Of a stretch of 64,000 nt of DNA, positions 1-64,000 are shown piece by piece. Each line of letters begins with the position of its first letter. Position 1 is the stretch's first letter. This stretch comes from Scenedesmus sp. ARA3. Taxonomy: Eukaryota; Chlorophyta; Chlorophyceae; Sphaeropleales; Scenedesmaceae. Below the pieces are notes generated by a model. It ran no database searches. It saw only the letters and a list, made by a program, of their open reading frames with translations, and was not told the DNA's origin. Location of the stretch: assembly GCA_004335835.1 (NCBI GenBank), contig RWJK01001206.1:1-64000 (forward strand), written 5' to 3'. A program made the translations under genes and the position numbers.

Positions 1-6
1 GCCCAG

Positions 7-181
7 CAGCACCATCTGTTGGTGGGCTATTGAGCAGGCGCGTGACATGCTGGAGCCCTACACTAAGCCCTGAGGCTTGCAGGAACAAGTGCCCTGCGGC
101 GTCTGCCGGCTTGCAGGAACGCAGTGGCCGCGCAGCACCATTTGCTGTGGGCTATTCAGCAGGCAAGAATTATGCTGGAGC
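7..181. repeat. Imperfect direct repeat pair
   Basis: Two related copies lie at 7-56 and 133-181. Both start with CAGCACCAT, pass through GGGCTATT(g/c)AGCAGGC and end with ATGCTGGAGC. The motif CTTGCAGGAAC also recurs near 87, 110, 212 and 240. No convincing protein is seen across it. It may be the tail of a gene lying left of the window, because comparable end-of-gene copies occur elsewhere here. Confidence 0.5.
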
Positions 182-907
182 AGCTTCAAGAAGCTCCAGG
201 GCCGCCGGCACTTGCAGGAAACCCTGCAGCAACTGCCTGCTTGCAGGAACGCACTTGCTGCGGGCGCGTGTGCTGATTGTTGCAGGATAGCACGATTTGT
301 GCAGTGGTTGCTTGTATTGCAGTGCAGCCATTATGCTGCTGATGGTTGTGTTGAGGATTCATGCTGCGCATCCGCTGCAGCTGCAGCCCAGAACCATTGT
401 TCAGCTGCGTGGCATCGAGTGGCTAATGGAGCAGCAGTTGCTGCAGCTTGCGTGACTGATTCAGCAATGAATTAGCTGCACTGCAGCTGCTGGCTTGGGA
501 CATTTCACCAAGCTGGGAGATGTTGTTGTGCACGAACGTGCCGGTCAGGGTACTTACTGCCAGCTTGCACCTTCCTGTGAAGGTGTCATGGATTGTCGGC
601 TCAACCCCTCTCACAAATGCATAGGTCGTAGTTTAGTGCAGGTGGAAGGTGCAGCAGCATGATTGGTTCAGCTTTGGGTACGGTTTTACATCAGGGGTTT
701 GCACATGAGGACGGGCTGCATGTTCCTGCTGCGTTGAAACTGGTCACAACTGTCACACGGCACTGCTGCTGCTGCTACTGCTTATGACCAGCTGGCCTGC
801 TGCAACAGCCGACAGTATGACAGGCCTGTCCCCTAGGGCCCAAGCCTGGCGGCGCTAGCTTTGCAGCAGCGCCATTGTGCGATCCTTTGTGGGTTAGGAG
901 CAGGGAT

Positions 908-1686
908 TTCCAATACGCCATTCTGAGCAGCGTATTACGTAATATTTTTACGTACAGTACGCAATACGAGCTGAATACGCAGTTTCCAGTGGGAGGTTGA
1001 CGTATTGGTCATATATGCTGTAGCAAAACGCCACCTGACGGAAAGCAGCGCCACGTATATCGTGTAGATGTGTTTATTATATATGTAATGTAACTCTTTT
1101 AACTCTTCGAAGCACCCGAAGGGCTCATGCATGGCCTCCCGGAGCCCTTTGGCTGCTACGGCATAGAAGCCGGCTTCTACCGCGGTATAGAAGCCGGCGC
1201 CGTCCAAAGATTGCGCGATCACGTATTCGCGCTCGGACATGTGCAGCACAGCAGCGTATACGAGTATAAACCATTGTAGCATGCTTTCAACGGCACCGCT
1301 GGTACGTACACTTGCTGCCAGGGATGTTTCAATCACGAGCCAGTCACTGCTCTGTGCCGTCAGTGTGGTTGTATGCATCTAGGCCTACTAGCAAGTGTTG
1401 CCGCCCCAGATGTGACAGCTGTAACCTGAATTTGCCGCTTTAAGATGTGCCCTAACATCAGGACAGAACCCTAGGTATGCAGGCTGACAGTACGGTTGCA
1501 GTACCGTGCTGTAGTAGCAGTGCCTGCTAGTCCAGCTGCAGCAGCACAGTGTGTGCTGGCTCAATGCAGCATGACACGTTGTACGTATTTGCATACGTAT
1601 TTGCACGTATTTTGGCACGTATTGATAGCCTCCAATCAGCGTATTACGTACTGCGTATTGAATACCATACGTATTGCGTATTGGAG
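908..1686. mobile_element. Candidate MITE-like element
   Basis: The left end reads TTCCAATACGC and the right end GCGTATTGGAG, so the termini form a short inverted repeat of about 10 bp. Both subterminal zones are crowded with TACGTA and CGTATT words (935-1005 and 1580-1685), while the middle lacks them. No transposase is visible, and no clean target-site duplication could be assigned. The length of about 780 bp fits a non-autonomous DNA transposon. The call rests only on this symmetry. Confidence 0.35.
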
Positions 1687-2096
1687 TTCCCTGGTTAGGA
1701 GCCTTGCATATGGAGTTATCAAGGTCGTCTTGACGCGTCAACGCGCAAAATTGCAAGTGTTGCGTGATGCCTGCAAGCAGCAGCTGTGAGTGCTGTTGTG
1801 TGCGTGTAGCGTGTTGGGCGTCCTTCTGCCGCCTAGCAACGGTGTGGTTTGGGGCACTGAGAAAGTGCTAAGATGCCAGTTGTCAGCTGCTGTGGCTGAA
1901 TGTAAACTCCGCACGTGTTCAACATGTCACAATACTTGCTGGTATTGCTGATTCAAAGCCAGCCAGGGGAAAACAACTCCACAAGGAAGTACATGATTGC
2001 CGCTACAACTGAACCTGTATTCAAGCAGGCCTGCAGTTAGAATAAAATAAAATTTATCCACAACAGGTATGAGGCCTCATCTGATCATCAAATAAT

Positions 2097-2100
2097 TATT

Positions 2101-2171
<71 letters not shown>
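2097..2171. repeat. TA dinucleotide microsatellite
   Basis: About 75 bases of almost pure TA/AT, the most AT-rich stretch of the window. It lies about 120 bp beyond the 3' end of the glycosyltransferase gene. Confidence 0.95.
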
Positions 2172-2176
<5 letters not shown>

Positions 2177-2289
2177 AGGATGATCCTGACGCAGCAAGCA
2201 GCGCTCTATCTCTGAGAGGAGAGAGCTGCAGCTGCTACAGGTTGCACCACCTGCATCTGCAAGGCTACCTTCGCAGCATTAGCACAATT

Positions 2290-4651
2290 TCAGCGCCAGT
2301 CATGCCAGCAGCCGCAGCTGGCAGAGGACCGATCTAATGGCAACAGAGGAGCACTTTCTTTTGCAGAGGCCTGGCACAAGCTGTCACCAGATGACACTGC
2401 CAGCTCAGCAGCCAGCCGCTGCTTGAACTGCTCGTAGACCTGGCTGATCCTGGCCAAGTGCGCTTCATCAGTTGCTGTGCCTGGCACAGGCCGCCAGCTG
2501 CTGCTGCGCTTGTGAGGTGCTGTCACCATGAACGCATCTGTCAGCACCTGCAGCAGCAGCATGGTTCGTGGGTGTGGCGCACAACAGACTTGCAGGCTTG
2601 TTGAAATCAACAGCAGCGTGGCGCAAGCAGACACTCTGCGACCCCAGCTATGCACACACAGACTGGCGCAACGCTGACAAGTGGCACTCGCATGGCCCAC
2701 ATGCTGTGCCCACATCAACAGCTGTCCCATCATGGCGCAACATGGGTAGATCCCCACCAGTGCACTGCAGACACCAGATCCTCGTCAGAACCACGTCATG
2801 TCTTGCTTTGGTTACATGTGGGTCCTGGCACCATCGGTTTGTGTCCTGCTTTCCCTTCAGCACTCCAACCTACCTGAAAGCTGTAGCCAAGCTGCGCGCA
2901 GTGCCGCGCGTGCTGCACCTTGTTCGGGCCATGCTATGCAGGCATATATAATGTCATCACAAGCACAACATGCCTATGCTCATTCAATTCTTTTCAGACT
3001 TATAAAAGCAAGCCCACCTGGAAGCTGTAGCCGAGCTGTGCACAGTGCCAGGCGTGCTGCACCTTGTTCAGACCATATCCCCGGAAGGCCTCATCATAGC
3101 GCGGCAGCTGGCCCTTTACTGCCACACCCTGCGGCTCGAAAAATTCACAGTATTCAACGCTGTATGCATGGTCACAAGCTGATGCAGTATCTGCGGTAAC
3201 ATCTGCTGCTGCTGCTGCTGCTGCTGCCGCTGCACCTGTTGTTGGTGCTGCTGCTGCTGCTGCTGTTTCAGGCAAGCTTGGGCCTGCAGGACCTGAAGCA
3301 CCAGCAGCCAGCCAGCCAGCCACATCAATCGGCTGCCTTTCAGGTGGAAAGGCCCCACAGTGAAAAGGCTCCACCTGCCCAGCTGCTACTGCAGCTGCCA
3401 GCTGCTGCTTGTTCCTGGGTACTGCAGCAGGCTGGCTGTCAGGCAGTGCCTGCTGCAGCACTAGCTGGAAGACAGGAAGCACCAGCATCACTGGCCACTG
3501 CTGCTGCTGCTGCTGCTGCTGCTTCTGGTGTTGCAGGGGATGATTGCTGGGAGCTGCTGTTTCTTGCATGGTGCTTGACTGCTGCTGCAGATCCTGCTGC
3601 TGCTGCTGCTGGATGTCTGGCTGCAGCAGCTGCAACACCCAGGGCTGTACCAGCATCTCCTGCAAGCCCTCACTGAATATGAAGTCCCCGTCAGCACACA
3701 GCACCAAGGGCGTGGCTGCCTGACTCAATGCTAGGTTGCGCAGCGCATTGATGGGGTACAGCTGGTCATAGCTGGGCTGGTATGTGGCTGTGGGGTCCAG
3801 CAGAGGGTGCTGTGCTGCAGTGACGCCTGCAGCACAGCAGCAGCAGCAGAAGCAGCAGCAGCAGCGGCGGCGGCATCAGCATTTTAATATGAGGATATGT
3901 GCATTGATTGGGTACAGCTGGTCATAGCTGGGCAGGTACGTGGCTGTGGGGTCCAGCAGAGGGTGCTGTGCTGCAGTGATGCCTGCAGCACAGCAGCAGC
4001 AGCAGCAGCAGCACTTCAAGTTTGAGCACCTGGCAAGCGGGCGAATCGTAAGCCTTTTAGGCGGCTGCTCTTGCATGGTGCTAGGGTGCCTGCGGCAGCA
4101 GCAGCAAATGCTCAGTTGTAGGAGCGTCAATGTTCACAAGCACTGCTGGTGCGGCAGCTTACCTGCCTGCTGCAGTGCTGCAGGGCCCTCTCTTGCATAA
4201 TGCTGCGCAAACAGCGCTGACACCAGCAGCGGCTGCTGCGGGTGGCTTCTCACATACTGCTCAGCCAGCTGGCCCGCTAGCTGTATGCCTGTCTCTGCTG
4301 CTGCGCTGCCGTAGGGTGCTGGTATGTGGACTGCAACAGACAGGGGACCTCCCCATGATGCTGCTTGCTGTGCCCAGCGGGGCCACCTGCATGGTTGCAG
4401 TCGGTTGCAGGGCACTCAAAAAGGCATAAACATACACACAAAATGCGTTAGAGCTCATGCAGGTGCACGTAGCATGGCAGTGGCGAGCTGTGTCAGGTGG
4501 AGAAGAGCATATACGGTGCCACAGCCAGCTGCTGGTTGCCAAGGGTCAACTGAATAGAAGTTCACCTGTCCAAGCTTAGCTGTGAGCAAAGTGTGCAGTT
4601 GTGTTTGATTGGGTTGATCTGCGCTGCGCTGCGGTAGACTCCTGCCCGTGT
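2290..4651 (-). CDS. LARGE-type glycosyltransferase (GT49 family)
   Basis: Proposed exons on the minus strand are 4651-4566 (tentative), 4386-4163, 3826-3018 and 2547-2290; they join in frame. In protein order one sees LSLDR, then GPLSVAVHIP, then YPINALRNLAL, then the likely DxD-type metal site CADGDF, then PRYDEAFRGYGLNKVQH, and finally VLTDAFMVTAPHK. This order is typical of the LARGE/B4GAT1 family (Pfam Glyco_transf_49). Animal members build glycans in the Golgi; the algal substrate is unknown. Exon 3826-3018 carries family-atypical poly-Gln and poly-Ala inserts. The N-terminus, probably with a membrane anchor, is not fixed; a candidate upstream exon is listed separately. Two introns hold duplicated exon edges. 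The family call is sure, the gene structure less so. Confidence 0.85.
2814..2835 (+). repeat. Dispersed repeat core ACATGTGGGTCCTGGCACC
   Basis: One of at least four related copies: 2814-2835, 42848-42869, 53491-53512 and 60888-60909, with a weaker one at 59363. All are on the same strand and lie in introns or spacers of unrelated genes. Confidence 0.7.
2872..2931 (-). repeat. Intronic copy of a GT49 exon end
   Basis: This intron segment repeats, with about 85-90% identity by eye, the last 60 bases of the exon ending at 3018, including the splice donor. The real copy encodes the stretch ending LGYSFQ. The copy lies about 145 bp downstream in transcription order and keeps the CAG|GT junction. 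Confidence 0.75.
3901..3991 (-). repeat. Intronic copy of a GT49 exon start
   Basis: A near-identical copy of the start of the exon at 3826, with its CTG-rich tail and CAG acceptor. It reads from GCATCACTGCAGCACAG to the codons for YPINA, then runs into unrelated sequence with a stop and no obvious donor. It is therefore probably not a functional alternative exon unless an unseen donor is used. Confidence 0.8.
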
Positions 4652-5094
4652 CTGAAAAGGTATGGGTGCAGGACAGGGCTGTGCCTGCTGCTGCTGCTGC
4701 TGCTGCTGCTGGTGGTGGTTGCAGCAGGAGACCACTGCAGCTCTACATCGAGGCCTGCTGGCCAGTGTGTTTGTTGGTGATAACGACTTCATGCGCATGG
4801 TGAGGTTTTACGAAGGATTTGCTTGGCTGTTCGGCCTGAAGTTCAGCCGTGAGTCACACAACCCTACCTGACAGAGCCCTGGCGTCATGAACAAGCATGC
4901 CGCTGGGGTCTCCGATCCTTCCAGGCCTGGTTTGGCAATTTTCACGTGTCCAAGGTCTATTTCTGGCGTCCTTTGCATGGTTGCAGCACCCGCGCATGTT
5001 CCGTTCTGAAGTCAACATCGCTGCTTACGTAGCTTGCGCTTAGCTGATCCGATCCGTCTCTGTCTGTAGTTGTTTCTCACCTAGAAAACCTTAC

Positions 5095-5439
5095 CTCGAG
5101 ATTATAAGCACCGCCATGCAGCAGCTGTGCTCGGCATACAGGCAGCAACCTGTAGTCTGCAGTAGCAGCAGCCCCAGCAGGCCCCATAACCATGCACGGC
5201 CACAACGGCACATAGTCAAGCACTGGGGCCGTCCCGCAAGCAAAGACACGCCCCTGCGGAGCTATCTGCGCAGCACGCTGGCCCTTAGGGACCACACAGT
5301 GAATGGTGGCATGCTTGCGCTGTGCCCTGCACTGTCCAGCTGTGGGCAGGAAGAGGTTGCGCCAAACATATCGCTGCTGAATGCAATAGCACCACCGGAT
5401 CAGGTAGGTTTCTGCCAGCTGTATAACATAAGCTGGCAC
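5095..5439 (-). CDS. Candidate upstream exon of the GT49 gene
   Basis: The minus strand stays open for about 115 codons and reads like protein (for example IHCVVPKGQ, ADYRLLPVCRAQLLHGG). It ends at a good donor, AATCTCGAG|GTAAGG, in phase 0, which fits the tentative exon at 4651-4566. I do not recognise the fold. It could be the N-terminal part of the glycosyltransferase or a separate small gene. No in-frame ATG was found, so the upstream border is open. The opposite strand is also open here, which weakens the call. Confidence 0.35.
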
Positions 5440-5603
5440 AATCCATTAACAAGCATCACCAAGTCGGTACAGACAGGAGCAGCATCATTGGACATGCTGC
5501 TATAGTTACGCATAATAGCATCACCGCTCTTCCTGCAGCCGGTGCTAGCATTTCTGCTGCACCAACATGGTCATCATCATGATCTGACAACAGCAGCTGC
5601 TGC

Positions 5604-6397
5604 ATGTGTGCGTCTTTTGTGCAGGTGCGCGCCACAGTCCTGCGCAACCCTGCACTGCTGGCAGTGCCCCTGCAGGCTTGGCACGACTTCTTCGCTGCCA
5701 TAGGCCTTGAAGATTCCCAGTTCTGGCAGCTGTGCTGCAACAGCCCTGGGCTGCTGCTGCATGGCTCAGTGTGGCAGACTGGCAACGTGCTGATGTTCCT
5801 GCAAGCACTGGGCTGGAGTGAGCTGGAGCTCAGCACCATCATCATCCCACACCATGCAGAGATTCTGCAGGTGGGCAGGCGCAGGCAGCAACATGACGGC
5901 AGAGCAGCAATGGGAGCACCCATTGCTGCTGGCAGTTGGCAGCCTGGAAGCATGAAACGCAACGGTGCTGTGCCTGCTGTGCGTGGCTTGCAAAGCCAGC
6001 AGGTCTGTAATAGGTTGGCGCTGGGGGCACGACTGTTGCAGCCTGTACTCTGCAGCAGCTTGCGTCCATCAAGTGATGGTTGCATGTTGCATTCTCTGCA
6101 CTTCATCATGATATCACCTGCTTACGTTGTTCTGTGCAGGCAAGCAAACCATGCTACTCATGCTGACAGCAGCTGCTCCCGTTGCTGCTGCCTGTTCTGC
6201 TCTACCGTACACTGCAGATGGATGTGCAGGGCCAGCTGCAGCCAGTTGTGGCCCACTTGCAGGACAGGGGCTTGTCAGCAGCAGAGGCAAGGGCCTTCCT
6301 GCACCAGCACCCGCAGGTGCTGTATGCGCCAGACTACCAAGCAGCTATCATGCAGCTGCTGCGGAAGCAGCGGCTCCTGCAGCTGCAGTGCATCTGA
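5604..6397 (+). CDS. mTERF-family protein
   Basis: Two exons, 5604(or 5625)-5870 and 6218-6397, join in phase 0. The first encodes TVLRNPALLAVPLQAW, then a WQLCCNSPGLLLHG helix pair, then LQALGWSELEL. The second encodes LQPVVAHLQDRGLSAAEA and HPQVLYAPD. These are tandem mTERF motifs: about 30-residue helical units with a proline after the first helix and a leucine zipper pattern. Members bind nucleic acid in plastids or mitochondria and tune organelle gene expression. With an ATG at 5604 the product is about 148 residues, short for the family (usually 250-600). Because CTTTTGTGCAG|GTGCGC at 5624/5625 is a good acceptor, an upstream exon with the targeting peptide may be missing. Transcription diverges from the GT49 gene. 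Confidence 0.7.
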
Positions 6398-8175
6398 GGC
6401 AGCAAGGAGCAACAAGAGTATGGCTGTGGGTGCGTACAGCAGCAGGGCTTCTGCAGGATGTTGCTGCATCATTGGAGCAACTGTTGTGATGTCAGTAGTT
6501 GGACAGGCGTGTGTATGTTGAATTGCATGCAGCGCTGTGTCCATAGGAGCAGAGCTAGCCGGGGCTGCAGCTCCTGTTGCTGCTTTCAGCGGGGATGATG
6601 TTGCAGCAGTGCCGGCGGCTGTTGCCCTGTGTGTAGTGGTGCACTCGAGCGCCTCCTATTCTGCAGATGTTGTAGCTCCGTTTTGTGACATCACAGTACT
6701 ATGTTGTTGTAGTTGTTGCTGCAGATGTACTTGTATTTATGTTGACAGCGTGACTGTGCAGGACTACGCTGTTTGTACATCATGGAGTCTGTATGCTAGT
6801 CGTGCCAAACTGGTACACAGGCTGTCCCTTTGTTATGCACCCACATCTGCTGTTAGCATACCATCTGTAGCTCAGCGGGAGTTTGGGGCATCTGATGGCT
6901 TCGGGATGATTTTGTGTTGCCTGTGTACAATTCTTTCCCTGACCAACAGTGGCCAGCATAGCGCTTCATGTCGCTCATTTACCATCAGCAATGTTGGTGT
7001 CGTGTATAATAGTGACGTAATATAGTAGTGACTTGGCAGCGTGCCACCAGCAGCTTGTGCTTGTGGGCGCCAGATGTCATGCAGTCTGTTTTTTTTTTCG
7101 CAGATGTCATGCAGTCTGTGTTGAGTCGGCGCGTGCGTGGACAGTGCACTGGATTTGCAGGTTTGGAACCAAACATCATGTTTTCCTATACATGTGTATC
7201 CGCTGCTGATGTTGGCGCCTGGTTATCATAACACATGGTACATTTGCAAGTTGGTTGGTTGGTTAGCTGCCGGTGCGGCTGCAGCTCCTGAAAGGCCTGA
7301 CACTGCCGACCAGCTGCTTGGCGGCCCCATCGAGCTCCGGGGGCAATTGGGTAGTGCAGCAATGGTCGCGGTGTTGGCTGCCGTGCGCTTTTCGACAAGG
7401 TGTAGCAGCAACGCACTGCGGCAGCTCGATCAAATTGACCAGTGAGCAGCAGGTTCACTGTCTTTGAGGAGCACTTGCAATTGACTAGTGGCACCAGGTA
7501 TCCTACGGTAATCACTGACGGGTGCAATGAGGTGTCTGCTCAGCGCAGCATTAGCAGCATTGGGCAGCCCCCAGTTGATCATGATCATTGACCTGCATTG
7601 CTGCAGCACTGTCTGATCATGACAGGTTGTGTTTGTGTTTGAGGCAAGACCTGTCAGCAGCAGACCAGTGACTGTGCAAACGCTGCTGAGGTGCCATCGT
7701 AACCAAAAAAACGAGTAGTAGAGATAGTTTGTTGCGACAATGGCAACAGCTGTGTGCGTGAGCACAAAGCCCTTGCACTACTGCGTCCAGTGTTTGGGCC
7801 TACCGGCTAAACAAGCGTCACCTTGGAACTTCGAAAACATGCATAATCATTTTTCGAGTTTTGGCCTCCTCGTATACATGACACCATAGGTTCGGGCAAT
7901 GCACGAGGTTGGGGCACAAGAGGGCATGGACTGGCATGGGGGGTTTTACGCATTTGCTGCACCTTTACGATGCTCACTTCACGTTGGACGCACTTTGAAT
8001 ACTCTGGCTGCCTTTGAAATTGTCCTGTTTAATCGCAGACGCACACTTGTTGCGGCTGCAACACAGCACGACCAAATCCCTCTCAAGTTCCGGGTCTGTG
8101 CACTGCCAGATCATGCACGTTGCAGATGCAATGCGTGTTTTATGCATTCGGCCTGCTGTCTGATAACCAGCATCG
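6398..8175. other. No gene recognised (1.8 kb)
   Basis: Short open frames only, with no family motif and no convincing exon chain. It contains a small duplication (17 bases at 7071-7087 and again from 7101, each CAGATGTCATGCAGTCTG-like, separated by a T run) and GT-rich sequence. It probably holds the mTERF 3' UTR and the promoter of the gene starting at 8176. Confidence 0.5.
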
Positions 8176-11100
8176 ATGGCTGCCAAGCTAGACCTGCGTA
8201 TCCCACCCTCAGGACTCCCTGCGGAGGGCAACGTTTACGATGAACGTGCTGACTTGTTCATCTGCCGGCCAGACTCCACATCACGCACGCCATGGCAGCG
8301 CACGGACGTGCTGCTACATGGCAAGCTTCCGGGGAGGCCGAGCAAGCAGCAGAAGCAGGCGCTCGAAGCAGCCCTGTTGGTAGCCCACACCAGTCTGAAT
8401 CACAAGACAGCAGATGTGCTGCAGCCTTTGGATCAGCAGCAGCCGCAGCAGCCGCAGCAGCAGCAGCCCTGGGACGGCCAGCTGGTGCTGCAGCATGTTG
8501 CAACAGCAGGCCACAGGGCTCACCAGCCTGGCTTGCCAACCGAGCAGCAGATACGGCAGCTCATGGCTACAGCAGCTTTCAAAAAGCACCAGCTCATCGC
8601 ACTTTACAAGAGCCATGTAGTGGATGCTGATCAGTTCGAGTGGCCCTCCACCATTCCAGGCAGGAGCCAGCTGGAGTACCAGTTTGAAGCACTGCTTCAG
8701 CCACCTCCTGGTGCTGTGAGGTGCGGGCGGCAGCAGCAGCAGCAGCAGCAATGCAGCAGCAGTGGCAGTGGTGGTGGCAGCAACTGGAGCACCCACTACC
8801 TGTTTGATGCCAGCAGCTGCTGCGCGGAGCCTGACCTGCAGCACCCAGCAAACCCTGCTGCGCACGCCCTGGACTGGCAGTGCTTTGATGCCGACTGGAA
8901 GGTGAACAAAAAACGCACCGGGAAAGGTGGCGCCAATGCTATGCTGCTGCCCTACAGCATCAACACAGGCCCGTGTGCTGGCCAGGTTGGGGTGGCCCTG
9001 GTAGCGATCGAAGACATCGAGCCAGGAGGTGAGCGGGCCTGTTTGGTTATGTGGTTTTGCATGCTTTGGCATATGCATTTGGAGAATGCCGACTTCCCTT
9101 GGTGCGTGGTGCGGCAGGCGGCTTAGCATTGCTGTGGTGTGGTGGCAGCAGGATGTACTGGCTGTCAGCTGCGAGCGGTTGCGTCAACACTTCTCTGTAA
9201 ACTGCAGCTGTCTTTAATGGTCAGTGCTCTGGGCAATGCTGTTATCAATGCTTGCATAATCTGTGTTACAGACAGCGCTCTAGGATTGTGCTGCACTTTG
9301 CTTTGACTTTCCCCAACTGCAACAGCATATGTGTGGTTGGAGTGTTCATTGCAGCTCTCATCATTGCTCTTGTCCACGCTCTGCACCTGCTCTTACACAC
9401 CAGGTTCTTCAGTTACCGATTTGATGTGCCAAACTGTTCCACAAGCCACCAGGTACACAGCTCCTCTCACACTACCTTCGCGCATTGCACGCATGCTGCT
9501 CCGCAGGCGAGGTGACAGTGGAGTATGGCGAAGACGATGCAGCAGCAGCAGCAGCAGCTATGGCAGGTGCATTTGCCGCAGATGGCGACGCACAGGGTAT
9601 GGGGGCTGATCAGGCAGGGTCTTCAGCGGCAGCAGCAGCTGCTGCCGGGGCAAAGCGTGCCCGCAGCAGCAGCGAGGCTGATGCAGGCAGCAACAAGCGC
9701 CTCACGGCTAGCTTTGCTGCGAAAGCAGAAGCTGCCCTGATCACGCTAACAGCTCCCCTCTTGCATGCCTGCGTAGCGCAGCTGCTGGAGGCTGACACCG
9801 CGCAGAGCGTGCAGCAGGTGGTCACACAGCTGCTGCTGCCGCTGCTGCAGGCAGCACCTGATGTGGCAGCGGCGCCAGAGCTGGTGGCTGCCTTGCTGCG
9901 CCTGCCCAGCCTGCCGCTGGATCTGGCGAGGAGCTTGGTTGATGCGGGCGTGCGTGTGCTGCCGCAGCAGCTGTTTGCAGCAGCTGACAGCAGGGTGCCA
10001 GGAGTGGAGGTGTGGGTGGAGGCACATGGCCTGCTGGGAGGTGAAGGTGCTGCGCCGCAGGACGATATGTCAGCGGCTGTTGCTGCTGTGCTGGGCGACG
10101 GGGTGAGTTGCCAGCTGTGCATTCGTGCTGCCGGCAGCCGGTCGCATCATCTGGGTGACGGAACATACCATCATGCATGCTGCGTGTACTGTGTGAGCGA
10201 AGTTCGCATTTTGCTGCGTATGTGTGCTTTGTGCAGTGTGTGCGCAGGATGTAAGGGCACACACTTTGCCTCGAGGTCCCCGCTGACTGCTTGCAACTGC
10301 CTCTGCCCACCAGATGCCACATCGATGCCCCAACACAGCATGTGTGTGGGACGAATGCTGCTGCTCACGTCTTGCTCTACCACAACTTCATTTGCTGCAG
10401 TTGTACCTCTTGAACAACTCGTTATACATGTGAGGTCAAACCACGCCCGAGATGGGTCGAGCCATCAGTGATGTGAGTGTGCTGCTGCGCAACTGCAGAA
10501 CAACCTGGAGCTAGGCAGGCTGCCACCAGCTGCTGTTGCCGGCCTGCTGCAGCTGGGCATGAATTCTCTAAGTGCAGCAGCAGCAACAGCAGCAGCACGC
10601 CAGCTGGCAGTGCTGCGGGACGCAGTTCCGCCCAGCGCGCTGTGCAAGCTGCTGCTGACAGCATGTGTGCGGCAGCATGCAGATGCAGCAGAGCTTGTGC
10701 TAGGAGAGCTGCTAGCGCGCAGCAGCACTATTATAGCCACCAGCCTAGCTCATCTGCTGAGCATGCCTGCTGCAGACAAGCTCAGCAGCGGCATTATCAA
10801 GCAGCTGATGCAGGAAGCTGTGCAGCAGGGCAGCATGCAGCTCTTGGGCAGCTTGTGCCAGCTGCCGGCAGCACAGCAGCTGGATGGTGCAGCAGTGGCA
10901 AAGCTGCTGCAGCACCCCACAGCTGTGGGCACCCTTTACTGGCCAGCTACGCATGCTGACAGCAGCTGCATAACGCAGCTGCTGTGCAGCCTCAAAGGAG
11001 CGCAGCAGCTGCCACATGATGACATGCAGCAGCTGCTGTACACCACAGCGAAGCACGGCATGCACGAGTCAACAAAACAGCTGTGCGCGCTTGCAGCGGC

Positions 11101-12712
11101 AGAGCAGCTGCCAGCTGCCGCAGCCGCTGACATCATGCAGGCAGCGATAGAGCACAACAGCCTGGCGTGCTTTGAACACCTGTGCAGCCTGCAGTACAGG
11201 GTTGCTGCTGCGCACAGCCTTGGCAGCAAGCAGCTTGAGGCGCTGCTGCTGGCTGCAGTGCAGCACGGCAGAACAGCTATTGTGGTGCACCTGTGCTCAC
11301 CAGCCCCAGCAGATCTAGACGCGACGCCTTCGCTGGTGTGCTGTGTTCAGCACATGGCTACAGACAGCAGCGAAGGCTTCAGCAGGAGCACAGAGCGCAA
11401 CTGGCTGGCAGCCCTGCGTGCACTATGCAGCATGCGGCGCATGCAGCGCATGTCTGACCACAGGTTTCGCAACGTGCTGATGCTGGCCCTGCACGGGCAG
11501 CTCAGCCACAGTGTGCTAGCTGTGCTAAGTGGGCTGCCAGAAGCACAGCACAGGAGCAAGCAGACTTGTCAGGCCCTGAGGGATCGCCTGAGCAAGCTGC
11601 TGCAAGGGCCAACAGCGGCAGCAGCAGCAGCAGACGGCGGAGCAGCAGCAACGCCAGCAGCGGCGCTGCGCTTTCTGCGGACGCCTGAAGCGATGCACAC
11701 GGCCCCTGCAGCATGGCTGGAGACGCCTGTTGGAGCAGCAGCATTGACTGCTACAGCAGACATGGTCGAGCAGACTGTTGCGTCGCTGAGCGGCGACGCG
11801 CTTGCTGAGTTGTGCAGCTCGCAGCTTGTGCGAGGTTTGCCACCTGCAGACCTTGTGCGCTTGGCTGCCAGGGCGCTGAAGGCGAAGCCAAGTCATATAC
11901 GCTTATATAAGCAGCAGCGGTGGCAGCAGCAGCAGCAGCAGCAGCGCTTTCGTGATGCAATCAGTGCGCCAGCTTTGAGTTCATCTTCAGCGGACATGCT
12001 GGACCTGCTGCTGCAACTGCCTGCAGCAGAGCAGATGAGCGCGGCTCAGCTGGCTGATCTGCTGGATCTTACTGTACGGCTGGGCTTGGCATGGGGCTGG
12101 AAGTGCAGGTGGCGTGCACTATGCAGCCTGCTGCTGCGCGTGCCAGCACATGCTGACGTAGATGCAGCGAAGGTGGAGCAGCTGCTGACAGTGGTCGCAG
12201 CCGGCGGTGACAGCGGCTCGCTGCTCCACCTGTGCACGCTGCCAGCTGCGCAAGAGCTGGGCAGAGGCCCGCTGCACAAGGTGCTGCGAGCAGCAGTCCA
12301 GCTGCGCGATACAGCACTGCCATCCGCGCACTGGCCAGACAGCAGCAGAGCAGAGTGCGTTCGCATCCTGGCAGAGAGGCTGCTGCCGCAGGTTGAGCAG
12401 CTGGGGCTGGTTCAGGTGAAGGAGCTGCTGTTGCGTGCGCTGCCAGAGCAGGGCGGCACTGAGCCAGGAGTTGCCCGCGCGCTGATCCTTGCAGTTCCTG
12501 CAGCACAGCGCCTAGCAGCAGCAGACGTGCTGCGTCTGCTGGAGAGGGCGGTGCATTCCGGGGACTGGCTGGATGTGGAGGCCCTGGCAGCGCTGCCAAA
12601 CGCGCCAGGCATTGAAACAGCAGCAGCTGAGCAGCTGCGGGAGGCTGCTGCTGCTGGCGATGCCCTGAAGATGCGAGCACTGGAGGCGCTGCCGACAGCA
12701 GCTGCCATCTGA
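8176..12712 (+). CDS. SET-like protein with long helical-repeat tail
   Basis: Exons 8176-9028, 9507-10102 and 10499-12712 join in frame to 1220 residues; the start is the ATG at 8176. Around residue 265-295, across the first intron, the protein reads ALVAIEDIEPGG|EVTVEYGE, which resembles the end of a SET domain (methyltransferase family). The usual NHS-C motif is not visible upstream; the matching place reads KGGANAMLLPYSINTG, so activity is doubtful. The rest is an alpha-helical array with about 13 units carrying variants of LCxLPAAQxL (LCQLPAAQQL, LLQLPAAEQM, LCTLPAAQEL), spaced roughly 35-60 residues. A basic KRARSS patch near residue 335 could be a nuclear signal. Gln, Ala and Ser runs are common. 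Plausibly a nuclear SET-like scaffold, but the domain call is tentative and function is not known. Confidence 0.6.
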
Positions 12713-15700
12713 CCAACAATTTGGCGGGGCGGTTCATTCAGCAGCGCAGCCTCAGCTGGCCGATGACAGCAGCGCTGATGATGCGCAGCTGCGAGTCAAC
12801 GAGACCTGCGGTTGTTGCGGCGGAGCTGTGATGCTAGTCCTTAGGCAGATGTCCTCGTTCAGGTTCTTGCTGAGCAAGTTGGCTAAGGTTTTGGCAGGAC
12901 GTCATACGCAGAGCAGGTGGTTGTGCTTGGTATTGGTGTGTGCAGCTGTGCATCTGCTCTGAGTGTTGCTGCTTGGCGTGTGGTGTGTGCAACCATAGCG
13001 ATTTTTGACACTTGATGCTGGGTATGGTGTCTGCAATGGTAGAGCTTGCGCCGCAAGGATGATGTGTTGCAGACTGTGTGTGCAGTGGTACAATCAGCTT
13101 ATCAAAAGGTGCTTAGCACCTGGTGTGTGCGCAGGAATGGACTGAAACGCGCTGCTTTGCAATTGTTGTGTGCAGTGGTTCACCTGCACTGAATGATGGT
13201 GTTTGGCGCTCAGTGCCTGCTGTTGCATGTCTGCACTGGTTGAGTAGGGCTGTTGCGTGTGCAGCAGTCAAATGACACATGATGATCGGTGTTTGGTGTT
13301 TGGTGCGTGCCGCGCCACATCTACCAGAGAGGTGCTGTTGTTATTTTGGTGTGTGCGCCATATGTAGTCCAGTAGATCGTATGCAGGTGCTTCATCTGTG
13401 CTGTATTACATTCACCTTGGGAGAAGATGGCGGTGTCATTTCTGTGTGTGCAGCATTCAAAGTCAAGAGTGGACTTGATGCTTGGAGTTGAGTGTGAGCA
13501 GCGGCACATCTGCCACGGATTGATGATGCTTGAAGGCTGTGTACATAGGCTACATGGCATTGCTTGTGAGCGTTGCGGTGATAGATGTGCCATGCCAGGC
13601 AGTGTTGTGGGTGCCTGCTGACTGGTTGGGCTGATGAAGCTGTCCAAGCAGCTGCAGCTTCGTTGTGCTGGTCCAGCTACATACAAACCCTATATATACT
13701 GCTACACCTCTGCATGCGGCGTGATGCACATCAGTGCATTGTGCAGGTGTTGTGTGTTTCCTCAGGCTGTAGTGGATCCTTGCTCCTGTTGCAGGCATGT
13801 ACCAGGTTTTGTGGGACTTGACAGGCAGGTTGTTTCCTTGCTATTGTGAAACTGATCAGTATCAGCTGGCAGCATAACTTTGGTGGGTTGAGTCAACGCA
13901 TATGTGCTGAGGCTGGTGTTTGTCCTTTGCAAGCCGGGGTTGTGAAACAGCATGCACCATGCACTCCTTTGCAGTAGGCTGTTACAACAGGCTTAATTTG
14001 TGGCGGAAGTAGCAGATTATGCAGCAGACTTGGCAGCAAGTTTTCATTGTACTGTTACTCACATCATTTGCTGGCAGTTCCAATTGCTTAGGTAGGATGT
14101 AGCGCGATATGTGGGTGTGTCACAGATGTGTGCACATATGTGTTATTGTTTCTTTTGCAGTGTAGCACCGCTGTACACCGCTGTGTACTGTGTGGCTTGC
14201 TATGCTTACACTACTGGAGCCAGTGCAGCAGCAAGCCTGCATTTGTAGTGTTGGGAGTGATGGTCAGATGAGTTGCTTTGTGTGCACATTGTCATTGCTG
14301 GCACATGTTGAGGTCGCGGCCATGCCTGCATGTGTCCCCTTGTGCCACAAAGAATAAAGATGACATGCACAGTTGTGGCCACGGCAGTTGTGTCATTGTG
14401 CTTATATGCTGTACACACTCATGCAGTGTATACACCATGTAAGCACAATCACACAACTGTCTTTAGAGTTGCTTTGGGCATGCATGCAGTTTTCAGGTCC
14501 ACGCAGGATGCAGTGGCCTGCCACTCCTTATTAGGAATATCTGTTATTTTTGAATGAGAAGCAGTGTTGGACCGTTCAATTTCTGCAGGTCCTAGCAAGT
14601 TGGCAGGGTTGCTGCTTTTGGATGCATGCAAGCAGGATACCATGCGTTTGACAGCACCATGTTCTTCGCAGGTTTGAAAGAAGAATAAGCGTGAGGAAGC
14701 TGGTCATTTCTATGTCCCAGCAAAATCGTGGCAGCCATGTGCGTAGAGCAACCATGGCTGTTCCATGTGCCACTGCCCCGGATTGGGGGGTCCAGCATAG
14801 CATTTTTGGGCCCCAAGGCATCTGGTATGGTAACATGATGTCCATGTTTGCGTCTTCCACCTTCCGTGTGCCTGATGCACACACAATCGTGGTTGTGCTG
14901 CTGCATGCTGCCTTTGCGCAGCACGTGCTTGACCAGTTTCTACTTTTGCAGTTGTTTAGCCTGAGTGCAGCAGGTTGGAGTTGAGTGTTGTGACTGTTGT
15001 TGGCATGGTGTTTCACCCTGTTGGGTGGTGCGTTGTGCTTGGATTTACATTGCTTCTCTCAGCAAGTCCATTGCAGGTGGGCGAGGGCCGGGAGCAGCCG
15101 TGCATCCTGTGTGCTCATGCCGGCTGAGGTCAGCATGCATGAGCATTTGTGTAGGAATGCCGTTGGCCATATTGCCGACAGTGAATGGGTTGTGCCATGT
15201 GTAGCTGTGCAGTCATGTAGATTGTACAGCAGTTGTCGCCATATCTCTGTCATTACACTACAGGCGTAGTACCGGCCCGCTGATCTGGTGCATGGGGTCA
15301 GGTCTCAGACAGTCTACTGTTTTGTGTGGCACTGCATTGTGCAGGTGTCACGTTGTTGGTGGATGGGCGGTAGGACCAGGTTGCAATGCATTGCACAGCA
15401 CCATGCATCAGTTTCCTGATTTGTGCTGTTTGCATGGTTGTTTTTGTAGAGACCTGCAGCTGCAGATACCGCGCCAGACCTGCTAAATTTGGTCTCTGGA
15501 TGGCAGGAAGACATGGTGTCACCCTGGTGTGCACGCATGCCTGCCCAGTACTTGCCATGAGAATTGTAACACATCACCTCAATAAACTGGTATGCCACTC
15601 AACATACACGCTTCAGCTACCCAGCCTGGACGACAAGAAAGTGTTCCTGGGGAACCAGCCGAAACACTCCCCTTGGCAACACAAACGAAGGGCAATTACA

Positions 15701-16140
15701 GGTTGACTGCCTTGGCTGGTTGACTGGCTTCAGCCGTGCTGCAACTTGGGTTATGAGTCTGGCATGGATATTGCAGCCATCCGTATTCTGAGCACAACGG
15801 CTGTTGACAAAGGACCTCATGGGTGCTTTATATGCAACAGTTGCAGGAAAGCTCTCGACGGGAGAATCAAACCACCATGATGCTGCAGGCCAGATGTGCT
15901 GCAGGCCTGTAAAAATCGACAGCCAAATCCCAGTACATGCCATAGTGGTGTTTTTCAAGCTGTTTGGACTGCCTACCCACGCTTGCTCAACAAGCCTTCC
16001 TACTGCATAACAAGCTTGCCTTAAGGCTCCATACTGCCCGTGAACAACTGCTGATCTAACACTATCTATGCCAACAAGAGCAGACATGCCCATCTCTGCC
16101 TCTGCCTACTGGCAACCCTGCTTGTGCTAGCTAGCTATAG
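12713..16140. other. No gene recognised (3.4 kb)
   Basis: No exon chain or family motif on either strand. 12.9-13.5 kb is GT-rich with loose repeats of TGTGTGCAGTGGT (for example near 13075 and 13168). It may include the 3' UTR of the upstream gene. A lineage-specific or non-coding transcript cannot be excluded. Confidence 0.5.
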
Positions 16141-16211
16141 TGCATGCCATGTGCAGCCGCGCTGCCTGCACAGCAGCAGCCTCATCATGTACAGCAGCAG
16201 CCTCATCATCA

Positions 16212-16690
16212 GTGATCAGTCCCTCAGCAGCCCATTTGGTAGTGCCTCCCAGCCCATCAGATGCAGTTGCTTGCCCTGCGCCCGCCTGCAGCCCCACGAC
16301 TGCCTCTGCCTACTGGCAACCCTAGGCCTGCTGTCATTACCTAGTGCACGCCGCGTGCAGCAACTCTGCCAGCACCGCAGCAGCAGCAGCAGCAGCAGCC
16401 TCATGAGCAGTCCCTCAGCAGCCCATTTGGCAGCGCCTCCCAGCCCATCAGGTTGGGCTGCTTGCCCTGCGCCCGCCTGTGGCCCCACTGCTGCCTCTGC
16501 CTACTGGCAACCCTGCCGGCAACATCCAGTACACGCCGTGCAAACAGCTCTGACTTGACAGCAACAGCAGCAGCAGCAGCAGCCTCAGCCCCTCAGCAGC
16601 CCATTTGGCAGCGCCTCCCAGCCCATCAGGGCCGGCTGCTTGCCCTGCGCCCGCCTGTGGCCCAGCGGGCTTCCTGCAAGCTTGTTCCTG
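16212..16690 (-). repeat. Copies of a gene's 3' coding end
   Basis: Three related units occur at about 16212-16330, 16405-16520 and 16585-16690. Each reads on the minus strand through RRAQGKQ, GWEALPNGLL and a stop. The unit at 16585 is the true end of the coiled-coil gene; the other two lie beyond its stop and have drifted. CAG runs sit between the units. Confidence 0.8.
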
Positions 16691-19160
16691 CGAGCATGCT
16701 TGAGCACCTCATGCTGCAGGAAGGTCCTCACAATCTGCACCAAGTCATCTGCTTCTGTTGGCAGCTGGTAGTCTGGATAAACAGATGCAGCTGCCCTGCC
16801 TGGGCTAGCTGATCTTCTGCGGCCAGCCGAAGGAGTGCTGCTGTTGTTGCTGTGCATGGCTGCTGCAGGGGCTGCTGTGCCGCGCCGGTGCCTGCCTTCG
16901 GGCTGCAGCACCCGGGGCCTGGGCCTGCACCTGTTTTGCTGCTGCTGCATCTTTTGCTGCTGCGCGAGCCGGTTCATGCGAGGGCTGACTGCGGTTCACA
17001 AATAACCCACACAGCAAACAGACAGGTTTGGCAGGGCCTGGCTGTTTTTAATTTGCTCTGTTAGCTGGTCAGCCTGACCAACGGTCGGGTCAGGGTCAAC
17101 TGCCACACGAGCAGCACATGCGCATGGCATTGACCAGGGCGTTGTGTTCAGGCAGCTGAAAGTTTGGGCGCTGTTGCTGTCACTGCAACTTGCGTGACGT
17201 GAACCTCGTCTTGCAGTGGTGTGCGTCTCACCTGGCACCTCACTCTCTTCAAAGGCGTCATCTTCGCAGTCCTCGTCAGAGTAATCTGAGCTGTCATCAT
17301 CATCCCAGTCATACTCATCATTAATGACGCCCCACCTGCACATGAGCAGTGCCCACACACATGTCACCAGCTACTATAGCACAGGAGTACTGCTGTATGA
17401 TGTAACTTGTGCAGTGACATCATACATGCTGGCAGCATGTGCGCATGCTCAGTCTTAGGCTCGGCGAAGGCACCCACTCTGCCACTAGCAGCAGTGAGCA
17501 TTATAATAGATATACAGTACATGGGTCAGGCCCCAGCCCACCTGTATCTCACACATGCCAGCCGGATGAGCGCTTCAGGAAACTGCTCAGGCACTATCAC
17601 CTCGGGCCCCAGCGCCGACGCCATCGCAGCAGCAGCAACAGCAGCAGCATTTGAAGTGGCCTCAGCATCCCGCCCCATGCGGTCTGAAGCAGCAGCGCGA
17701 GCCAGCGCGTGCTGCGCCCCAGGCCCGAGGTATGCTGAGCCAGATGCTGCAGCAGCAGCTGCGGCTGCGCCGTGCAGCAGCATGTTGGGCGTGGCAATGC
17801 TGCTGGCACGGTGGCCTGGACGGGAGGGCAGCGGCTCGGCAGATGGCGGCCGTGTCTTTGCCTTCAGCGCCTGTGCAGAAACAGGAGCAGAAGGGGCACC
17901 AGCAAATAAAGCATGCCGATCATGTGAGCCACATGCGAGATGTGTGTAACGGAGACCTGAGTTGTTTGTTGCACCAAACCACCGGCCAACCAGTGGGCAA
18001 ATAACATGATAAACTTGAACAACCAACCAACCCAGTGCTTAGGCCTGCTTGCTTGCAGGGAAGCGCTTGTCTCTGTGTGCGTCCAGCACACAACAAGGAT
18101 TGCAGCGCAGGCTGCCGGGCACCCCGCAGACCTTACCAGGCAGGGCCGCCTGTCAGACAGCAGGTAGAACACGTCCTCCACTGCAGACAGGCTCTTGCTG
18201 TCCTGGCTGATGTGCAGGTCAAACGCGAGCTTGCCCAGGCTGCGCAGGTCCATGGTCAGCCTGCAGACAGCGCATATGTGTTCTGTATGTTTTGAAGTGC
18301 ACATGGCCAATGAACATGCGATATGGCACTTGCTGAATTACCAAAAAAGTATTGAGTCGCTTTCATGCGGTTGATATGCCTGCTGCGTGACATGAGCCGC
18401 ACCTGTCTGCCACCACCTGCGCACCGCCCCCAAGCAGCTCATTGTAGCCATAACACCTCAAGCACCGGCACCATACAACAACCGGCTACTGCACAATGTC
18501 CTTCATTTTCCTGGCTGCGCGTGCCCTCACCTGTCTGCCACCACCTGCGCACCACCTCCAAGCAGCGCATAGTAGCCATAGACCTCCAGCAGGTCCCCAA
18601 CTGCAGCAGTCCACCAATCACAGCCAGCTGCTCATTGCTTGTGCCCTCACCTGTCTGCCACCACCTGCGCACCACCTCCAAGCAGCGCATAGTAGCCATA
18701 CACTTCCAGCAAGTCCCCAGCACACTGCTGCAGCATCCCACAAATCACCGCCAGCTGCTGCTCGGCATTCGATAACAAACTGCCTGTGGGGCCCACCAGC
18801 AGGTCCCCAATGAAGAGCTGTGGCCTGCCCCTGGATCCCGATGCCAGCGGTTCCTTGATGTCTGCTGCTATGGCTGCTGTGATAGCCGCCACTGCTGCAT
18901 CGGGATCGCGTACGTCTATAGGTGCACCTGCACGTGTGCCACGTTTTTGCTGCTGCTGCTGCTGCTGCTGGTCAGCAGCTAGCTGGGAGGAGCCTGGATC
19001 CTCTGTGTCTGCAATGCTTCTGCTTGTTGAGTTGCCTGCGCTACTGCTAATTGAGTTACTGTTGCTGCTGCTTGGTCTGCTTGGCAATGATGCTGGTTCC
19101 AACGGTTCCTGTTCATGCATTGTGGTCTGTCTCTCCTGCTGCTGGGTTGATTGTTGCTGG

Positions 19161-19195
<35 letters not shown>

Positions 19196-20281
19196 GTCTT
19201 GGTTTAAGTTGCTTGGCACACGCTGCATGCCACATGGCTGCTCAGGTTGCTGCGGTTGCTGTTGCTGCTGTTTTGTGCTGGTGCCCCCGCTTGCGGCATA
19301 TCTGTTGGCAGGCACCCCAGGCGCAATGCCGGACCCTTTCAAGTTGGGCCCCAGCATTGCTGCATAGTATTCACCCGTGCTTCTTCTACTGTTGCTAGTA
19401 CTGTACGATGCTACTGGTGCATTGGAGCTTGGTAGCCTGTCAAACCTTACACTGTTGCCCGCACTTGAGCCTGCCCCAGAACTTGATGTTGACTGGCTGG
19501 CTTGAGCGGCCGCGCCTGGCAGTGCAAGTGCTGGCGCCTTGCCAGAAGCTGACTGGCTGAGAGGAGCGGAAGCTGGCTTTAGCGCTGCCGGCAACTGCAA
19601 ACTGCAGGTGCAGTGGCACAGAAAACAGCAGCAGCAGGCAAGGCAATGCAGCGTCAGTAGAGTGCTCCACTTACCTGGTCTTCCAGGCAGCGGGAGTCAT
19701 GCAAATATTGCAAGCAGAGCTGTGTCCAAACACACCTTTTGCATACCTTGCAAGAAGCTAGACTAAAGTTTGGGAAGCCTGATATGCTGTGTTGTAGCAG
19801 AGCAGTAGGCTGGGGGATCCGCGTGCCACATGCTAGTGTTGCAGACTGCTGACTAATCCAGGCTACACAGCTGTGCATCATAGGCCCCAGCTTCCATCCT
19901 CCGAGGTGTCACACATGTTACAGCCGTATGGTCTAGCCACAGCGTTTCAGGTGATCCTCAGCATTCGTAGCAGCACCCCAACCTAAAAGCCAGCAGCAGG
20001 AGCTCGGCATCACCTGCGCTGGCTCCAGCTACCACCACCCAGCTGCTGCTGCTGCCCGCCTGCACCATCCAGCGTGGCAGCACCCACACCTGCTGCCCCT
20101 GGCCCCATACCGCTGCTGCTGGCAAATGCGGCGCCGCTGCTGCTCAGGCCCAAGTTCATGCTGCCTGCTGGGCCCTGCAGCTGCCCAGGTGGCGTGGTGG
20201 CCCCGGTACGCCGGCCTGCGGTGCTGCTACTGTTGTAGAGGCTGCGCCCTTTCTTGGCCTGCAGCTGCATTTGCTCCATCT

Positions 20282-20314
<33 letters not shown>

Positions 20315-23300
20315 CAGAGCTGCTGAAGGCTGTTGCTGTGAGCACCAATCGACTTCGAGAAGATTACGGCAATCAGCAGCAGACCATACACCAGAATGAT
20401 GTTTTGAGACACTTGTCTCTGTTGCTTGCTCTCCAACAGTAGACAAACATATGTGCAGTACCGCCTGTGACTCCAGCAGTCAACCATCTGCAACACAGTG
20501 GCAAGTGAAGGTCACAAGAACAAGGATGGCACCCCGCACCTGCAGCTTGTAGTCCACCAGCTGCGCCCTCAGCGCTGACACCACCTCACCCTCCTCCTCC
20601 AGCCGCGCCTGCAGCTGCTGCGCCATGCCACGCAGCTCGCCATTCTGCTGCAGCGCCTGGCTGAGGTCCTGCAGAAAATGCAGCACCACATGTATCAACC
20701 TCAGTGTCATTATGACAGTCATTCAAGCGGTCAGTCTGTGGTAGCTCCAGATGCCAGCCAGCAGCGCCTGGCCAAGGTCCTGCAAGGAAGCAGCACCAGA
20801 GGCAGCAACCGTCAGGAGTGTTCACGCTAGCCAAAAAGCGCACACAGAAGCATGTGTCCCAGCTGCAGGTGCCAGGACAATAGTCAGCTGCACTAGCCAT
20901 TCACAAGCCAAAGCAGCATGGCTGTTTGATGTCATCTGCGGCGCCTTTGCCAACACAACGCCTGGCTATACAACGTCTGCGCTTTCAATTCAACTATCCG
21001 ACCCTGTCTGGCGCCCACCTCTTCCAGCTGCTGCTTCTGCTGCTGGTGTTGCCGCAGCATAGTAGCCATTGTGGCTCTATCCTGAGACAGCTGCTCCTGC
21101 ACATCAGCCAGCTGCTGGTGCAGCTGCAGCATGGCTGTGCCAGTGCTGCTGCGCTGCCCTTCTAGCTCTGACACATGCTGCTGCAGCTGTCGCCGCTCCC
21201 TGCTGGAGGCTGCTGCGTCATGCCGTAGCTGCAGCAGCTCCTGCTGCATAGACGCCACCTGTGATGTCAGATCACAACAAAAGCAGCAACCATGCTTGTC
21301 AATCCGCCAGACACTACTATTGCAAGAACAAGCAACAAAGCAAGCCCGGCCCCAGCATATGCAACGGTGTCCTGCAAGTCAGTTCCCTGCACTCACGTGC
21401 TGCGTGGCCTGCTCCACCGTGCTTGCCGCCTGCAGCTGTGCTGCCTCTGCCAAGTCAGCGTAGCGCTGCAGCTGCTCCTTAGCACACTCCAGCTGGCAGG
21501 CCAGCTGCGCTGTCACGCTATCGGAGGGCCGCAGCAGCTGCTGCATCCACAGGGAGTAGCTGTCGCTGCTGGTGGGCTTGGCGGTTGGGTTGCCGCCGGC
21601 ACCTGCAGGGGCAGAGAGAGGCGCGCCACAGCTGTAGGTATGTTTCATTTGCCGCTGCAAGTCTGAGATGCATAGGATGCATCCCCACACTCGGCAGGTG
21701 TAGCATGCTCATCTGCAGTTGATGGTCACTGGACCAACATGTGATAACCCTATCTTGCACACGCACCTGGCCTAGCAGCTGATGCCGCATTCCTGGTAGT
21801 GTAGCGCGCACCACCAGCCTGCCCATAGGCAGCCCTGGCAGTGTTGCTCAAGCTGCTACAGCTGCCCAGTACGCTGCCAGATGTGCGGCCAGCAATGGCT
21901 GAGTCCACACTGGCGGACAGCGCTGCTGCAGATGCTGGTCGCTGCCTGCTGGGACTGCAGCTGCTGGGGCGGGTGAGCTGCGGGGAGGCAGCGCGAGCGC
22001 AGCGGGGTGCCGAGGATGGCCGGCTTGAGGCCTGCACACCACCAACGCAGACGGAACATAACACACAAGGGCACCGTATAAGGTGGCGGCGACGGTGGTG
22101 TCGCTGCAGAGATGTAGCAATGCACATCAGCTGTTTGTGCATCTTGGCAGTTTGTACCATTCTGCATTGCTGCGCCAGAACTTGCATGCACATTATTTTG
22201 CCGTAGAAGGAGCTGTACTGTGCTGTCCAGTGCAGCCTGTGTGTTGAGCCTTGAAACCACATGTTGTACACGTCACGCCTGCATTTGTTAACTTGCATGA
22301 GGCTCACCCGTGCAACGCCAGCTAAACCAGCGCCACCAGCGCCTGCTGAATGCGGCCGGCAGCTCGGCAGCTCAGACACATCGACAGCCAGCAGCGGAAA
22401 GAACTGCCTGTTCAGCTGCTGCAGCGGACTAGCCCCACCCGCCGCACTGCCTCGGCCGCTGCTAGAGGCAGCCGCATCTCTTTGCTGCTGTGCTGTTGCT
22501 GTTGCAGGAGCTGCGTTGGTGCTGCTGGGGCAGTCTGAGCTACCAGTTGACCGCCCATATGATGTGTGCTGGGAGAGCTGCGGGGCGGGCGGTGGCCCTG
22601 CACCAGCCAGGAACGCGCCCCAGCGCTCAGTGAAGGTCGCTGCACTGCCAGCTGACTGCTGCGGGTCGAAAGCAATGCTGTGCAATCCCACCAACCACAG
22701 CTGCTCTCTTGCATCCTTGATGAACTGCAAGCAGGCAGGGAGTCTTTGCCAGTGAGGCAGATGGCAACTAAAACAGCACATACAAAATCCAATCATGCGG
22801 ATGCTCAGCTAGTCTGATCTGCCGCTGCCGTGCTGGTAGCATCTCACTTGCTTGCACTGATATCTGCATACACCAGCACCAGCTAGAGCGCTGCCTTATG
22901 AGCAAGACAGCAGACAGGCGTACTGCAGCGAGGCATGCTGTATGTATGCAGTCGTCTGCATCGAGCTTCACCCTGCTCTGCTGCGCCTTACCTCTGCCAC
23001 CATGCCTTGCACACGCAGCCCATGAGCTTTGTCCAGGTGGCTGACCAGCACCTGCAGCGCAGCAGCTGCTGCACGAGCCACAGCGCCTGGGGCTGCCTGC
23101 ACACTGCAGCTGCTTGCGTCTGCGGCACCGCCTGCAGCTGCACCGCTGCCCCTGCTGCCGGCAGCTGATGCAGGCACAGCAAGGCCATCACCTGTGGCCG
23201 CAATGGTGCTGTTTGAGGCGCCTGTGTCTGCTGTGCAGCTGCAGTCACTGCTGCGCTCTGGCTCCAAGGTGTGCATGTCTGCAGCAGACGGCATCACAGA

Positions 23301-25507
23301 AATCATAAGCGGGCATAGAACATCAAGCCACACAGCAGGGCTCACTGGTTGACAGAAACTACACAGGATACCCTTGCAGCCGTCAATCTTTGTTGGCTAA
23401 ACTGCATACCAATAGGCTGCAGGATCCAAGGCATGCGTGGTATCCCGCCCACCTGCTACTGAGGCCCTGCCATCAGCCATGGTTGGTGTTGCGCAGCCCT
23501 CAAGGTGCTGCTCGAGCTGACCTGTGTGCAGCATAAAGCCTGTTTGACTGGCAGCTGCTGCTCGGCCCAGCATAGATGCGGCATGCTGCTGCTGGTGTTG
23601 GGGTGCAGCAGCACCATAGTCACTGCAGTCGCCTGAGTGTGAGCAGAGGCTGATGGCACTGCCGCAGCAACTGGAGCGGCCGGCAGCAGCAGCTGCAGAT
23701 GTACGCCCGGCAGCTACTGCTGCTGCTTCTTGTTGTGTCAAGCACGTGCCTCCTGCCTCAGCTGCTGCTGTGCCTGCTGCAAGTGCCTGCTGGATAGCTG
23801 CTGCAGCTGCCTCTGCTGCTGCCTTGCTTGATGCTCCTGCTGAAAACCTGCTGCTGTAGCTGAGCATTTGTGTGAGCATGGCTGCACCCTCAACACCTCC
23901 AAAGGTTGTGATGTAGCGCACATCTCCATCAGGGATGACATATGCCTGCAAACAAGAACATATGCACAACACGTGCATGGTATGTCCCTTTGTGGCGAAA
24001 TGTACCTGCTCTGCTGAGTGATGATGACATGCAGGACCCCAGAGACTCCATTGCCCAGATTTACAGTTGGCATAGGAGCATGAACTGTAGCCTGCAAAAA
24101 TGTCTGCAGCATGCAGGTCAAGGATCCCTTGCAGCAGCAGGATTATGCCTCCCACCTGCAGTGCCAGCAGCTGCAGTCCTTCCTCTCCTGCTGCTGTTGC
24201 TTCTGATGCATCCCCTGGCACTGCCCCAACATGCACACGTGCCAGCTGAAGTTGCAGCAGCAGCAGCACAACGGCAGCTGGTAATTGCAGGAGGCGATGT
24301 GGTCATTTCTATCAACATCAGTCAGCTGGGGCCGCAGCTCTGGTCCTGCAAGCTGGTCCTGCAAGCTGTTGCTGCCTCAGCAAGGTGCATGCCGACAGAA
24401 CCGAGCACCGCACTCCATCGTGTTGTTCATCACAGCAAAATGCAGTGAGCTGTTGCTTGTGTCTCCTGCAAGCAGCTGCACTTACAAGCTCCTCAAGCTC
24501 TTCTGCAGTCACCAGGCGCGTGATGCAGTTGGCAAAGTATGCCACAGCCACCCAGCCATGTGGGTTGTCCACAGCATGTGCTGCATGCTGGCCTTGTAGC
24601 TTGTGCAGGAGAGCTGCAGTGCTGAGCTGGGTGCGTGACGTAGCTTGCAGCACGCCTGTCTGCTTGTCTGTGTACAGCCAAGCTCTCAGCACGTTGCTTT
24701 CAATTACTGCTGTGTCAGGGATGCGCAACCGCAGCTTGTGTCCTGCTGCCTGCACGTTCGCAGTCAACAAAGTGTTCAACGCTTGATGAAAATTATTACT
24801 TTGTCTCAGCAGTGCACAATCTTCAAGCCGCTGCATGCATGCCGGCCAGCACAGTACAGCTGCATGCACTGCGCGAAGTACAGCAGCAGTGCAAGGATAC
24901 TCACTGAAGGCCCCAGCAATGGCCAAGCTTCGAAACTGCACACAGCAGCCATTACAAGCCACCTTCTTCGTGCCAATTGGCAGCCGTGGGGCCGGCTAGC
25001 TGCTGTCCAGCATTAGCCAGGCTTGCTGCAGCGCCATTGCCCGCTGGGCGCCAGCAGCCCCTTGCCAACGTGCAACTATTTAGCAGGGACTATATTGATG
25101 TTTTTATGGGAACAGCGCGTATAATGAAGTATGGTTGCTTCACGTGGTTGTTGGTTGTACTTCCGACAAGGTATGACGCTACCTTGCACTCACTGAAGCA
25201 AGCTGCCGAAGACTTTCAACTGCGACAGTGGTCCGTCTCACGTAAGCAACGCGTGCGGATATACCTGTTATGCATCTGGTCGCTGTTCCGTTGTCAAAGA
25301 CCTGGTTACCTACCTACGCCTCAGCGTCGCGCGTCTGAACTATTCCCTTCAGCGTTGCAATGCAGTGGCTAAAAGCAACTTCGGCATCACGCAGCTTGCT
25401 TGCCAGCCAAAGCTGGACAGCACACTGCACCAGCAGCTTGTCAGGGACCCTCAGGCTGGTTAGCAGCAGCACTGCAGCATGCAAAGACGACCCACTACCA
25501 AACTCCT
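16585..25507 (-). CDS. Large coiled-coil protein, candidate ciliary (CFAP-like)
   Basis: Fifteen exons join without a frame break: 24830-24486, 24245-24156, 23945-23453, 23278-22992, 22724-22308, 22031-21767, 21602-21397, 21258-21019, 20668-20540, 20279-20014, 19601-18651, 18260-18137, 17870-17542, 17335-17232 and 16988-16585. They give at least 1549 residues. A probable earlier exon (25507 to about 25370, EFGSGSSLHAAVLLL) and the start codon are unresolved. Seen in order: a helical N-terminal region (VIPDGDVRYITTFGG), a Ser/Ala-rich linker, a coiled coil of about 190 residues (21.6-20.5 kb), a Gln-rich region, MDLRSLGKLAFDLHIS, IVPEQFPEALIRLACVRY, an Asp/Glu tail and VQIVRTFLQHEVLK. The LRSLGKLAFD and FPEALIRLACVRY pair resembles the C-terminal EF-hand-like module I recall from flagellar-associated proteins; this is inference. 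Confidence 0.65.
18400..18745 (-). repeat. Three copies of an exon end with donor
   Basis: The end of the exon 19601-18651 (QLAVI, then CLEVV or GYYALL-type sequence, then VADR) plus its GTGAGG donor is repeated twice downstream in the following intron, at about 18531-18615 and 18400-18455. All three keep CACCTGTCTGCCACCACC on the plus strand, that is the splice donor. Confidence 0.85.
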
Positions 25508-25733
25508 GTGAGTGCGATGGAACAGCGGTGCACGTTTGCACATCTCACGATCATTGCCCCTGAATGAACGCAGCCACTGTGCCATAAGTGAGCCAGATTT
25601 ACACTGGAGGACAGTACTATCGCATACAGGATCCTTTGCTCCTGCCCCTGCCTCAACATCTGCCGCTGCAAGTTCTAGACAGCACCCCATCCTGCTTCCC
25701 TGCTGTGCTGCATACACAATGTTTTTACCCGCA

Positions 25734-27299
25734 GCCCCCTCCAGTGGCGAGCTGTATGGCAGGGAGGACAGGGACCCCTCCCCTAGCCCCAATGCAGCAG
25801 TGACACAGGCCTCTCTGGATGAGATGGCCTTCCCAAGGGATGACAAAGAGGTCAAGACTGACGGCATCAAGCCAGAGGGCAACCCCAACCCCAAAGCCTA
25901 CCCTGTGCAGGTGGGCGCAGGTGCAGCACATTTAGTCTTCTGTAAAGGGTGCTGGGCGTTACGTGGAAAATATCAGTGCATTTGCGCTGTGCTGCACTGC
26001 GCTGCACTATGCTGTGATGTGCTGTTAACATGGAGTTGGCTGTGATTTGCTGTGCTGTGCCGTGCTGTGCTGTGCTGTGCTGTGCTGTGCTGTGCTGTGC
26101 TGCGCTGCAGAATGACCCTTCTGTCTCAAGGGTGCTGGGCCAAATGTGACTGAGATGGACCTTGCAGCGCAGGGAGCTGCCACTCACTCAGCGCTGTTTT
26201 CTGCAGTATGCATGCTGCATCGTGTTGTGTGTGCAGAATGACCTTTCTATCCCAGAGGATGCTGGGCCTGACATGGAAAAGGTCAACGCAGCAGCAGCAG
26301 CAAAGTTGACCCGAGTTTGCACCGTCATGCATGGAAACATGATGTTTCTGCCACTCGCACTGTGCTGCCTCCTGCATCGCCTGCACTGCGCTGTCTGCTG
26401 CTGCTGCAGTACGACCCTTCTATCCCAGAGGGTGCTGGGCCGGATGTGGAACAGATCGACCCGGCAGCAGCAGAGAAGCTGTCACAAGTTGATACCATGT
26501 GGCTGCCACTCACACTGTGTTGCCTCCTGCATTGCCTGCACTGTGCTGTCTGCTGCTGCAGAACGACCCATCTATCCCTGAGGGTGCTGGGCCGGACGTG
26601 GAACAGATCGACCCTGCAGCACAGGGAGCGGCCGATCACTCTGCATTGTTCTCTTGTACCGTGTGTGCAGATTGACCCATCTATCCCAGAGGGTGCTGGG
26701 CCTGACGTGGAAAAGATTGACCCAGCAGCGGCAGAGAAGTGGACACGAGTTGACACAGCTCGCACCATGTGGCTGCCACTCACACTGTGCTGTCATCTGC
26801 ACTGTCTGCACTGTGCTGCATCATGCTGTGTGTGCAGAATGACCCATCTATCCCAGAGGGTGCTGGGCCTGACGTGGAACAGATTGACCCCGCAGCAGGG
26901 GGAGCTGCCACTCACTCTGCGCTGTTCTCTTGTACCGTGTGTGCAGAATGATTGATTCAGCAGCAGCTCTATCCCAGAGGGTGTTGGGCCAGGCGTGAAA
27001 AAGATTGATTCAGCAGCAGCAGAGAAGCAATCACCAGTTCATGCCATGCGTCTGTCACTCACACTGTGTTGCCTCCTGCATTGTCTGCACTGTGCTACAC
27101 ACTGCCGCAGAATGACCCCTCTATCCCAGAGGGTGCTGGGCCAGACGTGGAAAAGATCGACCCTGCAGCAGCAGACAAGCTGTCACACCAGGCTGAGGCA
27201 GAGCAGAGCGGGCCCAAGGCGGCAGGGCAGGGCGTGGTGGAAGATCTGGCGAAGAAAGACCCAGAGCGCCATGGCAGCGACAGAGGAGGCCCCATGTGA
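25734..27299 (+). CDS. Small hydrophilic protein of unknown function, 3' part
   Basis: Exon 25734-25910 ends YPVQ and joins in phase 0 to 27111-27299, which reads NDPSIPEGAGPDVEKIDPAA to DPERHGSDRGGPM and stop. The visible part is about 122 residues, rich in Asp, Glu, Pro, Gly and Lys, with no hydrophobic segment, so it is probably disordered. The 5' exon was not found; the acceptor at 25733 needs an upstream exon ending with one spare base. I do not recognise a family; a stress-type (LEA-like) or organelle-targeted small protein is possible. The single intron is filled with seven further copies of the acceptor and start of the last exon, and drifted copies of the 3' end follow the stop. Confidence 0.6.
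26045..26106 (+). repeat. GTGCT pentanucleotide microsatellite
   Basis: About a dozen near-perfect TGTGC/GTGCT units within an intron, just before the first acceptor copy of the exon array. Confidence 0.9.
26111..27190 (+). repeat. Eight-copy acceptor/exon-start array
   Basis: Exon-like copies begin right after a CAG at 26111, 26237, 26410, 26562, 26671, 26838, 26947 and 27111. Each reads variants of DPSIPEGAGPDVEKIDPAAA. The spacer is also copied (CTGCCACTCACACTGTG, then CTGCACTGTGCTG, then TGCAG). Copies 3-6 and 8 keep most of the open frame; copies 1, 2 and 7 have drifted. Only the last runs on into the C-terminal coding sequence. No good donor is seen in copies 1-7. Confidence 0.9.
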
Positions 27300-27388
27300 T
27301 TGTGTTTGGTTCAAAAGGCAGCTGGCTGCCAGCACGGTGCTGTATGCTGGCGCATCGGCTGGTGATGTCTGTAGGTTGTCTAGGACTG

Positions 27389-27715
27389 TGAATGGGTCAG
27401 GGAGTGTTGGAGGGCTGGCAGCGAAGGATCCAGAGCGCTATGACAGCGACAGAGGCGGCCCCAAGTGATTTGGCCAGGCAGCTGGCTGTGCTGTGAGCTG
27501 GCGCATGGACTGGTGGTCCCTGTAGTCTAGCTACGCTTGTGGATGGGACAGAGAGTGTTGGAAGGGTTGGAGAAGCAGACCCCAGAGCGTTGCGGCAGCG
27601 GCAGACGCGGCTTTGCGTGAGTTACGAGTGCAGCTGGCTGAAGCTGGCTGTGTTGTGCTGGCGGTGTCTTGCTCAAGAGGGGCGGCGCAGAAAGATTTGG
27701 AGCGCTGCGACAGCA
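27389..27715 (+). repeat. Drifted copies of the last coding segment
   Basis: Downstream of the stop at 27299, the end of the gene is repeated at about 27389-27469, 27541-27620 and 27660-27715, with decreasing similarity. The first copy still reads LAAKDPERYDSDRGGPK and stop. Confidence 0.8.
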
Positions 27716-28584
27716 GCTGCAGCAGCCATGCATGACCTCAGCAGCTGGCCGTAGGCTGCGGGCTATGAAGCTTACTTTTATGAAGTTTTGTGTATGGGCT
27801 GGTGCTGCGTAGCCTAGCAATTGATGATGGTGAGCATTAACCCAGGAACAAGTTTGCAGGGTATGCCGCAGCTCAGGTTCGCTGCAGTTGATGAAGTGGA
27901 ACTCATGAGCAGTAGACGAATCCCCGTACACTGCCGTCATCACAGCCAGTTCATAATGATGTCCACATGACGTCATGCTGTCATGACATGTAACATGTAA
28001 CTGTCCTTCCTGCGATGCTAACAGGACTGGTCTGCATTATACAAACTGCTGAGCACAACATTGGCTAATCCTGGATGAATTGCTTATTATTTAAGGTCAC
28101 AGTTTGTGCTGCTGGTGTTGACCAGAGAGACAGCTTCTGCAAACTGCCTGGGACAGAACTGGACATGCTGGAGCTGGACTGAACTGAACTTGCTGCATAC
28201 GCACTCGGTTGCTTGGTGCAAAGTGTAACCCTTGTGAACAAAACTATCTAAAACGGCGAACACAATGCGATCAAGCTGTCTACACAACCGGCCCAGCCAG
28301 TCAGGCCAGTGGATTGGGAGGGGCAGAGGAGTCCAGCGCTTGGCAGCCGTAGGCAACGGCAATGGCGCGCACACTCATCCAGAAGTGCGTTTCACAGCAA
28401 TTACATATAGATATTGGTGCAACCAAGGCGTGATCCAGTCAGGAATAAAAGTGGGGTTTGAATCGAAGAGAGGACGTGCATTCGCCACGCAAAAGCCGAC
28501 GCACTTGGCCCTTGCTCATTGAACTATGATTCTGCAGATACATGCCGTTTTATCTTTATGTTGAGTGTTTGGTTGATGGCTGGC

Positions 28585-28638
<54 letters not shown>

Positions 28639-28780
28639 CAGTACTACTACCACCTGCACTCATGAGGATCAGCAGTAACGGCAGCGACACAAACTACCCA
28701 AGGCACCTCTTACACTTACATAAACAGCTTACTGCACCTGACCATTGACTGCAACTGCCTGTGCACTCTGCAACAAACAG
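27716..28780. other. Intergenic; first exon of next gene not located
   Basis: No family motif. A CAG tract lies at 28589-28641. The start codon and first exon of the aminotransferase must lie here or further left: the frame entering 28781 has no ATG after the in-frame stop near 28739. Confidence 0.45.
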
Positions 28781-31700
28781 GTCTCCCAGCGCGTGTCGGT
28801 CACAGACCCGCCAGTCATTGTCAAAACGAAGCAAATGATGGCCAAAGCTCCTGCGAGCAAGCAGGTGCAATCGCTAGCACAGGGCATCGTGCACTGGGCG
28901 CCACCTCCTGCTGCTACTGCTCTGGCGAGCAAGCTGCTGGCAGCTGGCGAGGGAGTGCACGGCTACGGCCTGGCAGGTATGCACAGCAGCTGGTGGCTTT
29001 AAACTTTACAGTGTACAAGCGTATTGTGCAGCTCTTGCAGCAGTCGAGTGCATTGGGCACCATTCCCTGCAGCTACTGCTCTGGCAAGCAACCTGCTGGC
29101 ATCTGGAGAGGCAGTGCACGGCTACGGCCTGGCAGGTGCGTGTGCACAGCAGCTGTGAAAAAGTGTATCTTGCAGCTCGTGCAGCAGTGTTGTGCATTGC
29201 ACCCAGGCCCCGGCCCCTGCAGCCACTGCTCTGGCGAGCAAGCTGCTGGCAGCTGGCGAGGGCGTGCATGGCTACGGCCTGGCAGGTAGGCACAGCAGCT
29301 TTGAAATAGTGTATCTTGCAGCTCTTGCAGCCGTCTTGTGCACTGGGCGCCACCCCCTGCAGCTACTGGCCTGGCAAGCAAAATGCTGGCAGTTGGAGAG
29401 GGGGTGCATGGCTACGGCCTGGCAGGTAGGCACAGCAGCTTGCTCCAGCAAGCTGTCCCATGCATATTTTTTTCTTGGCAGCAGTATGAAAGCACAAAAC
29501 AAACATTTCAAAACTTTCGTGCTAGCAGTTGGCAGTGAGTGAAGAGCACTGCCTGCAGCTGGGCAACCAAAAGCACACACGCGTACAGACTGTTATGCAT
29601 TGTGTTGCTTGTGGCTGCAGGTGGTCTGCCGGCCTTGCAAGAAGCGCTGCAGCACAAACTGCAGACCAAAAACGGGCTATCTGGGGTGAGCCACTGCTGC
29701 ACCTGGCATGCTGCTGTTTGTATCGTTAGTCAACCTGCCTGCATGCAAGCGGTTGCAGTGACCAGACATAATGGCCACGTCATGCAGTAGGCCGCAGATG
29801 TCCCGCTCAGTGCTGTCACTAGCTGTCATAGTGTGACAGCAATCAGTGGTGTGTGGTGCGCACTTGGAATCACCTGCTGCTTGTGTTCGGCAAGCCGACA
29901 TGCAGAAGCAGAAAAACATCGCCATAGCTATGAGCTGCCACAGCAAGCAACAGTCTTTGCGTGCGGTGATGTTGAGCGGTGATTGGCGCACTGCGCTGCT
30001 TGTTCTTGATTCCCTCGGCCCACCACCTGCTGCTGCCGCTGCCGCCGCCGCCGCCGCTGCTGCTGCTGTTGCTGCTGCTGCTGTTGCTGCTGCTGCTGCC
30101 TCTGTGCTTGCAGTATGACATGATGGTCACTGCTGGCGCCAACCAGGCCTTTGTCAACCTGGTGCTCACTCTGCTGCTGCTGCTGCTGCCGCTGTGCTTG
30201 CAGTACGAGGTGATGGTCACTGCTGGCGCCAACCAGGCCTTTGTCAACCTGGTGCTCACACTGTGTGATGCGTCAGACAGCGTGGTGCTGTTCAAGCCTT
30301 ACTACTTCAACCACAAGTGAGAGAGCGGGTCTGCCTGCAGGATGGTGCTGCAAATGACTGGCAGTGGCAACCAGGTGCAGCTGGGCCCCTGCTGCACACC
30401 ACCAACCAAACTTTTCTCATCGTTTCAGCTCTCGTTGTGCACCGACAGCAACACATGCATTGCACTGCCTGCAGGATGGTGCTGCAGATGACTGCCAGTG
30501 CCCCCCAGGTGCAGCTGGGCTCTGCAACACCCTTCCACCCACACTTCTCTGCCTTTTACATTCACATCTTGCATTGGCGATGACAGTTGTTTTGATCTGT
30601 TTTAAATTGCCTGCAGGATGGCGCTGCAAATGACAGGCAGTGCGCCCCAGGTGCAGCTGGGCCCCTGCGATGCAGACAGCCTGCAACCAACTGCTTTCAA
30701 TCCAGCAGAACATGCACTGCATTGCCTTGGCACTGCAGATCTCAGCAATATCAGACCCACTTCCCCTCACAACAGACCCAGCTCATCTCATATCACTCTC
30801 CTGGAGCACAATGACATGGTATTGTAGGCCATGGCATTGCAGGCAATGAAGCAACAACGAAACTGCTGCTGTGCCTGCAGGATGGCGCTGCAAATGATCG
30901 GCAGTGTGCCTCAGCTGCAGCTGGGCCCCCGCAACAACACACTATAACTCATACACTTCTCACAGTTCAGCTCTCATTGTTGACTGACCATGACGATTGG
31001 GCTGCACTGCTTGCAGGATGGCGCTTCAGATGACGGGCAGTGCCCCTCAGGTGCAGCTGGGCCCCTGCGATGCAGACAGCCTGCACCCTGACCTGCAGTG
31101 GCTGCAGCAGCAGCTGCACGGACCCAAGCCCCCTAAGATGGTGGTGATCGTCAACCCCTGCAACCCAACAGGTGCGACTCTGGGCAGCAAGTGTTGCTTT
31201 CATCTGTATCATCATCTGACCTGCAGTGGCTGCAGCAGCAGCTGCAAGGACCCAAGCCCCCTAAGATGGTGTGAATGTCAACCCCTGCAACCCAACAGGT
31301 GCGCGGCTGCAGCATGTGTGGGCAGGATTGCATTATATAGGGCTGTTTCGGTCATTACTTGTAGAGGCAGCAGCTGCAGGCGCTGCTGCCCATGAAGATG
31401 ATGTCATTGTCAACCCCTGCAACCCAACAGGTGTGGCAACTGCTTGATGGCTGTGTATCGTGCTGTCAGCCGTCAGCACTCCTGCAAGGAGCAGAGCACA
31501 GTCACAGCACAGTATTCTACTTGAACATCAGTAAATATAAGTTGTATTCTTCCTGCAGGTGTGCTGCTGCCTAAAGAGGAGCTGGAGGCTGCTGCTGCCA
31601 TGTGTGCTGCTGCTGGCGCCTGGCTGGTGCTGGACAACACATACGAGGACTTCCTGTACGAAGGCCGCAGGCACCACACGGTATCGGGGCCAAACCTCAT

Positions 31701-33795
31701 CAGCGTGTTCAGCTTCAGCAAAGCATACGGTGAGTAGTTTTGGAGGGTTGTGGGGGAGGGGGAGGGGGGGGGGTGTTGCATGTTTGCTGCTGCATTGAGC
31801 GGCACAAGTGGCTGCTGCAGCTGTTGTTTACACATGCATGCTTGCGTGCTGTATACATGGCTGAAGCTGCCATGTGGATGCTGGACAACACATATGAGGA
31901 CTTTCTGTACGAAGGGCGCAGCCACCACACAGAGGCGGGTCCAGATGTTTTTAATCGTGTTCCACTTCAGCAAAGCGTGCGGTAGGTTGTTTGTTAAGTT
32001 CTAAGATTACATTTTTGAAAGTTCAAAAAAGATTTAAAGAATAACATTCTTGAATATCTCTATGGTGAGTTGCTGGAGGCTTGTGGGCTTCACTGCTGTT
32101 TGACTGCTGCTGGTTAAGCACCAAGTGGCTGTCCCGGTGGCTGCCACAGCTCTTGTCACCTGCGTCTGTTTGGTGCAATTGTGTGCATGTGCAAGTCACA
32201 TGCATCAATCTGTCTTGGGATCCTGATAGTGCTGCATGAGCTACCTGTGGCCATCGCCATCTAGCATGTGGGCTGCACAACATGCTCACCAGACACCTTT
32301 GATAGTACCCATTCGTGAGCACCATGCTAGCATCACAAGCTGTTGCTAATGTACGATCCAACGTTTCCCACTCTGTGTGTAGATTTCCGGCCTGCCCGCC
32401 TGGCTGCAGGTATGATGGGATGGCGTGTGAGCTACATCGCCTACCCCGGGCACTGAACTCGCTCAGTGCTGTGTGCTGTGTGTTGACTCTGCAGTTTTTT
32501 TCCTGCTTTTTTGCTTGCAGGCATGATGGGCTGGCGCGTGGGCTACATTGCCTACCCCGGGCAGCAGCTGCTGCAGCAGGGCGGACTGGAACAGCACAAC
32601 CTGGGCGAGCAGCTGCTCAAGGTGGGCACATTGGATGTGATCTAATATATAACTACACAGCTGTGTCCTTCCACATGCATCAAACCAATATATATTTGGC
32701 AGGAGGGCATGCAGGCTGCTTGCTTTTGAGGTGAGTGCTGCATGCTGCACCGCATGCTGTTGGTGATGCCAGGCACAACCTTGGGAAGCAGCTGCTCAAG
32801 GTGCGGAGTCAAGGTTTGAACACAATCAACTTGCAGAGAGCTGCGGTTTTTTGCATGAAGCCGCTGCATGCATCTGCAGTAAGTGGTGCACGCTGCCGTG
32901 GCTACTGCAGCGAATTCAGCCGTGTTCTGCTGGATTGGCAGTGTGTGGACTTTGTTCCAAGTGGGCAACTCAGTAGTCCTTCTGCAGAAATGCAGTCAGC
33001 CCAACCTAGGGGAGCAGCTGCTCAAGGTGCGGAAGACAGCCAACTTGCAGAGAGCTGGATCCCTCTGCAGAGCAGCTGCATGATTGGCAGTTGTGCACAC
33101 TTGCCATGGCACGTGGTGGTGTTGGGACCATTGATTGCTTCTTCAGTAGGTGCTGCGGTGGGTACTGCAGCATACCTAACCGTTATCTGCTGTGTACTCA
33201 GCATGTCCAAACAGACATCCGCGCCGTGTTGCCGCAGACAAAAATTCACCTGCTGCACTCACGTCTTGCCTACGCCTGCGCTGCTGCTGCTGCTGCTGCT
33301 GCGCAGGTGCAAGACACCATCATCGTGTGCGCACCCCAAATGAGCCAGCAGCTAGCCCTGGCTGCACTTCAAGAAGGCGAGGACTATGTGCAGCAAGGCA
33401 TAACAGGGCTTTCACACAACAGAGAGCTGATTGCTGATGCTCTGTCACCACTGGGCACTCGGGGCCACGGATGGGTTGGAGGCGAAGGGGCAATCTATTA
33501 CTGGGCCCGCTTGCCTGAGAGGTTTGGCGGCACTGCAGGAGCAGCAGTAGCTGGGGGCAGCGGCAAGGATGCGGCAGCAGCAGCAGCAGCAGCAGGAGGA
33601 GGGGATGAGGAGGTAGTGGAGTGGCTAATCAAGGAGCATGGGGTCTGTATCATTCCTGGCAGCGCGTGTGGCGTGCCGGGGCATGTGCGGGTGGCGTTTG
33701 CGAATTTGAAGGCTGAGCAGTGTGAGGTTGCTGCTGCTAGGTTAAAGCAGGGGCTGCAACAGCTGGTCAGCATGGATACGCTTGTAGGGGTTTAA
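28781..33795 (+). CDS. ISS1: Aromatic aminotransferase, ISS1/VAS1 type
   Basis: Exons 28781-28976, 29621-29685, 30204-30316, 31017-31171, 31559-31729, 32521-32621 and 33307-33795 join in frame to 429 residues; only the start is missing. It is a PLP fold-type I aminotransferase: LAQGIVHWAPPP, MVTAGANQAFVNLVLTLCD, PYYFNHKMALQMTG, NPCNPTG, LVLDNTYEDF (PLP Asp and Tyr), FSFSKAYGMMGWRVGYIAYP (PLP lysine) and GHVRVAF (carboxylate Arg). The whole pattern, notably the GIVHW and ANQAFVNL blocks, matches plant ISS1/VAS1. In Arabidopsis this cytosolic enzyme moves the amino group between methionine and indole-3-pyruvate or other aromatic keto acids, lowering auxin precursor. A Gly/Ala-rich insert near residue 350 is algal. 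Substrate is inferred. Most introns hold copies of exon edges. An AUX1-like gene follows. Confidence 0.9.
28907..29435 (+). repeat. Four copies of an exon with its donor
   Basis: The end of exon 28781-28976 (ALASKLLAAGEGVHGYGLAG plus GT) recurs near 29060-29135, 29212-29287 and 29355-29427. Each copy is preceded by CCCTGCAG, a usable acceptor, and ends in GGCAG|GT, so the copies look like small cassette exons of about 68 bases. Confidence 0.9.
30028..30103 (+). repeat. CTG/CCG triplet tract
   Basis: An intronic CTG/GCCGCCGCC run ends directly at the acceptor at 30113. It is one of the many CTG runs lying just upstream of 3' splice sites in this window. Confidence 0.9.
30104..30260 (+). repeat. 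Tandem copy of acceptor and exon start
   Basis: The acceptor and first 59 coding bases of exon 30204-30316 (MVTAGANQAFVNLVLTL) are present twice, at 30114 and 30204, separated by a CTG run. The two copies are almost identical, so either acceptor could be used. The first copy stays in frame into the second. Confidence 0.92.
30340..31080 (+). repeat. Five copies of acceptor and exon start
   Basis: Copies begin GATGG(c/t)GCT after a CAG near 30341, 30475, 30617, 30881 and 31017. All encode variants of MALQMTGSAPQVQLGPCD. Only the last continues through the full exon to NPCNPTG. Confidence 0.9.
31096..31431 (+). repeat. Three copies of an exon end with donor
   Basis: The end of exon 31017-31171 (PKPPKM, then VNPCNPTG, with ACAG|GTGCG) recurs at about 31218-31301 and 31380-31431. 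Both carry indels that break the frame but keep CAACCCAACAG|GTG. Confidence 0.88.
31630..31985 (+). repeat. Two copies of an exon end with donor
   Basis: The last 100 bases of exon 31559-31729 (DNTYEDFLYEGR to SFSKAYG) recur at about 31882-31981, including the donor. The second copy has drifted. Confidence 0.85.
32395..33035 (+). repeat. Exon 32521-32621 with copies on both sides
   Basis: Upstream, an acceptor/start copy (GTATGATGGGATGGCG) lies at about 32409-32458. Downstream, two donor-side copies (AGCAGCTGCTCAAG|GTGCGG) lie near 32773-32801 and 33000-33028. Confidence 0.85.
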
Positions 33796-34711
33796 AGCGT
33801 TGTGGGCTGGAAAATGCTAGAGACTATTAGTTGACTGGCGTTTTGGGGAGGAAGGGGAACAGAAGAGGATGCATGGTTGCAGTCTCTGCACAGTATGATG
33901 TGCTCAAGCGGCTACACCTGGTGCGCAATCCCTTTCAGCAAGCTGGCCGGCGGAAGCAGAGGGCAGCAGCAGCTGGTCATCATGGAGGAATTGATGGGGA
34001 TTTGAGGAATTTTGAGGTGAACAAAAGTTATGTACAGCGGCTGCTTGTACTCGCGACACTTAGAGGAGGGGTGGTTTCCTCTGGGCAGGAATCACTGAGG
34101 TAGTTTGGGAGTGGCTGCCTTTCTGGGCCCATCTCTTGCTAGCAGAACGTGTAAATGAATGAAAATGTGATTGATTGATTGAATGATTGATTGGTATACA
34201 ATGGGATAGGTGGTTGGCCCATGAGCCTGTCATCGGCTCAAAACGGGGCGTCTTCCCATCTTGTGACACACAAAGCATGATGTCTTTTCAGGGGATTATG
34301 AACTAGGCAACCATGATGCTGATAGCTGATGTCCATGATCAATCAGCGGTCCAGCTGCGCAACACCACAGCAACGCTGTTATCGCCGGCGTGCAGGGTGA
34401 CACGTTGTTGCAGTAAACTGTGGCAGCAGCCGCTACTAGGGTTTGTGAACCCTATTTGTTGCAGGCTCAGTAGGTTCGGCTGACGTGACTTACGTGCTGC
34501 GTCGGTAAAGTAAAAACGAATAATTGCGCGTTTGAACCATCGTAAAGCTTCCTGCCTCAGAGTACCTCGTTCCCAAACCCTTGATCTTGAGCCGCACAGC
34601 GTTCCGTTCCATTCCAAGCGTGCTGACAAGGTCGGCACGCCTGAAATATTTCCGGCCAATATGACGCCTTGCGTTTTATTTAAGGTTAATGTGATGCTTT
34701 AATGAGCAATC
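33796..34711. other. Spacer between ISS1-like and AUX1-like genes
   Basis: Holds a drifted copy of the aminotransferase 3' end (33955-34005 resembles 33743-33795: CAGCAGCTGGTCA(t/g)CATGGA), a GATT repeat at 34166-34193 and presumably the AUX1-like promoter. A TGTAA word at 34150, a common green-algal polyadenylation signal, could end the aminotransferase transcript. Confidence 0.5.
34150..34154 (+). terminator. Possible polyadenylation signal TGTAA
   Basis: TGTAA lies about 355 bases after the aminotransferase stop. Chlorophytes commonly use this pentamer about 10-20 bases before the cleavage site. A five-base word occurs often by chance, so this is only a candidate. Confidence 0.3.
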
Positions 34712-35982
34712 ATGGCAGCGCCATTCGACCCCTCAAAGGATCACGAGGCTGACGGTAAGCAAGCAGTTCCGGTTACCACTTCCGGACGCCAAAGCCACGT
34801 GCTTGCCGTGCATGTCGCGGTCCCAGGACGTTTTCTTAAACCACTCAACCCAGGAATTTGTCTGAAACTACTCAACTGCAGCGTCTGTGCTGGTTTACGA
34901 TGAGGCGGGCGAGCTTGGTAAGTAGCAACCTGCCGTAGCTATAGCCTGCCGCAGGCTACTGCCGCAATGCTTGCATGCAAGCCAGGTGGACAAGAAAGTC
35001 AAGTGAACAGCAGTTGTAGCACCAAACGTCAGTTGTTTCTCTGCAGACGAAGTGGGTGCTGCTGGCACTCCCCAGAAGGAGGTGGCCAGCCTGGTGCCAG
35101 CATGGAAGCGTCTGCTGTGGGAGGGCGGTCACCCTGCAGATGCCTTCCTCACAGCAGCATCAGCGCAGGTGGGCCAGGCTCAGGCCTTTTTGATGCAACA
35201 TTCTATACAGCTTGTTAAAAACCAGCTTGCTGTTTTGATACTTGCGAAGCAAGCTAGCTGCTTGCTCCCAAACGCGGCAGGCGCTCTCTGAGACACTGAG
35301 CACTGCATGATGAGCAGCAGACTGCGTAGCCGCGCCAGCGCTGTTACTATGGCCCATATGGTGTGTGCAATCTGATGTTGACAGGCACTTTGCATGTAAG
35401 CATTTATCATCATCATGAGACTGTTGTTGCCTGTGCGTCTCATGCATGTGTGCATCTGCTGTTACGTAGGCTTGCGGGGCAGGCATCCTCAACCTGCCCC
35501 ATAGCATGGATGAGGCTGATATCAGCGTCTGAAGCACACTCAATCACATGCATGCTGCTGCTGCTGCTGCTGTCGCTGCTGCTGCTGCTGTCGCTGCTGC
35601 TGCTGCTGCTGTCGCTGCTGCTGCTGCAACCAGGTGGGCCAAGTCCTGCTCAACCTTCCCAACTCCATGGCCAAGTGCGGGCTAGGTGCGTGCGCGCTGC
35701 TGGTACTCAAACCAGATGGGCTGCAGCCCATATGCAGGCTGGCGATGTGCCATGCGTTAGGCCGTGCTTGGGTAGTAGCGCATCGCACTAGGGTTCATCG
35801 CCCTAGGGTTCATTGGTATCATCATTATGTTGCCATCTTGACGGAGGACGCAAGGGTTGAAAAGATGGAGGGCTGGTGCCTTTTTGCGTCATATTATGTG
35901 CCTGGTAGTATTGTACTGCCGTGACAGCATGTTGCAGCTGATGTATGCATACCACAGCTGCCCAAGTTGCCCTTGCCGCCGC

Positions 35983-36017
<35 letters not shown>

Positions 36018-36148
36018 TGCTGCTGCTGCTGCTGCTTCATGCAGGCCTGGGCATTCTGTTCCAGGTGGCTGCAGCATCTGCTGCCGTCTACACGCTGTTT
36101 CTGCTGAGTGCGCTGTACCAGGAGTTCAAGCGGCATGCGGTGAGCAAG

Positions 36149-36211
<63 letters not shown>

Positions 36212-36827
36212 TGCTCTCCTTCCCACAAGCATCTGACCATGCTTTTGCCCAGCTCCAACTGCACTCATCGCATGGGCGTCAGCGCCTCCATGCAGCCAGC
36301 GCAGTTCAAGACCAGCACTTGAAACACATCAAAGACGGCAGCTGCTGCACACATGCGTCTCATTTATGTCTGAACCCATCCACAGCTGCTTCGACTCCCA
36401 CATGCCTTACCCCTGCTGGTGTTTTGTGTGCCGCAGATCAAGACCAGCACCTGGAACAACAGCAAGGACGGCAGCCGCCGCACACGCGTCACACAGTACC
36501 ACTCTGTCATCACCGGTACCACAGGCAGGTGAGATACAGCTGCAGGACGCACGGTACCACCGGCATGTGAAATACAGCTGCAAGACGCACGGTACCACCG
36601 GCAGGTGAAATACAGCTGCAGGACGCACGGTAACACCGGCAGGTGAAATACAGCTGCAGGACGCACACAGACATCGCGGCACATGCTGTGGCAGTCTAGG
36701 CACATAATGCAGCACAGCCATGCGGTCATCAGCAGCTGAGCTGGATTCTCATGTTGCTGAATTGCAATGCGCCAGCAGCTTGCCAGCGGGCAGCCGCAGT
36801 GCAGCAGGGGTTGCCTGACACACCTGG

Positions 36828-36872
<45 letters not shown>

Positions 36873-38308
36873 AGGCGCTGGCTGGGCGAGTTTGCTCGTG
36901 TTGTGAACATCGTCGAGCTGCTGGGTCTGAGTGTGGCGCAGATCATTGCCAGCGCCTCCAATTTCTACAGCCTGGGCACAGGCCTGGCCAAGAGGTGAGC
37001 AAGCACAAACATACACTTCATGTGCTGCCAGTGGTGCACGTCGTTTCATGTGGTTGCTAGGCATCACTCTTATAAAGCCTGGGCATGCGGCTACCCAAGA
37101 GGTGTGCAGCCAACCTCTGCACACGACTTCCAGCTCACCTCCATTTGCAGGAACTACTTGAAGTTATCACCACCTACCGCACGTCCAAAAAGTTCGTAGG
37201 GATGACATACGATGGATTTGTGTTTGATGTCGCGTGGTGCAGGGACTTCACGTTCGTCTTTGGCGCCATTGCCACGCTCATGACCTTCATCCCAAGCTTC
37301 AGGTAATTTCAAGTAATGCAATCTAGTTCTCGAATGTCAACCCAGCTGCTGGCCGCAACCCTTGTCTTTTGACTTTCGAAATGTGGTAGCGATCCAAGCA
37401 ACATCGGCCAACAGTGCTGCGTACTGATAGCCACTCTATGTGATCTTGCAGCAACGCGCTGCTAGGACTGCAAAGAACAGGCTGTTTCTGCATGCACTAT
37501 CATCCTTCAGCAGCTTCAGGTTCAGCATGCACATGTCTTCACGCAAGCACGTGCCTGCCGCAGCAACATGCGTTCTGTTTGGCGCTGCTGCCGATGGTTG
37601 GCATGGTTGGCCCTTCCTGGTACCCTTCTTCAGATGTTATTCCCACATTTCCCCTGCAGAAACATGCGGCTGTTTGCGCTGCTGGCACTGCTTGGAACGA
37701 CTTATACTTCTTGGTACATGATGGGCGAGTCCTGGGCCCATGGACTGGTGCCTGCAGCAGCCAGCAGGCGTCCTATGAGCCTGGAAGACGTGTTTGCAGG
37801 GCTGAGCAACATCCTGTTCACTTTTGGAGGTGCGTGTGGGGCTGTCTTTTTGTTGTTGTGTTATGTTGCAGTGCAGCACGTTGCGCAGGCTGTGTTGACG
37901 TTGGCAGCGCTGTAGCACGTGCTGAGATGCTGTCTGCTGGGCATGTTGTCTGCTGGGCATGTTGTACCGTGCTGAGGGGGATCCTGGGGCATGATTAGCA
38001 CCCTGTTTGATGGGGGAGTTGAGGGCACATGGTCTGGTGCCTGCAGCAGCCAGCAGGCCCCAAATGAGCCTGGAAGACGTGTTTGCAGGGCTGAAGAATA
38101 TCATGTTCACTTTTGGAGGTGCGTGTGGCGCACTTGCTGTTGGATTACAGTGCTTTTGCAGGTTGAGTTGACGTTGGCAGCGCCCTAATGCTGGTCCCGC
38201 TGAAGGTGTGCAGCCTGCAAGATGTGCTCACAGGCCAGACGTTTGTTGCGTCCTTTGATGGATAAAACGGTTTGATGCAGGCGTGGCAGCGCTGCATGAT
38301 TGCCTTGT

Positions 38309-38370
<62 letters not shown>

Positions 38371-38420
38371 NNNNNNNNNNNNNNNNNNNNNNNNNNNNNN
38401 NNNNNNNNNNNNNNNNNNNN

Positions 38421-38475
<55 letters not shown>

Positions 38476-38559
38476 AGGCCATGCATGCTGTTGGAGGTGC
38501 TTGACAGCCAATTGAGACCTGCAAAGTTCTGCAAGGCCTTCCAAACGTTCCAAATCAAG

Positions 38560-38590
<31 letters not shown>

Positions 38591-38592
38591 GG

Positions 38593-38634
<42 letters not shown>

Positions 38635-39438
38635 TGCTGCTGGTGCTGCTGCTGCTGCTGCTGCGGCAGGCCACTGCATGCTGTTGGAGGTGCTTGACAG
38701 CCAGTTCAGGCCCTCAAAGTTCCCAAAAGCCTTCATGTTTGCGCTGATCTACGTCACAGCAACAATGACAGTGCCGAGTGCGTCTTTCACCTTCCTGGCA
38801 TTCCCTGAGCAAGCCACCAAGTATGGTGCGTGATCACCAGTGGCACTTGATCTCCCACGTTGTTTCTCTGACTTCTGAGCGATTTCTGCGCCTGTCATTG
38901 GCTTTGCCAAAGCGCGAGGTTACGTGTGTAGCCTCCACTTCTGAGTGGTGCTGACAGTGCTGTGGTAGCCGGTTGGCTGGCAGCTGATTAGCGTGTGGCG
39001 CTATGGTGATGCAAAACATGCCTGGCGGGCAGCAGCGACAGCTGCACATTCAGCAGCGCTACCTGGGCACGTAAGACACAGCAGCGTCCCGGCAGGTTTT
39101 TTTGCCAAGCCAAGCTGGGCAGAGGGATTTCAAACAGACACTTGCATGACTCAACACAGCAGCAGCTTCACACTGCAGGCGCGCTAAGTGTGGCAGCTTC
39201 CCGGCAGTAACTGCTCAGTCAAGCTTTCAGCCTGTGCACTTTCACAACTACTGTTTGAGTTCCAAGATTGTTGTATGCTGCTCTTCAGGCAACGCATTCG
39301 CCATTTTCCCTCACAGCCCCGCGAAGGTTGTGGGCATTGTGCTGATGGTGGCACATCAGCTGGTGGCTTACGGGCTGTTCATCCTGCCTGTGTGCATCAT
39401 GTGGGTGGCCACTGCTGGTTCTCAGATGCAGCTGCAGC

Positions 39439-39470
<32 letters not shown>

Positions 39471-40666
39471 TTGGGTGGCATGCTATCTTGTAAGATAGTT
39501 ATTGCGTGTTGGTGCTACTGCCCTGCTGGTTTCTGCAGGTGGGAGGAGCCGCTGCGCACTCACTACACTGCTGTAAATGCTACCTGTTCCTTGTCACAGG
39601 TGGGAGAGCTGGTGCACACTCACTACACTGCTGTAAATGCTGCCTGTTCCTTGTCACAGGTGGGAGAAGCTTGTGCACACTCATCACACTGCTGTGAATG
39701 CTGCCTGTTCCTTGTCACAGGTGGGAGAAGCTGGTGCACACTCACTACACTGCTGTAAATGCTACCTGTTCCTTGTCACAGGTGGGAGGAGCTGGTGCAC
39801 ACTCATCACACTGCTGTAAATGCTGCATGTTCGTTGTCACAGGTGGGAGAAGCTGGTGCACACTCACTACAAGCCCCTGTGGATTAAGCTGCCCTCACGC
39901 CTGCCCGTTGGTGAGCAGTGCTGCTGTATGGCACTGCTGCTGCAGCACGTGTCGCTGTTGCTGCTGGTGCTCAGCAGTGCAGGGCTCCATATGTGTTGTG
40001 CTGCTGACAGTTGCATTGTCACACACTGTTGATGCTGCATTGTCACATCAGGAGTCAGAGGCTGCACAGGTTCATCACAACCAAGCAGAAGCTGGTGCAT
40101 GACAGCTCTGCTAGTCTGTGTGCTGTAGCTCGCGAAACTCTTCATTATCGCCTGATTCTCTCCAGCGTTCAAGCTTGCCAGTAACATATGATGCGCCCTG
40201 CCCAACTGGTGCTGCTGCAGCGCTGTTTGTGTGGTTCATTGCGCTGCTGCTGCCCTTTTTTGGGGTCATCAATGACATCCTGGGCGCATTTACTGTCACC
40301 TTCGAGACGTAAGTAGGCCTATGTAAAGGCAGCTATATACAGCTGCTTTATTGCTGCTTCGCCAGTGGCAGCCGTCACGCTCATCGCCCTGCAACAGCAT
40401 GAGTCAGACATGGACGTGCGTGTGTGCAAGCGCGCCCCCCTCCTCCCCTGCCATTTTTGCACGCGAGGTGCTTTGCTGCATGCGCGGTGAATGCAAGACT
40501 TGTGTTGGTGGCTGTAGGGTTGTAGGATCAGTGCGGGTTGGCCAGCTGGCAAGACTGCAGAGCGAAGCAATCGTGCCTCTGGCTGCACAAGTGCACGTTT
40601 ACATATGTGGATGCATGCTAGCTTGCGCCTCCAATTACGCAAAGCTGGCTGTAATCAACACATCTG

Positions 40667-40702
<36 letters not shown>

Positions 40703-41533
40703 ATGCTACTGCATCCTTGCTGCTGCTGCAGCTACATCATTCCCTGCCTGGCATTCAACCTGTACTACCAGGGCCACCTGCAGCGACAGGCCAGGGCCCT
40801 ATTCAAGCCACCCAGGTCAGTGCTGCAGTTATCTGCAGGCGATTGTTTGATCATGTGTCACCTGATGTAACATGATGCATCAAACCACCTGCACTGCCAG
40901 GGCCACCTGCAGCGACAGGCAAGGGCCCTCTTCAAGCCACCCAGGTCAGTGCTGCAGTTATCTGCAGGCAATTGTTTGATCATGCATCACCTGTTGTAAC
41001 ATGATGCATCAAACCACCTGCACTGCCAGGGCCACCTGCAGCGACAGGCGAGGGCCCTCTTCAAGCCACCCAGGTCAGTGCTGCAGTTATCTGCAGGCGA
41101 TTGTTTGATCATGCACCACCTGTTGTAACATGATGCATCCAAGCCACCTGCACTGCCAGGGGTACTTGAGGCAGCAGGCCAGGGCCCTCTTCAAGCCACC
41201 CAGGTCAGTGCTGCAGTTATCTGCAGGCGATTGTTTGATCACGTACCACCTGATGTAACATGATGCATCCAAGCCACCTGCACTGCCAGGGGTACTTGAG
41301 GCAGCAGGCAAGGGCCCTCGTTAAGCCATCTAGATGGGCTGCTGCAGCCATTTCCGTATGGGCTGGACAGGCGTGCTCACAGCTACATCCTGGTGGTTGT
41401 TACTGTCACTGCTGCCCCATCCTGCTGCTGCCACTTTACTGATGCTGCCACTGCAGGTTATTGGGCTGCAATGGCGCGTCCATCTTCACCATCAACCATA
41501 CTGCTGCCAACTCACAATTGCTGCTGCTGGTGG

Positions 41534-41572
<39 letters not shown>

Positions 41573-41948
41573 AGGCTGTTGGTCTGGACTGGTGTTGTTA
41601 CAATTGACTACATCCTCATTGCTGTCACCCATGCTGCGCCAACTCCTGCTGTCGCCATTACTACTGCTGCTGTCCTCACAGGCTGTTGAGCTGTACCGGT
41701 GTCTTCACCTTGACCTACATCCTCGTTGCTGTCACTGCCGTGGCCAACTTGTGCATGTTTGCTGCCGTGTCTCTGACTGCTGCTGTCTTCACAGGCTGTT
41801 GGGCTGGACCGGTGTCTTCACAGTGAACTACATCCTCGTTGCATTCACTGCCGTGGCAGGGCGTGGCTTTGGCGGCTATGCCAGCGTGGTGTCACTGATT
41901 GACAGCATCGGCAAGTTTGGCGTGTTTGCCAAGTGCTACAACTGCTGA
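34712..41948 (+). CDS. AUX1/LAX-type auxin or amino-acid permease
   Basis: Fourteen exons join exactly: 34712-34754, 35047-35168, 35634-35685, 36045-36139, 36437-36528, 36875-36994, 37243-37302, 37660-37829, 38670-38825, 39289-39400, 39843-39910, 40221-40308, 40732-40815 and 41795-41948. They give 471 residues, ATG to TGA (plant AUX1 about 485). It is a polytopic AAAP-family membrane protein. It follows AUX1 from end to end: WEGGHPADAFLTAASAQVGQ, LLNLPNS, SALYQEFKR, IASASNFY, FIPSFRNMRLF, NILFTFGGHCMLLEV, NAFAIFP, WEKLVHTH, FFGVINDILGAF, TYIIPCLAFNL, RGFGGYASV and the diagnostic C-terminus FGVFAKCYNC. The FGGH histidine, which I take to correspond to AUX1 His249, is kept. Plant AUX1 is a plasma-membrane proton/auxin importer; substrate here is unproven. 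It lies head-to-tail behind an ISS1-type aminotransferase. Confidence 0.92.
35548..35633 (+). repeat. CTG tract abutting a 3' splice site
   Basis: CTG runs with GTC interruptions fill the end of intron 2 and lead into CAACCAG|GTGGGCC. They likely serve as a pyrimidine-containing acceptor context. Confidence 0.92.
36149..36214 (+). repeat. CTG triplet tract in intron 4
   Basis: A run of about 20 CTG units with one TTG interruption, a few bases inside the donor at 36140. A second run at 35985-36040 sits just before the exon starting at 36045, and a third at 36829-36873 leads into the exon at 36875. Confidence 0.92.
36290..36350 (+). repeat. Drifted copy of AUX1-like exon 5
   Basis: TTCAAGACCAGCACTTGAAAC and the following GACGGCAGC mirror exon 36437-36528 (IKTSTWNNSKDGS), about 145 bases upstream of it, with substitutions and a stop. 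Confidence 0.75.
36515..36666 (+). repeat. Four exact 38-bp units spanning a splice donor
   Basis: Units 36515-36552, 36553-36590, 36591-36628 and 36629-36666 are each exactly 38 bp and differ at only a few bases. Every unit contains the end of exon 5 (GGTACCAC(a/c)GGCAG) followed by GTGA, so up to four successive donors exist; unit 2 has GCATGTGA instead. 38 is not a multiple of three, so a later donor shifts the frame by 2, 1 or 0 (after three units). The first donor gives the AUX1-like frame. Confidence 0.95.
37560..37700 (+). repeat. Copy of acceptor and start of exon 8
   Basis: GCAGCAACATGCGTTCTG at about 37560-37600 is a drifted copy of the acceptor and start of exon 37660-37829 (GCAGAAACATGCGGCTG), 100 bases upstream of it. 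Confidence 0.7.
37736..38122 (+). repeat. Copy of exon 8 end with donor
   Basis: About 90 bases ending exon 8 (LVPAAASRRPMSLEDVFAGL to FTFGG plus GTGCGTGTGG) recur at 38033-38122 with few changes. The frame is intact but no matching acceptor is obvious. Confidence 0.88.
38311..38476 (+). repeat. Long CTG tract with an assembly gap
   Basis: About 20 CTG units on the left and about 18 on the right of 50 Ns. The run ends CTGCAG|GCCATGC, the acceptor of an exon-9 copy. The true length is unknown. Confidence 0.95.
38371..38420. other. 50-base gap of unknown sequence
   Basis: Fifty Ns inside the CTG tract in intron 8 of the AUX1-like gene. The round length suggests a nominal gap, so the tract could be much longer or shorter. 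No coding sequence of the proposed model is lost. Confidence 0.99.
38474..38760 (+). repeat. Copy of acceptor and start of exon 9
   Basis: CAGGCCATGCATGCTGTTGG and about 80 following bases at 38474-38560 duplicate the start of exon 38670-38825 (CMLLEVLDSQFRP, then FPKAF). Both copies are preceded by CTG runs, the second at 38558-38668. Confidence 0.92.
39539..39910 (+). repeat. Six-copy 61-bp acceptor ladder
   Basis: Units begin at 39539, 39600, 39660, 39721, 39782 and 39843. Each reads GTGGGAG(a/g)AGCT(g)GTGCACACTCA at its start and ends CTTGTCACAG, so each carries the first about 27 bases of exon 11 plus a 3' splice site. The sixth continues into the real exon (WEKLVHTHYKPLW). Unit length is 60-61 bp and divergence about 5-12% by eye. 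Confidence 0.95.
40765..41335 (+). repeat. Five copies of exon 13 end with donor
   Basis: CCAGGGCCACCTGCAGCGAC and the following segment to CACCCAG|GTCAGTGCTGC recur near 40768, 40899, 41026, 41157 and 41285 with a period of about 129 bp. The first is the real exon end (YYQGHLQRQARALF). Later copies drift (QGYLRQQARAL). Confidence 0.93.
41370..41860 (+). repeat. Copies of acceptor and start of the last AUX1-like exon
   Basis: Versions of (cag)GCTGTTGGGCTGGACCGGTG followed by TACATCCTCGTTGC occur near 41352, 41456, 41571, 41681 and 41795. The last is the real exon 14. A CTG run at 41521-41574 precedes the third. Confidence 0.85.
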
Positions 41949-44900
41949 AGCTGAGTGCTTGTGCGTGAGGAGGTACGTTGTAACGGTTTCAAGTAGGGAC
42001 TGCACTTTGAGAAAGCATCGATGAAATGTGTTGAAAGTTAAAGTTACTCAGCTATTGTCAGACGCGTGTGAAATTGCCTGTTGCATCTTTGGAGTTGTTT
42101 GTTAGCATGTGGTGGCGCTAAGAGTTGTTGTCAGGTCGTCGCCGTTGAAACTTTGAGTTCACCGCTTCTGCATTGCTATCGACAGATTGCATTCCGTCCA
42201 ATGAATCTACTGCACCTGCAGTGCGTGCACAGTTGCTAACTGTGCCGCTCTGGTGCACTGCCTGCTGCGCACCTTGTGTACACACTTCTTGCATGGCAGT
42301 CAGAAGGGGGTCTGGGCCCGCAAACTTTCTGTCACAAGAAGCTGCCGTTATACAACTGGCCTCTTCAGAGACAGTGCAGTTTGGTTTTCTTCGAGGCATG
42401 TGTCAGGGCGCAGCTCCCTATCGACAATTGTTGTACTGCATGTGTACCAGGAGCTTGCTTGCAAAGGCACCTGCGGATGTCTGGCAGTGCTGAGCTGTGA
42501 GTGCCGACCATGTTTGAACTGCTGCTGCTGCTGCTGCTGATGCTGCTGCTGCTGCGCATTGCACTGTGCACTTTTGCCATTTGCTATGCTCAGTTACGGC
42601 CGCATGTTTGGGACTGTCACAGTGCAGGTGTGTCTGAAGTGGCGCAGCAAGTGGATTGCTGTATTCTATACATGCCAGATCAATGAAGCCAACAGCTGCA
42701 GATGCCCTGCACATCTGTATGCAGATGGGCTTCTTGTTGGCTCTTGGTCAGATTGTACAAGATTTTGCATTCTTATATGGGTGGCGCATCACAAACAGAA
42801 AGGAAAGTATAAGCATGCAGGGGCCGCTGCTATGAGAGAGGATAGTTACATGTGGGTTCTGGCACCATCTTGGATGGCTATGCATGCATTCATGTGTTGC
42901 TCATAGTGACGTCATCAGGGGTCAATCAGGTAAATATGACAGACAGCCTTGCTGCTTTGGCCGCATTGTCTGGCTGCTACAGCTGCCTAGCCACGCTTAG
43001 GGCTGAAGCGTTGCTATATAGCAGAAATATCTCTCATGCGCATGGCATCTTCTTGGCTTGCTGATAGTGTGAAATGAATTGGAGTGTTGTGTGGAGGTCG
43101 GTGCGACGTAACGTATTGTAATGTATTGTAATGCTTGTGGAAGGTGTGCGGGCGCTTGTGTGCCGTGTGTTCTGCAGTTTGCTGGTCACTGCTGGAATAC
43201 GCTTGAATGCATGTCAGCGGCAGCATGGCTTGGTGGCATCCTTGTGTTAATACACCTTGATTCAGCAGCACAGCGATTATCAAAATAGGCGAAGAGCGGA
43301 GCACACTGTAGCAACCTTGTTACAACTAACGAATCTGACAATAAACTCGTAACACCCGTGTAACATGACATGCCCTGTATGAAGCGACAGCCGTGCACAG
43401 CGGCTGTTGCTGTTGCCCGCTTTGCTGCACGCTGTATGCACAGCTTGGGCCGCAGGCAGCCAACACGCACAGTATCATGTTGCAGCCATCAATTAGCTTT
43501 GTATGTTATGCTGTTTCCACACAGAACAGCTTGAGAGGCCTGCCGCTCACAGACCGAGCAAAGCCCCTAGGCAATCAAAGGTACTGCGCTGCAGTAACAA
43601 TCATCTCGAGCCTGCTGCTCACTGCTTTTGTCACCAAACAAATCCGAGCTGTGCAGCTAGTGGAAGCTACAAGATTCAAGGAATGCACAGCTGAAGATGC
43701 AAAAAATGCAACCTGCTTCCCGAGCGCTTGGCCACCTTCAGATGCACAAGATGCAACCTGCTGCCAGAAATGCTTGGCCACCTTACGAATTGAGGCAACC
43801 ACTGGGAACCAAGCATCCGTCATGCTGCAACGGCTGCCACAGCAGCTGTGTGTGCACGAACTGGGCGAGCCACGTGCAGGGTTGCAGGTAGTAAGATGAC
43901 CGCTTGTCCTTCATGCTGCAATGGAAGTCGCGTGTACACTAAATGCATGCACTAAATGGCCCTTAACATGCCCATGAGCAAGGCACGCGGGCAAGGTTCA
44001 TGCACATAACCATCACAACAGCTACTTGCTGCATGGTGCGGCGTGTAAGAATCTTAGATCAGCTTAAAGCCTGACTGACGTAGGCACCACAACACACACG
44101 TGCCAAACACTGCCCAACAGGCTACAGCTTGTAGCTATACTGCAGTGCTACCAACAAAGCAAGGCAGCGGACATGCCAAGCTCAACAACACCGCCATTGC
44201 TAGAGCTGCTGAGCAGAGTCTCTGCAAAGCAGACCGACGCAATGCAACAAATCAACGTGACACAATCTTTTGCTGACGAGGAAACAGCTGCACAGCGAAC
44301 CATCGTGTTCTGCGGCTGAAACACAAACACAGTGTGGCCATGTGGCCTTGGAGCATGCACGTTTCCACATGCCCTTCCTGTGTGGTGCTAACTGTCTGTA
44401 TGTCATGTCATATACTGGGCCTGGGCAGCTGGGATGAACAGCATTCACAAAGCAGACCCACATGCACTTATCCACAACCACCTTGTCTTCATCAAGTAAC
44501 GATTCCAACGCACATAGGAGATCCCTAGTCTTCATGGGCGAACTGGTCTACACCACGCAACGCAGTGCTTCAAACTACCAGCCTTGCAGGGTAAGCTTGC
44601 TAGGCTATGCGTCAAACGCCACGCTGGAACAACCCCCTGATTGGCAACATGATGATGATGACTGGAACAACCCTTCTGCCTGGAGCCTGCCAAGCTATTG
44701 TCTGCACCCCAACTCCATGTTGCAAACTTTCAACCTCATCTGCAGCACTACCTGCTGGAAAGCAGTGCTGTACAACGGCTTGGTGATGTTCTATTCACTG
44801 AGGGCTGAGAGTTAGTGACACTGCGTCACACACAAACACTCCAACCCGACTGTTATGCATTGAACTAATAGTGGCGCCACGACCCGCAAACACAGCTGCC

Positions 44901-45795
44901 CTGTAGCCGCAACATCAGCCACATACGGCTGCTCTGTTGTCTGATGCCAGCCCATTGCCAAACAAGTGCAGCACAATGCAGTCACACGACTTTCCATAGA
45001 GCTCTCCACAGCACTGCAGCATCATCACTGCTAGTTATAGGACACTCATTCCAGACAGCATACAGCTAACCATGTACCGCGCACCGCACTTAGGCAGCTG
45101 CGCCAGGCATCTCTCCACAGCACTGCTGCATATCTTTTGCCAGCACTCATTCCTGACCTGTCCCAGCCGGACTGATGCTATGCAATTCTGCTGTCTGCAT
45201 GCTTTGATCCACCGACTCTGCTGCAGTCAGGTGTGCTGCTGTGCGCACACCTTGGTCCGCTGCAGCTGTCGAGTCTGCTGCAGGTGCGTCTGCTGCTGTG
45301 CGCATGTAGTGGTTCAAAGAGCATTCTGAAGTTAGGTCCGCTGCAGTCATGTCCGCTGCATACAAGAGAGAGGCAGCAGGATCAGGCAAGACAGTGTGGG
45401 CAAAGACTGCTCGATTTTTGTGGCTTGATGCGGGTGATAATTTAAAGGTTCTTTACGAAGTGACTTACTTCTGGGTTCTTTAGGAAGTGACTTACTTCTG
45501 GGAGCGCTGGAGGATCGGCGCATCAGCAATGCAGCAAACATTGTGCTGCGGCGACACAGACTGCAACACACCACGCAGGATGCCACAAAAGGAAGCACAT
45601 GTCAAGCCCATGCCCATCTCTCCGCAGCACACCAATCCTGCGGACTCAAGCTGGCAAGTGTTGCGCTGGGCGTCCTTTTATGTTGCCCTCAGTACCTGCA
45701 AAGTACTGCCAGCTGTGCTGGGCTTGTCTATGCGTGTGGTGCCAAAACATTTCTCGCTTGAGGCATACCAGGTTAAACCCTTGCCACCCTAGTTC
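41949..45795. other. No gene recognised (3.8 kb)
   Basis: After the AUX1-like stop there is no convincing exon chain on either strand up to the KCS stop at 45796. A copy of the dispersed ACATGTGGG element lies at about 42833-42880. The region may contain UTRs, non-coding transcripts or a fast-evolving gene. Confidence 0.5.
42833..42880 (+). repeat. Dispersed repeat copy, longer version
   Basis: Reads GAGAGAGGATAGTTACATGT, then GGGTTCTGGCACCATCTTGG. It matches 53469-53522 over about 45 bases with one indel, so the unit is longer than the 22-base core. Confidence 0.65.
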
Positions 45796-45969
45796 TTAGG
45801 CAGCCCAAAACTCACCCAGCACAGCGGCTGCATCCTGCTGTCGCTCCTTGTCTCCCGCTGCTGCTGCTGCCGCCTTGTCAGCAGCCATCTCTGCCAGCAG
45901 CGCCTTCAGTTTGCCCTCCATCACGTGCAGATCAGCACACATGGCAGCCATGTCAAAGCCCTGCAGCAT

Positions 45970-46002
<33 letters not shown>

Positions 46003-49000
46003 TGACGGGTGCCAGCAATGAGCACTGCCCAGGTAATAAAGCTAACAGCAGAGCAGTGCACGCCGTGCCGCTGCAGCTGCTTAGCCATACATGCAAACGT
46101 GCGCCATGCAGCAGCAGCAGCAGCTGCAGAATCTCTGGCACACACCTGCCACGCCGGATGCTGGAACTTGAAGCTCCTGTTGGCCTCCCACACCAGGCTG
46201 TTGCACTTGAAGCCGCTGCCAAAAGCCAGCTGCAGCACACGCTGCCCTGCAGCCAAGCCTTGGAAGCTCTCGATGTACGCCAACACATACCTGCACGGGC
46301 AGAAGGAAACAGTTCAATTGTATGAAAATGTGAATCAAGAATGTGGTGTGGCTGCCATGCAGCCGCTGCCAAAGGCCAGCTGCAGCACCCGCTGCCCCGC
46401 CTGCAGGCCCTGGAAGGTCTCAATGTACGCCAGCACGTACCTGCGCGGGCAAAAATGATAGGTAAATTCAATTGTATTCGAACAAAAAATAGATGCAGCT
46501 GCCAAAGGCCAGCTGCAGCACGCGCTGGCCTGCCTGGAGGCCCTGGAAGCTCTCGATGTACGCCAGCACGTACCTGCAAATGCAAAGGCATGCCTTTGCA
46601 GCTACAACATTTATTCTGACGTTCCACTATGGATTTCTGCGCAGAAATCCAGAGTGGAACGTCAGAATAAATGTTGTAGCTGCAATTGCCAGCTGCAGCA
46701 CGCGCTGCCCAGCAGCCAAGCCATGGAAGCTCTCAATGCACGCCAGCACGTACCTGAGCGGGAAATATTCTCAAAATGCAGCTGTGAAAGTGAATGCGAC
46801 GGTGTTATTTGCCAAAGGCCAGCTGCAGCACACGCTGCCCAGCAGCCAAACCCTGGAACGTCACCAGAAAGGCCAGCAGATTCCTGCTCGGGTAAAGTGA
46901 TATGCAATACAATTGTCACTGGTTTGTGCCGTTATCTGGTTGTTATCTGCCCTGCTCAAAGGTTGCTGGGCCCCCCCTGAGGCCTGCTCTGCCAATTCGT
47001 TTGGCTGATTGTAATGCTGTTATAATATTCTTAAACAATACGCACCAGATGCTCCTGCAGCTGGTGTTGCCGTAGCGGGGTGAGGTTGGCCCTGCTTGGC
47101 TCCACATGAGGCCTGCTCTGCTTTGTTCAATTTTACGTAACATTGTTATTACAGCTGACAGTAACACGCACCAGATGCTGCTGCAGCTGGCGTTGCCGTA
47201 GCGGTACAGGCTGGCACTGCTGGGCTCCACCTGAGGCTTGTCATATTCATAATATGACATATGAAGCCTCAGGTGGACACAAAACTGTAACACAGTTATA
47301 GCAACATAACATCACACGTACCAGATGCTGCTGCAGCTGGTGTTGCCGTAGCGGTAGAGGCTGGCCCTGCTTGGCTCAACGTAGCTGGCAGGCAGGGCCA
47401 GCTCCTTCTGGATGCCGTCTATCACAGCCTTGCCTCCTGCAAGCACATAACAGGGCAGATGTGACGCCGCCGTGTACGTGTGGTCGACACTGAGATTGCA
47501 GCTGCATGTAAGCGTGCCCAAAGATCGGCGTGTGGCGGACAGTGCGGCATACTGCACTGAACTGCGGTGCTGCGCGTGAGCCTGGGTCATACATTGCCAC
47601 AACACGCACTTTCACAGCCTTGGCATGCGTGCGTGTACATATGTACACACCTGTGTGTATGCTGATGTGCTCAGCACACTTCTGCAGGCCTGGTCGGTAC
47701 AACTGCAAGCCGTACGCGTGCCCTGAAGTCTGCAGGGAATGCACACACCCAAACCCTACAAGATGAACCCTGCACTTGTGCGTGCACGCACCTGTGTGTA
47801 TGCAGATGTGCTTGGCGCACTTCTGCAGGTCCGGCTGGTACGGCTTCACGCCGTGGCGGCGCAGTCACACCCTAAACCCCTAAACCAAACCAAAAACCAT
47901 TCACCTGTGTGTATGCAGATGTGCTCAGCGCACTTCTGCAGGTCTGGCCGGTAGGGCTTCACACCGTGGCGGCGCAGCACCTTCCGGCTGACGTAGTTTG
48001 CGGCGAATGTCGCCTTCTCCCGCAGCGGCATGACCTTGGGCAGCAGCTCGGTGAAGTTGAGCCGCATTGCCTTAGCTGTTGCAGGCACGAGAATATCGTG
48101 GAATATGACAATGTGTTGTGAGGACGCGGGCCAAGAGGAGTCGCATGCTTGTAGTGCATGAATGTGTTTACTGTGCATCTTGGGCAGTACTCCAAACTAT
48201 ATGCTTCGTAAGTGCTGCATCCCACATGCAATCTATGGAGTGGCCTTGAGCAGCTTGGTGTTTTTAAAGCCCTGGCCATCACACTCGGTCAATCTAGCAC
48301 ATCGCACTGCATATATAGCTTGACTACATCCGCCTGCCCACCTTCCATTATATGCAGATTGTACATCAAGGGTTGAGGATCTATACAGCACAGCTAGCTG
48401 TAACACAGTGGGCACGTGTCAGGATCACAGGATCACAATACATCATTTGGAATCAGCAGCTCAAGCGCAATCGTGGGCATGCCCTTGGACAGCTTGATGC
48501 CTTTCATTCCCTGCTCGTCCAGTGCCATGTTGAACTGTTCTGCAACTCCTTCAGAATATATCGAGGGAGCTACGGAAGAATGCAACATGGCACCAAGCTG
48601 CAACCTTTGTCAGGTCTCTAGATCTAGGTCTCTAGGTCTGCTGCCCTGCCCACGATCCAGCTGCTGAGCAACTCCATGACATAAGTCTTCTCATGTTTGG
48701 GGGACTACAGTTGATGCAACATTGCAGCGCACCTGCAAGCTTTGGAAGGTCCTTGGACAGTTTGATGCCCTTCAAGCACTGGCCATCCTTCAGCTTCTGA
48801 GCAGCACCTATCAGACAGCAGCACCTATCATATGTATTCCACATAATCTTCGGACACTACAGACGCGTGCAACAATGCTCCCTACCTGCGATCTTAAACA
48901 AATCCTTTAACAGCTTGATGCCCTTTATGCCCTGGCCATCACAATCAGCCCATCTAGCGCAATAAACTGCAACAGAGCACATACAAACCACTGCTCACCT

Positions 49001-49442
49001 GCAATTTTGGGCAGGTCCTTGGCCAGCTTGATGCCCTTTATGCCCTGGCCGTCCTCCAGCTCCTGTGCTGCGCCATACCATCTAATTTCACATGATGAAA
49101 ACAGCTTCAAATGAGTGCAACACGCCACCGCTTACCTGCAATCTTAGGAAGATCCTTTGACAGCTTGACACCTCTGATGCCCTGGCCGTCCTCCAGCGCC
49201 TGTGCTGCACCATAATACATGTATCTTGCGAAGCATGTTAATGCGGCTGATAGACTGCAAGATCAAGCTTACTGTCACCTGCAATTTTGGGCAGGTCCTT
49301 GGACAGCTTGATGCCCTTCATGCCCTGGCCATCCTCCAGCTCCTGTGCAGCACCATATGCAGCATCTTCTGCCATAAGGTTGGTGCGCACCAGGCAGTGC
49401 AGCTTGTACTTGGCACGCCTGCGGCAGCAGCAGCAGCAGCAC

Positions 49443-49494
<52 letters not shown>

Positions 49495-52400
49495 GCGATA
49501 TCCTCTGGCATGAGGTTGGTGTGCACCAGGCTGTGCAGCTTTTACATGGCACGCCTGCGCCATTGAGGTGCAAGTGGGTGCAACGCGTGGGTGGAATGCT
49601 AAACAATAGTTGGTTGAAATGCACCCTACCAACCAACAATAACCACACCGGACAGCTTCCAGGGATCTTCAGTTACAGCAACTGTCTGTAACAGCGAGCG
49701 GCTGGCATCCGATTGTTGATCGGCTCATGACAGTGCCACACACCTGGCCTCGCTGCGCTTGTTGGTCAGCAGAATGGCAGCTGCCCCGGACCTGCAAGGC
49801 GGCAGCAGCAGCAGCAGCATGAACTGTTTCAAGTCACAGCAGCAGCTTCAAAGCTCAAGCCTGCATGTGCTACAGGCGGGGAAGCACACGCGCACACATG
49901 CAGAGAGCACGGCATGGTGCATTGGCCCTGCTCACAGACAGCGCGCTTAGATTGACCCAAACACTACAAACATGCGGGCCCTGCCAAGCAAGCCTACCTG
50001 AAGAGCACGTTGGCCACCTGCATGCTGCGCTGTGTCCCTTTGTAGATGGACTGAGTGACAACCTCAGTGGACACCACCAGCGCATAGCTCCCCGGGCGCA
50101 GCAGCAGCGCCTGCTGAGCCAGCTCAATTGAAATGGGGCTGGCTGCGGGAGCAAAAAGGACATGCAAAGGATGCATGGTGGGGCAGGTGGCATGCGAATC
50201 TGACAGCCTGTTGTGTTATGTGAGTTGCCAGGGCAAGCTACTTTCAGTTTGCTTGCTGCAGGGCAATGATGGCCACAAAGCATTCACAGCAAATGGTGAG
50301 TGACACATATGAGGCACCCCGTTGGACACCACCAGCGCATATATGCTATATAGCTGCCGGGGCACAGCAATAATGCCTGCTGCGCTAGCTCAATTGAAAT
50401 GGGGCTGGCTGCGAGGACGGGAGGGACACAAAAAAGCGTGTGGCTTTCATTGTGGCTTCCAAGCACATCAGCAGTACAACACAATACCAACAGAAGCCGT
50501 TTGTGCCTCACCTGCGCAACCCATGCCTCCCAGGTTGTAGTGCAGCGTCTTAGTGCTCAGGTTCAGATGGTTCATCAGCTGCGCTGCCAGGCTGGGAGTG
50601 GGGCAGAACACACTGCTGTTGACAACCACCACGCCAATGGCACTGGCCGGCACGCCAGTGCGCTGCAGCAGATCCCTGCGGATGTTTCAGGGGCCAGTGC
50701 AGGAAGCAACATAGTGCAAGGCAATAAGCGGCGGTGATGCGCAGGCAAAAACGCTGCTGTTGACCATCGCCAATCTGATGGCAATGGTGGGCACGCCAGT
50801 GCGCATCAGCAGATCCCGACGGCAGCAAAATACCAACACACGCAGAAGCAGTGCAGCACAAACATTGGTGGGGCAGAAAACGCTGCTGTTGACCACAACA
50901 ACACCAATGGCACTGGTGGGGACCCCAGTGCGCTGCAGCAGATCCCTGCAGCAAAGACGGTGCAAGCAGCAGCACATCCGGATGATGATGCATAAGAACA
51001 CGCTGCTGTTGACCACTGCAACATCAATAGCGCTAGTGGGCACGCCGGTACGCTGCAGCAGATCCCTGCAAGAGCAAAATGCAAAACAGCAGCAGCAGTG
51101 CAGCCAGCAGCAGCAGCAAGGCGCAGCGGTGATAACACATGCGCAGAGCGAACAAAGCGTGCTCATCAGCAGTGCATTCCCGACGTCACCGAAGCCTGCG
51201 GCGCCTGCAGTGGCACTGCAGGCTCTTGAAGAGCAGCACACATTGTGCGACTTCGCAGCACCGAGAGACACACGAGTTTCCAGCGGGTCCTGCAAGCGAC
51301 CCACGTCGCCTGCGCTGCTGCACTCACTGTGCTGCATGGATGGCCACGCTTTTCAATCTCACAAAAACATGCTGCCTTTATTGCTCGTCATGTAAAGTCT
51401 ACTCACTGTGCTGCCCTGATAGCCACGCTGTCAAATTCCAGGCGTGCCTTGCCAGTGCTGGTGTCCTGGGGGAAGTTGTGCAACCCTGTACAGCAGTCAG
51501 GAGAGGGCAGGGAGGTGCAGGCGCGTTGCAGCATCAACAGTGGTTGCTTGATGAACTGGCACACTGCTAACAAGGCATGTTGCTGTGGTGCAGACGCGTT
51601 TGATTGTTTGGAATACTGTTGTACTATTCAAGACGACCAGCTTCTGTTTGGACCGCCCACAGCTGTTGTGTCTGCTACAGTACACAAGGGTATTGTCAAC
51701 ACATGAGGTGTGCAGTACTGCTGGCCAGCATCGCCAGACAGCGCAGCTGAGCTTGACTGGCTTCAGGCAGCAGCATCTTTGCCATCATGATGGTGATCAC
51801 TCAACCTATTCGACATTGATGTGGCAGACATCACACTCACAGTCTGGCGCGTAGGTGGGGGGCCCCATGCCTGCTGCATACGGCACCTGCTGCTGGAACT
51901 GCAGCACTCTTGCAACTGATAACACGCTATAACAAGAAAACCCAGAAGGAATCCACTCACAGTCTGGCGCGTAGGTGGCGGGCCCCATGCCTGATGCGTA
52001 CAGCACCTTTTGCTGGAACTGCAGCACTCTTGCAACTGATAACACGCTACAACAAGACAACCCAGAAGGAATCACACTCACAGTCTGGCGCGTAGGTGGC
52101 GGGCCCCATGCCTGATGCGTACAGCACCTTTTGCTGGAACTGCAGCGACTCCTTTGAGAAGAAGTTGCTCTGCAGCGTGCTCTCATGCAGCCGCTCCCTG
52201 CTGTTGGCCCAGCTGTAGCATGGTGGCAAGGAGAATTCAGGCGGAAAGCAGTGGACAGCCACAGACAGCGAGCAGTGTTAGTATTTGCGGGTGGTGCTTG
52301 CTCACATCCAGTGCCGTATCCAACTGTAACAGCATCTTGCGCACCAAGCAAGCCCTGCTGTTTGCCTTGCGCTTGGCTACACCACAGACAACACACGGGC

Positions 52401-52982
52401 ATTTGTATAGTAACTTGATCTCCTACCTGCTGGCCTAGCCGTTCAGCGAAGTGTGCAAGAACAGCGCGTGAAATCCGTTAGTGGCTACCACACCACTGCC
52501 AGTTCCGCTGGCCCTGCAAACCACATGTCTGCACTGCTGGCGTCCCGACCACATGTCAAGTTCAATAACTTTGGCTTTCCAAGTGCACATCAGGTGCTTG
52601 TGCAGCTCACCTGTCAGCTGGCCGCTGTGCTACAAAGTCCACCAGGTAGAGCGTTTTGGGCCTGACGCTGTAGATGGCAGCAGCAGCAACTGCCAGGCAG
52701 CAGAGCGCCAGCAGGGGCCACCACGGCGAACACTGCAGCAGCAAACAAGCGGAAAACAGCACAGGAGCGCGCTTCTGTTGTTACATTGTAATAGGCTATG
52801 TTGTTACTGTCTGTGATAGCTGCTTTTGGCCAAGGAAGCATTAGGTTGCAGAGCTGCAGGGTGCCAAACTGCTTGGTGGCTGTTGCACTCTGCTGTGCCA
52901 GAAATGGGTGTCTGGCAGTCCAGCCGAAGCTTACCAGGTCGAGAGCACTAAGATAGTCTCCGAGTACGTCTAACGCGTCCAT
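45796..52982 (-). CDS. 3-ketoacyl-CoA synthase (FAE1/KCS type)
   Basis: Exons on the minus strand: 52982-52935 (ATG), 52732-52611, 52200-52082, 51485-51407, one short unresolved exon near 51.2-51.3 kb, 50675-50512, 50142-49998, 49791-49744, 49418-49279, 48075-47905, 47436-47322, 46290-46146 and 45960-45796. They give about 487 residues plus the missing piece (plant KCS about 490-530). Seen in order: a membrane helix, [59 protein letters not shown] (catalytic Cys), [39 protein letters not shown] (catalytic His), [12 protein letters not shown] (catalytic Asn) and [16 protein letters not shown]. The enzyme condenses malonyl-CoA with acyl-CoA in the ER, the first step of very-long-chain fatty acid elongation. 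The missing exon, likely around TMCAALQ, may use a non-standard donor. Confidence 0.9.
46146..46890 (-). repeat. Five copies of a KCS exon start with acceptor
   Basis: The first half of exon 46290-46146 ([12 protein letters not shown] to VLQLAFG) recurs near 46370-46445, 46497-46580, 46685-46757 and 46810-46890, each with the CAGGTACGTGCTGG-type acceptor junction. Confidence 0.9.
46598..46683. repeat. 43-bp inverted repeat without spacer
   Basis: The left arm 46598-46640 and right arm 46641-46683 are reverse complements with a single mismatch and no loop. The arms begin GCAGCTACAACATTTATTC and meet at TTTCTGC/GCAGAAA. It lies between two of the exon copies in a KCS intron. Confidence 0.95.
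47040..47390 (-). repeat. Three copies of a KCS exon end with donor
   Basis: The end of exon 47436-47322 ([19 protein letters not shown] plus GTACGTG) recurs near 47165-47230 and 47040-47105. Confidence 0.9.
47226..47276. repeat. Second imperfect palindrome
   Basis: CCACCTGAGGCTT on the left pairs with AAGCCTCAGGTGG on the right around an AT-rich centre (GTCATATT / AATATGAC with a five-base bulge). It directly adjoins one of the exon-end copies of the KCS gene. Confidence 0.85.
47645..47990 (-). repeat. Three copies of a KCS exon end with donor
   Basis: The end of exon 48075-47905 ([17 protein letters not shown] plus GTG) recurs near 47792-47865 and 47648-47720. The copies keep CACCTGTGTGTATGC(a/t)GATG on the plus strand. 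Confidence 0.9.
48455..49345 (-). repeat. About six copies of a KCS exon end with donor
   Basis: The end of exon 49418-49279 ([19 protein letters not shown], then IAG plus GTGA) recurs near 49135-49205, 48998-49070, 48887-48945, 48730-48810 and 48455-48530. Divergence rises with distance from the real exon. Confidence 0.9.
49423..49494 (-). repeat. CTG tract (minus strand) before an acceptor
   Basis: CAG on the plus strand, hence CTG in the KCS pre-mRNA, ending a few bases before the acceptor of exon 49418-49279. It shows the same strand rule as in plus-strand genes. Confidence 0.92.
49998..50415 (-). repeat. Copy of acceptor and start of a KCS exon
   Basis: The start of exon 50142-49998 ([19 protein letters not shown]) is repeated at about 50325-50412, upstream in transcription, with its acceptor. 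Confidence 0.88.
50600..51075 (-). repeat. Four copies of a KCS exon start with acceptor
   Basis: The start of exon 50675-50512 ([20 protein letters not shown], then SVF) recurs near 50740-50820, 50870-50948 and 50990-51068. All keep the acceptor CAGGGATCTGCTG or a variant. Confidence 0.92.
51830..52145 (-). repeat. Three copies of a KCS exon end with donor
   Basis: The end of exon 52200-52082 ([19 protein letters not shown] plus donor) recurs with a period of about 120 bp at 51958-52025 and 51837-51905. The intron spacer is copied with it and is nearly identical between the two youngest units. Confidence 0.93.
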
Positions 52983-53636
52983 ACTGAGCGCTGCTGCCTT
53001 GAACAAGCTAGTTGGTGCTTGCAGGATGTCGTGCTCTGCAGCAGATCGATTTTTGCTAAACGGAACTGTGTACCCGTCGTTCACTTACACAAGCTTGCAC
53101 CTCTTTACAGATATCGCATCCAAGGGCCGGTACCTGCCTATACGTGTCACATGCATCATGGTATGCGAAGCTTCTTATCCTGCCTGGCCCCGGACCAAAC
53201 GTCCGGCGCGTTTGACCTTGGGCCCGGCGCCCCACGCGTAGGGCCTGCAGTAGAAGCGCCGGATAAACCAGAACTATGTTCAACTTTTCAAGGTGGTCGA
53301 AGCCGCCGCCAGGAGAATGCCTTGGAGTGCCCGGGAGCTAGGCGTCATGATCATCACGATCGTCCAAGGATCATCATGTAATCGCAGCATGCATGCCAGG
53401 TGATACGCTTAGCATTACTTACTGTTCAGCAGGCAGCACAGCCAAACAAATACACTTTGCACATGATTTGAGAGAGGAAACAGGATACTCACATGTGGGT
53501 CCTGGCACGATCTTAGATGGTGTCGTGTGGTGTCTCAGATTGCATGAGTTTGTACGACAATAATAAACACATCCTGAGCATGCTACACCCGAATTACCGA
53601 GATTTTCAATCACTCCCCAAACAGTCCCTAGTGCTC
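52983..53636. other. Spacer between MON2-like and KCS genes
   Basis: No gene seen. It holds the KCS promoter region (minus strand), the 3' flank of the MON2-like gene and a copy of the dispersed ACATGTGGG element at about 53469-53522. Confidence 0.5.
53469..53522 (+). repeat. Dispersed repeat copy
   Basis: Partner of 42833-42880: GAGAGAGGAAACAGGATACT, then CACATGTGGGTCCTGGCACG, then ATCTTAGATGG. It lies in the spacer between the MON2-like and KCS genes. Confidence 0.65.
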
Positions 53637-56600
53637 TCACGCAAACAGCTGCCTGCCAACTGCCAGCAGCGCCCGCCTCAGCAGCGCACCCACAGCCCGA
53701 TCCCTGCAGCCCACACAGCGAGCTAGCGACTCATACAGCAGCAGCAAGTGCCCCTGCTGCCTGCGAAGCATCTCTGCAGACCCAGAAGCATCTATGCCAG
53801 AGACCCCAGCTGCAGCAGCACCCCCAGCTGCTGCTGCTGCTCCTTGCAACACAGGGCTGCCATCACCATGCTGCTGCTGCTGCTGCTTGTAGTGCTCGTG
53901 CTGCTGGTACTGCTGATGCGCCATCAGCTGCTGCTGGTACTGGTGGGCATGCTGCGCTGCATGCAGGCACGCCGCAACTTGTGGCTGCTGCTCAACAATA
54001 TCTTCAAGCACTGCTATGTCCAGCTGCAGATCTACAAGCACTTGCAGCACACATGTGACCTCCTCAACTAGGCACGTGTGCTGCATCTGCAATAGCTGCT
54101 GCTGCTGCTGCTCCTGCAAGTCCTCTTCATGCTGCTGCTGCTGCTGCTGAACCAGCAGCTGCTCACCGCTGCCATCAACTGCTGCGGCGCTGCTGCCGCC
54201 AACCTTGCTGCTACTGGTCCCACCAGCATGCTCCGGCTGCTGCTGCTGACGCACCATTTCCTCCTCTAACACAACAGCCTCCTCTGCTGCTGCATACGCG
54301 CCCAGCACTGCAGCACACCTTCCCAGCAGCAGCGGCAGCGCAATCTGCGCCACCTCAAGCATCACGGCATTCATGCTGCCGGCAGAGCCCTCCGTGCCTC
54401 TGCCAGCCAGCAGCGCAAGCTTTCGCAGGCAGAGCTGGCTCACGCGGCGCTGCGCAGGCAGGCACAGCACACCAGAGTTTGGTGGAATCTGCACTGCTGC
54501 TGCTGCTGCCACTCCTGCCGAACTTGATGGCGCTGGAGATGCGCCTCTGCTGCGGGCAAGCTGCCTATTACTGGAGGGCCCCTTGCTGCTGCTGCCTTCT
54601 GCAGCAGCAGCAGCAGCAGCAGCAGCGGGCTCTGGAGACTGGCTGCCTGGTGTCTGATCAGCTGCAGCTGCTGGTGCCGCTGTTGCTGCAGGGCTTACGC
54701 CAGGCTTGCTGCTGCTGCTGCTGCTAGTGGTGGTGGGGCAGCAGGCGTGGCCTGCTGATGATGCTGCGCCTGCTGCCACCACGCGCACCAGGCGCAGCCG
54801 CAATTCATATGCTGCACTGCTGCAGGAGGCCAGCACCACATCAGTAAGGCTGTCCAGCACAGCTGCCTGCAGCAGCAGCAGCAGCAACAGCAAGCCACAC
54901 AGGTCGGTGGGGTAGGCAAACGCAAGCAGGTCCACCAGCGCTGCAGGAGCTCAGATGCACAGGCTAGCTTGCATGTATTTGTCGGCGCATGCTCGCCTGC
55001 ATTGCAGTGTGCGGCATGAGGTTATGCGTGCGGTATGCTAGTGAGCATGGAAGCACGCACGTCAGTGTGGGCACATGTTATGTACCCAAGCCTGCACTAC
55101 ATACAAACGACTGACGGTTACAACCAGCTGCGCATGCAAACCTTGTCACACCAGCCAGTTGAAGCCAGTATGATCACACAAGTCTAAGCCACACTCACAT
55201 GTAGGTTGCTTTCAGCCGCTGCTGCGTCACTGCCTGTGCCGCTTGGCCTCCTGCTGCTGCCGCTGCTGCCGTTGCCCGCAGCTTGCTGCTGCTGCTTGGC
55301 TGCCGCTGCTGCTGCCACGTCTGCGGCTTGTGCCCTCAGGCTGTCAGGCAGGCCCCAGCCCAGCAGGAACATCTCAAAGGTGCCCGCCAACACCTACAGC
55401 ATCACAATGCAACGCAACAACAAAGCGTCAGAAATGTGCAGCATCAAAATGCATCAGCTTGTGCCCTTAGGCTGTCCGGCAGGCCCCAGCACAGCAGGAA
55501 CGTCTCAAAGGTGCCTGCCAACACCTGCGGCATGAGAAAGCATCACAACAACAAAGTGTCTCAAGTTAGTTGAGATATGCAGCATATTAATGCATCAGCT
55601 TGCGCCCTCGGGCAGGCCCCAGCCCATCAGGAACACGTTAAAGTTGCCCGCCAGCACATGCATTAGAGTATTGCAAACAGGCATGAGCATAGTGCTGCAC
55701 ACATTGTGCACAGAACCTGGGAGAGCTGGGGCATCTCAGAAGTATTTAGGAGGGAATGCATACCTATTCGGCGGCAAAGGTGACTTGCAGATACACTCTC
55801 AACGGGAGATAACCATGCAGAAGTGAACAAGCATGTGTTGCCTCACCTGCCACGCGTTCTCTGGTGGCTGGTGGTGGTTGACGAACACAATGTTGACCGC
55901 AGGCAGCCCCGCGTTGACCACAGACACCAGCCCAGCTGCCACCGTACCATGAGCCTCGCCTGCCAGGCCGTCATGATATGCGCCTTTTTGAAACACAATA
56001 GTCGAAAGTCAAGCGCACACCATTATTATTCAACACAAACAGCGCTGTGGCTCACCTGCCAGGCGTTCTCTGGTGGCTGGTGGTGGTTCACGTACATGAT
56101 GTTGACCGCAGGCAGGCCCGCGTTGACCACAGACACCAGCCCCGCTTCTGCTTGCTGCCACAGGGGTTCCCCAGAGGCCACGTGCCTTTACAATCTATGA
56201 TCAAGGGCTCAGCTTGCAACAGCTACAGGTGTATTCAATCATAAATTGCTAGTACTAAAGCAGCGTTGCACAACCAAGCGTTGCCTCACCTGCCATGCGT
56301 TCTCTGGCGGCTGGTGGTGGTTGACGAACATGATGTTGACCGCAGGCAGGCCTGCGTTGACCACAGACACCAGCCCCGCCGCTGCTTGCTGCCACAGGGG
56401 TTCCTCAGGGGCCACGTGCCGCAGCGCTGCACACTCGCCGAGCCCGTTCACGACAGCAGCGAAAAGCGACGCACGCACCTGGAAACATCACAGCAGCAGC
56501 AGCAGCAGCAGCAGCAGGGGTGCTGCTTAGTTGTGAGGTGCCGCAGCGCTGCACACTCGCCGAGGCCATTTACGACAGCAGCAAAGAGCGATGCACGCAC

Positions 56601-59600
56601 CTGGCAACATTGCAGCAGCAGCAGCAGCAGTGGCAGAAGCAGCAGGGGTGCCGTCATTAGATAGTAGAGTCAAACAAAAGGCTTCAAAGCAGCCGAGAGC
56701 TTGCAATCGTGCCACAAAGGGTCCTCAGGGGCCACGTGCCGCAGCGCTGCACACTCCCCCAGGGAGGTTCACGACAGCAGCGAAAAGCGAGGCGCGCACC
56801 TGGAAACATGGCAGCAGCAGCAGCAGCAACAAGGAGTGATCGATTACCAGCAGAGGAGATATTGTAATACGGCGCCACCAGCTTGTGTTATGCACACTGA
56901 CGCCAACACCAACACACACGCGCACGCGCACAGCTGCTCCCAAGCGTTAAGCAGCTTACCTGCCACGGCGCATGGCTATACAGTGACACCAGCCTCTCTA
57001 CAATCTTGCCCATCCATTGGAAACTCAGCGCGGCAGCGTCGTCGCTGGGAGCTGCTGCTGCTGCTGCTGCAGCAGCAGCAGTTGCCGAAGGTCGGCCGGG
57101 CGCAAGCCTGCAAGGCAATCATGGGCGCATGGTGCAGAATGGCGAACACAATCAGAACTGAAGGCAGCAAGCAGGGCTGTGTATACATAGCCGTGATGGT
57201 ACCTCAGTGTAGGTGATTTAAGACAGATCAGGCATGCAATGCGGCAGAACATCAGCAAATATTAAGCATGTCAGTTTTGATGTTGCAACAGTCATCACTC
57301 AACCCACCTCGCCAAGCCTCTGAACAAGCCACCAGGACTGCCTGGCGCAGGCTTAGCGCCAGCAGCAGCAGCAGCAGCAGCAGCGCCGCTGCCTCCAGCA
57401 GCAGCACCAGCAGCTGTCGGCGCAAGCGCTGGTGTAGCGTCAGCAGCAGCTGGCGCCCCAGCAGCAGCAGCACCAGCGTCCTGTGCCTGGCGCTGCTGCA
57501 TGGCTTTGAAGGGGCACAGGAAGCCTGCCAGTGTGAGCAGCACATCATTCCAGGCCTCTGGCACTACAACCTGCAGCATGATGTGCACACAACAAACAAG
57601 TTGCAGCAGAAACATTGGGTGCTGAGCTGTAGATTGCGTTGTATATAAAAAAAAGTCGTGCAAGCACATCAGGCCAGGCCTCTGGCACTGCCCACGTGTG
57701 GTGATGCACACAAAACCAATGGCAGCAGAAACAGCACGGGCTTAGCTGTATTCTCTGGGAAATAGAGAAGACGTTGTGTGATCACATCTGGCCAGGCCTC
57801 CGAGATCACTATCTGCCTTTGAACACAGTGTCCAAGTGACAGTCAAACCAGCATTCATGTGGCGTGACAGAAACAACTCCTCAGCTGCTGGCCTCACCGT
57901 GTTGAAATGCCCCAGTATTTGCAGCACCAGCTTCTGCACCGGCGGCAGTACCCCAGGTACTGGGGTCACATCATCTGCCCCCGTGGGGTGCCGCGCAAGG
58001 CCATCCATCCATTTCAACAGCAGCTGCATGTCTGCGTGGTCGCAGGCGCCCTCAGGCCCTTGGCTGGCCAGTACGGCTGACAGGCCTGTCAGCAGCTCGC
58101 TGCGAGCCTGCGGGAACGAATAAAAAGCAACACATCAAGTAATGAATGGGTGAACTTGTGTTGCGGCTGTCGCATGATTTGGTCTTGAGAAGAGTGATAA
58201 GAACAGCAGCTGCATGTCTTCGTGGTCAGAGGCGCCCTCGGGCCCTTGGCTGGCCAGCACGGCTGACAGGCCAGTCAGCAGCTTGCTGCGAGCCTGCAGC
58301 ATTGCCGCAAAAGCAGTACATCAAGTATTGAATGGGTGAACTTGTGTTGCGGCTATCGACCAAAACACGCCTTTGAAGCCTTACCTGCAGCTCTTGGATG
58401 TTCCATCATGCTGACCTTGCAGCTGAGGCTGGGTACTGGCATGCATCCAAACCACACCACTTGGATAACAGCACATGCCACATACACCAGCCATCAGTTC
58501 ACCTGCAGCGGTACGCGCGAGTTTTGCACCGACATTGCAGCCACTGCCTCATCAGTTGCAGCCAGGGCCCGCTTCCATGGCACGCCATAGCCAGCTGCAG
58601 CAGCGCCGCTTGCTGCTGTTACTGCACCCTGCACGGGCTTGTAGCTCTGTTGGTTGCATGGTGACGATGAAGCAGCAACAGCAGACACAAGGGCAGAACA
58701 TGAGGTCGGGTGACTCAATAAGCTGCTCAATGAAAGCAGATCAAGCTGTATTGGGAACATCCACCTCTAAGGACTGAATGCAGATCAGCATGCCGCCACT
58801 CGTCACGCAATGCAAATACGCCGACACCCGCCTGCAAGAACCCAGTCAGCAGCTACGCAGCAGCCACCATCAGCATACACATGCATCTCTTACGCACGGA
58901 ACACCAACTGCTGATGCCTCATGGAGTGAATGAAGCAACATGCATGATGATTTATCAGGCAACACATTCAATACTCTGAAGCCCACCTGCAGGAATCCAG
59001 TCAGCAGCTGCGCAGCCGCCACCGCCACAGCCTTGCGCCCGCAGCACAGCACGCGCGCTGCAATGGCGCACACCTCGTCCCACTTCTCGTCAAAGCCTGG
59101 CAAGGGCAGCACCGTGGCCATGTGTGCCTTGAGCACCTTGCCTAAGCCATTCAGCGCCAGCACGGTCGTCTCATCCCTGGTTAGGGTATTGGGTCAGGGG
59201 TGGGAAGGAACAGCAGCAGATGAGGCAGTGAAATTGTGAAGATGCAGCATGTTCCTCAGGCTGTTGAGTGCAAGCACAACCGTGCCTGGGGTATGGCGGG
59301 GCATCTTGAACAGACAAGAGCAAGTCAAGGGCCAAGGGCAGCACTTGTGAGAGGCAACGGTCACATGTGGGTCTGACCATATTCAAGGCAATCCATGCAC
59401 ATGTGTCAGCACCGCGCAACCCTCACATCTCAACAAAACCCAACTATAGTGCACACACAGGCAGCGCCACTCACCACTGCTTCTGCTCCAAATTGCGGCT
59501 GTGGTGCATCAGCATCATCAAGCAAAGTATGCTAGAGGCAGCGGCACACAGAAGATGGGGTGCAAGATGTCGTGTTTATATCCCGCACTCACCACTGCTT

Positions 59601-61864
59601 CTGCTCCGAGTTGCGGCTGTGGTGCATCAGCATCATCACTGCCTTGCCTTTCTCCTTGCCTAGCTCAACAGCAGCAGCCTCTGCACTGCTTTTCAAAGTC
59701 TAAATAATCAACAATAAAATCGTGCGGTCCACGGTTAAGCTGTTCAACCCAATAACCAACACAGGTGCAGCGGATGGCTCATGTCTCAACCACCACCACC
59801 ACGCCAATCACACCAGAAGAAGAAGCACTCACCACTGTTTCTGCTCCGAGTTGCGGCTGTGGTGCATCAGCATCATCACTGCCTTGCCTTTGTCCTTGCC
59901 CAGCTCAACAGCTGCAGCCTCCGCGCTGCTGCTGGTGTCACCGACCACATGCACATACGTGACCAGTGGAAACAGGATCTCCCACAGGCAGTAGCGCAGC
60001 GTTTGGGCATCGAAGCGGGACGCTTGGCTGCCGACTGCCAGGAAAAGCGTGCGCACGCCGCTGTTGCGCACCTGCGGCAGACACAGCGCAGCAGCATAGC
60101 GGCAGGAGCAGCAGCGGATAGAGACTTACAGTACATGATGGATCAAGTGCAATAGAATTTGACATAGTTATATCAAAGCGACAGGACCTCAGGAGTGGCA
60201 GAGCAGCAATGTCACCGCTGTCGTAATGCATCGCGCAACCTGCTGCAGCTGCAAGGAACACAGCTGGTCCTTGCAACATTTCCACAGCAACATATCAGAG
60301 CAACAAGTATGAGAGCATCAACAGCGCCTGCTCACCTCAGGCCGCGGGTCAACGCTAATCTTCCTGAAATGCGTGAACAGCCGCAGCAGCAGCTCCAGGC
60401 ACTCGCCCTCACTCAAGTCACTCCTGCCTGCGATATGAGGGTCCTGGTACCCTGCTGCTGCTGCTGCCGATGATGTTTCGCCAGCGGCTGTTGAGTGGTT
60501 GCTGCCATCCGCACCCGCTGCTGCTGCCGCCTCTGCAGCTGCTGCAGGGTTCTCAACCGACTGCCGCCGCGCAATCATCGAAAACAGCCCCCCGAGGGCG
60601 CCACCTAAGCTCGCAGGCGCTGATGGCTGCGCAGCGGCAGCAGCAGCAGCAGCGGCGGCGGCTGCAGCGGCGGCCCTGCTGCGGCCCAGCAGGTCTGTGG
60701 CGTTCCAGAGGAGGCCGATTGCTGCTAGGCTGATGTTGATGGCGCACTTTTGTGCTGCAAAAAGGTAGGCCACTTCCAGAGCTCGCTCTAGGTGCTGCTT
60801 GGGCATGGTGGGCAGGAAGTCGCTGCAGATGAGGGAAGGGTGCGGTGCACACAGGCACACATGGCAAGTGTGAGAACAGACAGAGGCACATGTGGATCCT
60901 TGCACCACCTGAAAACAGACCGAAGTTTCATGGCAAACAACAGCAATGGTGCACTACCTGTTCACAGACTGCAAACACTGAAAGGCTGCTGCGGCGGCTA
61001 CTACGGCTGCTACCAGCAGACACCACCTTTGCAAACCTGCTGAAGGACTCCAAGCACTCTTAGGCTGCAGCAGCAGCTGCTGCTGCTGCTGTAGTAAAAT
61101 AACACCAATCTTGCGCACCTGCTCACTGACTCCACGCACTGGAAGGCTGCGGCAATGGTGCTGGCCTCCACCCAGGCAGGCACTGCCTCCAGCAGCCGCA
61201 GCAGCGGCACCCATCCCCTGCACACGCATTGAGGCAGTACAGGTTTCATGGCAGGGTAGAGAACGACAACTGCAATGCATTGAATTGGGCTCCCCCAGGC
61301 TGGCACAGCCTCCAGCAGCCGCAGCAGAGGCACCCAGCCCCTGCAGCACGGCGGGCGCCATTGTCATACACATTTTACATGCAAACAAAGTGGTCAAGAG
61401 CCCTGCGGTGCCTTGAAATGGGCAGGCACCGCCTGCAGCAGCCGCAGCAGCGGCACCAAGCCCCTGCAGCGCGTCACATCACACTATATTGAAATTCGCC
61501 GCTCAAACATGCATATGCGGGATTGCATATGTTGAAGAAGTCAAAACACCTGCAATGCTATTGGTTCGGCCTTCACTCAGCTGCAGCACACTGCAGCCTG
61601 TCGTCATAGCAACCTTTGGAGCATCAGCACGGCTGGTGTTGGCGCGGCTGCAAGCTGCCTGCTACGAGCACAGGCAGCAGCTGGCGCCTTCTCAGGCCAC
61701 CTGCCATCGACCTCACCTGCTCAGGCACTCCCCATGCCGCTGCAGCACGTGCAGCGCCACTCGCAGCAGCCCCAGCCTCACATCAGGCTCCCGCTCCTCC
61801 TTGTACATCGACTCCAGAGCCACCAGCAGCATGTGCTCAACGTCACCCGCAGCGCTGCTGCTGC

Positions 61865-61911
<47 letters not shown>

Positions 61912-64000
61912 GAAGCGGCTGTTGCATCGCTGCCTGCTGTGGCAGCTGCCGCTGATGCGCCTTTTGGAGGTAGCAGATGCTTGGATGCCCCTTGCTGCTG
62001 CTGCTGTTGCTGCTGACTAACCTCTGCCACTGCTGCTGCTGGGGCCAGCTGCTGCTGCTTCTGGCCCAGGCAGGGTGAGGCAATGGCGCCTGTCAGGGAC
62101 TTGTCCAGGGCTTCGATTGCTGCTGCGCGCACGGCAGCATTGCCGCTGTGCAGCACTTCCATTAGGTGTGCCAGGAAAATGCCCCACAAGTCCTGCGCAA
62201 GCAGCAGCATGATGTGCACATATGCGGATGTCAGAGCATCTTCTGGCATCTCCTCACTCAAGCGTTTGCCGGTATTCCCATGTAATGGATGGAAATCTGG
62301 GGTATTGTGATCCTAATGGTTTGCAAGCAAGTGCTGTAGCTGCCAGCAGTTATCATCAAGGTTCCATCTACAAAGGCATTTGTCATGCAGCCCACCTGTG
62401 TGTGAGGCAGGTTGTACAGCAGCACCTCAACCATGCGGGCAGCCCAGAGAGCACAGTACTACATAGCAGCGCATCCCTAAACCCCACCTGGCTATCAGCA
62501 TGCAGCTGCCTGTTTGGGACAGATCATCACCCAACGTCCATGCAACAACAAAGGTTTATGGCAACTGTTGACCCGCTTCACCTGTATGCGAGGCAGGTTG
62601 TACAGCAGCACCTCAACCATGCGGTTCAGCGCAGACAAGCGGAAGCCACCCCCAGCTGCACCCGAGCCTGCTGCTGCAGGAGCAGCAGCACCAGCAGCAG
62701 CGAGGCTGCCTGCGCCGCCGCCGGCAGGCATTGACTGGAAGCCCTGCTGTGCTGCTGCTGCTAGGGTGCGGCTAGAGACCTCTGACAGCGCCAGCATGAG
62801 GGACACCTGCGGCAGCAGCAGCAACAGCAGAAGGTCAGAGACACCTTGAAGTGCAGTTTCAAGGCACTGTTCGGCACAAATGGCGCAGGACACGCCTCAC
62901 AGACGCGAGCAGAATGTGTCAGCTGGAAGACAAGATCTGCACTAACCAGCTGAAGCTGACCCACTGGCATGCACCCAACGCTCTTCCAGGTTGCACGTGC
63001 TGCAGATGTTGCATGCAGCATACGGTGCGCAGCACAAGCTGTGTGGGCATGCGGCTGCAAAGCGGCAGCCCCACCTGTGCATCTGGCGTCATGTCTGCGC
63101 TGCTTTCAAAGAGCTGGTTGGCGATGCCCAGCAAGATCAGCAGCTCGTTGAGTACGGAGCTTGGCCTGTCGTCATGCTGCAGTTTGAAAACAACAAGTTA
63201 ACACATCAACGGCATCGTCAAGGCGATCTGGTGTGTGTCGGCTGCCAAACAATGCATGCCATCATGCTGAGAGTGATGCAAGGCAGCAGCTGACATGTGA
63301 CATGCTGATCAAGAGTAAGTCAGCAATCAACGCAGGCTTCGTGTAGAAATGCATCAAGTCAAGTCAAAGGCAGCAGGGCGTCACAAACACATATGTAACA
63401 CAACACGCCAAATGAGTGTGCATAGATTGCGCGGCTGCGCACAATAAGCACCGTGTACACCCGCAACTTGCTACTGCCAGGCCCGCCAGCAGCAGGCAGC
63501 AGCCGGTCCAGTGTGCACAGCACCTCCACAACCAGCACCCACATGCCCCGCCACAGCAGCAGCTACGCCAAGCCTGGACATGCTCACCTTGCTACTACCC
63601 GGCCCTCCAGCAGCAGGCAGCAGCTAGTCCAGTGTGCACATCACCTCCACCGCACGCAACCTCATGTCCCACAGCAGCAACAACAAATCCTGAAACTGCT
63701 CACCTTGCCAGGCCCAGTGCCCCCAGCAGCAGACGGCAGTCGGTCCAGTGTGAACAGCACCCCCACAGCCAGCAAACCACACATGGTGCTACAGCAGCAG
63801 CTACGCCTAGCCTCAACATGCGCACCTTGCCGGGCCCAGGCCCCCTGCAGCAGGCAGGAACAATTGCAGTGTGCACAGCACCTCCACCACTCGCACCCAC
63901 AGGCTGCGCAACAGCAGCAGCTACACCATGCCTCAAAATGCTCACCTTGCTACTTCCCGGCCCCCCAGCAGCAGGCAGCAGCCGGTCCAGTGTGCACAGC
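53637..64000 (-). CDS. MON2: MON2-like endosome/Golgi trafficking protein, 5' part missing
   Basis: Proposed exons, minus strand: 63176-63075, 62806-62582, 62192-61717, 61218-61120, 60822-60336, 60071-59833, 59176-58987, 58646-58503, 58107-57898, 57570-57308, 57107-56960, 56479-56290, 55393-55199 and 54940-53637 (stop). The N-terminal part lies beyond 64000. Family blocks: MVEVLLYNLPRIQ, AAVRAAAIEALDKSL, INISLAAIGLLWNATDLL, KISVDPRPE, VRNSGVRTLFLAVGSQ, LRYCLWEILFPLV, GKAVMMLMHHSRNSEQKQW, DETTVLALNGLGKVLK, LPPVQKLVLQILGHF. These follow the C-terminal two thirds of MON2 (HEAT-repeat relative of large Arf-GEFs lacking a Sec7 domain), which works in endosome-to-Golgi traffic. Long poly-Gln and poly-Ala inserts split the blocks. 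The end exon has low-complexity filler of over 200 residues. The family call is firm; some exon borders are not. Confidence 0.85.
55199..55665 (-). repeat. Three copies of a MON2-like exon start
   Basis: The start of exon 55393-55199 (LAGTFEMFLLGWGLPDSLRA) recurs near 55453-55530 and 55594-55660. Both keep the GTGTTGGC(a/g)GGC acceptor side in drifted form. Confidence 0.88.
55845..56810 (-). repeat. Exon copied on both sides
   Basis: Exon 56479-56290 (VRASLFAAVVNGLGE to HHQPPENAWQ) has two donor-side copies downstream (56056-56180 and 55845-55985) and two acceptor-side copies upstream (56537-56601 and 56725-56801). Only the middle one holds both edges together. Confidence 0.92.
57541..57815 (-). 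repeat. Copies of a MON2-like exon start
   Basis: The start of exon 57570-57308 (VVPEAWNDVL) recurs as CACATCAGGCCAGGCCTCTG at about 57665-57695 and as a weaker copy at 57781-57812. Confidence 0.8.
58020..58305 (-). repeat. Copy of a MON2-like exon start
   Basis: The first about 90 bases of exon 58107-57898 (LTGLSAVLASQGPEGA) recur at 58206-58297 with the acceptor. Confidence 0.88.
58828..59295 (-). repeat. Exon 59176-58987 with copies on both sides
   Basis: A donor-side copy (LLTGFLQ segment) lies at about 58828-58875. An acceptor-side copy (TTVLALN segment) lies at 59246-59285. Both are outside the real exon and drifted. Confidence 0.78.
59470..59905 (-). repeat. Three copies of a MON2-like exon end with donor
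   Basis: The end of exon 60071-59833 (GKAVMMLMHHSRNSEQKQW plus GTGAGT) recurs at about 59587-59680 and 59468-59522. CACTCACCACTGCTTCTGCT is kept on the plus strand. Confidence 0.92.
60950..61475 (-). repeat. Exon 61218-61120 with copies on both sides
   Basis: Acceptor-side copies of VPLLRLLEAVPAW lie at 61292-61345 and 61425-61470, and donor-side copies of AAAFQC(v/l)(e/q)SV lie near 60958-61000 and 61025-61065. Confidence 0.85.
61857..61912 (-). repeat. Coding CAG tract (poly-Gln)
   Basis: CTG on the plus strand, hence CAG codons in the MON2-like reading frame, giving about 15 glutamines. This is the exon counterpart to the intronic CTG tracts. Confidence 0.92.
62395..62635 (-). repeat. 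Copy of a MON2-like exon end with donor
   Basis: The end of exon 62806-62582 (MVEVLLYNLP) plus the donor side recurs at 62396-62440 within the next intron. Confidence 0.88.
63466..64000 (-). repeat. Five-copy array of an exon end with donor
   Basis: Units near 63466, 63585, 63700, 63820 and 63943 share CTTGCTACT(g/a)CC(c/a)GG and GCCGGTCCAGTGTGCACAGC, period about 118 bp. Read on the minus strand they give LCTLDRLLPAAGGPGSSK with AAG|GTGAGC. The rightmost, cut by the window edge, is the likely true exon. Confidence 0.88.

Follow-up and report, generated by a model that had tools for sequence, protein, structure and literature searches.

Local direct copies of exon edges in the introns of many genes of a green alga

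The window analysed here is a stretch of 64,000 nucleotides that forms part of one contig (C867) of a Scenedesmus sp. ARA3 assembly of 87.3 Mb in 1567 contigs. It carries an auxin-permease-like gene and a 3-ketoacyl-CoA synthase gene, as well as an aminotransferase-like and a MON2-like gene, and local direct repeats make up 24.7% of its length. The genes and the repeats at their exon edges are listed in Table 1. Dense CTG/CAG microsatellite runs are also found in the window, some of them directly before acceptor sites, and one permease intron has a stretch of N inside a CTG microsatellite (within 38300-38500). Six diverged and unevenly spaced copies of about 96 nt were seen at 26104-27663, in a region of the + strand.

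Table 1. Genes and exon-edge copies (echoes) in the window; percentages are identities.
Feature	Position	Strand	Basis or remark
Auxin-permease-like (Aa_trans) gene, 14 exons modelled; echoes in 5/13 introns	34884..41945	+	spliced homologue alignment
Upstream echo, 5′ edge of exon 36437-36528, 83%	36306..36361	+	
38-bp array, 4 copies, overlapping donor edge of exon 36437-36528	36514..36666	+	TRF only; outside echo counts
Upstream echo, 5′ edge of exon 37660-37829, 73%	37565..37621	+	
Downstream echo, 3′ edge of exon 37660-37829, 111 nt, 87%	38008..38118	+	
Upstream echo, 5′ edge of exon 38670-38825, 85%	38478..38542	+	
61-bp array, five upstream echoes (29-51 nt aligned), 5′ edge of exon 39843-39910	39536..39871	+	
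129-bp array, four downstream echoes, 3′ edge of exon 40732-40815, 93-74%	40758..41333	+	
Three upstream echoes, 5′ edge of last exon 41795-41945, 73-89%	41359..41744	+	
3-ketoacyl-CoA synthase gene (FAE1/KCS), 10 exons modelled; echoes in 7/9 introns	45823..52226	-	spliced homologue alignment
Two downstream echoes, 3′ edge of exon 52082-52226, 99% and 90%	51840..52029	-	
Three upstream echoes, 5′ edge of exon 50512-50675, 71-87%	50743..51065	-	
One upstream echo, 5′ edge of exon 49998-50142, 75%	50327..50408	-	
One upstream echo, 5′ edge of exon 49279-49418, 87%	49500..49554	-	
Seven downstream echoes, 3′ edge of exon 49279-49418, 68-94%	48227..49227	-	
Two downstream echoes, 3′ edge of exon 47905-48075, 92% and 84%	47651..47864	-	
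Two downstream echoes, 3′ edge of exon 47322-47436, 92% and 90%	47047..47230	-	
Four upstream echoes, 5′ edge of exon 46146-46290, 81-87%	46358..46881	-	
Aminotransferase-like gene, repeat arrays around exons	30102..31433	+	exon edges approximate
Aminotransferase-like gene, 90-bp duplication	30102-30259	+	
Aminotransferase-like gene, five copies	30290-31062	+	
MON2-like gene, two downstream copies (94%), 3′ part of exon piece 59832-60080	59474..59690	-	

Gene models were obtained with a purpose-written spliced aligner and homologues from protein searches; a codon-usage gene finder was also tried, but recovered only 9 of 24 known exons and was dropped. The permease (homologues P0241-P0243) and the synthase gave identical internal junctions with three homologues each, the few disagreements being confined to one internal permease region (P0242), the 3′ part of the synthase (P0123) and the gene ends. 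Among the matches listed, the best full-length relatives are 63% identical to the synthase draft and 51% identical to the permease draft. CCT5 on contig C1032 was modelled with 13 exons by exon-by-exon alignment to green-algal homologues. These three genes of the one assembly are the exact models used below, with 37 exons and 34 introns. A second set of 48 exon pieces, whose ends are approximate, consists of Pfam chaperonin matches in ten other loci, with Pfam hits that are themselves echoes and hits within CCT5 excluded. The loci were selected by family, not randomly.

Echoes were found within 1.5 kb on either side of 52 of the 85 exons or exon pieces (23/37 modelled, 29/48 Pfam), or of 50 when both flanks were run together. 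This gave a total of 155 alignments, one of which (AUX exon 6) lands on a neighbouring exon, as the flanks include such exons. The first-pass annotation of the window had proposed that introns contain copies of the adjacent exon edge including its splice site, with donor-side copies following the exon and acceptor-side copies preceding it. Such copies were confirmed in the homology-anchored permease and synthase models, and the rule of sides is borne out with few exceptions: copies found upstream match the 5′ part of the exon, those found downstream its 3′ part. With the exact models, 30/33 upstream echoes begin no more than 3 nt from the 5′ edge of the exon and 32/34 downstream echoes finish no more than 3 nt from its 3′ edge; for the Pfam pieces, with their approximate ends, the edge is reached to within 3 nt in 25/39 upstream and 28/49 downstream echoes. 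The side rule is broken three times: in C1552, a 3′ part has two weak matches upstream (71-72%), and in the aminotransferase-like gene of the window a 5′ part has one match downstream (73%). When, as a control, exons were compared with the flanks of other genes, 25/177 matches were obtained, partly paralogous chaperonin exons; an inverted-strand control was added, which gave 151 direct versus 0 inverted copies for the 85 exons. By the test used, none of the 155 alignments is a whole-exon copy, though a 74% match spans positions 10-160 of one piece of 162 nt. Whole exons repeated with their frame kept, the mark of tandem alternative or mutually exclusive exons, were not seen. The copies are placed on the intron side and do not alter the coding sequence, as indicated by the edge anchoring, the lack of whole-exon copies and the 536/536 residues of CCT5 (see below).

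Counted per exon side, the number of copies ranges from 1 to 7, as first proposed, and arrays of 2-7 are present on 37 of the 67 echo-bearing exon sides. The nearest echo is 100-159 bp off in 45/67 sides and 240-299 bp off in 7/67, and the nearest spacer measures 38-100 nt in 53/65. The divergence of the copies ranges from 0 to 30%. The expectation that copies nearest the exon would usually be the most alike did not hold, with 18/37 arrays against 14.05 by chance and no gradient of likeness. Within some arrays the exon part varies in length: upstream of CCT5 exon 10, for example, it measures 98, 73 and 52 nt. Such differences suggest that a single edge underwent several events.

The pattern also occurs beyond the two modelled genes of the window. 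Copies were found at 3/4 Pfam-defined exon pieces of the aminotransferase-like and MON2-like genes, so that the analysis covered four genes of the window, for which the first-pass annotation had claimed copies in seven of nine. Outside the window, in 11 chaperonin loci, copies are present at 38 of 59 Pfam exon hits (the 59 include three echoes). Four further non-chaperonin loci all had local direct repeats, with a copy at 2/5 test exon pieces. The first-pass annotation had gone further, suggesting that nearly every intron is built in this way, and this part of the claim is overstated: echoes are present in 21 of the 34 introns of the three exact models, the chaperonin (CCT) gene C837 has 0/6 exons with an echo, and three kinesin loci have 0/12 exons with an edge echo (two weak other hits) and no local direct repeats. 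The echo habit is widespread, yet gene-clustered.

An enrichment of repeats at exon borders over random positions, the lack of which had been named as a refuting outcome, was observed. With overlaps merged, the repeats of the three modelled genes form 20 families, and a real exon edge is included in 20/20; random placement predicts 3.9 families at an edge with the present introns and 6.8 with repeat-stripped introns. As a small internal control, the stretch between the two modelled genes of the window (41946..45799) was compared with itself and gave no local repeat. TRF reports only short repeats in this stretch: besides a CTG run, a duplicated 45-bp segment (43695-43784) and an array of 27-bp units (45434-45502). 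Random 10-kb pieces, considered as an intergenic control, had local direct repeats in 7/9 cases; several were rich in N or microsatellites, none had gene models, and they were not used further.

The intron side of the copies was compared with that of the real edge for 140 edge-reaching echoes, with z values from mononucleotide shuffles, which are rough where weak and also underlie the spacer lengths above and the inner-outermost and divergence comparisons below. It is clearly similar (z at least 6) in 41, intermediate in 23 and without similarity (z below 3) in 76, and the exon parts of these 76 average 87% identity. In 26 echoes, exon parts of at least 90% identity stand beside unrelated intron sides. 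For donor-side echoes with unrelated intron sides, identity falls sharply at the junction: it is 0.83-0.90 on the exon side and, past the first 10 nt of the intron, about 0.3. An intron side like that of the real edge or of a copy closer to the exon was found for 44/77 inner copies, 6/37 outermost copies and 7/30 single copies (inner versus outermost, Fisher p 4e-5), the other 33/77 inner copies falling below the similarity cut-off. With exon identity of at least 90%, 10/15 outermost copies have no intron-side homology at all. The copies first described as tandem are real, but simple tandem copying does not explain the outermost ones. The start of the old intron seems to attach to the outermost copy, with new sequence lying between the copies nearer the exon, and on the basis of this mismatch we read the arrays as the product of an edge duplication with a new spacer, followed by tandem growth. 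Some spacers recur several units away within one array, suggesting that block exchange between array units may occur. When 61 nearest spacers were compared with the window and L032-L058, none had a match outside its own locus. Telomere-like TTTAGGG repeats are found in the spacer beside a synthase echo (window ~47865-47904), and the echo-rich locus L035 has 13 TTTAGGG/CCCTAAA motifs; such motifs near echoes are possible traces of break repair.

The CCT5 model allowed the coding consequences to be followed. Its 536/536 residues agree with a database protein of Tetradesmus obliquus (UniRef A0A383W8E2) minus the 15-residue insert of the latter, and this insert is an echo of intron 11 annotated as an exon. 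Judged by CCT5, on which the naming rests, the genome is that of T. obliquus or a very close relative. The CCT5 protein of a relative (P0120, 94% identical over 448 residues), apparently transcript-derived from the style of its accession, joins exons 1-11 without echoes and then seems to enter intron 11. No second close copy of CCT5 was found among 31 matches in the assembly.

The splice dinucleotides are mostly kept in the listed echoes with exon identity of at least 80%, with GT in 22/23 donor echoes and AG in 20/22 acceptor echoes; the tandem units thus each bear a splice site, as in a minisatellite with multiple splice sites. This retention alone does not show use, as at the observed divergence most dinucleotides would persist by chance. 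The gaps in the exon parts are not divisible by three in 56 cases versus 3 divisible, and 12 changes create stop codons. In the 55 echoes (of 30 exons) whose intron side can be aligned, the intron has diverged by 0.140, codon positions 1+2 by 0.055 and position 3 by 0.159. Dividing the value for positions 1+2 by that for the intron gives 0.40 (0.30-0.52, resampling the 30 exons), a range that includes the 0.5 expected if only the echo drifts. Overall, 583 differences are at position 3 versus 262 and 231 at positions 1 and 2 (about 2.4-fold); third-position mutation bias, homogenisation or weak constraint could each contribute to this excess. Many of the CCT5 echoes with the highest similarity have all or most of their differences at third positions. 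The idea, taken from this gene, that echoes are constrained exons was not sustained as a general rule by the wider sample, and most echoes are most probably not translated. At least one database protein contains an echo as an exon, and gene finders as well as short-read RNA aligners may be misled.

Intron length rises with the number of echoes (Spearman 0.83, 34 introns), each echo going with 119 bp more on a base of about 312 bp, and the median length of introns without echoes is 287 bp; the proposal that echoes account for much of the intron length is upheld in this sense. A mean intron length of 462 bp has been reported for T. obliquus versus 230-302 bp in three Sphaeropleales relatives, the passage that reports these values giving no cause (PMC5966456). 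The echoes offer a countable answer to the question of why the introns of this alga are long, and intron growth becomes testable via recent, datable events.

The reading that we consider best, and to which we give an even chance of being correct, is a near-neutral ratchet in which exon edges are duplicated locally and at a high rate, the copies being kept because one splice site and the protein stay intact. About 20-110 nt of exon with at least the first bases past the junction would be copied as a direct repeat, mostly over a distance of 100-150 bp, and a new spacer of about 40-100 nt would often come to separate the two; a staggered break or a template switch near the junction might be the trigger. 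The copy joined to the rest of the exon would stay functional, in line with the counts, so that donor-side echoes would come to lie after the exon and acceptor-side echoes before it. The unit of edge and spacer would then be amplified in tandem to 1-7 copies of about 119 bp each, as the shared inner spacers support, and the echoes would decay almost freely while the selected real edge served as the anchor for more rounds, which again agrees with the counts. The side rule, the edge anchoring, the absence of inverted and whole-exon copies, the edge in every family, the intron length gained per echo, the difference between inner and outermost copies, the drift-like ratio and the frame-breaking gaps all speak for such a ratchet. 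Against it are the echoes without intron-side similarity (76/140), as later homogenisation of exon parts could look alike, and the inner copies that also miss the similarity cut-off. The third-position excess is somewhat above the prediction for a simple neutral echo, and the many highly similar CCT5 echoes with only or mostly third-position differences are not explained by pure neutrality. A bolder version, which we find rather unlikely, is that the splice junction itself sets the endpoint of a DNA process. Edges would be copied as far as the junction and a few bases beyond and placed with a new spacer in the adjoining intron, the same edges being used again and again in independent events, and introns would owe most of their lengthening to this process. 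One conceivable route is a break, or a switch of polymerase, at the point where an RNA-DNA hybrid made by the transcript ends.

Two other explanations also start from duplication. Tandem duplication of about 125 bp could strike everywhere at random, exon-only copies then being purged, edge-spanning copies being neutral and intron-internal copies decaying faster, with neither copy constrained. The side rule, the direct orientation, the edge anchoring and the absent whole-exon copies would all follow, the divergence ratio is neutral-like, and with short introns most duplications of this size must touch an edge. We nevertheless hold this to be unlikely: even at a one-half chance per family, assumed because intron-internal copies fade faster when both copies drift, the probability of 20/20 at edges is 1e-6, and the outermost copies, even those most identical in their exon parts, mostly lack the intron-side homology that is required. 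The closest competitor of the reading with spacer insertion is that exon parts were homogenised once an ordinary duplication had taken place. Here an old edge-spanning tandem duplication would be followed by gene conversion or slippage that keeps the exon parts alike while the spacers drift. The 26 echoes with well-kept exon parts beside unrelated intron sides, the sharp step in identity at the donor junction and the recurrence of spacers several units away, as block exchange would give, speak for such concerted evolution. A conversion tract was not directly demonstrated, however, and the alignable intron sides diverge as plain drift predicts, and we regard this explanation as distinctly unlikely.

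The remaining explanations concern the nature of the echoes themselves. They could be functional and under selection, serving as alternative exons, as steps of recursive splicing or as decoy splice sites, and the kept GT and AG, the third-position excess (strongest in CCT5) and the echo contained as 15 residues in the database CCT5 of T. obliquus are in favour of this. In addition, a case described in potato indicates that a boundary-crossing copy can be spliced (PMC4974935). Yet the frame-breaking gaps and stop-creating changes, the drift-like ratio of the 55 echoes and the joining of exons 1-11 without echoes in P0120 make function improbable. Inner ends of echoes at an AG or GT inside the exon were also looked for by eye among echoes of at least 84% identity, and none was obvious. 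That the repeats are an assembly artefact or serially joined haplotypes is more improbable still: the unit of 100-150 bp does resemble short reads and the assembly has gaps, but the copies differ by up to 30%, CCT5 is without a second close copy, and the T. obliquus protein, too, carries an echo at this intron, one whose residues are its own, which suggests another assembly. Moreover, T. obliquus is reported to look haploid, and vegetative cells of the Sphaeropleales group are considered basically haploid (PMC5966456). Finally, introner-like mobile elements might have been inserted at exon edges, where spacers that look new are found together with splice signals. This we hardly credit, as within the window and L032-L058 no nearest spacer has a counterpart at a different locus, nor were homologous inserts found dispersed among unrelated genes.

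Introner elements form dispersed families and change the intron content of algae recurrently and genome-wide. The echoes share this recurrent, genome-wide effect on algal intron content, but differ from the dispersed introners in that their nearest spacers match no other locus compared. A human minisatellite at a single locus reportedly has several splice donors; like the echo arrays it is said to consist of tandem units with an exon end and donor site, whereas echoes are widespread and lie at donors and acceptors. Isolated precedents thus exist, while the titles and abstract openings listed by searches of the open-licence PMC literature yielded no description of exon-edge copies throughout a genome. 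New here is that the outermost copies usually lack the intron-side sequence common to the inner ones. In the potato RdRp gene, a tandem genomic duplication across an intron-exon boundary, with a new intron, has been described (Ma et al. 2016, PMC4974935). As in our case, the intron end and exon edge were copied locally and directly, the potato copy retaining branch site, acceptor and exon signals. The potato duplication is one event in one gene, read there as the gain of a spliced intron, whereas here many genes, both edges and up to 7 copies are involved and splicing-in is without support. Among routes of intron gain, a review lists the tandem duplication of AGGT segments and, in Daphnia, staggered breaks with direct repeats (PMC3443670). 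These resemble the echoes in that a local direct duplication, or new sequence flanked by repeats, arises within genes; they create introns inside exons, however, whereas here existing introns are lengthened at their edges.
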